Source of the DNA: Apteryx mantelli
Taxonomy: Eukaryota; Chordata; Aves; Apterygiformes; Apterygidae
DNA: 64,000 bases
Reading direction: 5' to 3'
NCBI RefSeq assembly: GCF_036417845.1
Contig: NC_090019.1
Span: 1-64,000 of the forward strand
Below are positions 1-64,000 of the stretch, in pieces. Both the position numbers and the translations under genes were made by a program. Position 1 is the stretch's first letter, and each line of letters starts with the position of its first letter. A model generated the notes under the pieces. The model was not told the DNA's origin, ran no database searches, and saw only the letters and a program-made list of their open reading frames with translations.

Positions 1-3000
1 CTCGAGGGAGTCGCACGAGGGAGTCGCACGAGGGTCTCGCACGAGGGAGTCGCACCGAGGGAGTCGCACCGAGGAGTCGCACGAGGGTCTCGCACGAGGG
101 AGTCGCACGAGGGAGTCGCCACGAGGGTCTCGCACGAGGGAGTCTGCACGAGGGGAGTCGCACGAGGAGTCGCCACGAGGGTCTCGCGACGAGGGAGTCG
201 CACGGAGGGTCGCACGAGGGTCTCGCACGAGGGTCTCGAGGCACGAGGGGTTCTCGCACGAGGGGAGTCGCACGAGGGAGTCGCACGAGGGAGTCGCACG
301 AGGGTTCTCGCACGAGGGAGTCGCACGAGGGGAGTCGCAACGAGGGTCTCGCACGAGGGAGTCGCACGAGGGAGTCGCACGAGGGAGTCGCACGAGGGTC
401 TCGCACGAGGGTCTCGCACGAGGGTCTCGCCGAGGGGAGTCGCACGAGGGTCTCGCACGAGGGAGTCGCACGAGGGAGTCGCACGAGGGTCTCGCACGAG
501 GGAGTCGCATGAGGGAGTCGCACGAGGGTCTCGCACGAGGGCAGTCGCACGAGGGAGTCGCACGAGGGAGTCGCACGAGGGTCTCGCGCGAGGGTCTCGC
601 ACGAGGGAGTCGCACGAGGGCAGTCGCACGAGGGAGTCGCACGAGGAGTCGCACGAGGGTCTCGCACGAGGGAGTCGCACGAGGGAGTCGCACGAGGAGG
701 TCTCGCACGAGGGTAGTCGCACGAGGGAGTCGCACGAGGGTCTCGCACGAGGGAAGTCGCACGAGGGTCTCGCACGAGGGAGTCGCACGAGGGAGTCGCA
801 CGAGGGTCTCGCACGAGGGAGTCGCACGAGGGTCTCGCACGAGGGAGTCGCACGAGGGTCTCGCACGAGGGAGTCGCACGAGGGAGTCGCACGAGGGAGT
901 CGCACGAGGGAGTCGCACGAGGGAGTCGCACGAGGGTCTCGCACGAGGGTCTCGCACGAGGGTCTCGCACGAGGGAGTCGCACGAGGGAGTCGCACGAGG
1001 GAGTCGCACGAGGGTCTCGCACGAGGGAGTCGCACGAGGGTCTCGCATGAGGGAGTCGCACGAGGGTCTCGCACGAGGGAGTCGCACGAGGGTCTGCACG
1101 AGGGAGTCGCAAGGGTCTCGCACGAGGGTCTCGCACGAGGGTCTCGCACGAGGGAGTCGCACGAGGGTCTCGCATGAGGGAGTCGCACGAGGGTCTTGCA
1201 CGAGGGAGTCGCACGAGGGAGTCGCACGAGGGAGTCGCACGAAGGAGTCGCACGAGGGAGTCGCACGAGGGAGTCGCGCGAGGGTCTCGCACGAGGGAGT
1301 CGCACGAGGGAGTCGCACGAGGGTCTCGCACGAGGGTCTCGCACGAGGGAGTCGCACGAGGGTCTCGCATGAGGGAGTCGCACGAGGGTCTTGCACGAGG
1401 GAGTCGCACGAGGGAGTCGCACGAGGGAGTCGCACGAGGGTCTCGCACGAGGGAGTCGCACGAGGGAGTCGCACGAGGGAGTCGCACGAGGGTCTCGCAC
1501 GAGGGAGTCGCACGAGGGTCTCGCACGAGGGAGTCGCACGAGGGAGTCGCACGAGGGAGTCGCACGAGGGTCTCGCACGAGGGAGTCGCACGAGGGTCTC
1601 GCATGAGGGAGTCGCACGAGGGTCTCGCACGAGGGAGTCGCACGAGGGAGTCGCACGAGGGAGTCGCACGAGGGAGTCACACGAGGGAGTCGCACGAGGG
1701 AGTCGCACGAGGGTCTCGCATGAGGGAGTCGCACGAGGGTCTCGCACGAGGGTCTCGCATGAGGGAGTCGCACGAGGGTCTCGCACGAGGGAGTCGCACG
1801 AGGGAGTCGCACGAGGGAGTCGCACGAGGGAGTCGCACGAGGGTCTCGCACGAGGGAGTCGCACGAGGGTCTCGCACGAGGGAGTCGCACGAGGGAGTCG
1901 CACGAGGGAGTCGCACGAGGGAGTCACACGAGGGAGTCGCACGAGGGTCTCGCACGAGGGAGTCGCACGAGGGTCTCGCACGAGGGAGTCGCACGAGGGA
2001 GTCGCACGAGGGTCTCGCACGAGGGAGTCGCACGAGGGTCTCGCATGAGGGAGTCGCACGAGGGTCTCGCACGAGGGAGTCGCACGAGGGAGTCGCACGA
2101 GGGAGTCGCACGAGGGAGTCACACGAGGGAGTCGCACGAGGGAGTCGCACGAGGGAGTCGCACGAGGGTCTCGCACGAGGGAGTCGCACGAGGGTCTCGC
2201 ACGAGGGAGTCGCACGAGGGAGTCGCACGAGGGAGTCGCACGAGGGAGTCACACGAGGGAGTCGCACGAGGGTCTCGCACGAGGGAGTCGCACGAGGGAG
2301 TCGCACGAGGGAGTCGCACGAGGGAGTCACACGAGGGTCTCGCACGAGGGTCTCGCACGAGGGTCTCGCACGAGGGAGTCGCACGAGGGTCTCGCACGAG
2401 GGAGTCGCACGAGGGAGTCGCACGAGGGTCTCGCACGAGGGAGTCGCACGAGGGAGTCGCACGAGGGTCTCGCACGAGGGAGTCGCACGAGGGAGTCGCA
2501 CGAGGGAGTCGCACGAGGGTCTCGCACGAGGGAGTCGCACGAGGGAGTCGCACGAGGGAGTCGCACGAGGGAGTCGCACGAGGGAGTCACACGAGGGAGT
2601 CGCACGAGGGAGTCGCACGAGGGTCTCGCACGAGGGAGTCGCACGAGGGAGTCGCACGAGGGAGTCGCACGAGGGTCTCGCACGAGGGAGTCGCACGAGG
2701 GTCTCGCACGAGGGAGTTGCACGAGGGAGTCGCACGAGGGTCTCGCACGAGGGAGTCGCACGAGGGTCTCGCATGAGGGAGTCGCACGAGGGTCTCGCAC
2801 GAGGGAGTCGCACGAGGGAGTCGCACGAGGGAGTCACACGAGGGAGTCGCACGAGGGTCTCGCACGAGGGAGTCGCACGAGGGAGTCGCACGAGGGAGTC
2901 GCACGAGGGAGTCACACGAGGGAGTCGCACGAGGGAGTCGCACGAGGGTCTCGCACGAGGGAGTCGCACGAGGGAGTCGCACGAGGGAGTCGCACAAGGG

Positions 3001-6000
3001 AGTCGCACGAGGGAGTCGCACGAGGGAGTCGCACGAGGGAGTCGCACGAGGGTCTCGCACGAGGGTCTCGCACGAGGGTCTCGCACGAGGGAGTCGCACG
3101 AGGGTCTCGCACGAGGGTCTCGCACGAGGGAGTCGCACGAGGGAGTCGCACGAGGGAGTCGCACGAGGGTCTCGCACGAGGGAGTCGCACGAGGGAGTCG
3201 CACGAGGGTCTCGCACGAGGGAGTCGCACGAGGGAGTCGCACGAGGGAGTCGCACGAGGGAGTCGCACGAGGGTCTCGCACGAGGGAGTCGCACGAGGGA
3301 GTCGCACGAGGGAGTCGCACGAGGGTCTCGCACGAGGGTCTCGCACGAGGGAGTCGCACGAGGGAGTCGCACGAGGGAGACGCACGAGGGAGTCGCACGA
3401 GGGAGTCGCACGAGGGAGTCGCACGAGGGTCTCGCACGAGGGTCTCGCACGAGGGAGTCGCACGAGGGAGTCGCACGAGGGTCTCGCACGAGGGAGTCGC
3501 ACGAGGGTCTCGCACGAGGGAGTCGCACGAGGGAGTCGCACGAGGGAGTCGCACGAGGGTCTCGCACGAGGGAGTCGCACGAGGGTCTCGCACGAGGGAG
3601 TCGCACGAGGGAGTCGCACGAGGGAGTCGCACGAGGGTCTCGCACGAGGGAGTCGCACGAGGGAGTCGCACGAGGGAGTCGCACGAGGGAGTCGCACGAG
3701 GGTCTCGCACGAGGGAGTCACACGAGGGAGTCGCACGAGGGAGTCGCACGAGGGTCTCGCACGAGGGAGTCGCACGAGGGAGTCGCACGAGGGTCTCGCA
3801 CGAGGGAGTCGCACGAGGGTCTCGCACGAGGGAGTCGCACGAGGGAGTCGCACGAGGGAGTCGCACGAGGGAGTCGCACGAGGGTCTCGCACGAGGGTCT
3901 CGCACGAGGGTCTCGCACGAGGGAGTCGCACGAGGGAGTCGCACGAGGGTCTCGCACGAGGGAGTCGCACGAGGGAGTCGCACGAGGGAGTCGCACGAGG
4001 GTCTCGCACGAGGCAGTCGCACGAGGGAGTCGCACGAGGGTCTCGCACGAGGGTCTCGCACGAGGGAGTCGCACGAGGGAGTCGCACGAGGGTCTCGCAC
4101 GAGGGTCTCGCACGAGGGAGTCGCACGAGGGAGTCGCACGAGGGTCTCGCACGAGGCAGTCGCACGAGGGAGTCGCACGAGGGTCTCGCACGAGGGAGTC
4201 GCACGAGGGAGTCGCACGAGGGAGTCGCACGAGGGTCTCGCACGAGGGAGTCGCACGAGGGAGTCGCACGAGGGAGTCGCACGAGGGTCTCGCACGAGGG
4301 TCTCGCACGAGGGAGTCGCACGAGGGAGTCGCACGAGGGAGACGCACGAGGGAGTCGCACGAGGGTCTCGCACGAGGGTCTCGCACGAGGGAGTCGCACG
4401 AGGGAGTCGCACGAGGGTCTCGCACGAGGGTCTCGCACGAGGGAGTCGCACGAGGGAGTCGCACGAGGGAGTCGCACGAGGGAGTCGCACGAGGGTCTCG
4501 CACGAGGGAGTCGCACGAGGGAGTCGCACGAGGGAGTCGCACGAGGGTCTCGCACGAGGGAGTCGCACGAGGGTCTCGCACAAGGGAGTCGCACGAGGGA
4601 GTCGCACGAGGGAGTCGCACGAGGGTCTCGCACGAGGGAGTCGCACGAGGGTCTCGCACAAGGGAGTCGCACGAGGGAGTCGCACGAGGGAGTCGCACGA
4701 GGGAGTCGCACGAGGGTCTCGCACGAGGGTCTCGCACGAGGGAGTCGCACGAGGGAGTCGCACGAGGGAGTCGCACGAGGGTCTCGCACGAGGGTCTCGC
4801 ACGAGGGAGTCGCACGAGGGAGTCGCACGAGGGTCTCGCACGAGGGAGTCGCACGAGGGAGTCGCACGAGGGAGTCGCACGAGGGTCTCGCACGAGGGAG
4901 TCGCACGGGGGAGTCGCACGAGGGAGTCGCACAAGGGAGTCGCACGAGGGTCTCGCACGAGGGAGTCGCACGAGGGAGTCGCACGAGGGAGTCCCACGAG
5001 GGAGTCGCACGAGGGTCTCGCACGAGGGAGTCGCACGAGGGAGTCGCACGAGGGTCTCGCACGAGGGAGTCGCACGAGGGTCTCGCACGAGGGAGTCGCA
5101 CGAGGGAGTCGCACGAGGGTCTCGCACGAGGGAGTCGCACGAGGGAGTCGCACGAGGGAGTCGCACGAGGGAGTCGCACGAGGGTCTCGCACGAGGGTCT
5201 CGCACGAGGGAGTCGCACGAGGGAGTCGCACGAGGGAGTCGCACGAGGGTCTCGCACGAGGGTCTCGCACGAGGGAGTCGCACGAGGGATTCGCACGAGG
5301 GTCTCGCACGAGGGTCTCGCACGAGGGAGTCGCACGAGGGAGTCGCACGAGGGAGTCGCACGAGGGTCTCGCACAAGGGTCTCGCACGAGGGAGTCGCAC
5401 GAGGGAGTCGCACGAGGGTCTCGCACGAGGGAGTCGCACGAGGGAGTCGCACGAGGGAGTCGCACGAGGGTCTCGCACGAGGGAGTCGCACGAGGGAGTC
5501 GCACGAGGGAGTCGCACGAGGGAGTCGCACGAGGGTCTCGCACGAGGGTCTCGCACGAGGGAGTCGCACGAGGGAGTCGCACGAGGGAGTCGCACGAGGG
5601 AGTCGCACAAGGGTCTCGCACGAGGGAGTCGCACGAGGGAGTCGCACGAGGGAGTCGCACGAGGGAGTCGCACGAGGGAGTCGCACGAGGGTCTCGCACG
5701 AGGGAGTCGCACGAGGGAGTCGCACGAGGGTCTCGCACGAGGGAGTCGCACGAGGGAGTCGCACGAGGGAGTCGCACGAGGGAGTCGCACGAGGGAGTCG
5801 CACGAGGGTCTCGCACGAGGGAGTCGCACGAGGGAGTCGCACGAGGGTCTCGCACGAGGGAGTCGCACGAGGGTCTCGCACGAGGGAGTCGCACGAGGGT
5901 CTCGCACGAGGGTCTCGCACGAGGGAGTCGCACGAGGGTCTCGCACGAGGGAGTCGCACGAGGGAGTCGCACGAGGGTCTCGCACGAGGGAGTCGCACGA

Positions 6001-9000
6001 GGGAGTCGCACGAGGGTCTCGCACGAGGGAGTCGCACGAGGGAGTCGCACGAGGGAGTCGCACGAGGGTCTCGCACGAGGGAGTCGCACGAGGGAGTCGC
6101 ACGAGGGTCTCGCACGAGGGAGTCGCACGAGGGAGTCGCACGAGGGTCTCGCACGAGGGAGTCGCACGAGGGAGTCGCACGAGGGAGTCGCACGAGGGTC
6201 TCGCACGAGGGTCTCGCACGAGGGAGTCGCACGAGGGAGTCGCACGAGGGTCTCGCACGAGGGAGTCGCACGAGGGAGTCGCACGAGGGTCTCGCACGAG
6301 GGAGTCGCACGAGGGAGTCGCACGAGGGAGTCGCACGAGGGTCTCGCACGAGGGAGTCGCACGAGGGTCTCGCACGAGGGTCTCGCACGAGGGTCTCGCA
6401 CGAGGGAGTCGCACGAGGGAGTCGCACGAGGGTCTCGCACGAGGGAGTCGCACGAGGGTCTCGCACGAGGGTCTCGCACGAGGGTCTCGCACGAGGGTCT
6501 CGCACGAGGGAGTCGCACGAGGGAGTCGCACGAGGGAGTCGCACGAGGGTCTCGCACGAGGGTCTCGCACGAGGGTCTCGCAGGAGGGAGTCGCACGAGG
6601 GTCTCGCACGAGGGTCTCGCACGAGGGAGTCGCACGAGGGTCTCGCACGAGGGTCTCGCACGAGGGAGTCGCACGAGGGAGTCGCACGAGGGAGTCGCAC
6701 GAGGGTCTCGCACGAGGGAGTCGCACGAGGGTCTCGCACGAGGGTCTCGCACGAGGGTCTCGCACGAGGGAGTCGCACGAGGGAGTCGCACGAGGGAGTC
6801 GCACGAGGGTCTCGCACGAGGGAGTCGCACGAGGGTCTCGCACGAGGGTCTCGCACGAGGGAGTCGCACGAGGGAGTCGCACGAGGGAGTCGCACGAGGG
6901 AGTCGCACGAGGGTCTCGCACGAGGGAGTCGCACGAGGGTCTCGCACGAGGGAGTCGCACGAGGGAGTCGCACGAGGGAGTCGCACGAGGGTCTCGCACG
7001 AGGGAGTCGCACGAGGGTCTCGCACGAGGGTCTCGCACGAGGGAGTCGCACGAGGGAGTCGCACGAGGGTCTCGCACGAGGGAGTCGCACGAGGGAGTCG
7101 CACGAGGGAGTCGCACGAGGGAGTCGCACGAGGGAGTCGCACGAGGGAGTCGCACGAGGGTCTCGCACGAGGGAGTCGCACGAGGGAGTCGCACGAGGGA
7201 GTCGCACGAGGGAGTCGCACGAGGGTCTCGCACGAGGGAGTCGCACGAGGGTCTCGCACGAGGGTCTCGCACGAGGGAGTCGCACGAGGGTCTCGCACGA
7301 GGGAGTCGCACGAGGGAGTCGCACGAGGGTCTCGCACGAGGGTCTCGCACGAGGGAGTCGCACGAGGGTCTCGCACGAGGGAGTCGCACGAGGGAGTCGC
7401 ACGAGGGAGTCGCACGAGGGTCTCGCACGAGGGAGTCGCACGAGGGAGTCGCACGAGGGAGTCGCACGAGGGTCTCGCACGAGGGAGTCGCACGAGGGAG
7501 TCGCACGAGGGTCTCGCACGAGGGTCTCGCACGAGGGAGTCGCACGAGGGAGTCGCACGAGGGTCTCGCACGAGGGAGTCGCACGAGGGTCTCGCACGAG
7601 GGTCTCGCACGAGGGTCTCGCACGAGGGAGTCGCACGAGGGAGTCGCACGAGGGTCTCGCACGAGGGAGTCGCACGAGGGTCTCGCACGAGGGTCTCGCA
7701 CGAGGGAGTCGCACGAGGGTCTCGCACGAGGGAGTCGCACGAGGGTCTCGCACGAGGGAGTCGCACGAGGGAGTCGCACGAGGGAGTCGCACGAGGGTCT
7801 CGCACGAGGGAGTCGCACGAGGGAGTCGCACGAGGGTCTCGCACGAGGGTCTCGCACGAGGGAGTCGCACGAGGGTCTCGCACGAGGGAGTCGCACGAGG
7901 GAGTCGCACGAGGGAGTCGCACGAGGGTCTCGCACGAGGGAGTCGCACGAGGGAGTCGCACGAGGGTCTCGCACGAGGGAGTCGCACGAGGGAGTCGCAC
8001 GAGGGTCTCGCACGAGGGAGTCACACGAGGGAGTCGCACGAGGGAGTCGCACGAGGGAGTCACACGAGGGAGTCGCACGAGGGTCTCGCACGAGGGAGTC
8101 ACACGAGGGAGTCGCACGAGGGTCTCGCACGAGGGTCTCGCACGAGGGTCTCGCACGAGGGTCTCGCACGAGGGAGTCGCACGAGGGAGTCGCACGAGGG
8201 AGTCGCACGAGGGTCTCGCACGAGGGTCTCGCACGAGGGAGTCGCACGAGGGAGTCGCACGAGGGAGTCGCACGAGGGAGTCGCACGAGGGTCTCGCATG
8301 AGGGAGTCGCACGAGGGAGTCGCACGAGGGAGTCGCACGAGGGTCTCGCATGAGGGAGTCGCACGAGGGTCTCGCACGAGGGAGTCGCACGAGGGAGTCG
8401 CACGAGGGAGTCGCACGAGGGAGTCGCACGAGGGTCTCGCACGAGGGAGTCGCACGAGGGTCTCGCACGAGGGTCTCGCACGAGGGAGTCGCACGAGGGA
8501 GTCGCACGAGGGAGTCGCACGAGGGTCTCGCACGAGGGTCTCGCACGAGGGAGTCGCACGAGGGAGTCGCACGAGGGAGTCGCACGAGGGTCTCGCACGA
8601 GGGAGTCGCACGAGGGAGTCGCACGAGGGTCTCGCACGAGGGAGTCGCACGAGGGAGACGCACGAGGGAGTCGCACGAGGGAGTCGCACGAGGGTCTCGC
8701 ACGAGGGAGTCGCGCGAGGGAGTCGCACGAGGGAGTCGCACGAGGGTCTCGCACGAGGGAGTCGCACGAGGGAGTCGCACGAGGGAGTCGCACGAGGGTC
8801 TCGCACGAGGGAGTCGCACGAGGGAGTCGCACGAGGGTCTCGCATGAGGGAGTCGCACGAGGGAGTCGCACGAGGGTCTCGCACGAGGGAGTCGCACGAG
8901 GGAGTCGCACGAGGGAGTCGCACGAGGGTCTCGCACGAGGGAGTCGCGCGAGGGAGTCGCACGAGGGTCTCGCACGAGGGAGTCGCACGAGGGAGTCGCA

Positions 9001-11096
9001 CGAGGGAGTCGCACGAGGGTCTCGCACGAGGGTCTCGCACGGAGTCGCGCGAGGGAGTCGCACGAGGGAGTCGCACGAGGGTCTCGCACGACGGAGTCGC
9101 GCGAGGGAGTCGCACGAGGGAGTCGCACGAGGGAGTCGCACGAGGGTCTCGCACGAGGGAGTCGCACGAGGGTCTCGCACGAGGGAGTCGCACGAGGGAG
9201 TCGCACGAGGGTCTCGCACGAGGGAGTCGCACGAGGGAGTTGCACGAGGGAGTCGCACGAGGGTCTCGCAGGAGGGAGTCGCACGAGGGTCTCGCACGAG
9301 GGAGTCGCACGAGGGAGTCGCACGAGGGTCTCGCACGAGGGAGTCGCACGAGGGTCTCGCACGAGGGAGTCGCACGAGGGTCTCGCACGAGGGAGTCGCA
9401 CGAGGGAGTCGCACGAGGGTCTCGCACGAGGGAGTCGCACGAGGGAGTCGCACGAGGGTCTCGCACGAGGGAGTCGCACGAGGGAGTCGCACGAGGGAGT
9501 CGCACGAGGGTCTCGCACGAGGGAGACGCACGAGGGAGTCGCACGAGGGTCTCGCACGAGGGAGTCGCACGAGGGTCTCGCACGAGGGAGTCGCACGAGG
9601 GAGTCGCACGAGGGAGTCGCACGAGGGAGTCGCACGAGGGAGTCGCGCGAGGGGAGTCGCACGAGGGAGTCGCACGAGGGTCTCGCACGAGGGTCTCGCA
9701 CGAGGGTCTCGCACGAGGGAGTCGCACGAGGGAGTCGCACGAGGGAGACGCACGAGGGAGTCGCACGAGGGTCTCGCACGAGGGTCTCGCACGAGGGAGT
9801 CGCACGAGGGTCTCGCACGAGGGAGTCGCACGAGGGAGTCGCACGAGGGTCTCGCACGAGGGAGTCGCACGAGGGAGTCGCACGAGGGTCTCGCACGAGG
9901 GAGTCGCACGAGGGTCTCGCACGAGGGAGTCGCACGAGGGAGTCGCACGAGGGAGTCGCACGAGGGTCTCGCACGAGGGTCTCGCACGAGGGAGTCGCAC
10001 GAGGGTCTCGCACGAGGGAGTCGCACGAGGGAGTCGCACGAGGGTCTCGCACGAGGGAGTCGCACGAGGGTCTCGCACGAGGGAGTCGCACGAGGGAGTC
10101 GCACGAGGGTCTCGCACGAGGGTCTCGCACGAGGGTCTCGCACGAGGGAGTCGCACGAGGGAGTCGCACGAGGGAGTCGCACGAGGGTCTCGCACGAGGG
10201 TCTCGCACGAGGGAGTCGCACGAGGGAGTCGCACGAGGGAGTCGCACGAGGGTCTCGCACGAGGGTCTCGCACGAGGGAGTCGCACGAGGGTCTCGCACG
10301 AGGGAGTCGCACGAGGGTCTCGCACGAGGGTCTCGCACGAGGGAGTCGCACGAGGGAGTCGCACGAGGGAGTCGCACGAGGGAGTCGCACGAGGGTCTCG
10401 CACGAGGGTCTCGCACGAGGGTCTCGCACGAGGGAGTCGCACGAGGGTCTCGCACGAGGGAGTCGCACGAGGGAGTCGCACGAGGGAGTCGCACGAGGGA
10501 GTCGCACGAGGGAGTCGCACGAGGGTCTCGCACGAGGGAGTCGCACGAGGGAGTCGCACGAGGGTCTCGCACGAGGGAGTCGCACGAGGGTCTCACACGA
10601 GGGAGTCGCACGAGGGTCTCGCACGAGGGAGTCGCACGAGGGAGTCGCACGAGGGTCTCGCACGAGGGAGTCGCACGAGGGAGTCGCACGAGGGAGTCGC
10701 ACGAGGGTCTCGCACGAGGGAGTCGCACGAGGGAGTCGCACGAGGGAGTCGCACGAGGGTCTCGCACGAGGGAGTCGCACGAGGGAGTCGCACGAGGGAG
10801 TCGCACGAGGGTCTCGCACGAGGGAGTCGCACGAGGGTCTCGCACGAGGGAGTCGCACGAGGGAGTCGCACGAGGGAGTCGCACGAGGGTCTCGCACGAG
10901 GGTCTCGCACGAGGGAGTCGCACGAGGGAGTCGCACGAGGGAGTCGCACGAGGGAGTCGCACGAGGGTCTCGCACGAGGGAGTCGCACGAGGGTCTCGCA
11001 CGAGGGAGTCGCACGAGGGAGTCGCACGAGGGAGTCGCACGAGGGTCTCGCACGAGGGAGTCGCACGAGGGAGTCGCACGAGGGAGTCGCACGAGC
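1..11096. repeat. 13-bp minisatellite array, two unit types (RBM10 intron)
   Basis: About 850 head-to-tail units of 13 bp. Two types dominate, GAGGGAGTCGCAC and GAGGGTCTCGCAC, differing only in an AG/TC dinucleotide and mixed in no obvious period. Because 13 is not a multiple of 3 and neither unit contains a stop in any register, all frames stay open for thousands of codons on both strands; these frames are not genes. Most point variants are CpG transitions (CACGAG to CATGAG, TCGCAC to TCACAC). The first ~1.2 kb has many 1-2 bp indels. The array starts less than 100 bp downstream of an RBM10 exon (minus strand) and reaches the window edge, so it lies within an RBM10 intron longer than 11 kb. 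Confidence 0.97.
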
Positions 11097-11182
11097 GTCG
11101 CCCACGAGGCTCCTCCCCCCCGGAGGACCAAGCCCCGCCCCCAAGCGCAGGCCCCGCCCCCCCGGCCCCAAGCCCCGCCCAC
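11097..11182. other. RBM10 intron edge, GC-box rich
   Basis: Short non-tandem stretch between the minisatellite and the RBM10 exon, with several CCCCGCCC boxes. It holds the minus-strand splice donor (GT as AC at 11,181-11,182). Nothing else is recognised. Confidence 0.6.
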
Positions 11183-11256
11183 CTGGTTGGCCTCCATCCA
11201 GCGCGCCGCCTCCTGCACCTGGTGGAACTCCACGAAGGCGAAGCCCCGGCTCTGGC
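11183..11256 (-). CDS. RBM10: RBM10 exon: second half of RRM1
   Basis: 74 bp. Acceptor GCAG ends at 11,257 and donor GT is at 11,182-11,181. It encodes (G)[10 protein letters not shown]...RWMEANQ, containing the RNP1 octamer RGFAFVEF. It starts in a split glycine codon matching the previous exon and ends in phase 0, as in the human gene. It is the last RBM10 exon in the window. Confidence 0.95.
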
Positions 11257-14200
11257 CTGCGCCCGTCCCCGGTGTCCCCGTTTTAGCGGCGGCACCCATG
11301 GGTGCCCCCCACCCACCCACCCTCTTCCTCCTCCTCCTGCCCCCCTGGGTGCTGCCGGGAGCCCTGGGGTGGGATTTGGGATCCCTGGGGGGGGGGAGAT
11401 TGGGGCCCCTGGGTGCTGCCGGGACCTCTGGGTGCTCCTGGGACCCCCCTTGGGGTGGGATTTGGGACCCTTGGGTGCTCCTGGGGGGGGGGATTGGGAC
11501 CCCTGGGGGGGGGATTTGGGACCCCTTGGGTGCTCCCAAGACCCCTGGAGTGGGAGATTGGGGATTGGGACCGCCCTGGGGTGGGAACGGGACCCCTGGG
11601 TGCCCCTGGGACCCCCTGGGTGCTCCTGGGACCCCTGGGGGGGAGATTGGGACCCCTGGGTGCTCCCAGGACCCTTGGGTGCTCCTGGAATCCCTGGGGG
11701 GGGATTGGGGTCCCTGGGGGGGGGGGGGGATTGGGGAATGGGACCCTCCTGGGGAGCGGTTCAGCACCTCTGGGTGCTCTTGGGCATGGGATAGCACCCC
11801 TGGGTGCTCCCTGCGTTTGGGATTGGCTTCCCTGGGTGCTTCCTAAACATATTACATGGGGGGCACCCATGGGTGCTCTTTGGGGATGAAACAGCATCCT
11901 TGGGTGCTCCTAAGTCTGGTACAGCGCCCGTGGGTGCCCCTGGGCATGAGACTGGCACCCCTGGGTGCCCCCTGGGTATAAAATAACAGCTTTGGGTGCT
12001 CTCTCTTTTTATTATAGCACCCCTGGGTGCTCCTGGGCATGGAATTGGCACCCCTGGGTGCCCCCTGGGTTTAGAATAGCACCCCTGGGTGCTCCTGAGC
12101 ACGGGAATAGCACCCCTGGGTGCTCCTCGGGTAGGTTACAGCACCCCTGGGTGCCCCGGGCATGGGATGAGCACCCCTGGGTGCTCCCTAGATGCGCTAT
12201 AGCACCCCTGGGTGCTCCTCAGGTAGGTTATAGCACCCCTGGGTGCTCCTCAGCTGGGTTATAGCACCCCTGGGTGCTCCTGGCTGTGAGACTAGCACCC
12301 CTGGGTGCTCCTCGGATGGACTGCAGCACCCCTGGGTGCTCCTGGGCATGGGATGAGGACTTAGGAAGGTTCTTTGGGTAGGTTATAGCACCCCTGGGTG
12401 CTCCTGGGCATGGGACGAGCACCCCTGGGTGCTCCCTAAATGCGCTATAGCACCCCTGGGTGCTCCTGGATGCGGGATGAGGACTTAGGAAGGTTCTTTG
12501 GGTGGGTTATAGCACCCCTGGGTGCCCCCTGGGTGTAGCACAGCACCCCTGGGTGCTCCTCAGGTGGGTTATAGCACCCCTAGGTGCTCCTGGCTGTGAG
12601 ACTAGCACCCCTGGGTGCTCCTCGGGTAGACTGCAGCACCCCTGGGTGCTCCTGGATGCGGGATGAGGACTCAGGAAGGTTCTTTGGGTAGGTTATAGCA
12701 CCCCTGGGTGCTCCTGGGCATGGGACGAGCATCCCTGGGTGCTTCCTCTATTTATTATAGCACCCCTGGGTGCTCCTTGGGTAGGTTATAGCACCCCTGG
12801 GTGCTCCTGAGTATGTGACTGACACCCCTGGGTGCCCCCTGGGTGTAGCATAGCACCCCTGGGTGCTCCCAGACATGGGAATAGCACCCCTGGGTGCTCC
12901 CTAGATGCGCTATAGCACCCCTGGGTGCTCCTTGGGTGGGTTATAGCACCCCTGGGTGCTCCTGGCTATGGAATAAAGACCCTGGGATGTTTTTCGGCTA
13001 GGTTACAGCACCCCTGGGTGCTCCTAGGCATGGGACGAGCACCCCTGGGTGCTCCCTAGATAGGTTACAGCACCCCTGGGTGCTCCTTGGGTAGGTTACG
13101 GCACCCCTGGGTGCCCCTGGACACAGGACAAGCACCCCTGGGTGCTCCCTAGATGCGCTACAGCACCCCTGGGTGCTCCTGGCTGTGAGACTAACACCCC
13201 TGGGTGCTCCTGGCTGGGAAACTAGCACCCCTGGGTGCTCCTCAGGTGGGTTATAGCACCCCTGGGTGCTCCCTAAACGTGTTACAGCACCCCTGGGTGC
13301 TCCTGGCTGTGAGACTAGCACCCCTGGGTGCTCCTCGGGTAGACTGCAGCACCCCTGGGTGCTCCTGGATGCGGGATGAGGACTTAGGAAGGTTCTTTGG
13401 GTAGGTTACAGCACCCCTGGGTGCCCCTAGGCATGGGACGAGCACCCCTGGGTGCTCCCTAGATGTGTTACAGCACTTCTAGGTGTTCTTAACTACAAGA
13501 CTAGCACCCCTGGGTGCTCCTTGAGTAGGTTATAGCACCCCTGGGTGCTCCTGGGCACGGGCTGAGCACCCCTGGGTGCCCCCTGCGTTTGGGATTGGTT
13601 TCCCTGGGTGCTTCCTAACTATATTACAGCACCCATGGGTGCTCTTTGGGGATGAAACTGCATCCTTGGGTGCTCCTAAGTCTGGTATAGCATCTGTGGG
13701 TGCTCCTGGGCATGGAATTGGCACCCCTGGGTGCCCCCTAAATGCGCTATAGCACCCCTGGATGCTCCTTGAGTAGGTTATAGCACCCCTGGGCGCTCCT
13801 GAGTGTGTGACTGGCACCTCTGGGTGCCCCCTGAGTGTAGCATAGCACCCCTGGGTGCTCCTGGGCATGGTATAGCACCCCTGGGTGCTCCTTGGGTAGG
13901 TTAGAGCACCCCTGGGTGCTCCTAGGCATGGGACGAGCACCCCTGGGTGCTCCCTAGATGCGTTATAGCACCTCTGGGTGCTCCTGGGCATGGCACAAGC
14001 ACCCCTGGGTGCTCCCTAGATGTATTACAGCACCTCTAGATGCTCTTAACTACAAGACTAGCACCCCTGGGTGCTCCTTGGGTAGGTTATAGCACCCCTG
14101 GGTGCTCCCGGGTATGCGATTGGCACCCCTGGGTGCCCCCTGAGTGTAGCTTAGCACCCCTGGGTGCTCCCAGGCATGGGAATAGCACCCCTGGGTGCTC

Positions 14201-17200
14201 CTGGCTATGGGATGAGGACCCTGGGATGTTTTTCAGGTAGGTTAGAGCACCCCTGGGTGCTCCCTAAACATGTTATAGCACCCCTAGGTGCTCCTGGCTG
14301 TGAGACTAGCACCCCTGGGTGCTCCTCGGGTAGACTGCAGCACCCCTGGGTGCTCCTGGATGCAGGATGAGGACTTAGGAAGGTTCTTTGGGTAGGTTAT
14401 AGCACCCCTGGGTGCTCCTGGACATGGGACGAGCACCCCTGGGTGCTCCCTAGATGTGTTATAGCACCCCTGGGTGCTCCTGGGCATGGAATTGGCACCC
14501 CTGGGTGCCCCCTGGGTTTAGAATAGCACCCCTGGGTGCCCCTGGAAATGGGACGAGCACCCCTGGGTGCTCCCTAGATGCGCTATAGCACCCCTGGGTA
14601 CCCCCTGATTAGGTTATAGCACCCCTGGGTGCTCCTGGGTATGTGACTGGCACCCCTGGGTGCCCCCTGGGTGTAGAATAGCACCCCTAGGTGCTCCTGG
14701 CTGTGAGACTAGCACCCCTGGGTGCTCCTTGGGTAGACTGCAGCACCCCTGGGTGCTCCTGGATGCGGGATGAGGACTTAGGAAGGTTCTTTGGGTAGGT
14801 TAGAGCACCCCTGGGTGCCCCTAGGCATGGAATAGCACCCCTGGGTGCTTCCTAGATGCGTTATAGCACCCCTGGGTGCTCCCTGCGTTGGGGATTGGCG
14901 TTTTTGGGTGTTTCCTAAATATATTACAGCACCCATGGGTGCTCTTTGGGGATGAAACAGCATCCTCGGGTGCTCCTAAGTCTGGTACAGCGCCTGTGGG
15001 TGCTCCTGGGCATGAGACTGGCACCCCTGGGTGCCCCCTGGGTGTAGAATAACATCTTTGGGTGCTCCCTCTATTTATTATAGCACCCCTGGGTGCTCCT
15101 GGATATGGGACGAGCACCCCTGGTTGCTCCCTAGATGTATTACAACATCTATAAGTGCTTTTAACTACAAGACTAGCACCCCTGGGTGCTCCTTGGGTAG
15201 GCTACAGCACCCCTGGGTGCTCCCTAGGAATGGTGTTGGCACCCCTGGGTGCCTCCAGGCGTAGGCTAGCACCCCTGGGTGCTCTTGACTATGGGATGAG
15301 GACCCCGGGATGTTCTTTGGGTAGGTGACGGCACCCCTGGGTGCTCCTGGGCATGGGATGAGCACCCCTGGGTGCTCCCTGCATTTGGGATTGGCTTCTC
15401 TGGGTGCTTCCTAACTATATTACAGCACCCATGGGTGCTCTTTGGGGATGAAACAGCATCCTTGGGTGCTCCTAAGTCTGGTATAGCGCCCGTGGGTGCT
15501 CCTGGGCATGGGATTGGCACCCCTGGGTGCCCCCTGGGTTTAGAATAGCACCCCTGGGTGCTCCTGGCTATGGGAATAGCACCCCTGGGTGCTCCTGGCT
15601 ATGGGATGAGGACCCTGGGATGTTTTTCGGGTAGGTTACAGCACCCCTGGGTGCTCCTCAGGCAGGTTATAGCACCCCTGGGTGCTCCTGGCTGTGAGAC
15701 TAGCACCCCTGGGTGCTCCTGAGTATGTGACTGGGACCCCTGGGTGCCCCCTGAGTGTAGCACAGCACCCCTGGGTGCTCCTGGGCATGGGAATAGCACC
15801 CCTGGGTGCTCCTGGCTATGGGATGAGGACCCCAAGATGTTTTTCGGGTAGGTTATAGCACCCCTAGGTGCTCCTGGCTGTGAGACTAGCACCCCTGGGT
15901 GCTCCTCAGGTGGCTTATAGCACCCCTGGGTGCTCCTGGGCATGGGATAAGCACCCCTGGGTGCTCCCTAAACGTGTTATAGCACCCCTGGGTGCTCCTG
16001 AGTATGTGACTGACACCCCTGGGTGCTCCTGGGTGGGGGACGAACACCCCTGGGTGCTCCCTAGATGTGTTATAGCACCCCTGGGTGCCCCCTGGGTGTA
16101 GCATAGCACTCCTGGGTGCTCCTGGGCATGGGAATAGCACCCCTGGGTGCTCCTGGCTATGGGATGAGGACCCCGGATGTTTTTCGGGTAGGTTACAGCA
16201 CCCCTGGGTGCTCCTCAGGCAGGTTATAGCACTCCTGGGTGCTCCTAGGTATGGCACAAGCACTCCTGGGTGCTCCTTGAGGAGGTTATAGCACCCCTGG
16301 GTGCTCCTGGGCATGGGAATAGCACCCCTGGGTGCTCCTGGCTGAGAGACTAACACCCCTGGGTGCTCCTCGGGTAGACTGCAGCACCCCTGGGTGCTCC
16401 TGGATGCGGGATGAGGACTCAGGAAGGTTCTTTGGGTAGGTTACAGCACCCCTGGGTGCCCCTAGGCATGGGACGAGCACCCCTGGGTGCTCCCTAGATA
16501 GGTAATAGCACCCCTGGGTGCTCCTTGGGTGGGTTATAGCACCCCTAGGTGCTCCTGGCTGTGCGATTAGCACCCCTGGGTGCTCCTCGGGTAGACTGCA
16601 GCACCCCTGGGTGCTCCTGGCTGTGAGACTAGCACCCCTGGGTGCTCCTCGGGTAGACTGCAGCACCCCTGGGTGCTCCTGGATGCGGGGTGAGGACTCA
16701 GGAAGGTTCTTTGGGTAGGTTACAGCACCCCTGGGTGCTCCTGGGCAGGGGACGAGCACCCCTGGGTGCTCCTGGCTGTGAGACTAGCACCCCTGGGTGC
16801 TCCTCGGGTAGAATGCAGCACCCCTGGGTGCTCCTGGATGCGGGATGAGGACTTAGGAAGGTTCTTTGGGTAGGTTATAGCACCCCTGGGTGCCCCTGGA
16901 CATGGGATGAGCACCCCTGGGTGATCCTAGATGCGCTATAGCACCCCTGGGTGCTCCTTGGGTAGACTGCAGCACCCCTGGGTGCTCCTGGATGCGGGAT
17001 GAGGACTTAGGAAGGTTCTTTGGGTAGGTTATAGCACCCCTGGGTGCCCCTAGGCATGGAATAGCACCCCTGGGTGATCCTAGATGCGCTATAGCACCCC
17101 TGGGTGCTCCTTGGGTAGGTGGCAGCACCCCTGGGTGCCCCTGGGCATGGGACTGGCACCCTGGGTGCCCCCTGGGTGTAGCATAGCACCCCTGGGTGCT

Positions 17201-20200
17201 CCCGGACATGGGAATAGCACCCCTGGGTGCTCCCTAGATGCGCTATAGCACCCCTGGGTGCTCCTGGCTATGGAATAAAGACCCTGGGATGTTTTTCGGC
17301 TAGGTTACAGCACCCCTGGGTGCTCCCTAGATAGGTTACAGCACCCCTGGGTGCTCCTTGGGTAGGTTACGGCACCCCTGGGTGCCCCTGGACACAGGAC
17401 AAGCACCCCTGGGTGCTCCCTAGATGCGCTATAGCACCCCTGGGTGCTCCTGGCTGTGAGACTAACACCCCTGGGTGCTCCTCGGGTAGACTGCAGCACC
17501 CCTGGGTGCTCCTGGATGCGGGATGAGGACTTAGGAAGGTTCTTTGGGTAGGTTACAGCACCCCTGGGTGCCCCTAGGCATGGGACGAGCACCCCTGGGT
17601 GCTCCCTAGATGTGTTACAGCACTTCTAGGTGCTCTTAACTACAAGACTAGCACCCCTGGGTGCTCCTTGAGTAGGTTATAGCACCCCTGGGTGCTCCTG
17701 GGCACGGGCTGAGCACCCCTGGGTGCCCCCTGCGTTTGGGATTGGTTTCCCTGGGTGCTTCCTAACTATATTACAGCACCCATGGGTGCTCTTTGGGGAT
17801 GAAACAGCATCTTTGGGTGCTCCTAAGTCTGGTATAGCGCCCGTGGGTGCCCCTGGGCATGAGACTGGCATCCCTGGGTGCCCCCTGGGTGTAGAATAGC
17901 ACCCCTGGGTGCTCCTTGGGTAGGTTATAGCACCCCTGCGTGCTCCCGGGTATGCGATTGGCACCCCTGGGTGCCCCCTGAGTGTAGCATAGCACCCCTG
18001 GGTGCTCCTGGGCATGGGAATAGCACCCCTGGGTGCTCCTGGCTATGGGATGAGGACCCTGGGATGTTTTTTCAGGTAGGTTACAGCACCCCTGGGTGCT
18101 CCTGGGCATGGAATTGGCACCCCTGGGTGCCCCCTGGGTGTAGCATAGCACCCCTGGGTGCTCCTGGGCATGGGAATAGCACCCCTGGGTGCTCCTGGCT
18201 ATGGAATTGGCACCCCTGGGTGCTCCTGGCTACGGGATGAGGACCCCGGATGTTCTTCGGGTAGGTTACAGCACCCCTGGGTGCTCCTCAGGTCGGTTAT
18301 AGCACCCCTGGGTGCTCCTGGGAATGGCACAAGCACCCCTGGGTGCTCCTTGCGTAGGTTATAGCACCCCTGGGTGCTCCTGAGCATGGGAATAGCACCC
18401 CTGGGTGCTCCTGGCTGTGAGACTAGCACCCCTGGGTGCTCCTGGGCATGGCACAAGCACCCCTGGGTGCTCCTTGCGTAGGTTATAGCACCCCTGGGTG
18501 CTCCTGAGCATGGGAATAGCACCCCTGGGTGCTCCTGGCTGTGAGACTAACACCCCTGGGTGCTCCTGGGCATGGGAATAGCACCCCTGGGTGCTCCTGA
18601 CTCTGGAATGAAGACCCTGGGATGTTTTTCGGGTAGGTTACAGCACCCCCGGGTGCTCCTCAGGTGGGTTATAGCACCCCTGGGTGCCCCTAGGCATGGC
18701 ACAAGCACCCTTGGGTGCTTCCCAGATGTATTACAGTACGTCTAGGTGCTCTTAACTACAAGACTAGCACCCCTGGGTGCTCCTTGAGTGGGTTATAGCA
18801 CCCCTGGGTGCCCCTGGACACAGGATAAGCACCCCTGGGTGCTCCCTAGATGTGTTATAGCACCCCTAGGTGCTCCTGGGCATGGGACTAGCACCCCTGG
18901 GTGCTCCTGGCTATGGGATGAGGACCAGGGGATGCTTTTCAGGTAGGTTACAGCACCCCTGGGTGCTCCTGGGCATGGAATAGCACCCCTGGGTGCTCCT
19001 TGGGTAGGTTAGAGCACCCCTGGGTGCTCCCTAAACGTGTTACAGCACCCTTAGGTGCTCCTGGCTGTGAGACTAGCACCCCTGGGTGCTCCTCGGGTAG
19101 ACTGCAGCACCCCTGGGTGCTCCTGGGCATGGAATAGCACCCCTGGGTGCTCCCTAGATGCGCTATAGCACCCCTGGGTGCTCCTGGGTATGTGACTGGC
19201 ACCCCTGGGTGCTCCTGGGCATGGAATAGCACCCCTGGGTGCTCCCTAGATGCGCTATAGCACCCCTGGGTGCTCCTGGGTATGTGACTGGCACCCCTGG
19301 GTGCTCCTAGGCATGGCACAAACACCCCTGGGTGCTTCCTAGATGTATTACAGCACCTCTAGGTGTTCTTAACTACAAGACTAGCACCCCTGGGTGCTCC
19401 TTGAGTAGGTTACAGCACCCCTGGGTGCTCCTGGGCACGGGCTGAGCACCCCTGGGTGCTTCCTGCGTTCGGGATTGGTGCTTCTGGGTACTTCCTAAGC
19501 ATATTACAACACCCATGGGTGCTCTTTGGGGATGAAACAGCATCCTGGGGTGCTCCTAAGTCTGGTATGGCGCCTGTGGGTGCTCCTGGGTATGGGATTG
19601 GCACCCCTGGGTGCCCCCTGGGTGTAGAATAGCATCCCTGGGTGCTCCTTGGTCAGGTTACGGCACCCCTGGGTGCTCCTTGGGTGGGTTATAGCACCCC
19701 TGGGTGCTCCTGGGTCAGGTTACGACACCCCTGGGTGCCCCTGGAAACGGGACGAGCACCCCTGGGTGATCCCTAAATGCGCTATAGCACCCCTGGGTGC
19801 TCCTTGGGTAGGTTAGAGCACCCCTGGGTGCTCCTGAGTGTAGCACAGCACCCCTGGGTGCTCCTGGGCATGGGAATAGCACCCCTGGGTGCTCCTGGCT
19901 ATGGGATGAGGACCCCAAGATGTTTTTCGGGTAGGTGACAGCACCCCTGGGTGCTCCTCAGGTGGGTTTTAGCACCCCTGGGTGCTCCTGGCTGTGAGAC
20001 TAGCACCCCTGGGTGCTCCTCGGGTAGACTGCAGCACCCCTGGGTGCTCCTGGATGCGGGATGAGGACTTAGGAAGGTTCTTTGGGTAGGTTAGAGCACC
20101 CCTGGGTGCCCCTAGGCATGGGACGAGCACCCCTGGGTGCTCCCTAGATGTGTTATAGCACCCCTGGGTGCTCCCGGGTATGCGATTGGCACCCCTGGGT

Positions 20201-23200
20201 GCCCCCTGGGTGTAGCACAGCACCCCTGGGTGCTCCTTGGGCGGGTTATAGCACCCCTGGGTGCTCCTAGGCATGGCACTAGCACCCCTGGGTGCTTCCC
20301 AGATGTATTACAGCACTTCTAGGTGCTCTTAACTATAAGACTCGCACCCCTGGGTGCTCCTTGGGTGGGTTATAGCACCCCTGGGTGCTCCTGGCTGTGA
20401 GACTAGCACCCCTGGGTGCTCCTCGGGTAGACTGCAGCACCCCTGGGTGCTCCTGGATGCGGGATGAGGACTTAGGAAGGTTCTTTGGGTAAGTTCTAGC
20501 ACCCCTGGGTGCCCCTAGGCATGGGACGAGCACCCCTGGGTGCTCCCTAGATGTGTTATAGCACCCCTGGGTGCTCCTGGGCATGGGACGAGCACCCCTG
20601 GGTGCTCCCTAGATGCGCTATAGCACCCCGGGTGCTCCTTAAGTAGGTTATAGCACCCCTGGGCGCTCCTGAGTATGTGACTGGCACCTCTGGGTGCCCC
20701 CTGGGTGTAGCATAGCACCCCTGGGTGCTCCCAGGCATGGGAATAGCACCCCTGGGTGCTCCTTGGGTAGGTTAGAGCACCCCTGGGTGCTCCCTAAACG
20801 TGTTAGAGCACCCCTAGGTGCTCCTGGCTGTGAGACTAGCACCCCTGGGTGCTCCTCGGGTAGATTGCAGCACCCCTGGGTGCTCCTGGATGCGGGACGA
20901 GCACCCCTGGGTGCTCCTTGGGTGGGTTATAGCACCCCTGGGTGCTCCTGGATGCGGGATGAGGACTTAGGAAGGTTCTTTGGGTAAGTTATAGCACCCC
21001 TGGGTGCTCCTACGCATGGGACGAGCACCCCTGGGTGCTCCCTAGATGTGTTATAGCACCCCTGGGTGCTCCTGGGTACGCAACTGGCACCCCTGGGTGC
21101 CCCCTGAGTGTAGCATAGCACCACTGGGTGCTCCTGGGCATGGGATTGGCACCCCTGGGTGCTCCTGGCTATGGGATGAGGACCCCGGGATGTTCTTTGG
21201 ATAGGTGACAGCACCCCTGGGTGCTCCCAGGCATGGAATAGCACCTCTGAGTGCTCCTTGGGTAGGTTACAGCACCCCTGGGTGCTCCTCAGGTGGGTTA
21301 TAGCACCCCTGGGTGCTCCTGGCTGTGAGACTAGCACCCCTGGGTGCTCCTCGGGTAGACTGCAGCACCCCTGGGTGCTCCTGGATGCGGGATGAGGACT
21401 CAGGAAGGTTCTTTGGGTAGGTTATAGCACCCCTGGGTGCCCCTAGGCATGGGACGAGCACCCCTGGGTGCTCCCTAGATAGGTAATAGCACCCCTGGGT
21501 GCTCCTTGGGTGGGTTATAGCACCCCTAGGTGCTCCTGGCTGTGCGATTAGCACCCCTGGGTGCTCCTCGGGTAGACTGCAGCACCCCTGGGTGCTCCTG
21601 GATGCGGGGTGAGGACTCAGGAAGGTTCTTTGGGTAGGTTACAGCACCCCTGGGTGCTCCTGGGCAGGGGACAAGCACCCCTGGGTGCTCCCTAGATGTG
21701 TTATAGCACCCCTGGGTGCCCCTGGACATGGGACGAGCACCCCTGGGTGCTCCCTAGAAGCGTTATAGCACCCCTGGGTGCTCCCGGGTATGCGATTGGC
21801 ACCCCTGGGTGCCCCCTGGGTGTAGCACAGCACCCCTGGGTGCTCCTTGGGTGGGTTATAGCACCCCTGGGTGCTCCTGGCTATGGGATGAGGACCCCAG
21901 GATGTTTTTTGAGTAGGTTACAGCACCCCTGGGTGCTCCTAGGCATGGCACAAGCACCCCTGGGTGCTTCCCAGATGTATTATAGCTCCTCTAAGTGCTC
22001 TTAACTACAAGACTAGCACCCCTGGGTGCTCCTTGGGTAGGTGACAGCACCCCTGGGTGCTCCCTAGGAATGGTGTTGGCACCCCTGGGTGCCTCCAGGC
22101 GTAGGATAACACCCCTGGGTGCTCTTGACTATGGGATGAGGACCCCAGGATGTTCTTTGGGCAGGTGACAGCACCCCTGGGTGCTCCTGAGTTGAGGATG
22201 AGCACCCCTGGGTGCCCCCTGGGTAGGTCGCAGCACCCCCGGGTGCTCCTCTGCTATGGGACCGGCACCCCTGGGTGCCCCCTGCACAACTTACAGCACC
22301 CCTGGGTGCTCCTGAGTTTGGGACGAGCACCCCTGGGTGCTTCCTGGGCAGCTTACAGCACCCCTGGGTGCTCCCTGAGTAGGTCACAGCACCCCTGGGT
22401 GCTCCTAGATTTGGGACAAACACCCCCGGGTGGGTCGCAGCACCCATGGGTGCTCCCTCGGGGGCGGGGGACGGGGGGACGGGGGGACACACGGACGCGT
22501 CGCCTCACCTGAGGACTTGTTGCGCATGAGCCGGACCTCGCGCGGCGTCACCCCCTGCGCCTGCAGCTGCGCCCGGATCTGTGCGGGGAGAGGGGGCGGG
22601 GTTTAGTCACAATGGGGGGGCGGGGCTCGTCACAAAGGGGGGTGGGGCCTATCCCCGGGGGGGCGGGGCTTGTCCCGAGGGGGGGCGGGGCCGAGGGGAA
22701 GGGCAAAGCCTCATGGGGGGCTGAAAGGACCTAAGCACAATGGGGGGGGCGTGTCAGCTCTGGGGGCGGGGCTTAAGCGGAGGGGGCGTGGCCAACCCCA
22801 AAGAGGGGCGTGGCCAACCCACGGGGGCGTGGCCTGGCTGTGCGGGGGGGCGTGGCCGAGCCAACGCGCTCGGGCGAGGCAAGAGGAGCTGAACCGACCC
22901 AAACAGCGTTGCTCGGAGGAAGCGGGGCCAAGCCGAAAGGGGGTGTGGCCTATCTGAAAGAGGCGGGGCCTGCCGCGAGTGGGCGTGGCCGACCCGAGGG
23001 GCGTGGCTTGCAAAAAGGGGGCGTGGCCGAGCCAAAGCAGCCCCAGCTCCTGAGGGAGTCAAACTCGACCCAGTAGCAGGCAGGGGAGAAAGGAAGAGGA
23101 GGCAGGAGCTAGTGGGAGGGGGGCGTGGCCATCTCCGAGGGGGGCGTGGCCAGGCCCGAACGGGGCGTGGCCAGGCCACCCCAACTAAACTTAACTGTTT

Positions 23201-26200
23201 TAAATCAACCCAAGCAACACCCAAAGATGACCAATAGCAAGCGCAGGACCTACCCTGAGGGGGGCGGGGCCTACCTAAGGGGGTGTGGCCGCCCCTGAGG
23301 GGGCGTGGCTTGCAGAAAACGGGGCGTGGCTTGTGAGGAAAGGGGGCGTGGCTTGTGAAAAAGAAAGGGGGCGTGGCTGAGCCAAAGCAGCCCCAGCCCT
23401 GAGGGAGCCAAACTCGACCCAGTAGCAGGCAAGGAAGGAAGAAAAAGGAGGAGGCAGGGCTCTACGGGAGGGGGCGTGGCCATCTCAGAGGGGGCGTGGC
23501 TTTCAAAAATGGGGCGTGGCTTGTGAGAAAATGGGGCGTGGCCGAGCCAAAGCAGCCCCGTTTCCAAGGGGGCCGAACTCGACCCCAGCAGCAGGCAGGG
23601 GACGAAGGAAGTGGAGGCAGGAGCTATCGGGAAGCGGCATAGCCATCTCCGAGGGGGTGTGCCTTGTGGAAAATGGGGCGTGGCTTGTGAGAAAAGGGGG
23701 TGGGGCTTGTGAAAAGAAAGGGGGCGTGGCCAAATCAAAGCAGCCCCGGCCACCGAAGGACCCGAACTCAACCCAGTAGCAGGCAGGGGAGGAAAGAAGT
23801 GGAGGCAGAAGCTATCGGGAAGGAGCGGGGCCATCTCAGAGGGGGCGTGGCTTGTGGAAAAGGGGGCGGGGCTTGTGGGAAAAAGGGGGCGTGGCCAAGC
23901 CAAAGCAGCCCAGGCCCCCGAGGGGGCTGAACTCGACCCGGCAGCAGGCAGGGGAGGAAAAAAGCGGAGGCAGGAGCTTTCGGGAAAGGGGGGGCGTGGC
24001 CTTTGGGGGGAAAGGGGGCGGAGCTCACGTCGTTCTCGGTGGCGGCCTGGGGCAGCATGCGCAGCATGACGATGGTGCTGGCGCGGGGCTCGTCGTCGGC
24101 GCCCGCCTCGGCCCGGTAATCCTGGTCGCGGTAGTCGCCGTCGGCGGCGAAGGGCAGCGGCGCCGGGGGGCTGGGGCGGCCCCGCGCCCCCTCGCCCGCC
24201 CCCTCGTAGGCCTCCTGTCAGGGGGGCGGGGTTTAGCGTCAGGGGCGGGGCTTAGCACGTGGGGGCGGGGCTTATCGCGCGGGGGAGGGTCCCGGGGGAG
24301 GGGTGTGCGTGTGGGAACGGCTCGAAGTGGGTTAGGCAGGGCCCAGGCGTCCGGGAATTGCCCCCAAAAAGGGCCCAGGCGTCCGGGTGTCTCCTCAAAG
24401 GGGCCCAGGCGTCCGGAAATTGCCCCCGAAAGGGGCCCAGGCGTCCGGGAACCTCCCCAAAAAAAGGCCCAGGCGTCCGGGTGCCTCCCCAAAACGGACC
24501 CAGGCGTCCGGGTGCCTCCCCAAAGGGGCCCAGGCGTCCGGGTGCCCCCAAAAAAGGGGCCCAGGCATCCGGGAACCCCCCCAAAAGGGCCCAGGTGTCC
24601 GGGAATTGTCCCACAAGGGGCCCAGGCGTCCGGGAACCTCCCCAAAACGGACCCAGGCGTCCGGGAACCTCCCCAAAGGGGCCCAGGCGTCCGGGAACCC
24701 CCCCAAAAAGGGCCCAGGCGTCCGGGTGCCCCCAAGAAAGGGACCCAGGCGTCCGGGAACCCCCCCAAAAAGGGCCCAGGCGTCCGGGAACCCCCCCAAA
24801 AAAGGACCCAGGCGTCCGGGACCCCCCCAAAAAAGGACCCAGGCGTCCGGGAACCCCCCATAAAAGGGGCCCAGGCGTCCGGGAACCTCCCCAAAAAGGG
24901 CCCAGGCGTCCGGGAACCTCCCCAAAGGGGCCCAGGCATCCGGGAACCTCCCCAAAAAGGGCCCAGGCGTCCGGGTGCCTCCCCAAAGGGGCCCAGGCGT
25001 CCGGGTGCCCCCAAAAAAGGGGCCCAGGCGTCCGGGAACCCCCCCAAAAGGGCCCAGGTGTCTGGGAACCTCCCCAAAAAGGGGCCCAGGCGTCCGGGAA
25101 CCTCCCCAAAAAGGGCCCAGGCGTCCGGGTGACCCCCCCAAAAAGGGCCCAGGCGTCCGGGTGACCCCCCCAAAAAGGGCCCAGGCATCCGGGTGACCCC
25201 AAGAAAGGGACCCAGGCGTCCAGGAACCCCCCCAAAAAGGGACCCAGGCGTCCGGGAACCCCCCCAAAAAGGGCCCAGGCGTCCGGGACCCCCCCCAAAA
25301 AGGGCCCAGGCGTCCGGGACCCCCCCAAAAAAGGACCCAGGCGTCCGGGACCCCCCCCAAAAAAGGGGCCCAGGTGTTCGGGACCCTCCCATAAAAGGGG
25401 CCCAGCTGTTCGGGAACCCCCCAAAAAGGGGCCCAGGCGTCCGGGAACCCCCCAAAAAAGGGCCCAGGCGTCCGGGAATTGCCCCACAAGGGGCCCAGGC
25501 GTCCGGGAACCTCCCCAAAAAGGGCCCAGGCGTTCGGGAACCCCCCCAAAAAGGGCCCAGGCGTCCGGGTGCCCCCAAAAAAGGGGCCCAGGCGTCCGGG
25601 AACCCCCCCAAAAGGGCCCAGGTGTCCGGGAATTGCCCCACAAGGGGCCCAGGCGTCCGGGAACCTCCCCAAAAAGGGCCCAGGCGTTCGGGAATTGCCC
25701 CACAAGGGGCCCAGGCGTCCGGGAACCTCCCCAAAAAGGGCCCAGGCGTTCGGGAACCCCCCCAAAAAGGGCCCAGGCGTCCGGGTGCCTCCCCAAAGGG
25801 GCCCAGGCGTCCGGGTGCCCCCAAAAAAGGGGCCCAGGCGTCCGGGAACCCCCCCAAAAGGGCCCAGGTGTCTGGGAACCTCCCCAAAAAGGGGCCCAGG
25901 CGTCCGGGAAGCTCCCCAAAAAGGGCCCAGGCGTCCGGGAACCCCCCCAAAAAGGGCCCAGGCGTCCGGGAACCCCCCCAAAAAGGGGCCCAGGTGTTCG
26001 GGAACTCCCCAAAAAGGGGCCCAGGCGTCCAGGAATCCCCCAAAAAAGGGCCCAGGCGTCCGGGAATTGCCCCCAAAAAGGGCCCAGGCATCCGGGAACC
26101 CCCCAAAAAGGGCCCAGGCGTCCGGGAACCCCCCGGAAAAGGGCCCAGGTGTCCGGGAACCCCCCAAAAAAGGGCCCAGGCATCCGGGAATTGCCCCCAA

Positions 26201-28654
26201 AAAAGGCCCAGGCATCCGGGAACCCCCCAAAAAGGAGCCCAGGCGTCCGGGTGACCCCCCCACAAGGGGCCCCGGCGTCCGGGCGCACCTGGGGGGGCCC
26301 CTCGGCGGTGGCAGGGGCGCCGCCGCCCCCCCCGTAGCCCCTGTAGTCCATGTCGCCGTAGTCGTGGTCGCGCTGCGCCCGGCCCGTCGCCGTCGCCGCC
26401 GCCGGCTGGGGGGGGGGGCGGGGGGGGCGGCGCCGCCGGCGCCTCGGGGGCCCCCCCGTAGCGTCCCGTGCGGTCGCCGCGGCCTCCCCTGCGCGGGGGG
26501 GGGGGGGGGGGGATCACGGGGGTGTCGGGGGGGGGGACGAAACCCCCCCGAAACGCCCCGAAACGCCCCCGGAAAGCCTCAAACCGCCCCTGAAAACCCC
26601 CCAAACCCCCCAAAACTACCCCAAATACACCCCAAAACACCCCCAAAACCCCTAAAACACCCCCTGAAAACCCCCCAAACACCCCAAAACACCTCAAAAC
26701 ACCCCAAAACTACCCCCAAACCCCCCAAACACCCCAAAACTACCCCAAAACCCCCCAAACACCCCAAAACTACCCCAAAACACCCCAAAACACCCCCAAA
26801 ACACCCCCTGAAAACCCCCAAGCCCCCCAAAACTACCCCAAAACACCCCCAAAACCCCTAAAACACCCCCTGAAAACCCCCCAAACACCCCAAAACTACC
26901 CCAAAACACCTCAAAACACCCCAAAACTACCCCCAAACCCCCCAAACCCCCCAAAACTACCCCAAAACCCCCCAAACACCCCAAAACTACCCCAAAACAC
27001 CCCAAAACACCCCCAAAACCCCTAAAACACCCCCTGAAAACCCTTAGAACACCCCCAAAACACCCCCAAAACACCCCAAAAACACTACAAAACACCCCAA
27101 AACACCCCGAAACCACCCCAAAAAAACAAAAAAAGCTTGAAAACGCCCAAAACACCTCAAACTACCTCTGAAAACCGTCAAAACACCGCAAAACAACCCA
27201 AAATGCTCCCCAAAACCCCCCCAAACCCCCAAACCCCCCAAACCCCTCAAAACTACCCCAAAACACCCTGACAACCCCTAAAACACCCCCAAAACTCCTA
27301 AAACACCCCCAAACCCCCCCAAACACCGCAAAACACCGCTAAAACACCCTGAAACCCCCATCCACAAAAACAAAAAAGCCCAAAACACCCTGAAAACCCC
27401 CAAACCTCCCCAAACCCCCCAAAACTACCCCCAACCCCCCTGAAATCTCCTAAAACACCCCCCAAAACCATCAAAACACCCCAAAACTCCCAAAACACCC
27501 CTGAAACCCCCCAAAACACCGCAAAACACCCCCAAAACACCCTGAAACCCCCCCAAAACCCCCAACCCCCCAAACTACCCCGAAAACCTCCAAAACACCC
27601 TATCCCCAAAAGAACAAAAAAACGCAAACACCCTGAAAACCCTGAAAACCCCCAAAACTACTCCCAGAACACCCCAAAACATGCCCAAAACTCCTAAAAC
27701 ACCCCCCAAAAACCCAAAACACCCCCAAAACACCCCAAAACATCCAGAAACCCCCCCAAAAAATAAAAAAAACCCAAACACCCTGAAAACCCTCCAAACA
27801 CCCCCAAAACTCCCCAAATTACCCCCCAAAACACCCAAAACACCCCCACAAACCCCCAAAACAACCCCCAAACCCCCCAAAACACCCTGAAACCCCCCAA
27901 AATACCCCAAACCCAAAACACTCTGAAAACCCCCAAAACACCCCCCAAACCCCCAAAACAACCCCAACATACCCCCAAACTACCCCCAAAACACCCCCAA
28001 AACACCCTGAACCCCCCCAAAAAACCCAAAACACCCTGAAAACCCCCAAAACACCCCCCAAACCCCCCAAACTACCCCCAAAACCCCCCAAAACACCTTG
28101 AACCCCCCCAAAAAACCCAAAACACCCCCCAACCCCCCCAAACTACCCCCCAAAACCCCCCAAAACCCCCCAAAACGCCCCCCCAAAACCCCCCCACCCA
28201 TCATGGCTGCCCGGTGTCGCACCCTTTCCGGTCCCCCGCGTCCCCCCCTGCGGCCTCCATTTTGGCTCCGCCTTGCGCCCCCCCTTTTTGGGCCCCCCCT
28301 TGACCCCCGCTTTGGGGTTCCCCCCACTTTTGGGTCCCCCCCCCCTCCTCCACGTGTCCCCCCCCTTTTCGGGGTCCCCCCGTGTCTCCCCCCCCCCCAC
28401 GGCCTCCATTTTGGGTGCCCCCCCCGGTGTCCCCCACTTTGGGGTCCCCCTTTGACCCCACTTTCGGGTTCCCCCCACTTTTGGGTCCCCCCCCTTTTGT
28501 GTGTCCCCTCTTTTTGGGCCCCCCCCCGTGTCCCTCCTGCGTCCCCCCATTTTGAGTCCCCCCCCCCGGGTCCCCCCCTCTTTTGGGTCCCCCCCTTTTT
28601 TGGGGTCCCCCCCCTTTTTTGGGTCCCCCCCCTTTACCTCCGCTCGTACTCCAT
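11183..28654 (-). CDS. RBM10: RBM10, RNA-binding motif protein 10 (5' part, exons split)
   Basis: RBM10 is a nuclear RNA-binding protein that regulates alternative splicing. Coding exons on the minus strand are 28,654-28,638, 26,488-26,289, 24,214-24,029, 22,578-22,509 and 11,256-11,183, all with AG/GT borders. They give about 182 codons: the MEYERR start, [11 protein letters not shown], a [12 protein letters not shown] stretch, [13 protein letters not shown]1 RNP2 ([15 protein letters not shown], about residues 120-134), [12 protein letters not shown], and RNP1 (RGFAFVEF, about 161-168) ending MEANQ. I recognise these as the human RBM10 N-terminus and exon phasing. The second coding exon carries a net +1 (or -2) length error in a poly-C tract. 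The human basic RRRRRRHRH stretch and long acidic run are reduced. The zinc finger, RRM2, OCRE and G-patch exons lie beyond the left edge. RBM5 is the close paralogue, but the [17 protein letters not shown] start favours RBM10. Confidence 0.93.
11257..11760. repeat. Degenerate GGGTGCTCCTGGGACCCC repeats (RBM10 intron)
   Basis: Upstream of the RRM1 exon on the RBM10 sense strand. Plus-strand G-runs and GGGTGCTCCTGGGACCCC-like units grade into the cleaner array beginning near 11,760. No exon is seen. Confidence 0.75.
11760..22450. repeat. ~35-bp array of palindromic AGCACCCCTGGGTGCT units with recurring spacers
   Basis: Roughly 300 units. Each has the core AGCACCC-CT-GGGTGCT, a 7-bp perfect inverted repeat around a 2-nt centre, followed by a 15-20 nt segment drawn from a small recurring set (e.g. 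CTGGGCATGGGAAT, TGGCTGTGAGACT, TCGGGTAGACTGC, CTAGATGCGCTAT). A longer module, GATGAGGACTTAGGAAGG followed by TTCTTTGGGTAGG, recurs many times. Cores starting GGCACCC usually end GGGTGCC. The array fills the RBM10 intron between the two RRM1 exons. It resembles a CRISPR layout only superficially. Confidence 0.95.
22509..22578 (-). CDS. RBM10: RBM10 exon: middle of RRM1
   Basis: 70 bp, acceptor CACAG and donor CAG|GTGAGG on the minus strand. It encodes [23 protein letters not shown] plus one base of glycine. Clear match to human RBM10 [23 protein letters not shown], in the same phases (0 in, 1 out). Confidence 0.96.
22580..24028. repeat. GGGGCGTGGCC/GGGGCGTGGCTT box array with ~175-bp higher-order repeat (RBM10 intron)
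   Basis: The plus strand shows dozens of GGGGCGTGG boxes (complement CCACGCCCC). A larger module containing GCCAAAGCAGCCCC, AACTCGACCCAGTAGCAGGC and a GGAGGCAGGAGCTA tail recurs near 23,033, 23,382, 23,548, 23,737 and 23,900, i.e. about every 165-190 bp. It fills the intron between the RRM1 RNP2 exon and the middle RRM1 exon. No transposon is recognised. Confidence 0.85.
24029..24214 (-). CDS. RBM10: RBM10 exon: acidic linker and RRM1 RNP2
   Basis: 186 bp, acceptor GACAG and donor GAC|GTGAGC on the minus strand, phase 0 to 0, 62 codons. It begins EAYEGAGEG, contains [10 protein letters not shown] and ends [15 protein letters not shown], the RNP2 strand of RRM1. It corresponds to the human exon that can be skipped plus the following segment. 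It lacks the basic RRRRRRHRH stretch and has a shorter acidic run. Confidence 0.93.
24215..26288. repeat. ~31-bp array with GGGCCCAGGCGTCCGGG core (RBM10 intron)
   Basis: From about 24,340 the plus strand repeats AAAAGGGCCCAGGCGTCC plus GGGAACCTCCCC, roughly 60-65 units. On the RBM10 sense strand it reads CCCGGACGCCTGGGCCC, the family shared with NDUFB11 and UBA1 introns. The first ~120 bp after the exon are GC-box-rich and not tandem. All frames are open for long distances on both strands, with proteins such as GGSRTPGPF and GRLGPF; these are repeat artefacts. Confidence 0.95.
26289..26488 (-). CDS. RBM10: RBM10 exon: N-terminal Arg/Gly-Tyr region, frame broken in poly-C
   Basis: 200 bp, acceptor CGCAG and donor CAG|GTGCGC on the minus strand. 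The start completes the arginine codon from the ATG exon and reads [17 protein letters not shown] into a proline run. The end reads, in another frame, [18 protein letters not shown]...EGPPQ and joins the next exon in phase 0. A correct exon would be 199 or 202 bp, so the frame changes inside the poly-C/poly-G tract around 26,405-26,460. Residues on both sides match RBM10, so a sequencing or assembly length error is likelier than a real mutation. Confidence 0.85.
26510..28200. repeat. C4A4-type array: CCCCAAAACACCCC (RBM10 intron)
   Basis: A near G-free plus strand of CCCCAAAA, AAAACACCCC and CCCCCCAAACACC words for about 1.7 kb, with occasional CTGAAAACCC and AAACTACCCC. The RBM10 transcript therefore carries runs of GGGGTTTTGGGGTGTTTTGGGG type, strongly G-quadruplex-prone. 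It lies between the start-codon exon and the second coding exon. Confidence 0.95.
28200..28637. repeat. TTTTGGGGTCCCCCC repeats (RBM10 intron)
   Basis: Irregular units of about 15-20 bp, poly-C runs separated by TTTTGGGGTCC or CACTTTTGGG, with two CCTCCATTTTGG copies. They end at the splice donor of the RBM10 start-codon exon. Nothing coding is seen. Confidence 0.8.
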
Positions 28655-28679
28655 GGCGCCGGCGTCACCCCGGTGGCAC
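28638..28679 (-). CDS. RBM10: RBM10 exon with start codon
   Basis: 42 bp, acceptor CCCCCAG at 28,680 and donor AG|GTAAAG at 28,637. It holds 25 nt of 5' UTR and ATG at 28,654-28,652, encoding MEYER plus two bases of the next arginine. This is the exact RBM10 N-terminus. No competing ATG lies in this short exon. Confidence 0.93.
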
Positions 28680-28681
28680 CT

Positions 28682-29385
28682 GGGGGGGGGGGGGCGGCGA
28701 GATGGGGGCAACTGGGAGGGACTGGGGGGGGGCAGATAGGGGCCCCGGGGGGCAACTGGGACAGATTTGGGGGGGGGGGGACACCGGAAGAGCTTGGGGC
28801 ACACTGGGACGGACTGGGGGCAACTGGGAGGGAAGAGGGGGGCACTGGGGGTGTCTGGGGGGGCGACTGGGATGTGCCGGGGGGCGGATGGGGGCACTGA
28901 GGTGGACTGGGGGGCAACTGGGAGGGATTAGGGGGCAACTGGGATGGACTGGGGGCAACTGGTAGGGGACTGGGAAGCACTGGGAGGGTCTGGGGGGCAA
29001 CTGGGATGTGCTGGGGGGGCCGATGGGGGCACTGGCCGGACTGGGGGGCAACTGGAAGGCAACTAAGGGGAACTGGGAGACACTGGGAGGGTCTGGGGGG
29101 CAACTGGGAGAGACTGGGGGCAACTGGGAAGGGACTGGGAGTCACTGGGAGGGACTGGGGGGCAACTGGGAGGGACTGGGGGCAACTGGGAAGGGACTGG
29201 GAGTCACTGGGAGGGACTGGGGGGCAACTGGGAGGGACTGGGGGCAACTGGGAAGGGACTGGGGGGCCAATGGGGGCCCTGGGCGGACTGGGGGGCAACT
29301 GGGAGGGACTGGGGGCAACTGGGGGGCAACTGGGAGGGAACTGGGGGCCAACGGGGCAGACTGGGAGGCCCTGGGACCTGCCCCA
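28682..29385. repeat. ACTGGGAGGGACTGGGGGCA repeats (RBM10 intron 1)
   Basis: About 700 bp of units around 20 bp built from GGGACTGGGGGCAACTGGGA. G-rich on plus and C-rich on the RBM10 sense strand. The same family fills part of a UBA1 intron at 50,262-51,130. Confidence 0.9.
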
Positions 29386-29386
29386 G

Positions 29387-29400
29387 TGCATTGTGGGAAG
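29387..29400 (-). promoter_or_regulatory. ZNF143/STAF-like site
   Basis: The minus strand reads CTTCCCACAATGCA, resembling the ZNF143 core TTCCCAGAATGCA. It sits at the edge of the CpG island, just after the repeat array ends. Assignment is by eye from the motif. Confidence 0.4.
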
Positions 29401-29439
29401 GCGGGGGGGGCTCCAGTGTGACCACACCCCCTAATTAGC

Positions 29440-30130
29440 ATGCGAAACCCCGCCCCGCCCCCAGCTCAGCCGCAGGCCCCGCCCCACCCCTCCTGCAGGG
29501 CCAATGCGGTGTCCCCGTCCCCCGTCAATCAACCCCGCGCGGCCCCGCCCCCTCCCCACCACCGGCCAATGGGACGCCGCGGGCCCGCCCCCCTGCTGTC
29601 AATCATCCTCCCGCCTTCCCGCGCCGGGATGGTGGGGGGAGGAGGGGGAAAGCGGCGGCGGCGCCGCTCCCGGTAAGCCCCGCCCCTTCCCGGGGAAGGC
29701 CCCGCCCCCTTTCCCCGGGAGGCCCCGCCCACCCCTCCCCGGGGGAGGCCCCGGCCCGACCTGTCCGCGTTGCGCGAGCGGCACCGGCCGCGCTCGCACC
29801 CGCCGCCGCCGCCTCCTCCGGCCGCGCTCCCGGCCCGCAAAATGGCGGCCGCGCCGTCCCGCCCCGCTCCCGCCCCGTCCCGCGCGCGCCGCGGCTCCCG
29901 CGGCTCCCCATTGGCCGCCGCCGCGGCGCCCCGCGCCGCCGATTGGCGGAGGCTCCCAAGAGGGGGCGGGGCCTCCCCCCCACCTCGCCGCGCCGGCGCT
30001 GATTGGCGGAGCCGCGCGCGCGGAGGGTGGGAGTCTGTGGGGGGGGGGGAAACGGTCTGCGGGTGACGTCACGGGACGCCGCGGGAGCAGCGCGGCGCGG
30101 GCGGGGTTTCCGCTTCCGGCGCGCGGTGTC
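29440..30130. promoter_or_regulatory. Bidirectional CpG-island promoter, RBM10 (-) / NDUFB11 (+)
   Basis: Non-repetitive, extremely CpG-rich DNA between the two divergent genes. CCAAT boxes lie at 29,501-29,505 and 29,566-29,570, with inverted ones (ATTGG) at 29,910, 29,942 and 30,002. A full CRE, TGACGTCA, is at 30,064-30,071 and an ETS-type CTTCCGG at 30,113-30,119, just before the NDUFB11 ATG. A YY1-type site at 29,838-29,849 reads GCCGCCATTTTG on the minus strand, the usual orientation just inside a first exon, so RBM10 transcription probably starts near 29,850. There is no TATA box. The RBM10 non-coding first exon cannot be delimited; ACAG|GTCGGG near 29,760 (minus) is one donor candidate. 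Mammals keep this gene pair head-to-head. Confidence 0.8.
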
Positions 30131-30343
30131 ATGGCGGCGCTGGCCGGGTGCGGGCGGGCGCTGCGGGCGCTGCGGGTGGCGGCGGCGGCCGCCGGGCGCG
30201 GGCCGGGAAGTGGAAGCGGGGTGCGGCGGCGCTCGGCTGCAGCCGGTACCGTGAGTCCCGCCCCGCCCTCGGCCGCCGCCGCCGCCGCCCGCCACCGCCA
30301 CGCCGAGGAGGAGGAGGAAGGGTTGTGGGCGATGCAGCGCAAG
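30131..30343 (+). CDS. NDUFB11: NDUFB11 exon 1: presequence
   Basis: 71 codons. ATG at 30,131 sits in a GTGTCATGGCGGC context. Donor AAG|GTCGGC is weak at +4/+5 but gives RK|HPDTHGF, matching the human EK|NPDSHGY junction in phase 0. An earlier strong donor, GTACC|GTGAGT near 30,250, would remove the conserved acidic segment, so I prefer the longer exon. Confidence 0.8.
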
Positions 30344-31767
30344 GTCGGCCCGGGCGCGGGGGGGCGGGGCGAGGCCGCGGGGGGCGGGGCGAGGCCGCGG
30401 CGTTCTAAGGCGCCTCAAGGGCGGGGGCGGGGCCGGGGGCGGGGCCAGCCGCGGCGCTCTGAGGCGGCTCAAGGGCAGGGGCGGGGCTGGGGGCGGGGCT
30501 GGCTGCAGTGTTCTAGTGCACCTCAATGGGGGGCGGGGCCGGGGGCGGGGCCGGGGGGCAGGGCTGGCCCCAGTGTTCTAGGGCGCCTCAAGGGCGGGGG
30601 CGGGGTTTGGGGGCGGGGCCTGGGCACAGGGCTGGCCAGGGCATTCTAATGCGCCTCAATGGAGGGGGCGGGGCCGGGGGCGGGGCCAGCCAGGGCATTC
30701 TAGTTCTCAGGGGCGGGGCTTGGCTGCTCACTGCTGCTGATTGGCAGGGCCGGGGCTCGGTGGGCGGCGGGTGTGCTGTGAGGGGGCGGGGCTCGGCTGG
30801 CTGCTGCCTCTGGTGGGGGCGTGGCTTAGAGCCCGGGGGTGTGGCCACAGCTTGGGGGCGGGGCTCAGAGGGAGTGCACCTGATTGGCGGTGCTGGGGCA
30901 TGTGGGGCGGAGCTCGGCAGTGTAGTGAGGGAACTTGGTGCACCTGATTGGCTGTGGCTGGAAGGGGGCGGGGCTCGGCCACCGGGGGGGCGGGTCCTGC
31001 TGGGGGAAGGCCCAAGGGAGCCCCAGAAGGGTGTGGGTGGAGCTTGGGGGCGGGGTTTTGCTTTCAGGGGCGGGGCCAGCTGGGGGAAGGCTGCTGCTGG
31101 GGGCAAGGGGGCGGGGCTTGGGGCAGGGGGCGGAGCCGGGGTGGGGGCACCTAGATGCCTGGGCCCCTTTCCCGGACGCCTGGGCCCCTTTCCCCGGACG
31201 CCTGGGCCCCCGAGGGCGACGGGACCCAGGCGTCCGGGCGCCGGCAGCACCCCGACACCCACGGCTTCTCGGAGGACCCGGCCGCCGACGTGCTCAACAT
31301 GCGCGGAGCCTTCGTCGCCGGCGTCTCCGTCGCCATCGTCCTCGGCTCCGTCTTCCTCCACTACCTGCCCGACTACGGGTGAGCAAGGGGCCCAGGCGTC
31401 CGGGCCGAGGGGCCCAGGCGTCCGGGAGGGGCCCAGGCGTCCGGGTGGGGCCGGAGCTGAGGGGAGGAAGGGGGGGGGTGGCGAGGAAGAGGATGGGTGA
31501 GGCGATGTGGAGGCGCCCGGACACCTGGGCCCCTCCTGGTGGTTCCCGGACGCCTGGGCCCCTCGGGGGGGTTCCCGGACGCCTGGGCCCTTTTTGGGGG
31601 ACTCACCCGGACGCCTGGGCCCCCCCCCCCTCCGGCAGGCTGCGGGAATGGGCGCGGCGGGAAGCGGAGCGGCAGATCCGGACGCGCGAGGCCCAGGGGC
31701 TGCCGCTGGTGACGCCCGACTACTACGACCCGGCGCGGCTGCCGCTGCCCCCCCCGGCGAGGCCTGA
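30131..31767 (+). CDS. NDUFB11: NDUFB11, mitochondrial complex I ESSS subunit
   Basis: A single-pass inner-membrane accessory subunit of NADH:ubiquinone oxidoreductase. Exons are 30,131-30,343, 31,248-31,378 and 31,639-31,767, all GT-AG. The product starts MAALAGCGRALRALR, an Arg/Ala-rich mitochondrial presequence, followed by an acidic EEEEEGLWAMQRK. Exon 2 gives HPDTHGFSEDP and the membrane helix (AFVAGVSVAIVLGSVFLHYLP), and exon 3 LREWARREAERQIRTREAQG. These match human NPDSHGYDKDP, VSIILVLGSTF and MKEWSRREAERL. Length would be about 157 aa against 153 in human. As given, the exon 3 C8 run (31,748-31,755) shifts the frame and reads through into repeat DNA to 31,873; one more C gives LPPPGEA and a TGA at 31,765-31,767. 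That is probably a homopolymer undercall. Confidence 0.93.
30344..31247. repeat. NDUFB11 intron 1: GGGGCGGGGC boxes and ~60-bp repeats
   Basis: GC boxes throughout. About six copies of a ~60-bp module ending in TTCTAAGGCGCCTCAAGG-like sequence lie near 30,396, 30,452, 30,506, 30,569, 30,640 and 30,693. TGATTGGC words occur at about 30,737, 30,880 and 30,943. Copies of CCCGGACGCCTGGGCCC start at 31,155. One copy is reversed directly before the acceptor. Confidence 0.8.
31248..31378 (+). CDS. NDUFB11: NDUFB11 exon 2: transmembrane segment
   Basis: 131 bp, encoding HPDTHGFSEDPAADVLNMRG, the hydrophobic helix and HYLPDY, then two bases of glycine. Donor GG|GTGAGC. The acceptor is CCGGCAG, preceded by a purine-containing repeat copy instead of a pyrimidine tract. 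Confidence 0.95.
31379..31638. repeat. NDUFB11 intron 2 with shared CCCGGACGCCTGGGCCC copies
   Basis: Three reverse-orientation copies just after the donor (31,388-31,443), a purine-rich middle, then four forward copies from about 31,517 up to the acceptor. It is the only intron here with both orientations in number. Confidence 0.85.
31639..31767 (+). CDS. NDUFB11: NDUFB11 exon 3: C-terminus, frame broken at C8
   Basis: It begins by completing a glycine codon after TCCGGCAG and encodes LREWARREAERQIRTREAQG, LPLVTPDYYDPARLPLP, then reaches eight Cs. The human tail ends IQLPEDE-stop. With nine Cs this ends PPPGEA-stop at 31,765-31,767. With eight it continues as repeat-coded residues to a TGA at 31,871-31,873. 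Confidence 0.85.
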   Translation, partial: AAGMGAAGSGAADPDARGPGAAAGDARLLRPGAAAAAPPGEA

Positions 31768-32335
31768 CCCGGACGCCTGGGCCCCTTTCCCCGGACGCCT
31801 GGGCCCCTTTCCCCGGACGCCTGGGCCCTTTCCCCGGATGCCTGGATCCCTTCCCCGGACGCCTGGGCCGTGATCTGGACGCCTGGGCCCCTCACCCGGA
31901 CGCCTGGGCCCCTCACCCGGACGCCTGGGCCCATTCAAGCCCGGACGCCTGGGCCCTTTCCCGGACGCCTGGGCCCATTTCTGTGTTTGGGGGGGGGGGA
32001 TAATAAACGCCCGGACGCCTGGGCCCGCTCGGAAACACGCTTGGTCTCCTGAGTCCGTTTCTTTGGGGGGGGGGTGAAGCCCCGGACGCCTGGGCCCCTT
32101 TTGGGGGGGTTTCCGGACGCCTGGGCCCCTTGTGGGGGGGTTTCCGGACACCTGGGCCCCTTTTGGGGGGGGTTTCCGGACGCCTGGGCCCTTTTTGGGG
32201 GGGGTTCCCGGACGCCTGGGCCCCTTGTAGGGGGTCACCCGGACGCCTGGGCCCTTTTTGGGGGGGGTCACCCGGACGCCTGGGCCCTTTTTTGGGGGTC
32301 TCCCGGACGCCTGGGCCCCTTTGGGTGAAAGCCGC
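31768..32335. repeat. NDUFB11 3' UTR and downstream: shared CCCGGACGCCTGGGCCC repeats
   Basis: About 16 forward copies flank the poly(A) signal. Copies after 32,080 have TTTTGGGGGG spacers. The NDUFB11 3' UTR thus consists largely of the same repeat found in the introns. Confidence 0.9.
32002..32007 (+). terminator. NDUFB11 poly(A) signal AATAAA
   Basis: A canonical AATAAA follows a G-run, about 235 bp after the probable stop codon. It is the only one I see downstream of NDUFB11. Cleavage is expected near 32,020-32,035, with T-rich TTTCTTTGG at 32,058. Confidence 0.75.
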
Positions 32336-32339
32336 CTCC

Positions 32340-32480
32340 GCCCCTTCCCGGCGTCCCCCGCGGCGCGGACTACAACCCCCAGCGGCCCCCGCGGCGCGGC
32401 GCGCGGTGACGTCACCGGAGCCGCTTCTTCCCCCCGCCCCGGGCGCCCGCCGGGTCCTAGAGCCGCCGGCGGGGCCGCCC
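32340..32480. promoter_or_regulatory. Orphan CpG-rich island with ZNF143-like site and CRE
   Basis: The only clearly non-repetitive stretch between NDUFB11 and the UBA1 promoter. ACTACAACCCCCAG at 32,369-32,382 resembles the ZNF143/STAF site, and TGACGTCA at 32,407-32,414 is a full CRE. CpG is dense. It could be an alternative upstream UBA1 promoter, since mammalian UBA1 uses more than one first exon, or the start of a non-coding transcript. No coding exon is visible. Confidence 0.55.
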
Positions 32481-32484
32481 CGAC

Positions 32485-34670
32485 CCCCCGCAGCCCCTTA
32501 CGGCCCCTTATAGGCTCCTATAGTCCCCTATAGCCCCCCCCCGGCCACTGCAGTCCTCCCAGACCCCCCCCAGCCCCTATAGCCCCCTATAGGCCCTGCA
32601 ACCCGTTAACCCTATAGGTCTCCATAGCGCCTATAGCCCCCCCCAGCTCCTATAGGTCCTGCAGCCCCATAACCTTATAGGTCTCTATAGCCCCTATAGG
32701 CCCCCACAGCCCCTGTAGGTCCTGCAGCCCCATAACCTTATAGGTCCCCATGGCCCCTATAGGCCCCTACAGCCCCTATAGGCCTTGCAGCCCCATAACC
32801 CTATAGGTTTCCATAGACCCTATAGGCCCCCACAGCTGCTATAGACACTTTATATAGGCTTGCATATAGGTTTCCATAGGTTTTATGGCCCCAACAGCCC
32901 CTGTAGTCCCCTATAGGCCCCGCAACTCCATAACCTTATAGGTCTCTATAGTCCTTATAGGCCCCCACAGCCCCTGTAGGTCTTGCAGCCCCATAACCCT
33001 ATAGGTCCCCATAGACTCTATAGGCTTTCATAGGTTCTATAGGACCCCACAGCCCTTATAGAACCTTTATATAGGTCTATATATAGATCTCTATAGGTCT
33101 TATGGCCCCAACAGTCCCTGTAGTTCTCTATAGGCCCTGCAGCCCCATAACTCTATAGGTCTCCACAGCCCCTATAGGCCCTCACAGCCCCCAGCCCCAG
33201 GCAGAGCTCTCATGGCCCCTATAGACCCCACAGCTATAGGAACCTCCGCAGTCTCTGTAGTTCCTATAGCTCCCTATAGACTCCCACGTTCCCATTGCTT
33301 TTATAGGTCCAACTCCCCCCCCCGTAGGCTCTATGGGCCCCCCCAGCCCCTATAGCCCCCCCCCAGCCCCTATGGGCCCCCCAGTCTGCTTTGCTCCCCT
33401 AGGGAGCTATAGGGTTCGTGGCCCTAGAGCTCTCGCTGCCTGCAGTTTCCATAGGCCCCAGGGCCCCTATGGGCCCTATAATGCCCAGAGTCCCCATTGC
33501 CCCCACAGTCCCTATAGCTCCCCATAGTCTTATAGCTTCTATGAGCTTCTATAGCATCTATAGATCATATAATGCCTTGGGGTTTGTAGGTATTTGGGGC
33601 CCCCCCATGCCCCTATGTGGGCCCCTATGGCCCCCATACCCCCTATAGGGCCCTATAACCCCCCCTCCTGTAGCCCCTGAAGCCCCCAGAGCCCCTAGGG
33701 ACAGCTATGGCCACCAGAGCCCTTATAGGCCCCTATGGGCCCTATAGGCCCCATAGCTTTTATGGCCCCCATAGATCTCTATAGCTCTCTATAACCCCCA
33801 CAGCCCCTATAGCTTGTATAGGTTCCCATGGACCCCATAGGCCTCTATAGGTTCCACACCCCCCACAGCCCCTATAGCCCCCACAGCCCCTATAGCCCCC
33901 ACTGGCCTCTATAGGCCCCCCACAGGCCCCTAAAGCCCCACCAGCCCCTATAGCTCCCACAGCCCCTATAGGCCTCTATAGGCTCCACAGCCTCCATAGG
34001 CCCTATAGGCCCCCCACAGGCCCCTATAGCTCCTATAGCCCCCCCACCAGCCCCTATAGCTGCCACAGCCCCTAGAGGCCCCCATAGGCCTCTATAGCCT
34101 CCACAGGTCCCATAGGCCCCCCCACAGGCCCCTATAGCTCCCACAGCTCCTATATAGGCCTCTATAGGTTCCCACAGCCCCCACAAGCCCTATAGGTCCC
34201 TCCACAGGCCCCTATAGCCCTGCTGGTTCCTATAGCCCCCATAGGCCTCTATAGCTCCCACAGGCCCCTATAGGTCCCATGGGCCTCTATAGGCTCCACA
34301 GTCCCCATAGGCCCTATAGATCCCCCCACAAGCCCCTATAGCTCCCACAGCCCCTATAGGCCCCCATAGGCCTCTATAGGCCCCCCACAGGCCCCTAAAG
34401 CTCTGCCAGCCCCTATAGCTCCCACAGCCCCTATAGGCTCCACAGCCCCCATAAGCCCTATAGATCCCCCACAGGCCCCTATAGCTCCCACAGCCCCTAT
34501 AGACCCCCATAGGCCTCTATAGCCTCCACAGGTCCCATAGGCCCCTATAGCTCCCACAGGCCCCTATAGCTCCCATAGGCCTCTATAGGCTCCACAGCCC
34601 CCCTAGGCCCTATAGGCCCCCCCCACAGGCCCCTATAGGCCCCCCCACAGGCCCCTATAGCTCCCGCCGG
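32485..34670. repeat. CTATAG-rich intergenic repeats
   Basis: Units such as CCCCTATAGGCCCC and CCACAGCCCCTATAG in loose ~25-35 bp periods, with a longer period containing TGCAGCCCCATAACC and TTATAGGTC before 33,250. Between about 33,300 and 33,700 the repeats are more diverged. CTATAG is itself a 6-bp palindrome. No gene is seen; minus-strand frames reading YRGLWG or GAVGAIGACGG are artefacts. Confidence 0.9.
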
Positions 34671-34689
34671 CCGCGTGGCCCCTCCGGGC

Positions 34690-35150
34690 CCCCGTAGCGC
34701 CTCCCCCCCTCCCTCCCCCGGGGCCGCCATGTGCGCGCGCGGGAAGGGGAGCGCGGTGCTGCGTCACGAGGCCCCGCCCCCCTCTCCCCGCGCATGCCCA
34801 GTGAGGGGGGGCGGGGCCTCCCCATCCGGGCCCCGCCGCGGCGCGCGCCGCTCCCCCCCCTCCCCTCCCCGGCAACATCCGGGCACTCGGGCGGCCGGGG
34901 AGGGGAGGGAGGGAGGGAGGAGGAGGGGGGCGTGTCCCGCGGCGGCGGCGGCCAATGGGGGCGCGGGCGCCGCGGGGCGTCGGCCAATGGGGAGGCGGCG
35001 GGGGGGCGGGGCGCGGCGGGCGGGGAGGGAGGGGGGGAAGGAGGGAGGGGGAAGGGCGGTTTTGTTCCGGCCCCGCCGCCGCCGCCATCTTGTCGCGGAG
35101 GAGCCGAGCGGAGCGGGCGGGACCCGGCGGCGGGCCTGGACAGCCTCATT
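34690..35150 (+). promoter_or_regulatory. UBA1: UBA1 CpG-island promoter and probable non-coding first exon
   Basis: Dense CpG, GC boxes, and CCAAT boxes at 34,952-34,956 and 34,984-34,988. A YY1-type CCGCCATCTTG at 35,082-35,092 lies in the sense orientation typical of the first exon's start, so transcription probably begins around 35,070-35,085. No TATA. A possible donor is CATTG|GTACGG near 35,154, where repeats begin; this exon boundary is uncertain. Confidence 0.7.
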
Positions 35151-35154
35151 GGTA

Positions 35155-35690
35155 CGGGCAACACCGGCGCCCCGCGACCCCTTTTCCACCCCTTCTCCGG
35201 TACCGGCAACCTCTCTCCGGTACCGGGAACCCCCCTCCGGTACCGGGAACCTTCCTCCGGTACCCGCATCCCCCGCCCGGTACCGACCCCCCCCCTCGGC
35301 GGGGCCCCGTGTCACCCTTCCCCCCCCCGGGATCCCCCCCTGTACCGGGAACCCCCTGGGGATCCTTCTTCGCTATCGGGATCCCTTTCCGGTACCGGGA
35401 TCCCCCTTTCCGGTACCGGGATTCTTTTCCGGTACCGGGATCCCCCCCCCGGGACTGGGGACCCCCCCCCCGGGACTGGGATCCCTCTCGGGACCCGCTT
35501 GCCGGTACCGGCATCCTCCCCCCCTCCCCCATCCCGGGATCCCTGGGGACCCCCCCCCTCCGCCAGTACCGGGAAAGCCCCGCCCCCCAACCGGGAAAGC
35601 CCCGCCCCCGCGGGAAAGCCCCGCCCCCGACCGGCGATGGGGTCCCCGGACGCGGGCGGCGCCGGTGACACCTGAGGTCCCTCTGCGGCG
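35155..35690. repeat. CCGGTACCGGGAACCCCC repeats (UBA1 intron 1)
   Basis: About 20-bp units containing the 10-bp palindrome CCGGTACCGG, becoming irregular after 35,440 with GGGAAAGCCCCGCCCCC copies at the end. Contiguous with the probable first-exon donor. Confidence 0.85.
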
Positions 35691-38600
35691 GCACCTCGTG
35701 TCGCCCGGCATCCGCCCGGTGTCACCCTACGTCCGCCCGGTGTCACCCTACCCCCCCCAGTGTCACCCTGTGTCTGCCTGGTGTCACCTGGTGTCACCTT
35801 ACCTGCCCCGGTGTCACCCTGTACCTGACTGGTGGCACCCAGTGTCACTCTACATCCGCCTGGTGTCACCTGGTGTCACCCTGCATCCGCTCGGTGTCAC
35901 CTGGTGTCACCCTACCTCCCCCCGGTGTCACCTTGGTGTCACCTGGTGTCACTCTGTATCTGCCTGGTGTCACCCGGTGTCACCCTGCATCCATCCGGTG
36001 TCACCTGGTGCCACCTTGCATCCGCCTGGTGTTACCCTACCCCCTCCCAGTGTCGCCCTGCATCTGCCCAGTGTCACCTGGTGTCACCCTACCTGCCACA
36101 GTGTCACCCTGTATCTGACCGGTGGCACTCAGTGTCACCCTGCCTCCGCTTGGTGTCACTTGGTGTCACCCTGCATCCGCTTGGTGTCACCTGGTGTCAC
36201 CCTACCTCCCCCCGGTGTCCCTTTGGTGTCACCCGGTGTCACCCTACATCCACCCGGTGTCACCTGGTGTCACCTTGCGTCCACCCAGTGTCACCCTACC
36301 CCCCCCAGTGTCACCCTACATCCGCCTGGTGTCACCCAGTGTCACCCTGCATCTGCCCGGTGTCACCTGGTGTCACCCTGCATCCACCCGGTGTCACCCT
36401 ATCCCCCCCAGTGTCACCCTGTGTCTGCCCGGTGTCACCTGGTGTCACCTTATCTGTCCTGGTGTCACCCTGTACCTGACCGATGTCACCTGGTGTCACC
36501 CTGCATCTGCTCGGTGTCACCTGATGTCACCCTATCTCCCCCCGGTGTCCCCTTGGTGTCACCTGGTGTCATCCTACATCTGCCTGGTGTCACCCGGTGT
36601 CACCCTGCATCCGCCCGGTGTCACTTGGTGTCACCTTGCATCCACCCGGTGTCACCCTACCCCCCCAGTGTCACCCTGCATCTGCCTGGTGTCACCTGGT
36701 GTCACCCTGCATCCGCTCGGTGGCACCTGGTGTCACCTGGTGTCACCCTACCTCCTCCCGGTGTCCCCTTGGTGTCACCCAGTGTCACCCTACATCCATC
36801 TGGTGTCACCCAGTGTCACCCTGCATCCACCTGGTGTTACCCTATTCCCTCCCAGTGTCACCCTGCATCTGCCTGGTGTCACCTGGTGTCACCCGACCTG
36901 CCCTGGTGTCACCCTGTACCTGACCAGTGGCACCCAGTGGCACCCTACCTCCAGCTGGTGTCACCTGGTGTCACCCTGCATCTGCTCGGTAGCACCTGGT
37001 GTCACCTTACCTCCCCCTGGTGTCGCCCTGCATCCACCTGGTGTCACCTGGTGTCACCCTACCTCCCCCCGGTGTCCCCTTGGTATCACCCAGTGTCACC
37101 CTGCATCCGCCCAGTGTCACCTGGTGTCTTCCTACATCCCCCTGGTGTCATCGTGCATCCGTCCGGTGTCACCCGGTGTCACCCTACTTCCACTGGTGTC
37201 ACCTGGTGTCTCCCCAGTGTCACCCTACGTTCCCCTGGTGTCTTCTTGGTGTCACCCTACTTCCCCCAGTGTCACCCAGTGTGTCCCCAGTGTCTTCTGG
37301 TGTCACTCTACGTCTCCTTGGTGTCACCTGGGGTCACCCTGCATCCTGCTGGTGTCACCCAGTGTCCCCCAGGTGTCACCTGGTGTCACCCTACATCCCC
37401 CCAGGGTCATTTGGTGTCTCCTTGGTGTGTCCTGGTGTCACCTGGTGCCACTCTACATCCTGCTGGTGCTTCCCTGGTGTCCCCTGGTGTCACCTAGTGT
37501 CCCCTCAGTGTCACCTGGTGTCACCCTGCATCCCCCCACTGCCACCTGCTGCCTCCCCGCTGTGCCCTGATGTCACCTGGTGCTACCCTACATCCCCTTG
37601 GTGTCGCCTGGTGTTTCCTCAGTGTCCCCTGGTGTCACCCTGCGTCCGCTTGGTGTCACCTGGTGTCTCCCCGGTGTGGCCTTGTGTCACCCTGCATCCC
37701 GTAGCATCGCTGGGTGTCCCCCAGGTGTCGCCTGATGTCACTCTACATCCCCCGGGTGTTACCTAGTGTCATCCCAGTGTCACCTAGTGTGTTCCAGGTG
37801 TCACCCTGCGTCCCCTTGGTGTCACTTGGTGATACCCTACAGCTCCTTGATGTCACTTGGTGTCACCTGGTGTCACCCAGTATCCCCCTAGTGTCACCCA
37901 GTGTCCCCCAGGTGTCACCGGGTGTCGCCCTGCACCCCCCCCCAGTGTCACCGGGTGTGTCCACGGTGTCACTTGGTGTCATGCAATGTCCCCCCGGTGG
38001 CACCTGGTGGCACTTAATGCCCACTGGCGTCACCCCGCCTACCCCCGGTGTCACCCGGTGTCCCCCCCGTGGCACTGGGTGTCACCGTGCATCCCCTGCT
38101 GTCAGCTGGTACCTCCCTGGTGTCACCCTTTATCGCCTGGGTGTCACCCCACGTCACCCTGCATCCCCCCGGTGTCACCCTACCTCCCCCACGTGTCACC
38201 TGGTGTCTCCCAGCTGCCATCCTTTATCCCCTGGGTGTCACCGGTGTCACTCAGTGTCACCCTGGTTGTCACTTCACATCCCTTGGTTGTCACCCGGCGT
38301 CCCTGAGATGTCACCAGTGTAACCCTACGTTCCCCTGCTGTCACCCAATGTCCCCTGGGTGTCACCCCCCCCCATACCCCCCCTGTCTCACCCGGTGTCT
38401 CGCAGGTGTCACCCTTCATTGTCTGGATGTCGCCGGTGTCACCCACTGTCTCACTGGTGTCACCCTACAGCCCCCGGGTGTCACCCCATGTCCCCCCCAG
38501 TGTCACCTGGTGTCCTCCAGTGTCACCGTCCGTCTCTCCAGGCCGCTCTACTTCCCCTCGGTGTCACCTGGTGTCACCCAGTGCCACCTTCTGCCCCCCT

Positions 38601-38940
38601 GATGTTATTGCTGTCACCCAATGCTGTTCCTGTTGTCACTTTGTGTCTCCTGTAATGTCACCTATTCCCCTTCCCGGCACTGTGTCACCCCTGGGAGCTC
38701 CCTGTTGGGTCCCCGTGTCCTCTTGGTGCCACCCCCTGTCCCTTCCGGTGTCACCCATCACCCCAGTGCCACCCCCGTCCCTTCCGGTGTCACCCCAGTG
38801 TCACCCCATGTCCCTTCTGGGGTCACTCATTAGCCCAGTGTCACCCGGTGCCACCCCGTGTCCCCTCCACCATCACCCACTGCCCACCGGTGTCACCCAG
38901 GGCCCCGCCATGTCCCCCCCCGGGGTCCCCGGTGTCACCT
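35690..38940. repeat. GGTGTCACC-based array (UBA1 intron 1)
   Basis: Over 3 kb of GGTGTCACCC units joined by CTGCATCCGCCT, CTACCTCCCCCC or CTGTATCTGACC linkers. Basic spacing is about 28-30 bp, decaying after about 37,200. GGTG-T-CACC is an inverted repeat. The 940-codon open frame through it (reading CHPVSPCIRPVSPGV) is a repeat artefact. Confidence 0.95.
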
Positions 38941-38964
38941 GGTGCCACCCCTGTCCCCCCGCAG

Positions 38965-39084
38965 ATGTCCAGCTCCCCGCTGTCGAAGAAGCGCCGCGTG
39001 TCCGGGTCTGAGCCGCCGACGGGCTCCAACCGCGCCGCCGTCCCCAGCGTCCCGCCCGCGTCACCCAGCGCCACCCCCGCCAAC
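38965..39084 (+). CDS. UBA1: UBA1 coding exon 1: nuclear-isoform start and NLS
   Basis: 40 codons, acceptor CCCCCCGCAG immediately before ATG, donor AAC|GTGAGT. Encodes [20 protein letters not shown] and a Ser/Pro-rich tail. Matches the human UBA1a N-terminus. The ATG is the first base of the exon if this acceptor is used, so its upstream context comes from the non-coding exon. Confidence 0.94.
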
Positions 39085-42000
39085 GTGAGTGTCGCCCACG
39101 GGGGGGGGGGAGGGCCGTCACCCCCCCAGGGTCCCCCGGCAACAGGAGTGTCACTCGCTGTCACTTGCTTGTTATCCGGTGTCGCCTTGCGCTGCCCCCA
39201 ATGATGGGAGCGTCACCCAGTGTCACCCGCTTGCCGCTCGGTGTCACCTGGTGCCACCCTACACTTCCCCCAATGAAGGGAGCTTTGCCTGGTGTCACCC
39301 GCTTGCCGCTTAGTGTCACCCAGTGTCACCCCGCAGCACCCCTGGCAAACAGCAGTGTCACCCGGTTGTTACCCGGTGTCACCCTACGCTGCCTCCAATG
39401 AAGGGAGCGCCACCCAGTGTCACCCGCTTGCCACTTGGTGTCCCCTGGTGTCACCCCACAGCACCCCTGGCAACGGGAGCATCACCCGGTGTCACCTGTT
39501 TGCTGCTCGGTGTCACCTGGTGTCACCATACGCTGCCCCCAATGAAGGGAGCATTGCTTGCTGTCACCCATTTGCTGCTCAGTGTCACCTGGTGTCACTC
39601 TGCGCCACCCCTGGCAACAGGAGCATCACCCGGTGTCACCTCGTTGTTACTTGGCGTCACCCTACGCTGCCCCCAATGAAGGGAGTGTTGCCCACTGTCA
39701 CCCGCTTGCCACTTGGTGTCAGCTGGTGTCACCATACAGCACCCCTGGTAATGGGAGTGTCACCTGGTGTCACCCACTTGTCACCTGGTATCACCTTGTG
39801 CTGCCCCCAATGAAGAGAGAGCATCATCCGGTGTCACCCGCTTGTTGCCTGGTGTCACCCTATGCTGCCCCCAACAATGGGAGCGTCACCCGGTGTCACC
39901 CGCTTGCTGCTTGGCATCACCCCCGCGCCACCCCTGGCAATGGGAGCGTCACCCGGTGTCACCCGCTTGTTACCTGGCGTCACCATATGCTGCCCCCAAC
40001 GAAGGAAGTGTCTCCCAGTGTCACCCGTTGGCTGTTTGGTGTCACCCTGCACCGCTCCTGATAATGGGAGTGTCAGCCAGTGTCACCCATTTGTCACCCG
40101 GTGTTATTCTCCAGGGTGCCACAGGCCCCAGCTGCCTACTGCGTTGTGCCCCATGTCGCCTCCGTCAACGGGAGCGTCACCCGGTCGTCACCCGGTGTCA
40201 GCCATTGTCACCCGGTGCTAGCCAGTGTCACTTGTGCCACCCCCCTGGGTGTCCCTGTGGCGCTGTGGCCACCCCGGCAATGGGAGCGTCACCGACTGTC
40301 ACCTGGTTGTCACCCGGTGTCGCCCCTGGGTGTTTCTGGTCCCCCCCCCGTGCCGCCCCCACTGCTGGGAGCGTCACCCGCTTGTCACCGTGTGACCGCC
40401 GGCCGTCACCTGGTGGCGCACGGTGTTGCTTGTGTCACTTCCCCACGTGCTGCCTGCAAACAGGAGTATCACCTGGCAGCCGCTTGTTGTCACCCGGTGT
40501 CAGTCGTTCCTCTAGGTGTTCCTGGGGTGCCGCCCCCCATCCCCCGGTGCCCTGCTCCCTGCCAGCATGAGCGTCACCCGGTGTCACCTGGTGATGCCTG
40601 TTGTCACCTGGTGATGCCTGTTGTCACCCACTGACCCCTGTTTCTCTTCCCTACAGGGCATGGCGAAGAACGGGGGCGAAGCCGAGATCGATGAGGGTCT
40701 CTACTCCCGCCAGCTGTGAGTCACCCGGACGCCTGGGCCCCTCGGGACGGGGTTGGGGGGGGGAACGACACCCGGACGCCTGGGCCCCTCCGGGGGGAGT
40801 TTCGGCCCCATGGGGGTGGGGGGGGGTCACATCGCCAGACGCCTGGGCCCCTTCGGGGTGTTTTGGGGAGGGAGAAGGGGGGGAGATGGATGGGGGGGGG
40901 TCGCGCCACGGCCCCCCCCCGGACGCCTGGGCCCCTCCCGGACATCTGGGCCCCCCCGTCGCCGGCGGCAGGTACGTGCTGGGGCACGAGGCGATGAAGC
41001 GGATGCAGACGTCGGACGTGCTGGTGTCGGGGCTGCGGGGCCTCGGCGTGGAGATCGCCAAGAACCTGGTGCTGGGGGGGGTCAAGTCGGTGACGCTGCA
41101 CGACCCCCAACCCGCCGCCTGGGGCGACCTCGCCTCCCAGGTGAGCCCCCCGCCCGGCCGGGGGGGGGAAAAACACCCGACCGGGGGGGAAAACACCCGG
41201 CTGGGGGGGAAAACACCCAGCCGGGGGGGAAAAACGCTTATCTGGGGGGGGAAACGTCTGTTTGGGGGGGAAAACACCCAGTTGGGGGGGAAAAATGCTC
41301 AGTTGTGGGGGGGAAATGTCTAGCCAAGGGGGGGAAAATGTCCGGCTGGGGGGAAAAATGCCTGGCTGGGGGGAAAAATGCCCAGTCAGGGGGAAAAATG
41401 TCCAGCCGGGGGGGGGGAAATGTTTGTCTGGGGGGGAAAACGCCTGTCTGGGGGGGAAAATGCTCAGCCGAGAGAGAAAACGCCTGTCCCGGGGGGGAAA
41501 AACGCCTGGCCGGGGGAGGAAATGTCTGTTTGGGGGGGAAAAATGCCCTTCTGGGGGGGGGGAAATGCCCAGCCAGGGGGAAAAACTCCCGGCCGGGGGG
41601 GAAAATGTCCATCCGGGGGGAAAACGCCCGTCTGGGGGAGAAAAAACGCCTGGCTGGGGGGGGAGAAATGTCCGGTGGTGGGGAAAACGCCCTTCAGGGG
41701 GGAAAAACACATATCTGGGGGGGAAAATGCTTAGCCGGGGGGGGAAACGCCCAGCCAGGGGGGAAAACGCCCTTTTGGGGGGAAAAAACACCTGGCCAGG
41801 GGAGAAAAACACCCGGCCGGGAGAGAAAAACGTTTATCTGGGGGGGAAAACGCCCGGCTGGGGGGGAAAAACACCTGGCTGGGGAGGGAAAACGCCCAGC
41901 GGGGGGGGAAAAACGCCCAGCCGGGGGGAAAATGCTTGTCTGGGTGGGAAAAACGCTTATCGGGGGGGAGGGAATGTCTGTTTGGGGGGAAAAAATGCCC

Positions 42001-45000
42001 TTCTGGGGGGAAAAATGCCCAGCCAGGGGGGAAAACGCCCATCCAGGGGCCAAAACGCCCGTTGGGGGGGTGGAAATGCCCATCTAGAAGGGAAAACACC
42101 TATCTGGGGGGCAAAAACACCCGCTTGAACCTGAAAACACCTATCCCGAGGGCTAAAGGACCTGCTTGGGGGGTAGAAACACCAGTTGGGGGGGGTGAAA
42201 ACACCCATCTTGGTGGGGGGAACCCTGTGTGGGGGCCAAAACACCCGCCCAGGAGTAAAAACACCCATTTGGGGGTAAAAACGCCCACCCGGTGGACAAA
42301 ACACCCGCCCGCAGGGGATAAAAATACCTGTCTGGACCTGAAAACACCCATCTGCGGGTTAAAAACACCGGTTTAGGGAGCCAAAACACCCGCTCGGGGG
42401 TGAAAATATCCACTTGGTGAAAAAATCTGGCTGGGGGTGAAAAAATTTTTTGGGGGGGAGCGAGATCACCTGCACGGGGGGTTAAAACACCCACCCGCCG
42501 GGTGAAACGTCTGCCCGGGGGGTAAAAACACCCTTTTGGGGGTGAAAAAACCTGCCCAGGGAGCAAAAACACCCACCTAGCGGTGAAAACACCCCCCTCA
42601 GGGAGTGAAACACCCGCAGAAGAAGTAAAAACACCTGCTTGGGCAGAGGGAATGAAAACACCCATCCGGGGGTGAAACCACCCATTTGGGGAGGCAAAAA
42701 CACCCACCCGGGGGGTGAAAACACCCACCTGGGGGGTGAAAACACCCGCTGGGGAGGCAAAGTTGCTGCCTGAGGGGGCAAAAAGACCCATCTAGGGGTG
42801 AAAACACCTGTTCAAGGGGGTGAAAACAGTCGCAGGGAGAGGGGGGGAACAGCCGCATAGGGGGGAACACCCATCGGGGGGGCAGAAACACCCGTTGGGG
42901 AGGAGAAAACAGTCGCCCGGGGGGTGACAACTTCCAGGGGTGGGAAACACCCCCGGGGAGGGCGAAAACACCCACGTAGGGGGTGAAAACACCCACGTGG
43001 GGGGTGAAAACACCTGTTGGGGGGGTGAAAACACCCGCGTGGGGGGCCAAACCCCCCCGCGGCGACTGACGTCAGGCGTCGGGGTGCCGGCACAGTTCTA
43101 CCTGCGGGAGGAAGACGTGGGCAGGGGCCGGGCAGAGGCAACGCTGCCGCGACTCGCCGAGCTCAACTCCTACGTGGCCGTCAGCAGCACGGACCAACCC
43201 CTCTCCGAGGCCCTGCTCGCCCCCTTCCAGGTACAGCCGCCCCCCCGCCGCCTGTAGCCTCCCCCCCGCCGCCTGTAGGTGCCCTGCCCACGCTGCCTGC
43301 TTGACTGGCGGCTGGTTGTTGCTGCCTGGGCGGGCGGGCGGACGTGGCCCTGGGGGGGTGGGTGGGGGGAGCTGGTTGGGGTGTGCGCGGGCCGGGTGTG
43401 CGCCCCGGCGGTGGTTGCGTGCGGGTGGTTGTGGTGCACGTGTGCTTGTGCACTGCCTGTTTGCGTGACTTGTGTGTTTGGGTCCTGCCTGTTTCTGGGT
43501 CCTGCCTGTTTCTGGGTCCTGCCTGTTTCTGGGCTCACCTGTTGCCTGTTTCTGGGTCCTGCCTGTTTGTGCATCTTGCCTGTTTGTGTGTCCTGCCTGT
43601 TTTTGGGTCCACCTGTTTTTGGGTCCACCTGTTTCTGGGTCCACCTGTTTCTGGGTCCTGCCTGTTTTGGGGTCCTGTCTGTTTCTGGATTTGCCTGTTT
43701 GTGCGTCCTGCTTGTGCCTGGGTTCCGCCTGTTTCTGGGTGAGCCTGTTTGTCCCGCCCACGTGTCTGCCTGTTGCCAAATCCATCTGTTCCCCTGTGCG
43801 CCTGTCCCTGTGTTGCATTTCTCTGTTAAGTTGTTCTTGAGTTTGGCTGTTGTTGCATCTGCTTGTGTCCAGTGTGTGATTGTTTTATCCATTTCTACGT
43901 TTGTTACTGTGCTTGTGTGTCCCCCACGTCCGCCTGTTGCCGCGTCCGCTTGTGCCTGTGCTGTGTTTGCCCCTGCGTTTACCTCTTCCTGCATTTGCTT
44001 GTGGCTGTGTTTGGTTGTGCCCCGTGCGCGACCGCCTCACGCGCTCATGGGTCCGCCTGTCCTCGCGTCCGCCTGTCCTCGCGTCCGCTTGTTCTTGCGT
44101 TATGGTTTTTTCCTTATCTGTTTCTGTGTTTGTCTGTTGTTGTGTGTGTGGCTGTGTTGCATGTTGTTAGCTCGGGCATTCCTGAGTTTGGTTGTTCTGG
44201 TGTCCGGCTGTTGTTGCATGCGGTTGTCTTTGTGCTTTTCAGTGATTGCGGTGCCTTTGTATTTAGTTGTTTCTGTGTTCGCTTGTTGCTGCATCCGGTT
44301 GTACCGTGCGCGTTATCGGCTCCCGCGTTTCCCCCGTTTGCCTGTTCCTGCAGCCGCCTGTCCCCACGTCGCGCTCGTCCCCCCCTCCCGCCTCGCCGCT
44401 CCTGGCGTTTGGGTGTGCGTCCGCCTGTACCTCCGGCTGTGTCCCCCCCCCACACACACACAAGGGCCGTCTGTGCTGCGGCCGCCTGTGCGCCCCAGTG
44501 GTTGTATGGCAGCGGGCAGTCGGGGGCGGTCGCTTGTGCCCCGCGTGTCCCCGTGCTCCGCCTGTTGTTGCGGTTGTCCCCTGCGGCCGCCTGTCTGCAT
44601 AACACCGTGTTGGTGGCACGAGTGAGGCGTGTGGAAGCGTGTGCAACGCGTGTGCGACCCACGGGGGTCCCCTGCCTGCGCTCTGGGGGCCCAGGCGTGT
44701 GCGACGCATGTGCGACCCCGTTTCCCCCTCTCATGGCGGAGACGTGCAGGCAGCAGCAGGCAGCATCGCCTGGACGCGTGTGCAGCCCGTGCAGACACGT
44801 GTGCGAGGCGTGTAGAGGCGTGTTGAAGCGTGTTCAATGCGTGTGCGACACGTGTGCGACCCCATTTCCCCCTCTCGCGGCGGAGACGCGTAGGCAGCAG
44901 CGGGCAGCATCACCCAGACACGTGCGCAGCCCGTGCGGACACATGTACAACCCATGTGCGAGGCGTGTCAAGGCGTGCGGAAGCGCGTTCGATGCGTGTG

Positions 45001-48000
45001 CGACCCTATTTTCCCCCTCAAACGACGGAGACGCGCAGGCAGCAGCAGGCAGCAGCAGGCAGCATCGCCTGGACGCATGCGTAGCCCGTGCGAACGCGTG
45101 CGCGAGGCGTGTGGAAGCATGTGCAAACATGTTTGACGCGTGTCTGACCCTGTTTTCCTCTCTCGCGGCGGAGATGTGCAGGCAGCAGTGGGCAGCATTG
45201 TCTGGATGCGTGTGCAAACCAAGCAGACGCATGTGTGAGGCGTGTGGAAGCGTGTTTGATGCGTGTGCGACCCCGTTTCCCCTTCTCGTGGCGGAAAAGT
45301 GCAGGCAGTAGCAGGCAGCATCGCCCGGACGCGTGCGCAGCCCGTGCGGACGCGTGCGCGGGGCATGTTGAGGCGTGTGCAATGCGTGTGGAAGCGTGTT
45401 TGATGCGTGTGCAACACGTGTGCGACCCCGTTTCCCTTTCAAAAGGTGGAAATGCGCAGGCAGCAGCGGGCAGCATCGCCCGGACACGCGCACAGCCCGT
45501 GCGGACACGTGCGCGAGGCGTGTCAAGGCGTGTGGAGGCATGTGTGAGGCGTGTGGAAGCGTGTTCGATGCGTGTGCGACCCCGTTTCCCCTCTCGCGGC
45601 GGAGACGTGCAGGCAGCAGCAGGCAGCATCACCTGGACGCACGTGTAGCCTGTGCGGACACATGTGCAAGGCATGTGGAAGCGTGCGCGAGGCGTGTGGA
45701 AGCGTGTTTGATGCGTCTGCGACCCCATTCACTCCTCAAACAGCGCAGACGCGCAGGCAGCAGCAGGCAGCATTGCCCGGACACGCGTGCAGCCCATGCA
45801 GACGCGTGTGCAAGGCATGTCAAGGCGTGTGGAAGCGTGTTTGATGCGTGTGTGACCCCGTTTCCCTCTCTCATGGTGGAGACGTGCAGGCAGCAGCAGG
45901 CAGCAGCACCCAGACACATGTGCAGCCCGTGCGGACACATGTGTGAGGCGTGTTAAAGCATGTTTGATGCATGTAGAAGCGTGTTCGATGCATGTGCGAC
46001 CCCGTTTTCCCCCTCAAACGGCGGAGACGCGCAGGCAGCAGCAGGCAGCATCACCTGGACGCATGTGTAGCCTGTGCGGACACATGTGCAAGGCATGTGC
46101 AAGCGTGTTCGATGCATGTGGAAGCGTGTTCGATGCATGTGCGAATCCATTTCCCCCTCAAACGGCAGAGACGCGCAGGCAGCAGTGGGCAGCACCGCCC
46201 GGACGCGCGCGCAGCCCGTGCGGGCGCGTGCGCGAGGCGTGCGCGAGGCGTGTGCGAGGCGTGTTGGCCGCGTGTGCCGCAGGTGGTGGTGCTGACCAAC
46301 TCGCCGCTGGAGGAGCAGCTCTGGGTGGGCGACTTCTGCCACAGCCGCGGCATCAAGCTGGTGGTGGCCGACACGCGGGGCCTCTTCGGGTGAGCCGGAC
46401 GCCTGGGCCCCTTTTTGGGGGGGTTCCCGGACGCCTGGGCCCTTCGTGGGGGGGTTCCCGGACGCCTGGGCCCCTCACGCATGTGTTCGGGGGGGGGGCA
46501 TCGCCCGGACGCCTGGGCCCCCTGACGCCTCCTCCCCTCCCCCCCCCTTTGCAGGCAGCTGTTCTGCGACTTCGGGGACGACATGGTGGTGACGGACACC
46601 AACGGGGAGCAGCCGCTCAGCGCCATGGTCTCCATGGTGACCAAGGTACCGGACGCCTGGGCCCCTTTCGTGGGGGGGGGTTCCCGGACGCCTGGGCCCC
46701 TCGTGGGCAGGTTCCCGGATGCCTGGGTCCCTTCATGGGTGGGTTTTGGCGTCTTCCCGGACGCCTGGGCCCTTCTGTGGGCAGGTTTTGGGGGTTCCCC
46801 GGACGCCTGGGCCCCTCATAGGTGGGTTTTGGTGTCTCCCCGGACGCCTGGGCCCCTTGCAGGCAGGTTCCCGGACGCCTGGGCCCCTCGCGGGCAGGTT
46901 CCCGGACGCCTGGGCCCCTTTGTGGGCAGGTTTTGGGGGTTCCCCGGACGCCTGGGCCCCTCATAGGTGGGTTTTGGTGTCTCCCCGGACGCCTGGGCCC
47001 CTTGCAGGCAGGTTCCCGGACGCCTGGGCCCCTCGCGGGCAGGTTCCCGGACGCCTGGGCCCTTTTGTGGGCAGGTTTTGGTGGCTCCCCGGACGCCTGG
47101 GCCCCTTTGTGGGCAGGTTTTGGTGCTTCTCCGGACGCCTGGGTCCTTCATAGATGGGTTTTGGTGTCTCCTCGGACGCCTGGGCCCCTTGCAGGCAGGT
47201 TCCCGGACGCCTGGGCCCCTCACAGGCGGGTTCCCGGACACCTGGGTCCCTCGTAGGCAGGTTTTGGTGGCTCCCCGGACGCCTGGGCCCCTCGCGGGTG
47301 GGTTTTGGTGGCTCTCCGGACGCCTGGGCCCCTCGCGGGCAGGTTCCCGGACGTCTGGGCCCCCTCACGGGTGGGTTTTGGTGTTTCCCCGGACGCCTGG
47401 GCCCCTTGCGGGCAGGTTCCCGGACGCCTGGGCCCCTTTGTGGGCAGGTTTTGGGGGTTCCCCGGACGCCTGGGCCCCTCATAGGTGGGTTTTGGTGTCT
47501 CCCCGGACGCCTGGGCCCCTTGCAGGCAGGTTCCCGGACGCCTGGGCCCCTCGCGGGCAGGTTCCCGGACGCCTGGGCCCTTTTGTGGGCAGGTTTTGGT
47601 GGCTCCCCGGACGCCTGGGCCCCTTTGTGGGCAGGTTTTGGTGCTTCTCCGGACGCCTGGGCCCCTCATAGGTGGGTTTTGGTGTCTCCCCGGACGCCTG
47701 GGCCCCTTGCAGGCAGGTTCCCGGACGCCTGGGTCCCTCGCGGGCAGGTTCCCGGACGCCTGGGCCCCTTTGTGGGCAGGTTTTGGGGGTTCCCCGGACG
47801 CCTGGGCCCCTCATAGGTGGGTTTTGGTGTCTCCCCGGACGCCTGGGCCCCTTGCAGGCAGGTTCCCGGACGCCTGGGCCCCTTTGTGGGCAGGTTTTGG
47901 GGGTTCCCCGGACGCCTGGGCCTCTTTGTGGGCAGGTTTTGGTGCTTCTCCGGACGCCTGGGCCCCTCATAGGTGGGTTTTGGTGGCTCCTCGGACGCCT

Positions 48001-51000
48001 GGGCCCCTTGCAGGCAGGTTCCCGGACACCTGGGCTCTTCACGGGCGGGTTCCCGGACGCCTGGGCCCCCTCATAGGTGAATTTTGGTGGCTCCCCGGAC
48101 GCCTGGGCCCCTCACGGGCGGGTTCCCGGACGCCTGGGCCCCTGGCGGGTGGGTTTCGGTGCCCCCCCCCGGACACCCGGGGGTTGCGGAGCGGCTCCCG
48201 GACGCCTGGGCCCCTTTTCTTGGCGCGGGCGCCAGGGCTGCCCGGGCGAGGTGACGTGCCTGGACGAGGCGCGACACGGCTTCGAGAGCGGCGACTTCGT
48301 CACCTTCGCCGAGGTCGAGGGGATGGAGGAGCTGAACCGCTGCGGCCCCGTGGAGATCCGCGTGCTGGGTGAGCCCGGACGCCTGGGCCCCTGTTGTGGG
48401 AGGGCGCCCGGACGCCTGGGCCCCTTTTGGGAGGGCGCCCGGACGCCTGGGCCCCTTTTAGGGGAGGTCCCGGACGCCTGGGCCCCTTTTTTGGGGGTCT
48501 CCCGGACGCCTGGGCCCCTTTTTTGGGGGTCTCCCGGACACCTGGGCCCTTTTTGGGGTCTTTTCCCGGACGCCTGGGCCCCTCAAGGGGTCTTTTCCCG
48601 GACGCCTGGGCCCCTCGCGGGTGTTTTCCCGGACTCCTGGGTCCTTCACGGGTCTTTTCCCGGACGCCTGGGCCCCTCGTGGGTGTTTTCCCGGACGCCT
48701 GGGCCCCTCGCGGGTGTTTTCCCGGACGCCTGGGCCCCTCGTGGGTGTTTTCGCGGACGCCTGGGCCCCTCGCGAGTCTTTTCCCGGAAACCTGGGCCCC
48801 CTTGGGGTGTTTTCCCGGATGCCTGGGCCCCTCATGGGTCTTTTCCCGGACGCCTGGGCCCCTCGTGGGTGTTTTCGCGGACGCCTGGGCCCCTCGCGAG
48901 TCTTTTCCCGGAAACCTGGGCCCCCTTGGGGTGTTTTCCCGGATGCCTGGGCCCCTCGCGGGTCTTTTCCCGGACACCTGGGCCCCTCGTGGGTGTTTTC
49001 CCGGACACCTGGGCCCCTCGTGGGTGTTTTCCCGGACACCTGGGCCCCTCGCGGGTGTTTTCCCGGACGCCTGGGCCCCTCGCGGGTGTTTTCCCGGACG
49101 CCTGGGCCCCTCATGGGTCTTTTCCCGGACACCTGGGCCCCTCGCGGGTGTTTTCCCGGACGCCTGGGCCCCTCGTGGGTGTTTTCCCAGACACCTGGGC
49201 CCCTCGTGGGTCTTTTCCCGGACACCTGGGTCCCTCGCGGGTGTTTTCCCGGATGCCTGGGCCCCTCGTGGGTGTTTTCCCGGACACCTGGGCCCCTCGC
49301 GGGTGTTTTCCCGGACGCCTGGGCCCCTCGCGGGTCTTTTCCTGGACACCTGGGCCCCTCGCGGGTGTTTTCCCGGACACCTGGGCCCCTCGTGGGTGTT
49401 TTCCCGGACGCCTGGGCCCCTTGTGGGGTGGTTCCCGGACGCCTGGGCCCCTTTGTGGGTGTTTTCCCTGACGCCTGGGCCCCTCGCGGGTGTTTTCCCG
49501 GACGCCTGGGCCCCTCGTGGGTGTTTTCCCGGACGCCTGGGCCCCTCGCGGGTGTTTTCCCGGACGCCTGGGCTCCTCGCGGGTGTTTTCCCGGACACCT
49601 GGGCCCCTCGCGGGTGTTTTCCCGGACGCCTGGGCCCCTCGTGGGGTGGTTCCCGGACGCCTGGGCCCCTTGTGGGTCTTTTCCCGGACGCCTGGGCCCC
49701 TTGTGGGTCTTTTCCCGGATGCCTGGGCCCCTTTTGGGGTGTTTTCCCGGATGCCTGGGCCCTTCGTGGGTCTTTTCCCGGACGCCTGGGCCCCTCGTGG
49801 GTCTTTTCCCGGACACCTGGGCCCCTCGCGGGTCTTTTCCCGGACACCTGGGCCCCTCGTGGGTTGGTTCCCGGACGCCTGGGCCCCTCGTGGGTGTTTT
49901 CCCGGACGCCTGGGCCCCTCGCGGGTGTTTTCCCGGACGCCTGGGCCCCTCGCGGGTGTTTTCCCGGACGCCTGGGCCCCTCGTGGGTGTTTTCCCGGAC
50001 TCCTGGGCCCCTCGTGGGGTGGTTCCCGGACTCCTGGGCCCCTCGTGGGGTGGTTCCCGGACGCCTGGGCCCCTTTGGGGTGTTTTCCCGGACACCTGGG
50101 CCCCGCGGGAGGGCGGGGGTGAGGGCCGGCGCCCGGACGCCTGGGCCCCTGACGCCCCCGCAGGTCCCTACACCTTCAGCATCGGCGACACGAGCGGCTT
50201 CGGCGACTACGAGCGGGGAGGGGTCGTCACCCAGGTGAAGATGCCCAAGCACGTGGCCTTCGTGAGTACTGGGAGCCACTGGGAGCCACTGGGAGGGGAC
50301 TGGGGGGCACTGGGAGGGACTGGGAGGGGATTAGGGGACACTGGGAGGCACTGGGAGGGGATTGGAGGGGGACTGGGAGCCACTGGGAGGGACTGGGAGA
50401 GGGTTAGGAGGCACTGGGAGGTACTGGAAAGGGACTGGGAGGGGGCTAGGGGGCACTGGGAGGAGGTTGGGGGCACTAGGAGGGACTGGGAAGGAACTGG
50501 GAGGGGATTAGGGAGGACTGGGAGCCACTGGGAGGGGGTTAGGGGGCACTGGGAGGGACTGGGAAGGAACTGGGAGGGGGATTAGCAGACACTGAGGGGG
50601 ACTGGGAGGCACTGGGAAGGGACTGGGAGGGGATTAGGGAGCACTGGGAGGGGATTGGGAGGGACTGGGAAGGGATTGGGGGGCACTGGGAGGGGATTGG
50701 GGGGAACTGGGAGGCACTGGGAGGGGATTGGGGGGCACTGGGAGGGGATTGGGGGGGACTGGGAGGGGATTGGGGGGCACTAGGAGGGAGTTAGGGGGCA
50801 CTGGGAAGCGCTGGGAGGGACTGGGAGGAGATTAGGGGGCACTGGGAGGCACTGGGAGGGGATTGGGGGGGACTGGGAACCACTGGGAGGGGGTTAGGGG
50901 ACACTGGGAGGGACTGGGAAGGAACTGGGAGGGGGATTAGCAGACACTGGGGGGGACTGGGAGGCACTGGGAAGGGACTGGGAGGCACTGGGAAGCACTG

Positions 51001-54000
51001 GGAGGGGATTGGGAGGGACTGGGAAGGGATTGGGGGGAACTGGGAGGCGCTGGGAGGGGACTGGGAGGAGGTTAGGGGGCACTGGGAGGGACTGGGAGAG
51101 GATTGGGGGGGACTGGGAGCCACTGGGAGCCCTCCCACACGCCCCAACACGCCTCCACACGCCCCAACACGCTTCTACACGTCCCAACACGCTCCAACAT
51201 ATTCTCACACGCCCTAACACGCTTCCAACACGGCTGTACACGCTCCAACACGCCTTTACCCGTTCCGGGGTGCTTCGGCACGCCTGAACATGCGTCTACA
51301 TGCTCCAACACGCTTTGACACGCCCTAACACGCTTCCACCCGCTTCCGTGGGCTGCAACGTGCTTCCACGAGTGCCCAACACGCCTCTGCACGCTCCAAC
51401 ACGCCTCTACACGCTCCAACACGCTTCTACAGGCCTCCGTGCAGCCAAACACGCTTCTACACGCTCTAACATGCCTCCACGTGTCTTTCTGTGCCCTGAC
51501 GCGGCTCCACACGCTCCAACACGTCTCTGTGCACCCCAACACCCATGTTACACGTCTTGACATGCCCCAACATGCTTTCATACGTCCTAACATGCTTCTA
51601 CATGTCCCAACATGCCTCTACATGCCTTAACATGCTTGTTACATGCTTTGATATGCACTTATAGGCTTGTACATGCTCCAACATGTTTCCACGTGCCTCT
51701 ACATGCTCTAACATGTTTCTGGAGGCCTTAACATGCCCCTACATGCCCTGACATGCCATAACATGCTTCTACACACTCTAACATGTCTTCTACATGTCTT
51801 GACATGCTCTAACATGCATCTACATGCTTCAGCATGCCTGTACATGCTCTAACATGCTTCTGCATGTTCTGGCATGCCTCTACATGCTCCAACACGCTTC
51901 CTCATGCATCCACACGCCTCTACATGCCCCGATACGCCCTCATTTGCCCCAACATGCCCTGACACGCTTCAACACGCCCTGACACGCGTGTCCTGCCCCC
52001 TCGCAGAAGCGGCTGCGGGACTCGCTGGCGGAGCCGGCGTTCGTGGTCACGGACTTCGCCAAGGCCACGCGGCCCGAGGCCCTGCACCGGGGCTGGCAGG
52101 CGCTACACGCCTTCCTGCGGCGCCACGGGAGGCCCCCCCGGCCCCGCCACCAGGTACGGCACGCCCCGGCACGCCAGCACACGCCACGGCGCGGGAAACG
52201 CGCCCAAACGGCCCCGAACAGCCTCGGAACGGGCTCGAAACGGCCAAAACACGCTAAAAACATGCTAAAAACACACGATAACATGCCATGGTGCAGGAAA
52301 ACATGCCAAAACGGGCCTGAAACGGCCAAAACACGCTAAAAACACACAATAACACCCCACGGTGCGGGAAACACGCCAAAATGGGCCTTGACAGGCTCAG
52401 AATAGCCAAAACACGCTAAAAACATGCTAAAAACACATGATAACATGCCATGGCGTGGGAAACACGCCGAAAAGTGCCCGAACAGGCTCAAAACGGCCAA
52501 AACACACTAAAGACACGTGATAACATGCCACAGCGGGGGGCTACACGCCTTCCTGCGGTGCCATGGGTGGTCACCATGGCCTTGCCACCAGGTACGGCAC
52601 GCCCCGACACGCCAGCACACGCCACGGCGCGGGAAACGCGCCCAAACGGCCCCAAACGGGCTCGAAACCGGCTTGAAATGGTCAAAACATGCTAAAAACA
52701 TGCGATAACATGCCATGACACGGGAAAAATGCTGAAACAGGCCCTAACGGGCCCAGAACGGCCAAAACACGCTAAAAACATGTGATAACATGCCATGGTG
52801 GGGGAAAACATGCCAAAACAGGCCTAAAATGGCCAAAACACGCTAAAAGCACACAATAACACGCTATGGCACGGGAAACGCCAAATTGGGTCCAAACGGG
52901 CCCAGAATGGCCAAAACATGCTAAAAACGTGATAACACACCATGGCGTGGGAAACACACCCAAACGGGCCCAAAACAGCCAAAACACGCTAAAAACATGC
53001 AATAACACACCACAGCATGGGGAACATGCCCAAATGGGCCCAAACAGGCCCGAAATAGCCAAAACATGCTAAAAACACATAATAACACGCCATGGTGCGG
53101 GAAAACATGCCAAAACGGGCCTGAAACGGGCCCGGAATGGCCAAAACACGCTAAAAACACGCGATAACACGCCATGGTGCGGGAAAACATGCTGAAATGG
53201 GCTCAAAATGGCCAAAACACGCTAAAAACACGCGATAACACGCCACGGCGCGGGAAAACACAGCAAAATGGGCCAAAACCACCCAAAAACATGCCAAAAC
53301 CACGCAAAAACGCGTCACGGCATGAGCCCGTCGGTCATACGTGTTTCTCCGGGTTCCTCTATGTCACCTGTGTTGCTCCGTGTCCCCCCGGGTCCTCCAC
53401 GGTCTCCATGTCTTCCGTGTTCTCCGTGTTCTCCGCGTTTTCCTGCGTCTTCCGTGTTTCTTGTGTTCTCTGTGTCCCGTGTCTCTCCGTGTTCTCCGTG
53501 TTCTTCAATGTCTTCCCATGTTCCTCTATGTTCCCCGTCCTTCCGTGTTCTCCATGTTCTCCGTGTTGTCCATGTTCTCCATGTTTTTCCATGTCTTCCC
53601 TGTTTTCTATGTTTTCTGTGTCATGTGTCTCTCCATGTTCTCTATGTTCTTCCGTGTTTCGCATGTTCTCCGTGTCCCCCGTCTCCATGTCCCCCCACGT
53701 CCCTCCATGTTTTCCGTGTTCCTCTACGTTCCACCATGTTCTCCGTGTCTTCCGTTTTCCTTTGTGTTCTTCATGTTCCTCCGTGTTTTCCATGTCTTCC
53801 ACATTCCCCGCGTTCCTCTACGTTCCTCCATGTTCCCCCACGTTCTCCACGTTCTCCATGTCCTCCACGTTCTTCATGTTCTCCACGTTCTCCGTGTCCT
53901 CCGTGTTCTCCGTGTCTTCCACGTTTTCCTGTCTTCCGTGTTTTCGATGTTCTCCGTGCCCCGTGTCTCTCCATGTTCCTCCGTGTTTCCCTGTTCCTCA

Positions 54001-57000
54001 GTGTTCCACAACGTTCTCCACATCTTTCGTCTTCCATATTCTTTCATATTCTTCGTTTTCCATGTTTTCCCACGTTTCTTATGTCCTCCATGTTCCTCTA
54101 CGTTCCTCCACATCCCCCCATGTTTTCCGTGTTCTCCGTGTTCTCCACGTTGCTCGTATTTTCCATGTCCTCCACGTTTTTCCATGTTTTCCATGTTTCG
54201 TATGTTCTCCGTGTCCCGCATCTCTCCACGTTCTCCGTGTTTCTCCGTGTTTTCCATGTTCTTCAATGTCCTTTCACATCCCTTTACATCCCCCCACGTC
54301 CCTCCATGTTTTCCATGTTCCTCCACATTCCATGTTCTCTGTCTTCCGTCCTCCATGATTCTCCATGTTCTTTTGTGTTTTTCATGTTCTTCCATGTTTT
54401 CCATGTCTTCCCATGTCTTTCATGTTCTCCATGTTCCTCTACGTTCTTCTACGTTTCTCCACCTTCCACCACGTTCTTCAGATCTTCCATCTTCCTTCGT
54501 TTTCTCTGTTTCTCCATGTTTTCTCAAGTCTTCCATGTTCTCCGTGTTCCTCTATGTTCCTCCACGTCCCCCCATGTTCTCCCCGTTCCACCATGTTCTT
54601 CAGATCTTCCATCTTTCTTCGCATTTTTCACATTCTTCCATGTTTTTCATGTTTTCCATGTTTTTCCATGTCTTCAATGTTCTTCATGTTCCTCTACGTT
54701 TCTCCACGTTCCACCATGTTCTTCAGATCTTCCATCTTCATTCGTTTTCTCCGTGTTCCTCCATGTTTTCCCATGTCTTCCATGTTCTCCATGTTCCTCT
54801 ACGTTCCTCCACCTCCCCCCATGTTCTCTATGTTCCACTATGTTCTTCAGATCTTCCATCTTCCTTCGCGTACTTCATGTTTCTTTATGTTTTCCATGTT
54901 TTCCCACGTCTTCCATGTTTTCCATGTTCATCTACGTTCTTCCCTGTTCCACCATGTTCTTCTGATCTTCCATCTTCCTTCCTATTCTCCATGTTTCTCT
55001 GTTTTCCATGTCTTTTCATGTCTTCCGTGTTCTCCATGTTCCTCTACGTTTCTCTACATTCCATGTTTTTCAGATCTTCTATCTTCCTTTCTATTTTTCA
55101 TGTTCTTCCATGTTTTCCGTGTTTTCCCATGTCTTCCATGTTCTCCATGTTCCTCTATGTTTTTCCATGTTCCTTTACATTCTTCCACGTTCCACTATGT
55201 TCTTCAGATCTTGTTTTCCTTCATTTTCTCCGTGTTCCTCCATGTTTTCCCGTCTTCCATGTTTTCCATGTTCCCCTACGTTCCTCCTCGTTCCACCACG
55301 TTCTCTACGTTCCACCATGTTCTTCAGATCTTCCGTTTTTCTTCCTATTCTCCATGTTTTTCCATGTTTTCCATGTCTTCCCATGTCTTCCATCTTTTCT
55401 ATGTTCCTCTATGTTTCTCTACTTTCTACGTTCTTCAGATCTTCTATCTTCCTTCTTGTTCTTCATGTTTTTCCGTGTTTTCCGCGTCTTCTCGTGTCTT
55501 CCATGCTCTCCGTGTTCCTCTACGTTCCTTTATGTTCCTCTACGTTTCTTCACGTTCCACCATCATCTTCAGATCTTCCATTTTCCTTCATGTTCTGTAT
55601 GTTTCTCCATGTTCTTCCATGTTCTTCCATGTTCCTCCATGTTTTCCACGTTCTCCATGTTCCTCCCCGTTCCGGCGCGTCCCCCGGCGTGTCCCCGGTG
55701 GTGACGGGCGGCGATGTCCCCGCAGGGCGACGCGGCGGAGGTGCTGGCGCTGGCGCGGGGCCTCTTCCCCGGGGCCGAGCTGCAGGAGGAGCTGCTGCGG
55801 GAGCTGGCGCTGCAGGCCAGCGGCGACCTGGCGCCCGTCAACGCCTTCATCGGCGGCCTGGCCGCCCAGGAGGTCATGAAGGTACCGGACGCCTGGGCCC
55901 CCTGCCTCGCCCCGGACGCCTGGGCCCCTTCACCCCGGACGCCTGGGCCCTTTCCCCGGACGCCTGGGCCCTTTCCTGGACGCCTGGGTTCCTGCCCCGG
56001 ACACCTGGGTCCCTCCCCGGACACCTGGGCCCTTTCCCCGGACGCCTGGGCCCCTTCCCCGGACACCTGGGCCCCTCACCCGGACGCCTGGGCCCCTTCC
56101 CCGGATGCCTGGGCCCTTCCCCCGGATGCCTGGGCCCTTTCCCGGACGCCTGGGCCCCTCTCCCGGACACCTGGGCCCCTCTCCCGGACGCCTGGGCCCC
56201 TTCCCTGGACACCTGAGCCCCTTCCCGGACGCCTGGGCCCCTCACCCGGATGCCTGGGCCCCTTTTCCCGGACGCCTGGGCCCTTTCCCCGGACGCCTGG
56301 GCCCCTTTCCCCGGACACCTGGGCCCCTTTCCCGGACGCCTGGGCCCCTTTCCCGGACACCTGGGCCCCTCTCCCGGACGCCTGGGCCCTTTCCCGGACG
56401 CCTGGGCCCCTTCCTTGGACACCTGGGCCCTTTCCCCGGACACCTGGGCCCTTTCCCGGACGCCTGGGCCCCTCACCCGGACGCCTGGGCCCCTTCCTTG
56501 GACACCTGGGCCCTTTCCCTGGACGCCTGGGCCCCTCACCCGGACGCCTGGGCCCCTCTCCCAGACACCTGGGCCCCTCACCCGGACACCTGGGCCCCTT
56601 TCCCGGACGCCTGGGCCCTTCCCCCGGACGCCTGGGCCCCTCTCCCGGATGCCTGGGCCCCTTCCCTGAACACCTGGGCCCTTTTCCCGGACGCCTGGGC
56701 CCCTCTCCCGGATACCTGGGCCCCTTCCCTGAACACCTGGGCCCCTCTCCCGGACGCCTGGGCCCCTCTCCCGGATGCCTGGGCCCCTCACCCGGATGCC
56801 TGGGCCCCTTCCCTGAACACCTGGGCCCCTCTCCCGGACGCCTGGGCCCTTTCCCCGGACGCCTGGGCCCCTCTCCCGGACGCCTGGGCCCCTTTCCCGG
56901 ACGCCTGGGCCCCTTTCCCGGACGCCTGGGTTCATTCCCGGACACCTGGGCCCCTTCCCGGACACCTGGGCCCTTCCCCGGACGCCTGGGCCCCTCACCC

Positions 57001-60000
57001 AGACGCCTGGGCCCCTTCCCCGGACGCCTGGGTCCCTTTCTCGGACGCCTGGGCCCTTTTCCCGGACACCTGGGCCCCTTTCCCGGAAACCTGGGCCCTT
57101 TCCCCGGACACCTGGGCCCTTTCCCGAACACCTGGGCCCTTTCCCCGGACGCCTGGGCCCTTTCCCCGGACGCCTGGGCCCCTCTCCCGGATGCCTGGGC
57201 CCTTTCCCGGACACCTGGGCCCCTTTCCCGGACACCTGGGCCCTTTCCTGGACACCTGGGCCCCTTCCCCGGACGCCTGGGCCCCTCTCCCGGACGCCTG
57301 GGCCCCTCACCCGGACGCCTGGGCCCCTCACCCGGACGCCTGGGCCCCTTTCCCGGACGCCTGGGCCCCTCTCCCGGACGCCTGGGCCCCTCACCCGGAT
57401 GCCTGGGCCCTTTCCCCAGACGCCTGGGCCCCTCACCCGGATGCCTGGGCCCCTCACCCGGATGCCTGGGCCCCTTCCCTGAACACCTGGGCCCCTCTCC
57501 CGGACGCCTGGGCCCTTTCCCCGGACGCCTGGGCCCCTCACCCGGACGCCTGGGCCCCTCTCCCGGACGCCTGGGCCCCTCACCCGGACGCCTGGGCCCC
57601 TCTCCCGCAGGCCTGCTCGGGCAAGTTCATGCCGGTGACGCAGTGGCTTTACTTCGACGCCCTCGAGTGTCTCCCCGAGGAGAACAGGGAGACGCTGCTC
57701 ACCGAGGAGACCTGCCGCCCCGTGAGCACCCGCGGTTTGGGGGCACCCATGGGTGGGGGGGGGGGCACCCAAGGGTGCTGGGGGGGCAGCTGGGGGGGGG
57801 GGCTGGGATTCGGGGCACCCCGGTTTGGGGCACCCCAGGGTGGGCACCCAACTGGGGACACCCATTTTTGGGGCACCCAATTTGGGGTCTCTGATTTGGG
57901 GCACCCAACTCGGAGCACCCACTTTTGGGGCACCCAGTTCCGGGTCCCTAATTTGGGGCACCCCAAGGTGAGCACCCAACTCGCGACACCCATTTTTGGG
58001 GCACCTGATTTGGGGCACCCCAGGGTGGGCACCCATTTGGGGACACCCGTATTTGGGGCACCCGATTTGGGGCGCCTAATTTGGGGGCACCCAACTGGGG
58101 ACACCCATTTTTGGGGCACCCAGTTCCAGGTCCCTAATTTGGGGCACCCAACTCGAAGCACCCACTTTTGGGGCACCCAATTTGGGGTCTGATTTGGGGC
58201 ACCCAACTCGAAGCACCCATTTTTGGGGCACCCAATTTTGGGGCTGTTTTGGGGCACCCAAACTTGGGGACCTGGTTTCGGGGTCCCCAATTCGGGGCAC
58301 CCCGAGGTGGGCGCCCAACTGGGGGCACCCAAATTCGGGGCACCCGATTTTGGGACGCCCCAATTCCGGACACCCGTTTTGGGGCACCCAACTCGGAGCA
58401 CCCACTTTTGGGGCACCCAAATTTGGGGCTGTTTCGGAGCACCCACTTTTGGGGCACCCACTTTTGGGGCACCCAAATTTGGGGCTGTTTCGGAGCACCC
58501 ACTTTTGGGGCACCCACTTTTGGGGCACCCAAATTTGGGGCCGTTTTGGGGCACCCACTTTTGGGGCACCCACTTTTGGGGCTGTTTCGGGGCACCCACT
58601 TTTGGGGCACCCAAATTTGGGGCCGTTTCGGGGCACCCACTTTCGGGGCACCCCGAGGTGGGCGCCCACCCTTGGGTGCCCGGAGGCGACGCGTCCCCCC
58701 GTGTTCGTGGCGTGTTCTTGGCGTGTTCACGGCGTGTCGTGGTGTCCCAGGGTGACACGGTGACATGTCACGTGTCATCGCGTGTCCTGGCGTGTCCTGG
58801 CGTGTGGTGGCACATCCAGGGGTGACACGGCACCGCGTCACGTGTCCTGGCATGTCCTGGCACGTGGTGGCACATCCGGGGGTGACACGGCACCGTGTCA
58901 CGTGTCATCATGTGTCACGGCGTCTCCTGGCGCCCGGGAGCCACTCGGGGACACCGTAACGTGTCACGACATGTCATGGCATGTCCCGGCATGTCATGGC
59001 ATGTTGTCACATGTTCTGGCGCGTGGTGGCACATCCGGGGGTGACACGGCACCGTGTCACGTGTCATCGCGTGTCGTGGCATCTCCCGGTGCCCGGGAGC
59101 CGCTCGGGGACGCTGTGTCACGTCCCGACGTGTCCCGACGTGTCCCGGCGCCTCATCACGTGTGTTAGGGTGTGTCGTCACGCGTGTCATCGCGTGTCAC
59201 GGCGTCTCCTGGTGCCTGGGAGCCGCTCGGGGACGCTGTGTCACGTCCCGACGTGTCCCGACGTGTCCCGGCGCCTCATCACGCGTGTCGGGGCGTGTCG
59301 TCACGCGTGTCATCACGTGTCACGGTGTCTCCTGGCGCCCGGGAGCTGCTCGGGGACGCCGTGTCGTGTCCCAACGTGTCCCGACGTGTCCCGATGCGTC
59401 CTGGTGCATCATCACGCGTGTCGGGGCGTGCGGTCACGCGTGTCATCACGTGTCGCAGCGTCTCCTGGCGCCCGGGAGCCGCTCGGGGACACCGTAACGC
59501 GTCCCGATGTGTCCCGACGTGTCCCGAGGCGTCATCACGTGTGTCGGGGCGTGTTGTCACGTGTCAGGGCGTGCGGTCACGCGTGTCATCACGTGTCACA
59601 GCGTCTCCCGGCACCCGGGAGCCCCTCGGGGACGCCGCGTCACGTCCCGATGTGTCCCGACGTGTCCCAGCACATCATCACACGTGTCGGGGTGTGCGGT
59701 TCACGCGTGTCATCACGTGTCACGGAATCTCCCGGCGCCCGGGAGCCGCTCGGGGACACCGTGTCGTGTCCCGACGTGTCCCGATGTGTCCTGATATGTC
59801 CCGATGTGTCCCAGTGCGTCGTCACGCGTGTCGGGGCGTGCGGTCACACGTGTCATCGCGTGTCGCGGCGTTTCCCGGCGCCCAGGAGCCGCTCGGGGAC
59901 ACCGTAACGTGTCACAACGTGTCATGACGTGTCACAGTGCGTCATGGCGTGTCGTCACGCGTGTTGGGGCGTGCAGACACGCGTGTCATCACGTGTCGCA

Positions 60001-60635
60001 GCGTCTCCCGGCGCCCGGGAGCCGCTCAGGGACACCGTAACGCGTCCCAACGTGTCCCGACGCGTCCCAATGTGTCCCGAGGTGTCGTCACGCGTGTCGG
60101 GGCGTGTTGTCACGTGTCAGGGCATGTCATCACGCGTGTCGTCATGTGTCACGGCGTCTCCCGGCGCCCGGGAGCCGCTCGGGGACGCCGTGCCGTGTCA
60201 CAATGTGTCATGGCGTGTCACAACGCGTCATGACGTGTTATCACGTGTCGGGGCGTGTTGTCACACGTGTCATCGTGTGTCGCGGCGTCTCCCGGCGCCC
60301 GGGAGCCGCTCGGGGACACCGTGTCGCGTCCCGACATGTCCTGACATGTTCCGACGTGTCCCGAGGTGTCCCGGCGCGTCATCATGCGTGTCGGGGCGTG
60401 CGGTCACACGTGTCATCACGTGTCACGGCGTCTCCCGGCGCCCGGGAGCCGCTCGGGGACGCCGTGTCGCGTCGCGACGTGTCCCGACGTGTCCCGACGT
60501 GTCATGACGAGTTGTCACGCGTGTGGTCACGCGTGTCCCCGCGTGTCCCCGCAGCGCAACAGCCGCTACGACGGGCAGATCGCCGTGTTCGGGGCGGAGC
60601 TGCAGGCCAAGCTCGGCGCCCAGAAGTACTTCGTG
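38965..60635 (+). CDS. UBA1: UBA1, ubiquitin-activating enzyme E1 (5' part, exons split)
   Basis: UBA1 adenylates ubiquitin with ATP, forms the E1 thioester and passes ubiquitin to E2s, in nucleus and cytosol. Twelve coding exons give 469 codons with consistent phases and GT-AG borders. Order: [12 protein letters not shown] with a PLSKKRR nuclear signal (1-12); internal start Met42; inactive adenylation half with [12 protein letters not shown] (Arg58 matches the ATP-contacting Arg of the family) and [20 protein letters not shown] with [16 protein letters not shown]; four-helix segment; [17 protein letters not shown]; then [11 protein letters not shown] opening the active adenylation half. Colinear with human UBA1 to about human residue 472. 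The GAGAIGCE loop, catalytic cysteine domain and ubiquitin-fold domain are right of the window. UBA6 and UBA7 lack this N-terminus. Confidence 0.96.
39085..40640. repeat. ~70-bp tandem repeats, GGTGTCACC type (UBA1 intron)
   Basis: Units with CTGCCCCCAATGAAGGGAGC and CAGCACCCCTGGCAACGGG segments alternate, with starts near 39,193, 39,266, 39,332, 39,390, 39,460, 39,534, 39,602 and onward. All are separated by GGTGTCACCCGCTTG. Decays after about 40,100. It separates the two UBA1 start-codon exons. Confidence 0.88.
40657..40715 (+). CDS. UBA1: UBA1 coding exon 2: cytosolic-isoform start
   Basis: 59 bp, acceptor CTCTTCCCTACAG, donor CAGCT|GTGAGT. Encodes [19 protein letters not shown] plus two bases of Leu. 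The ATG at 40,660-40,662 equals human Met41, the start of cytoplasmic UBA1b; GGGCATGG is a good initiation context. Confidence 0.95.
40716..40971. repeat. Short UBA1 intron with shared CCCGGACGCCTGGGCCC copies
   Basis: Five copies, all sense. The first begins 8 bp into the intron (GTGAGTCACCCGGACG). The middle is G-rich. Confidence 0.85.
40972..41140 (+). CDS. UBA1: UBA1 coding exon 3: inactive adenylation domain core
   Basis: 169 bp; completes Leu, then 56 codons beginning [20 protein letters not shown] and ending DLASQ. Contains the Rossmann strand and loop [12 protein letters not shown] and VTLHD. Donor CAG|GTGAGC. Confidence 0.97.
41141..43095. repeat. ~25-bp GGGGGGAAAACGCCC repeats (UBA1 intron)
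   Basis: About 75-80 units of the form GGGGGGGAAAACGCCTGTCTG, with a GAAAACACCCACCTGG form after about 42,100. Strongly strand-asymmetric: G-runs and A-runs on the sense strand. The last ~50 bp before exon 4 are unique. Confidence 0.92.
43096..43230 (+). CDS. UBA1: UBA1 coding exon 4
   Basis: 45 codons, [20 protein letters not shown] through AELNSYV to LLAPFQ, phase 0 to 0. Acceptor GGCACAG, donor CAG|GTACAG. Human counterpart FYLREEDIGKNRAE...AELNSYV. Confidence 0.97.
43231..44630. repeat. CCTGTTTCTGGGTCCTG repeats grading to CGCCTGTTCCTGCGTC (UBA1 intron)
   Basis: First ~200 bp are irregular GT-rich. From about 43,460, ~18-bp units TTTCTGGGTCCTGCCTG; after 43,760 the units diverge to TTGTTGCGTCCGCCTG. 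No exon is expected here because the flanking exons are contiguous in human UBA1. Confidence 0.85.
44630..46260. repeat. ~141-bp higher-order repeat, about 11 copies (UBA1 intron)
   Basis: The word CAGGCAGCAGCAGGCAGCAT recurs near 44,749, 44,890, 45,035, 45,179, 45,303, 45,457, 45,610, 45,748, 45,887, 46,029 and 46,171. Between copies lie CGACCCCGTTTCCCCCTC, CGCGGCGGAGACG and GAGGCGTGTGGAAGCGTGTT. Continues to just before exon 5. Confidence 0.93.
46283..46389 (+). CDS. UBA1: UBA1 coding exon 5
   Basis: 107 bp, acceptor TGCCGCAG, donor CGG|GTGAGC. Encodes [20 protein letters not shown] through [12 protein letters not shown] plus two bases of Gly. Human counterpart [20 protein letters not shown]. 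Confidence 0.97.
46390..46554. repeat. Short UBA1 intron, shared repeat fused to donor
   Basis: GTGAGCCGGACGCCTGGG: the first repeat copy overlaps the donor. Four sense copies, then a CCTCCCCTCCCCC pyrimidine tract and GCAG. Confidence 0.9.
46555..46645 (+). CDS. UBA1: UBA1 coding exon 6
   Basis: 91 bp; completes Gly, then 30 codons [20 protein letters not shown] through SAMVSMVTK. Acceptor TTTGCAG, donor AAG|GTACCG. Confidence 0.97.
46646..48235. repeat. Shared CCCGGACGCCTGGGCCC array with 145- and 518-bp higher-order structure (UBA1 intron)
   Basis: About 45 sense copies. The donor itself is GTACCGGACGCCTGGG. Spacers alternate among GGTGGGTTTTGGTGTCTC, TTGCAGGCAGGTTC, TCGCGGGCAGGTTC and TTTGTGGGCAGGTTTTGG. 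Sequence around 46,891-47,130 recurs apparently unchanged at 47,409-47,648 (offset 518). Confidence 0.95.
48236..48368 (+). CDS. UBA1: UBA1 coding exon 7: FCCH domain
   Basis: 133 bp; acceptor GGCGCCAG, donor TGG|GTGAGC. Encodes [20 protein letters not shown] and [15 protein letters not shown] plus one base. Human counterpart [20 protein letters not shown]. The acceptor tract CCCCTTTTCTT lies 14 bp back because GGCGCGGGCGCCAG intervenes. Confidence 0.96.
48369..50163. repeat. Shared CCCGGACGCCTGGGCCC array, TTTTCCCGGACGCC form (UBA1 intron)
   Basis: About 60 sense copies of ~29 bp, spacer mostly CCTCGCGGGTGTTTT or CCTCGTGGGTCTTTT. The donor GTGAGCCCGGACGCC runs straight into the array. The last copy ends 12 bp before the acceptor. 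Confidence 0.96.
50164..50261 (+). CDS. UBA1: UBA1 coding exon 8
   Basis: 98 bp; completes Gly, then [20 protein letters not shown] and [12 protein letters not shown]. Acceptor CCCGCAG, donor TTC|GTGAGT. Human counterpart [20 protein letters not shown]. Confidence 0.97.
50262..51130. repeat. ACTGGGAGGGACTGGGAGG repeats (UBA1 intron)
   Basis: Loose ~20-25 bp units of ACTGGGAGGG, GATTGGGGGG and CACTGGGAGG. Same family as RBM10 intron 1 at 28,682-29,385 and on the same absolute strand. Confidence 0.92.
51130..52000. repeat. ACACGCTCCAACACGCCTC / ACATGCTCCAACATGCCTC repeats (UBA1 intron)
   Basis: ~19-bp units CAACACGCCTCTACACGCTC. Units are mostly CACG to about 51,540 and mostly CATG afterwards, again looking like CpG-to-TpG change of one unit. 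Confidence 0.9.
52007..52153 (+). CDS. UBA1: UBA1 coding exon 9: start of four-helix segment
   Basis: 49 codons, acceptor CCCCCTCGCAG, donor CAG|GTACGG. Encodes [20 protein letters not shown] then [17 protein letters not shown]. Human counterpart [18 protein letters not shown]...HGRPPRPRN. Confidence 0.97.
52154..53335. repeat. ~75-90-bp repeats, AAAACACGCTAAAAACACGCGATAAC (UBA1 intron)
   Basis: Units contain GATAACACGCCATGG, GCGGGAAAACATGCC, AAAACGGGCC and GAAACGGCCAAAACACGC. About 13-14 copies. One copy near 52,530-52,625 carries a TACACGCCTTCCTGCGG segment duplicated from exon 9. Confidence 0.9.
53336..55700. repeat. Pyrimidine-rich TCCATGTTCTCC repeats with ~122-bp higher-order unit (UBA1 intron)
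   Basis: TCTCCATGTTCCTC and TACGTTCCTCCA words throughout. From about 54,478 a TTCAGATCTTCCATCTTCC module recurs near 54,600, 54,722, 54,845, 54,965, 55,066, 55,203, 55,326, 55,436 and 55,569, so about every 122 bp. Strong strand bias. Long frames rich in [10 protein letters not shown] are artefacts. Confidence 0.93.
55726..55881 (+). CDS. UBA1: UBA1 coding exon 10: four-helix segment, shorter than human
   Basis: 52 codons, acceptor CCCCGCAG, donor [29 protein letters not shown] then [26 protein letters not shown]. The human segment from my memory is 59 residues: about seven are missing at the NARALPAVQQNN loop. No frame problem. Confidence 0.95.
55882..57610. repeat. Shared CCCGGACGCCTGGGCCC array, pure form (UBA1 intron)
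   Basis: About 85 sense units near 20 bp, CCTCTCCCGGACGCCTGGG and TTTCCCCGGACGCCTGGG. Frequent CpG-decay forms are GGACACCTGGG and GGATGCCTGGG. The donor is GTACCGGACGCC and the acceptor CTCTCCCGCAG is itself the beginning of a repeat unit. The intron has essentially no other sequence. Confidence 0.97.
57611..57721 (+). CDS. UBA1: UBA1 coding exon 11
   Basis: 37 codons [20 protein letters not shown] and [17 protein letters not shown]; donor CCC|GTGAGC. Human counterpart [21 protein letters not shown]. Confidence 0.97.
57722..58690. repeat. TTTGGGGCACCCAACT repeats (UBA1 intron)
   Basis: Units of about 20-25 bp: TTTTGGGGCACCCAATTTGG, CTCGGAGCACCCAC, with a GGGGCTGTTTCGGAGC module later. Around 40 units. 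Confidence 0.9.
58690..60550. repeat. ~120-160-bp higher-order repeats with CACGCGTGTC and CGCCCGGGAGCCGCTCGG (UBA1 intron)
   Basis: GGGAGCCGCTCGGGGAC recurs about 12 times (near 58,935, 59,095, 59,217, 59,340, 59,474, 59,606, 59,740, 59,884, 60,015, 60,168, 60,300, 60,447). The spacing is filled with GACGTGTCCC and GTCACGCGTGTCATCACGTG units. Confidence 0.93.
60555..60635 (+). CDS. UBA1: UBA1 coding exon 12: start of active adenylation half
   Basis: 27 codons [27 protein letters not shown], acceptor CCCCGCAG, donor GTG|GTGAGG. Human counterpart [20 protein letters not shown]. The next exon should open with V-GAGAIGCE but is beyond the window. Confidence 0.95.
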
Positions 60636-60689
60636 GTGAGGCCCCGCCCCCCGGCCCCGCCCCCTCCTTGGCCTGGCCCCGCCCCCCCT

Positions 60690-63480
60690 TACTGCGTCAT
60701 GGTGTCCCTTAGCGTGTCATGATGTCCCTTAGCGTGTCATGGCGTCCCTTAGCGTGTCATGATGTCCCTTAGCGTGTCACGGTGTCCCTTAGCGTGTCAT
60801 GATGTCCCTTAGCGTGTCATGATGTCCTTTACCGTGTCACGGCGTCCCTTAGCGTGTCATGATGTCCTTTACCGTGTCACGGCGTCCCTTAGCGTGTCAC
60901 GGTGTCCCTTAGCGTGTCACGGCGTCCCTCAGCGTGTCACGGTGTCCCTTAGCGTGTCACGGTGTCCCTTAGCGTGTCACGGTGTCCCTTAGCGTGTCAC
61001 AATGTCCCTTAGCGTGTCACAATGTCCCTTAGCGTGTCATGATGTCCCTTAGCGTGTCATGGTGTCCCTTAGTGTGTCATGGTGTCCCTTAGCGTGTCAC
61101 AGTGTCCCTTAGTGTGTCATGGTGTCCCTTAGCGTGTCACAGTGTCCCTTAGCGTGTCATGGTGTCCTTTAGCGTGTCACGGTGTCCCTTAGCGTGTCAT
61201 GGTGTCCTTTAGCGTGTCACAGTGTCCCTTAGCGTGTCATGGTGTCCCTTAGCGTGTCACGGTGTCCCTTAGCGTGTCATGGTGTCCCTTAGTGTGTCAT
61301 GGTGTCCCTTAGCGTGTCACAGTGTCCCTTAGCGTGTCATGGTGTCCCTTAGCGTGTCACGGTGTCCCTTAGCGTGTCACGATGTCCCTTAGCGTGTCAC
61401 AGTGTCCCTTAGCGTGTCACGGTGTCCCTTAGTGCGTCATGATGTCCCTTAGTGCGTCATGATGTCCCTTAGTGTGTCATGGTGTCCCTTAGCGTGTCAT
61501 GGTGTCCCTTAGCGTGTCACGGTGTCCCTTAGTGTGTCATGGTGTCCCTTAGCGTGTCACGGTGTCCCTTAGTGTGTCTTGGTCTCCCTTAGCGTGTCAT
61601 GGTGTTCCTTAGTGTGTCATGGTGTCCCTTAGCGTGTCACAGTGTCCCTTAGTGTGTCGTGGTGCCCCTTAGTGTGTCATGGTGTCCCTTAGCATGTCAT
61701 GATGTCCCTTAGTGTGTCATGGTGTCCCTTAGCGTGTCATGGTGTTCCTTAGCGTGTCACGGTGTCCCTTAGTGTGTCTTGGTCTCCCTTAGCGTGTCAT
61801 GGTGTTCCTTAGTGTGTCATGGTGTCCCTTAGCGTGTCACAGTGTCCCTTAGCGTGTCACGGTGTCCCTTAGCGTGTCACGGTGTCCCTTAGTGCGTCAT
61901 GATGTCCCTTAGTGTGTCATGGTGTCCCTTAGTGTGTCACGGTGTCCCTTAGTGTGTCATGGTGTTCCTTAGCGTGTCATGGTGTCCCTTAGCGTGTCAC
62001 GGTGTCCCTTAGCGTGTCACGATGTCCCTTAGCGTGTCACGGTGTCCCTTAGCGTGTCATGGTGTCCCTTAGCGTGTCACGGTGTCCCTTAGCATGTCAT
62101 GGTGTCCCTTAGCGTGTCATGATGTCCCTTAGCGTGTCACGGCGCCCCTTAGTGTGTCATGGTGTCCCTTAGCGTGTCACGGTGTCCCTTAGTGTGTCAT
62201 GGTGTCCCTTAGCGTGTCACGGTGTCCCTTAGTGTGTCATGGTGTTCCTTAGCGTGTCATGGTGTCCCTTAGCGTGTCATGGTGTCCCTTAGCGTGTCAT
62301 GGTGTCCCTTAGTGTGTCATGGTGTCCCTTAGCGTGTCACGGTGTTCCTTAGCGTGTCATGGTGTCCCTTAGCGTGTCATGGTGTCCCTTAGTGTGTCAT
62401 GGTGTTCCTTAGCGTGTCACGGTGTCCCTTAGCGTGTCATGGTGTCCCTTAGCGTGTCATGGTGTTCCTTAGCGTGTCACGGTGTCCCTTAGTGTGTCTT
62501 GGTCTCCCTTAGCGTGTCATGGTGTTCCTTAGTGTGTCATGGTGTCCCTTAGCGTGTCACAGTGTCCCTTAGCGTGTCACGGTGTCCCTTAGCGTGTCAC
62601 GGTGTCCCTTAGTGCGTCATGATGTCCCTTAGTGTGTCATGGTGTCCCTTAGTGTGTCACGGTGTCCCTTAGTGTGTCATGGTGTTCCTTAGCGTGTCAT
62701 GGTGTCCCTTAGCGTGTCACGGTGTCCCTTAGCGTGTCACGATGTCCCTTAGCGTGTCACGGTGTCCCTTAGCATGTCATGGTGTCCCTTAGCGTGTCAC
62801 GGTGTCCCTTAGCATGTCATGGTGTCCCTTAGCGTGTCATGATGTCCCTTAGCGTGTCACGGCGCCCCTTAGTGTGTCATGGTGTCCCTTAGCGTGTCAC
62901 GGTGTCCCTTAGTGTGTCATGGTGTCCCTTAGCGTGTCACGGTGTCCCTTAGCGTGTCACGGTGTCCCTTAGTGTGTCATGGTGTTCCTTAGCGTGTCAT
63001 GGTGTCCCTTAGCGTGTCATGGTGTCCCTTAGCGTGTCATGGTGTCCCTTAGTGTGTCGTGGTGCCCCTTAGTGTGTCATGGTGTCCCTTAGCATGTCAT
63101 GATGTCCCTTAGTGTGTCACGGTGTCCCTTAGCGTATCACAGTGTCCCTTAGTGTGTCATGGTGTCCCTTAGCGTGTCGTGGTGCCCCTTAGTGTGTCAT
63201 GGTGTCCCTTAGCGTGTCACGGCGTCCCTTAGCGTGTCACAGTGTCCCTTAGCGTGTCACGGTGTCCCTTAGCATGTCACAATGTCCCTTAGCGTGTCAT
63301 GATGTGCCTTAACGTGTCGTGGTGTCTGTTAGCGTGTTGTGGCATCCCTTGGCGTGTCACAGTGTCCCTTAGCATGTCATGGTGTCCCTTAGCGTGTCAC
63401 GGTGTCCCTTAGTGTATCACGACGCCCCTTAGCGTGTCACGGTGGCCCTTAGCGTGTTGCAAAGCGCCTTAGCGTGTCCC
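60690..63480. repeat. 20-bp array TGTCCCTTAGCGTGTCAYGG, ~139 units (UBA1 intron)
   Basis: Unit length is strictly 20 bp with no phase change across about 2.7 kb. Variation is almost all at a few sites (AGCGTG/AGTGTG/AGCATG, TCAC/TCAT, GG/GA/AG). A block of about 480 bp is repeated 720 bp away. Degenerates after about 63,300. Confidence 0.97.
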
Positions 63481-64000
63481 AGTGCCCCCTAACTGCCCCC
63501 CACTGCCCCATAGAGCCCCCCCGGCGCCCCATAGCGCCCCATAGAGCCCCCCAGTGCCCCATAGTGCCCCATAGCCACCCCCCAGCACCCCTTAGCACCC
63601 CATAGCTGCCCCCCAGCACCCCATAGAGCCCCCCCAGCACCCCGTAGAGCCCCATAGCTGCCCCCCAGCACCCCGTAGAGCCCCCCCGGCACCCCATAGA
63701 GCCCCATAGCCACCCCCCAGCACCCCCTAGCACCCCATAGCTGCCCCCCAGCACCCCATAGAGCCCCCCAGCACCCCATAGCACCCCATAGCCACCCCCC
63801 AGCACCCCATAGCACCCCATAGCCGTGTCCCAGCACCCCATAGAGCCCCCCCAGCACCCCGTAGAGCCCCATAGCCACCCCCCAGCACCCCATAGGGCCC
63901 CCCCAGCACCCCATAGCCGCGTCCCATCGCCCCTCGGCGGGTCCCAGCCGCCCCCCAGTGCCCCATAGCACCCCATAGCCGCCCCCCAGCACCCCATAGA
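63480..64000. repeat. AGCACCCCATAGAGCCCCCC repeats (UBA1 intron, to window edge)
   Basis: C-rich units of 20-30 bp: CAGCACCCCATAG with AGCCCCCC or CCACCCCC linkers. Sense strand nearly free of G-runs. Reaches the right edge with no exon. Confidence 0.92.

Follow-up and report, generated by a model that had tools for sequence, protein, structure and literature searches.

How does an intron come to consist almost wholly of tandem repeats, and is its repeat made on the spot or brought from elsewhere? The question is raised by a stretch of 64,000 bp, here called the window, which contains three genes: RBM10 on the minus strand, and NDUFB11 and UBA1 on the plus strand. Exons of RBM10 lie at 11183..11256 (within RRM1; PDB 2lxi_A, RBM10, E 1e-27), 22509..22578, 24029..24214, 26289..26488 and 28638..28679, the last bearing the start codon (MEYERR). 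NDUFB11 is encoded by exon 1 at 30131..30343 (PDB 6zka_w, E 1.6e-31), exon 2 at 31248..31378 (Pfam ESSS, E 1.9e-13) and exon 3, with the stop codon, at 31639..31767 (Pfam ESSS, E 2.2e-8). The coding sequence of UBA1 is made of 12 exons that join in frame: the first coding exon (38965..39084), e3 (40657-40715), e4 (40972-41140), e5 (43096..43230), e6 (46283-46389), e7 (46555-46645), e8 (48236..48368), e9 (50164..50261), e10 (52007..52153), e11 (55726..55881), e12 (57611..57721) and e13 (60555..60635). The 20 mapped exons total 2,452 bp, in agreement with the coding content of about 2.4 kb given by the initial annotation, and only 105 of these bp fall under TRF rows. The coding exons are intact, except for a change of reading frame near runs of C/G in the RBM10 exon at 26289..26488.

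The remaining 61,548 bp are another matter. Once exons are removed, TRF assigns 54,141 bp of them (88.0%) to tandem repeats, against 1.25% in dinucleotide shuffles (ten per segment), with a coverage per intron of 18.8-99.7%. The proposal that the introns are largely tandem repeat is thereby borne out. It had placed the repeats from position 11257, where they do occur (43,100 of 52,744 bp from there onward, exons counted in), but they begin earlier, with a 13-bp array at 3-11095 in a further RBM10 intron. The contig of the window (C43) is 245 kb long, with a GC content of 0.44-0.78 in 1-kb bins, and each of seven further 10-kb stretches of it is at least 55% repeat; the values for 64-124 kb are 84, 91, 78, 55, 55 and 78%. 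We infer that the window, which is dense in genes, comes from a dot-like bird chromosome that is tiny and rich in GC. Such arrays are nearly absent from four arbitrary 10-kb stretches on large contigs (0.6, 0.7, 0.0 and 0.6% repeat). They are not confined to small contigs, since seven stretches of C2, C4, C11 and C20, chosen for holding the GGACGCC core described below, are 21.8-60.0% repeat. That the initial annotation recognised no LINE agrees with a search that used as its one query a CR1-like ORF of the same genome (L020), which found no match better than E 0.18 in C43:1-124000; pieces of this ORF occur in five of ten other stretches, with a best E per stretch of at most 1.3e-4.

Repeats on this scale could in principle have been collapsed or invented during assembly of noisy long reads, and it is true that the contig begins within the 13-bp array and that the frame of one RBM10 exon shifts close to C/G runs. 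However, the 12 UBA1 exons join in frame, and independent chicken data are reported to show the same architecture, which raw reads back at one gene (PMC12954441), so that an artefact is extremely improbable.

The arrays come close to the splice sites, starting at a median of 11 nt from the 5' splice site (20 introns) and ending at a median of 33.5 nt from the 3' splice site (18 introns). In RBM10, whose introns follow our own numbering and whose arrays are all given for the minus strand, intron 6 holds about 852 copies of a 13-bp unit (3..11095; 90% matches), and the contig start falls inside this array. Intron 5 carries about 344 copies of a 31-bp unit (11763..22432; 67% matches) and has 12-mers in common with other segments at 1.8% of positions, the shuffle maximum being 0.9%. 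There follow a 165/353-bp array in intron 4 (23297..23986), a 31-bp array of the GGACGCC family in intron 3 (24338..26283), where the first core starts at nucleotide 6 of the intron, a C/A-rich array of about 10 bp in intron 2 (26540..28194) and a 21/62-bp ACTGGGAGG array in the upstream intron or 5' region (28796..29356). On the plus strand, GGACGCC copies occupy NDUFB11 introns 1 and 2 and the 3' flank in four separate clusters with exons between (31150-31238, 31387-31445, 31516-31623 and 31768-32319), and the introns hold both orientations. Intergenic arrays of the CCCCTATAGG type, with periods of 9, 19, 63 and 217 bp, lie at 32584..34665.

In UBA1 (plus strand), intron 1, whose 5' end is an estimate, contains mainly GGTGTCACC arrays (10/21/31/52/62 bp; 35195..38899), and related arrays of 62-197 bp, in common with it, lie in intron 2 (39169..40088). 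Five GGACGCC copies stand in intron 3, between e3 and e4 (40657..41140), and four in intron 6, between e6 and e7 (46283..46645). Intron 4 has 20/41/63-bp arrays of the GGGGGAAAAACAC type (41162..43036), and intron 5 has arrays of 17, 123 and 422 bp with unrepeated stretches between them (43479..46277). Long GGACGCC arrays occupy intron 7 (46648..48214; 42 copies), intron 8 (31 bp; 48374..50149; 57 copies) and intron 11 (21 bp; 55884..57600; 79 copies), all counted at up to 3 mismatches. Intron 9 passes from ACTGGGAGG (73 bp) to CAACACGCC (about 20-90 bp) arrays (50268..51987), intron 10 combines 71/91-bp arrays with 19-bp CTCCATGTT arrays (52328..55662), and intron 12 combines 15/56-bp GGGCACCCA arrays with others of 143/159 bp (57842..60524). 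Intron 13 holds 138 copies of a 20-bp unit (60696..63457; 88% matches) and a 52-bp CCCCATAG array up to the window end (63567..64000).

Units thus vary across many introns (13, 31, 10, 20, 17, 73, 19, 143 bp and others). Counts over the whole genome, which at 1.5 Gb is larger than that of chicken, bear on whether they are private, as the initial annotation had claimed. All 254 exact dimers of the RBM10 intron 6 13-mer lie in the window, as do all 33 exact copies of the UBA1 intron 13 20-mer and 7 of the 8 exact copies of a UBA1 intron 1 17-mer. Three of the four units counted are therefore private or nearly so, and the fourth, the GGACGCC core, is dispersed. Nine other introns, outside the GGACGCC family, have at most 4.4% of positions in common with any other segment. 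The further claim, of unrelated units in adjacent introns, holds for many of them but fails for the GGACGCC family, for UBA1 introns 1 and 2, which have a unit in common, and weakly for RBM10 intron 1 and UBA1 intron 9, whose sharing is opposite in orientation to the genes.

Traces of the copying itself were found in two places. The last 55 nt of UBA1 e10 recur in intron 10 at 52537..52591 (plus strand) with 82% identity and 52.5 bits, the shuffled maximum being 45.4 bits; an adjacent exon-end copy above that maximum occurs at only 1 of the 20 exons. In the 13-mer array, adjacent copies have a similarity of 0.895, falling to 0.755 at 320 copies apart, against 0.774 for order-shuffled neighbours, which is short-range re-copying. 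Of the six arrays tested, only this one shows such re-homogenisation clearly; the UBA1 intron 8 array has a slight trend with distance (0.888 to 0.82), and the arrays of RBM10 intron 3, UBA1 introns 7 and 11 and the 20-mer have no decay. An apparent decay in three GGACGCC arrays was withdrawn as an indel artefact of fixed-period comparison. G-quadruplex (G4) motifs as a general cause were likewise dropped, since the two largest arrays contain hardly any.

Hence it is likely that the introns of this dot-like chromosome undergo what has been called sequence stuttering, with the qualification that GGACGCC, a dispersed core, is private to no intron. Short pieces between two exons would be copied head to tail and later drift, so that many introns would come to own a private minisatellite; an exon end would occasionally seed an array, and exons and splice sites would be kept by selection. 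The copying, presumably ongoing, could result from slippage while DNA is repaired or, where recombination is high, from unequal exchange or gene conversion. The local amplification that the initial annotation had envisaged thus agrees with the three private units and the re-copied exon end, but its denial that one satellite had spread does not agree with GGACGCC.

The GGACGCC family (CCCGGACGCCTGGGCCCC) is found in RBM10 intron 3, NDUFB11 introns 1 and 2, UBA1 introns 3, 6, 7, 8 and 11, that is, in eight introns of three genes, and in the NDUFB11 3' flank. The genome contains 4,481 exact copies of the 19-mer and none of a mirrored control. The family crosses introns, genes and contigs, which strictly local expansion does not predict. 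One and the same 18-mer core recurs in the eight introns, and in the four large arrays its copies are mostly separated by 3 nt, by 12-14 nt, or by 13 and 23-24 nt; a common core at many loci with a locus-specific spacer is the pattern of a dispersed minisatellite. The core is more conserved than the spacer in two arrays of the window and in a third at C43:72-73.8 kb (core/spacer 0.935/0.856, 0.963/0.868 and 0.984/0.828), although homopolymer runs lower the apparent conservation of the spacers. On contigs from C22 down, a 5' splice site of exon-like character stands 0-9 nt from the core at 16 of 23 loci in sense and at 9 of 15 in antisense. It is absent from viral contigs, and a literature text search with four core 11-mers returned nothing on bird repeats among the matches listed, going by their titles and the opening of their abstracts.

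A few short cores may, then, have been dispersed among introns first and amplified locally afterwards, perhaps through ectopic gene conversion or templated insertion, GGACGCC being the visible case. The sharing of one core by eight introns with differing spacers, the genome-wide copies, the proximity to 5' splice sites and the steadier core all favour this order of events, which is nevertheless offered tentatively: GGACGCC makes up only about 14% of the window's repeat bp, so that no single consensus explains most families; nine other introns have little in common with any other segment; and homopolymer runs depress the apparent conservation of spacers. In a more specific and equally tentative form, stuttering would not be purely local, and a GC-rich core, CCGGACGCCTGGGCCCC, would have been seeded, in many genes of small, dot-like contigs, next to the 5' splice sites, each seed growing into its intron's array with its own spacer and the core held steadier than the spacer.

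The orientation of the core is relevant to whether transcription takes part. In the window there are 259 sense and 4 antisense copies, even though RBM10 opposes NDUFB11 and UBA1. In C43:64-124 kb there are 192 plus and 5 minus copies, the latter all beyond 105 kb and therefore none in UBA1, and at 124-134 kb, which holds CXXC1, exact 13-mers are counted 90 versus 3. Genome-wide, donor plus core matches number 118 sense and 140 antisense. Among 20 sampled loci of either kind, 5 sense and 15 antisense ones have a core upstream of the donor string as well, so that many antisense matches are internal to arrays, and an exon-like score of at least 8 is reached by 5 sense and 3 antisense loci. A stricter donor gave 28 sense and 20 antisense matches, and the sequence upstream was exon-like at 16 of 23 and 9 of 15 loci, respectively (Fisher p 0.73). 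The locus pairs L075/L086 and L050/L087 look like duplicates. With 16 sense and 9 antisense exon-like donors, there is no genome-wide lock; the sense-strand lock does hold on the window contig.

On the sense strand, 17 of 20 introns have more T than A, and in 15 of 20 the sense strand is poorer in AG (Wilcoxon p 0.008), the 11-kb RBM10 intron 5 being an opposite case; after correction for base composition the AG depletion disappears (12 of 20, p 0.33), and GT, lower in sense in 7 of 20, is not avoided. A lock through splicing, by avoidance of AG, had been proposed, and the genome-wide tests went against it. A transcription-coupled process that shapes the arrays, with composition and core orientation following the gene strand, would account for the excess of T and for the 259 to 4 ratio across opposed genes. 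It is rather unlikely, given the 16 and 9 exon-like donors, the loss of AG depletion on correction and the fact that, since the copies within an array do not count as independent, the contig supplies only a handful of genes. Retention of the arrays for a function in splicing, chromatin or recombination is very unlikely: they do come to lie a few nt from splice sites, and the GGACGCC core is more conserved than its spacers, but many units are mutually unrelated, the core folds no better than shuffles (z 0.43 and 0.70) and the two largest arrays are almost free of G4 motifs.

Stuttering is therefore the preferred reading, and it has a close counterpart. Sequence stuttering was described in February 2026 for chicken dot-chromosome genes (Hron et al. 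2026, GBE evag038, PMC12954441), with the same anatomy and raw nanopore support at PHF8: imperfect tandem arrays cover most of the introns but leave the exons free, their units range from tens to hundreds of bp, an intron has a single motif or several, an exon end is sometimes copied, interspersed repeats are few and the sequence is GC-rich. Variation of intron length between individuals is a defining feature of it. The main text of that paper does not mention UBA1, RBM10 or NDUFB11, and it terms the expansions strictly local (PMC12954441). Here too introns are highly repetitive by TRF, coding exons are intact and one exon end among 20 is copied. Three of the four counted units are local, and GGACGCC and the unit of UBA1 introns 1 and 2 are not; unlike in the chicken account, one core family is common to introns, genes and contigs. 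In the GC-rich 'hidden' genes of chicken, TNF-alpha, MRPL52, PCP2 and PET100 (Beauclair et al. 2019, PMC6792250), introns and flanks are similarly described as tandem repeats only, but G-quadruplex motifs are stressed there, whereas such motifs hardly occur in the two longest arrays here.

The present case, apparently from outside chicken, adds an independent and quantified example of probable intron stuttering, with three conserved genes, and genome-wide counts by which some arrays are unique to a single intron. It also marks a limit of the published local model: one core is common to many introns, so that local expansion and seeding can be tested against each other with existing bird assemblies, and if seeding is true, one mobile seed would link separate introns and make the copying mechanism traceable. 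A core with variable spacer resembles the classical dispersed minisatellite core families, from which GGACGCC differs in lying inside introns beside 5' splice sites and in keeping mostly, on the window contig, to one orientation with respect to the gene. The process is probably the one already known from chicken, and what is added here is a dispersed core that falls outside 'strictly local' expansion.

Tandem Repeats Finder assigned 54,141 of the 61,548 non-exonic bp of the window (88.0%) to tandem repeat, against 1.25% in ten dinucleotide shuffles per segment, and the initial annotation was right that almost all non-exonic sequence is of this kind. Coverage per intron went from 18.8% (UBA1 intron 3, 256 bp) to 99.7% (RBM10 intron 6), the latter referring to the assembled part of an intron truncated by the contig end; the contig, C43 (245,289 bp, the window being its bases 1-64000), starts within the 13-bp array of RBM10 (1-11095). 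Repeat makes up 84, 91, 78, 55, 55 and 78% of the six 10-kb stretches that follow the window on C43, and arbitrary 10-kb stretches of the large contigs C1, C5, C11 and C20 contain 0.6, 0.7, 0.0 and 0.6%. Seven stretches on C2, C4, C11 and C20, selected for the GGACGCC core described below, contain 21.8-60.0%, so larger contigs have such arrays in places too. In line with the absence of recognisable LINEs, one LINE protein of the same genome gave no convincing match in C43:1-124000 (best E 0.18) versus matches in five of ten other stretches; the LINE in one stretch read elsewhere (L020), recognised by eye, we take to be CR1-like. This element, the published match described below and the initial annotation together suggest a bird genome. 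Translated exons identify UBA1 (PDB 9mc4_A, E 2e-200) and NDUFB11 (6zka_w, E 1.6e-31; also Pfam ESSS) on the plus strand and RBM10 (2lxi_A, E 1e-27) on the minus strand; a single RBM10 exon searched alone matched weakly (RBM5, E 0.02; RBM10, E 0.06). The 20 exons placed in the window, with a numbering of our own, and whose borders are not independent evidence because they were picked by eye at AG/GT, sum to 2,452 bp, in agreement with the ~2.4 kb of coding sequence in 64 kb proposed earlier. UBA1 exons, read by eye, extend beyond the window to ~91.5 kb of C43. The reading frame of the RBM10 exon at 26289-26488 (minus) shifts near C and G runs, probably through a homopolymer-length error of the assembly; the change is possibly real.

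In a comparison of 12-mers among all segments, on both strands and with shuffles, RBM10 introns 6, 5, 4 and 2 and UBA1 introns 4, 5, 10, 12 and 13 had ≤4.4% of positions in common with any other segment. Throughout the genome (1,504,198,195 bp in 408 contigs), all 254 exact copies of the dimer of the 13-mer, the unit of RBM10 intron 6 (3-11095), lie within the window, all 33 of the 20-mer in UBA1 intron 13, and 7 of the 8 of GGTGTCACCCTGCATCC in UBA1 intron 1. UBA1 introns 1 and 2 share GGTGTCACC units at 17% and 13% of their positions; RBM10 intron 1 and UBA1 intron 9 show slight sharing in opposite orientation. The sense strand has T > A in 17 of the 20 window introns, despite their differing units. 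The proposal that nearly every intron has its own unit stands for the 13-mer and the 20-mer, confined to the window, but not for UBA1 introns 1 and 2 or for the GGACGCC core, CCCGGACGCCTGGGCCCC, which is the clear exception.

Allowing up to two mismatches on both strands, this core is found 59 times in RBM10 intron 3; 3, 7 and 18 times in NDUFB11 introns 1 and 2 and 3' flank; and 5, 4, 40, 56 and 71 times in UBA1 introns 3, 6, 7, 8 and 11. The family occupies 8,107 bp, ~14% of the repeat bp of the window. An exact search of the genome gives 4,481 copies for a 19-mer of the core and none for its mirrored control; the first 100 matches listed span C2 to C20, so the other 4,381, by listing order, lie on C20 or on later, smaller contigs. 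Presence in several introns of three genes and this genome-wide abundance do not support, as a general statement, amplification rather than spread of one satellite. Each unit consists of the core and an intron-specific spacer, mostly of 3 nt in UBA1 intron 11, 12-14 nt in RBM10 intron 3, 13-14 nt in UBA1 intron 8, and 13 and 23-24 nt in UBA1 intron 7. In RBM10 intron 3 and UBA1 introns 3, 6, 7, 8 and 11 the first core begins at intron position 3-9; the last one stops 10-33 nt before the 3' splice site in these UBA1 introns and 123 nt before it in RBM10 intron 3. Conservation was higher in the core than in the spacer in three arrays; taken from middle units not selected by their own core and with spacers that contain homopolymer runs, the core/spacer values were 0.935/0.856 (RBM10 intron 3), 0.963/0.868 (UBA1 intron 8) and 0.984/0.828 (C43:72-73.8 kb, outside the window). 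Folding of the core was no better than that of shuffles.

On C43 the core is sense-oriented in genes of both strands. Farther along this contig, C43:124001-134000 carries a plus-strand CXXC1 gene (PDB 9c0o_A, E 9.5e-16), with many core copies between its exons and three antisense copies soon after one of them; exons read by eye at C43:99-117 kb are CCDC115-like (minus), IMP4-like and MON1-like (plus). Splice-donor strings adjoining the core in either orientation were searched in the genome, and the 220 nt upstream of each donor were given a coding score; its calibration, with 19 donors of the window and 243 other GT sites, gave a sensitivity of 0.79 and a false-positive rate of 0.004. Sense strings gave 28 hits and antisense strings 20; five per orientation were omitted because their position, or the identity of their strings, and nothing else, placed them in the same arrays or in inverted copies. 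Exon-like sequence preceded 16 of the 23 sense loci examined and 9 of the 15 antisense loci; exon-like donors also beside antisense cores rule out sense orientation as a general rule. By this score, on other contigs too the core adjoins exon-like donors, in many genes. At C37:472491-473674 (L057 at its start) a donor-like string followed by antisense core is found 18 times, spaced mostly ~50-60 or 100 bp, directly after an exon end read by eye as SART1-like, a candidate exon-stutter array; at C36:1146841-1148455 donor-like GGTGAGCAGGGG stands beside antisense core in 31 copies, spaced mostly 51 bp. In C20:16053000-16062999 the core flips orientation rapidly (69 plus and 42 minus exact 13-mers), and no clear gene was found there, in contrast to the genic arrays. 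Inverted duplications in the assembly, or haplotypes left unmerged, are suggested by matching opposite-orientation hits on C124 and on C34 and by sequences identical between C41 and C308.

Local expansion is the best reading of the arrays. Similarity in the 13-mer array falls from 0.895 at lag 1 to 0.755 at lag 320, against 0.774 with the order shuffled, as repeated copying over short range would produce; in UBA1 intron 8 it declines slightly, from 0.888 to 0.82 at lag 40. No decay was seen in RBM10 intron 3, UBA1 introns 7 and 11 or the 20-mer array, for which a burst or longer-range exchange would fit equally well; an apparent decay in three GGACGCC arrays under fixed-period comparison was an artefact of indels. 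The end of UBA1 exon 10 is re-copied into its own intron: its last 55 nt recur at 52537-52591 with 82% identity and a score of 52.5 bits, where shuffled sequence reached at most 45.4. The sole other match above that shuffled maximum, NDUFB11 exon 1 in the RBM10 5' region, is GC-rich and distal. Amplification acting locally on intron sequence, as the initial annotation suggested, is supported by the units confined, or nearly so, to the window and by the exon 10 copy. Copying, viewed in one assembly, could proceed by slippage, repair or conversion. G4 motifs are nearly absent in the two largest arrays, so G4 stalling cannot be the sole cause.

Introns made solely of tandem repeats are described for chicken TNF-alpha, MRPL52, PCP2 and PET100 in the parts consulted of Beauclair et al. 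(PMC6792250). According to the main text of Hron et al. (PMC12954441), in the portions consulted, sequence stuttering on chicken dot chromosomes yields repetitive introns, each built on a single local motif or on several, copies exon ends while exons are spared, and leaves stuttered introns strongly variable in length among chickens, with local expansions in some instances in other birds; UBA1, RBM10 and NDUFB11 are not named in those portions. The window arrays are a further case of this already described process, alike in repetitive introns, spared exons and a copied exon end. The shared GGACGCC core is the part for which no earlier description was found in the literature searched: the expansions of stuttering are termed strictly local in that account, whereas here one core is common to several introns.
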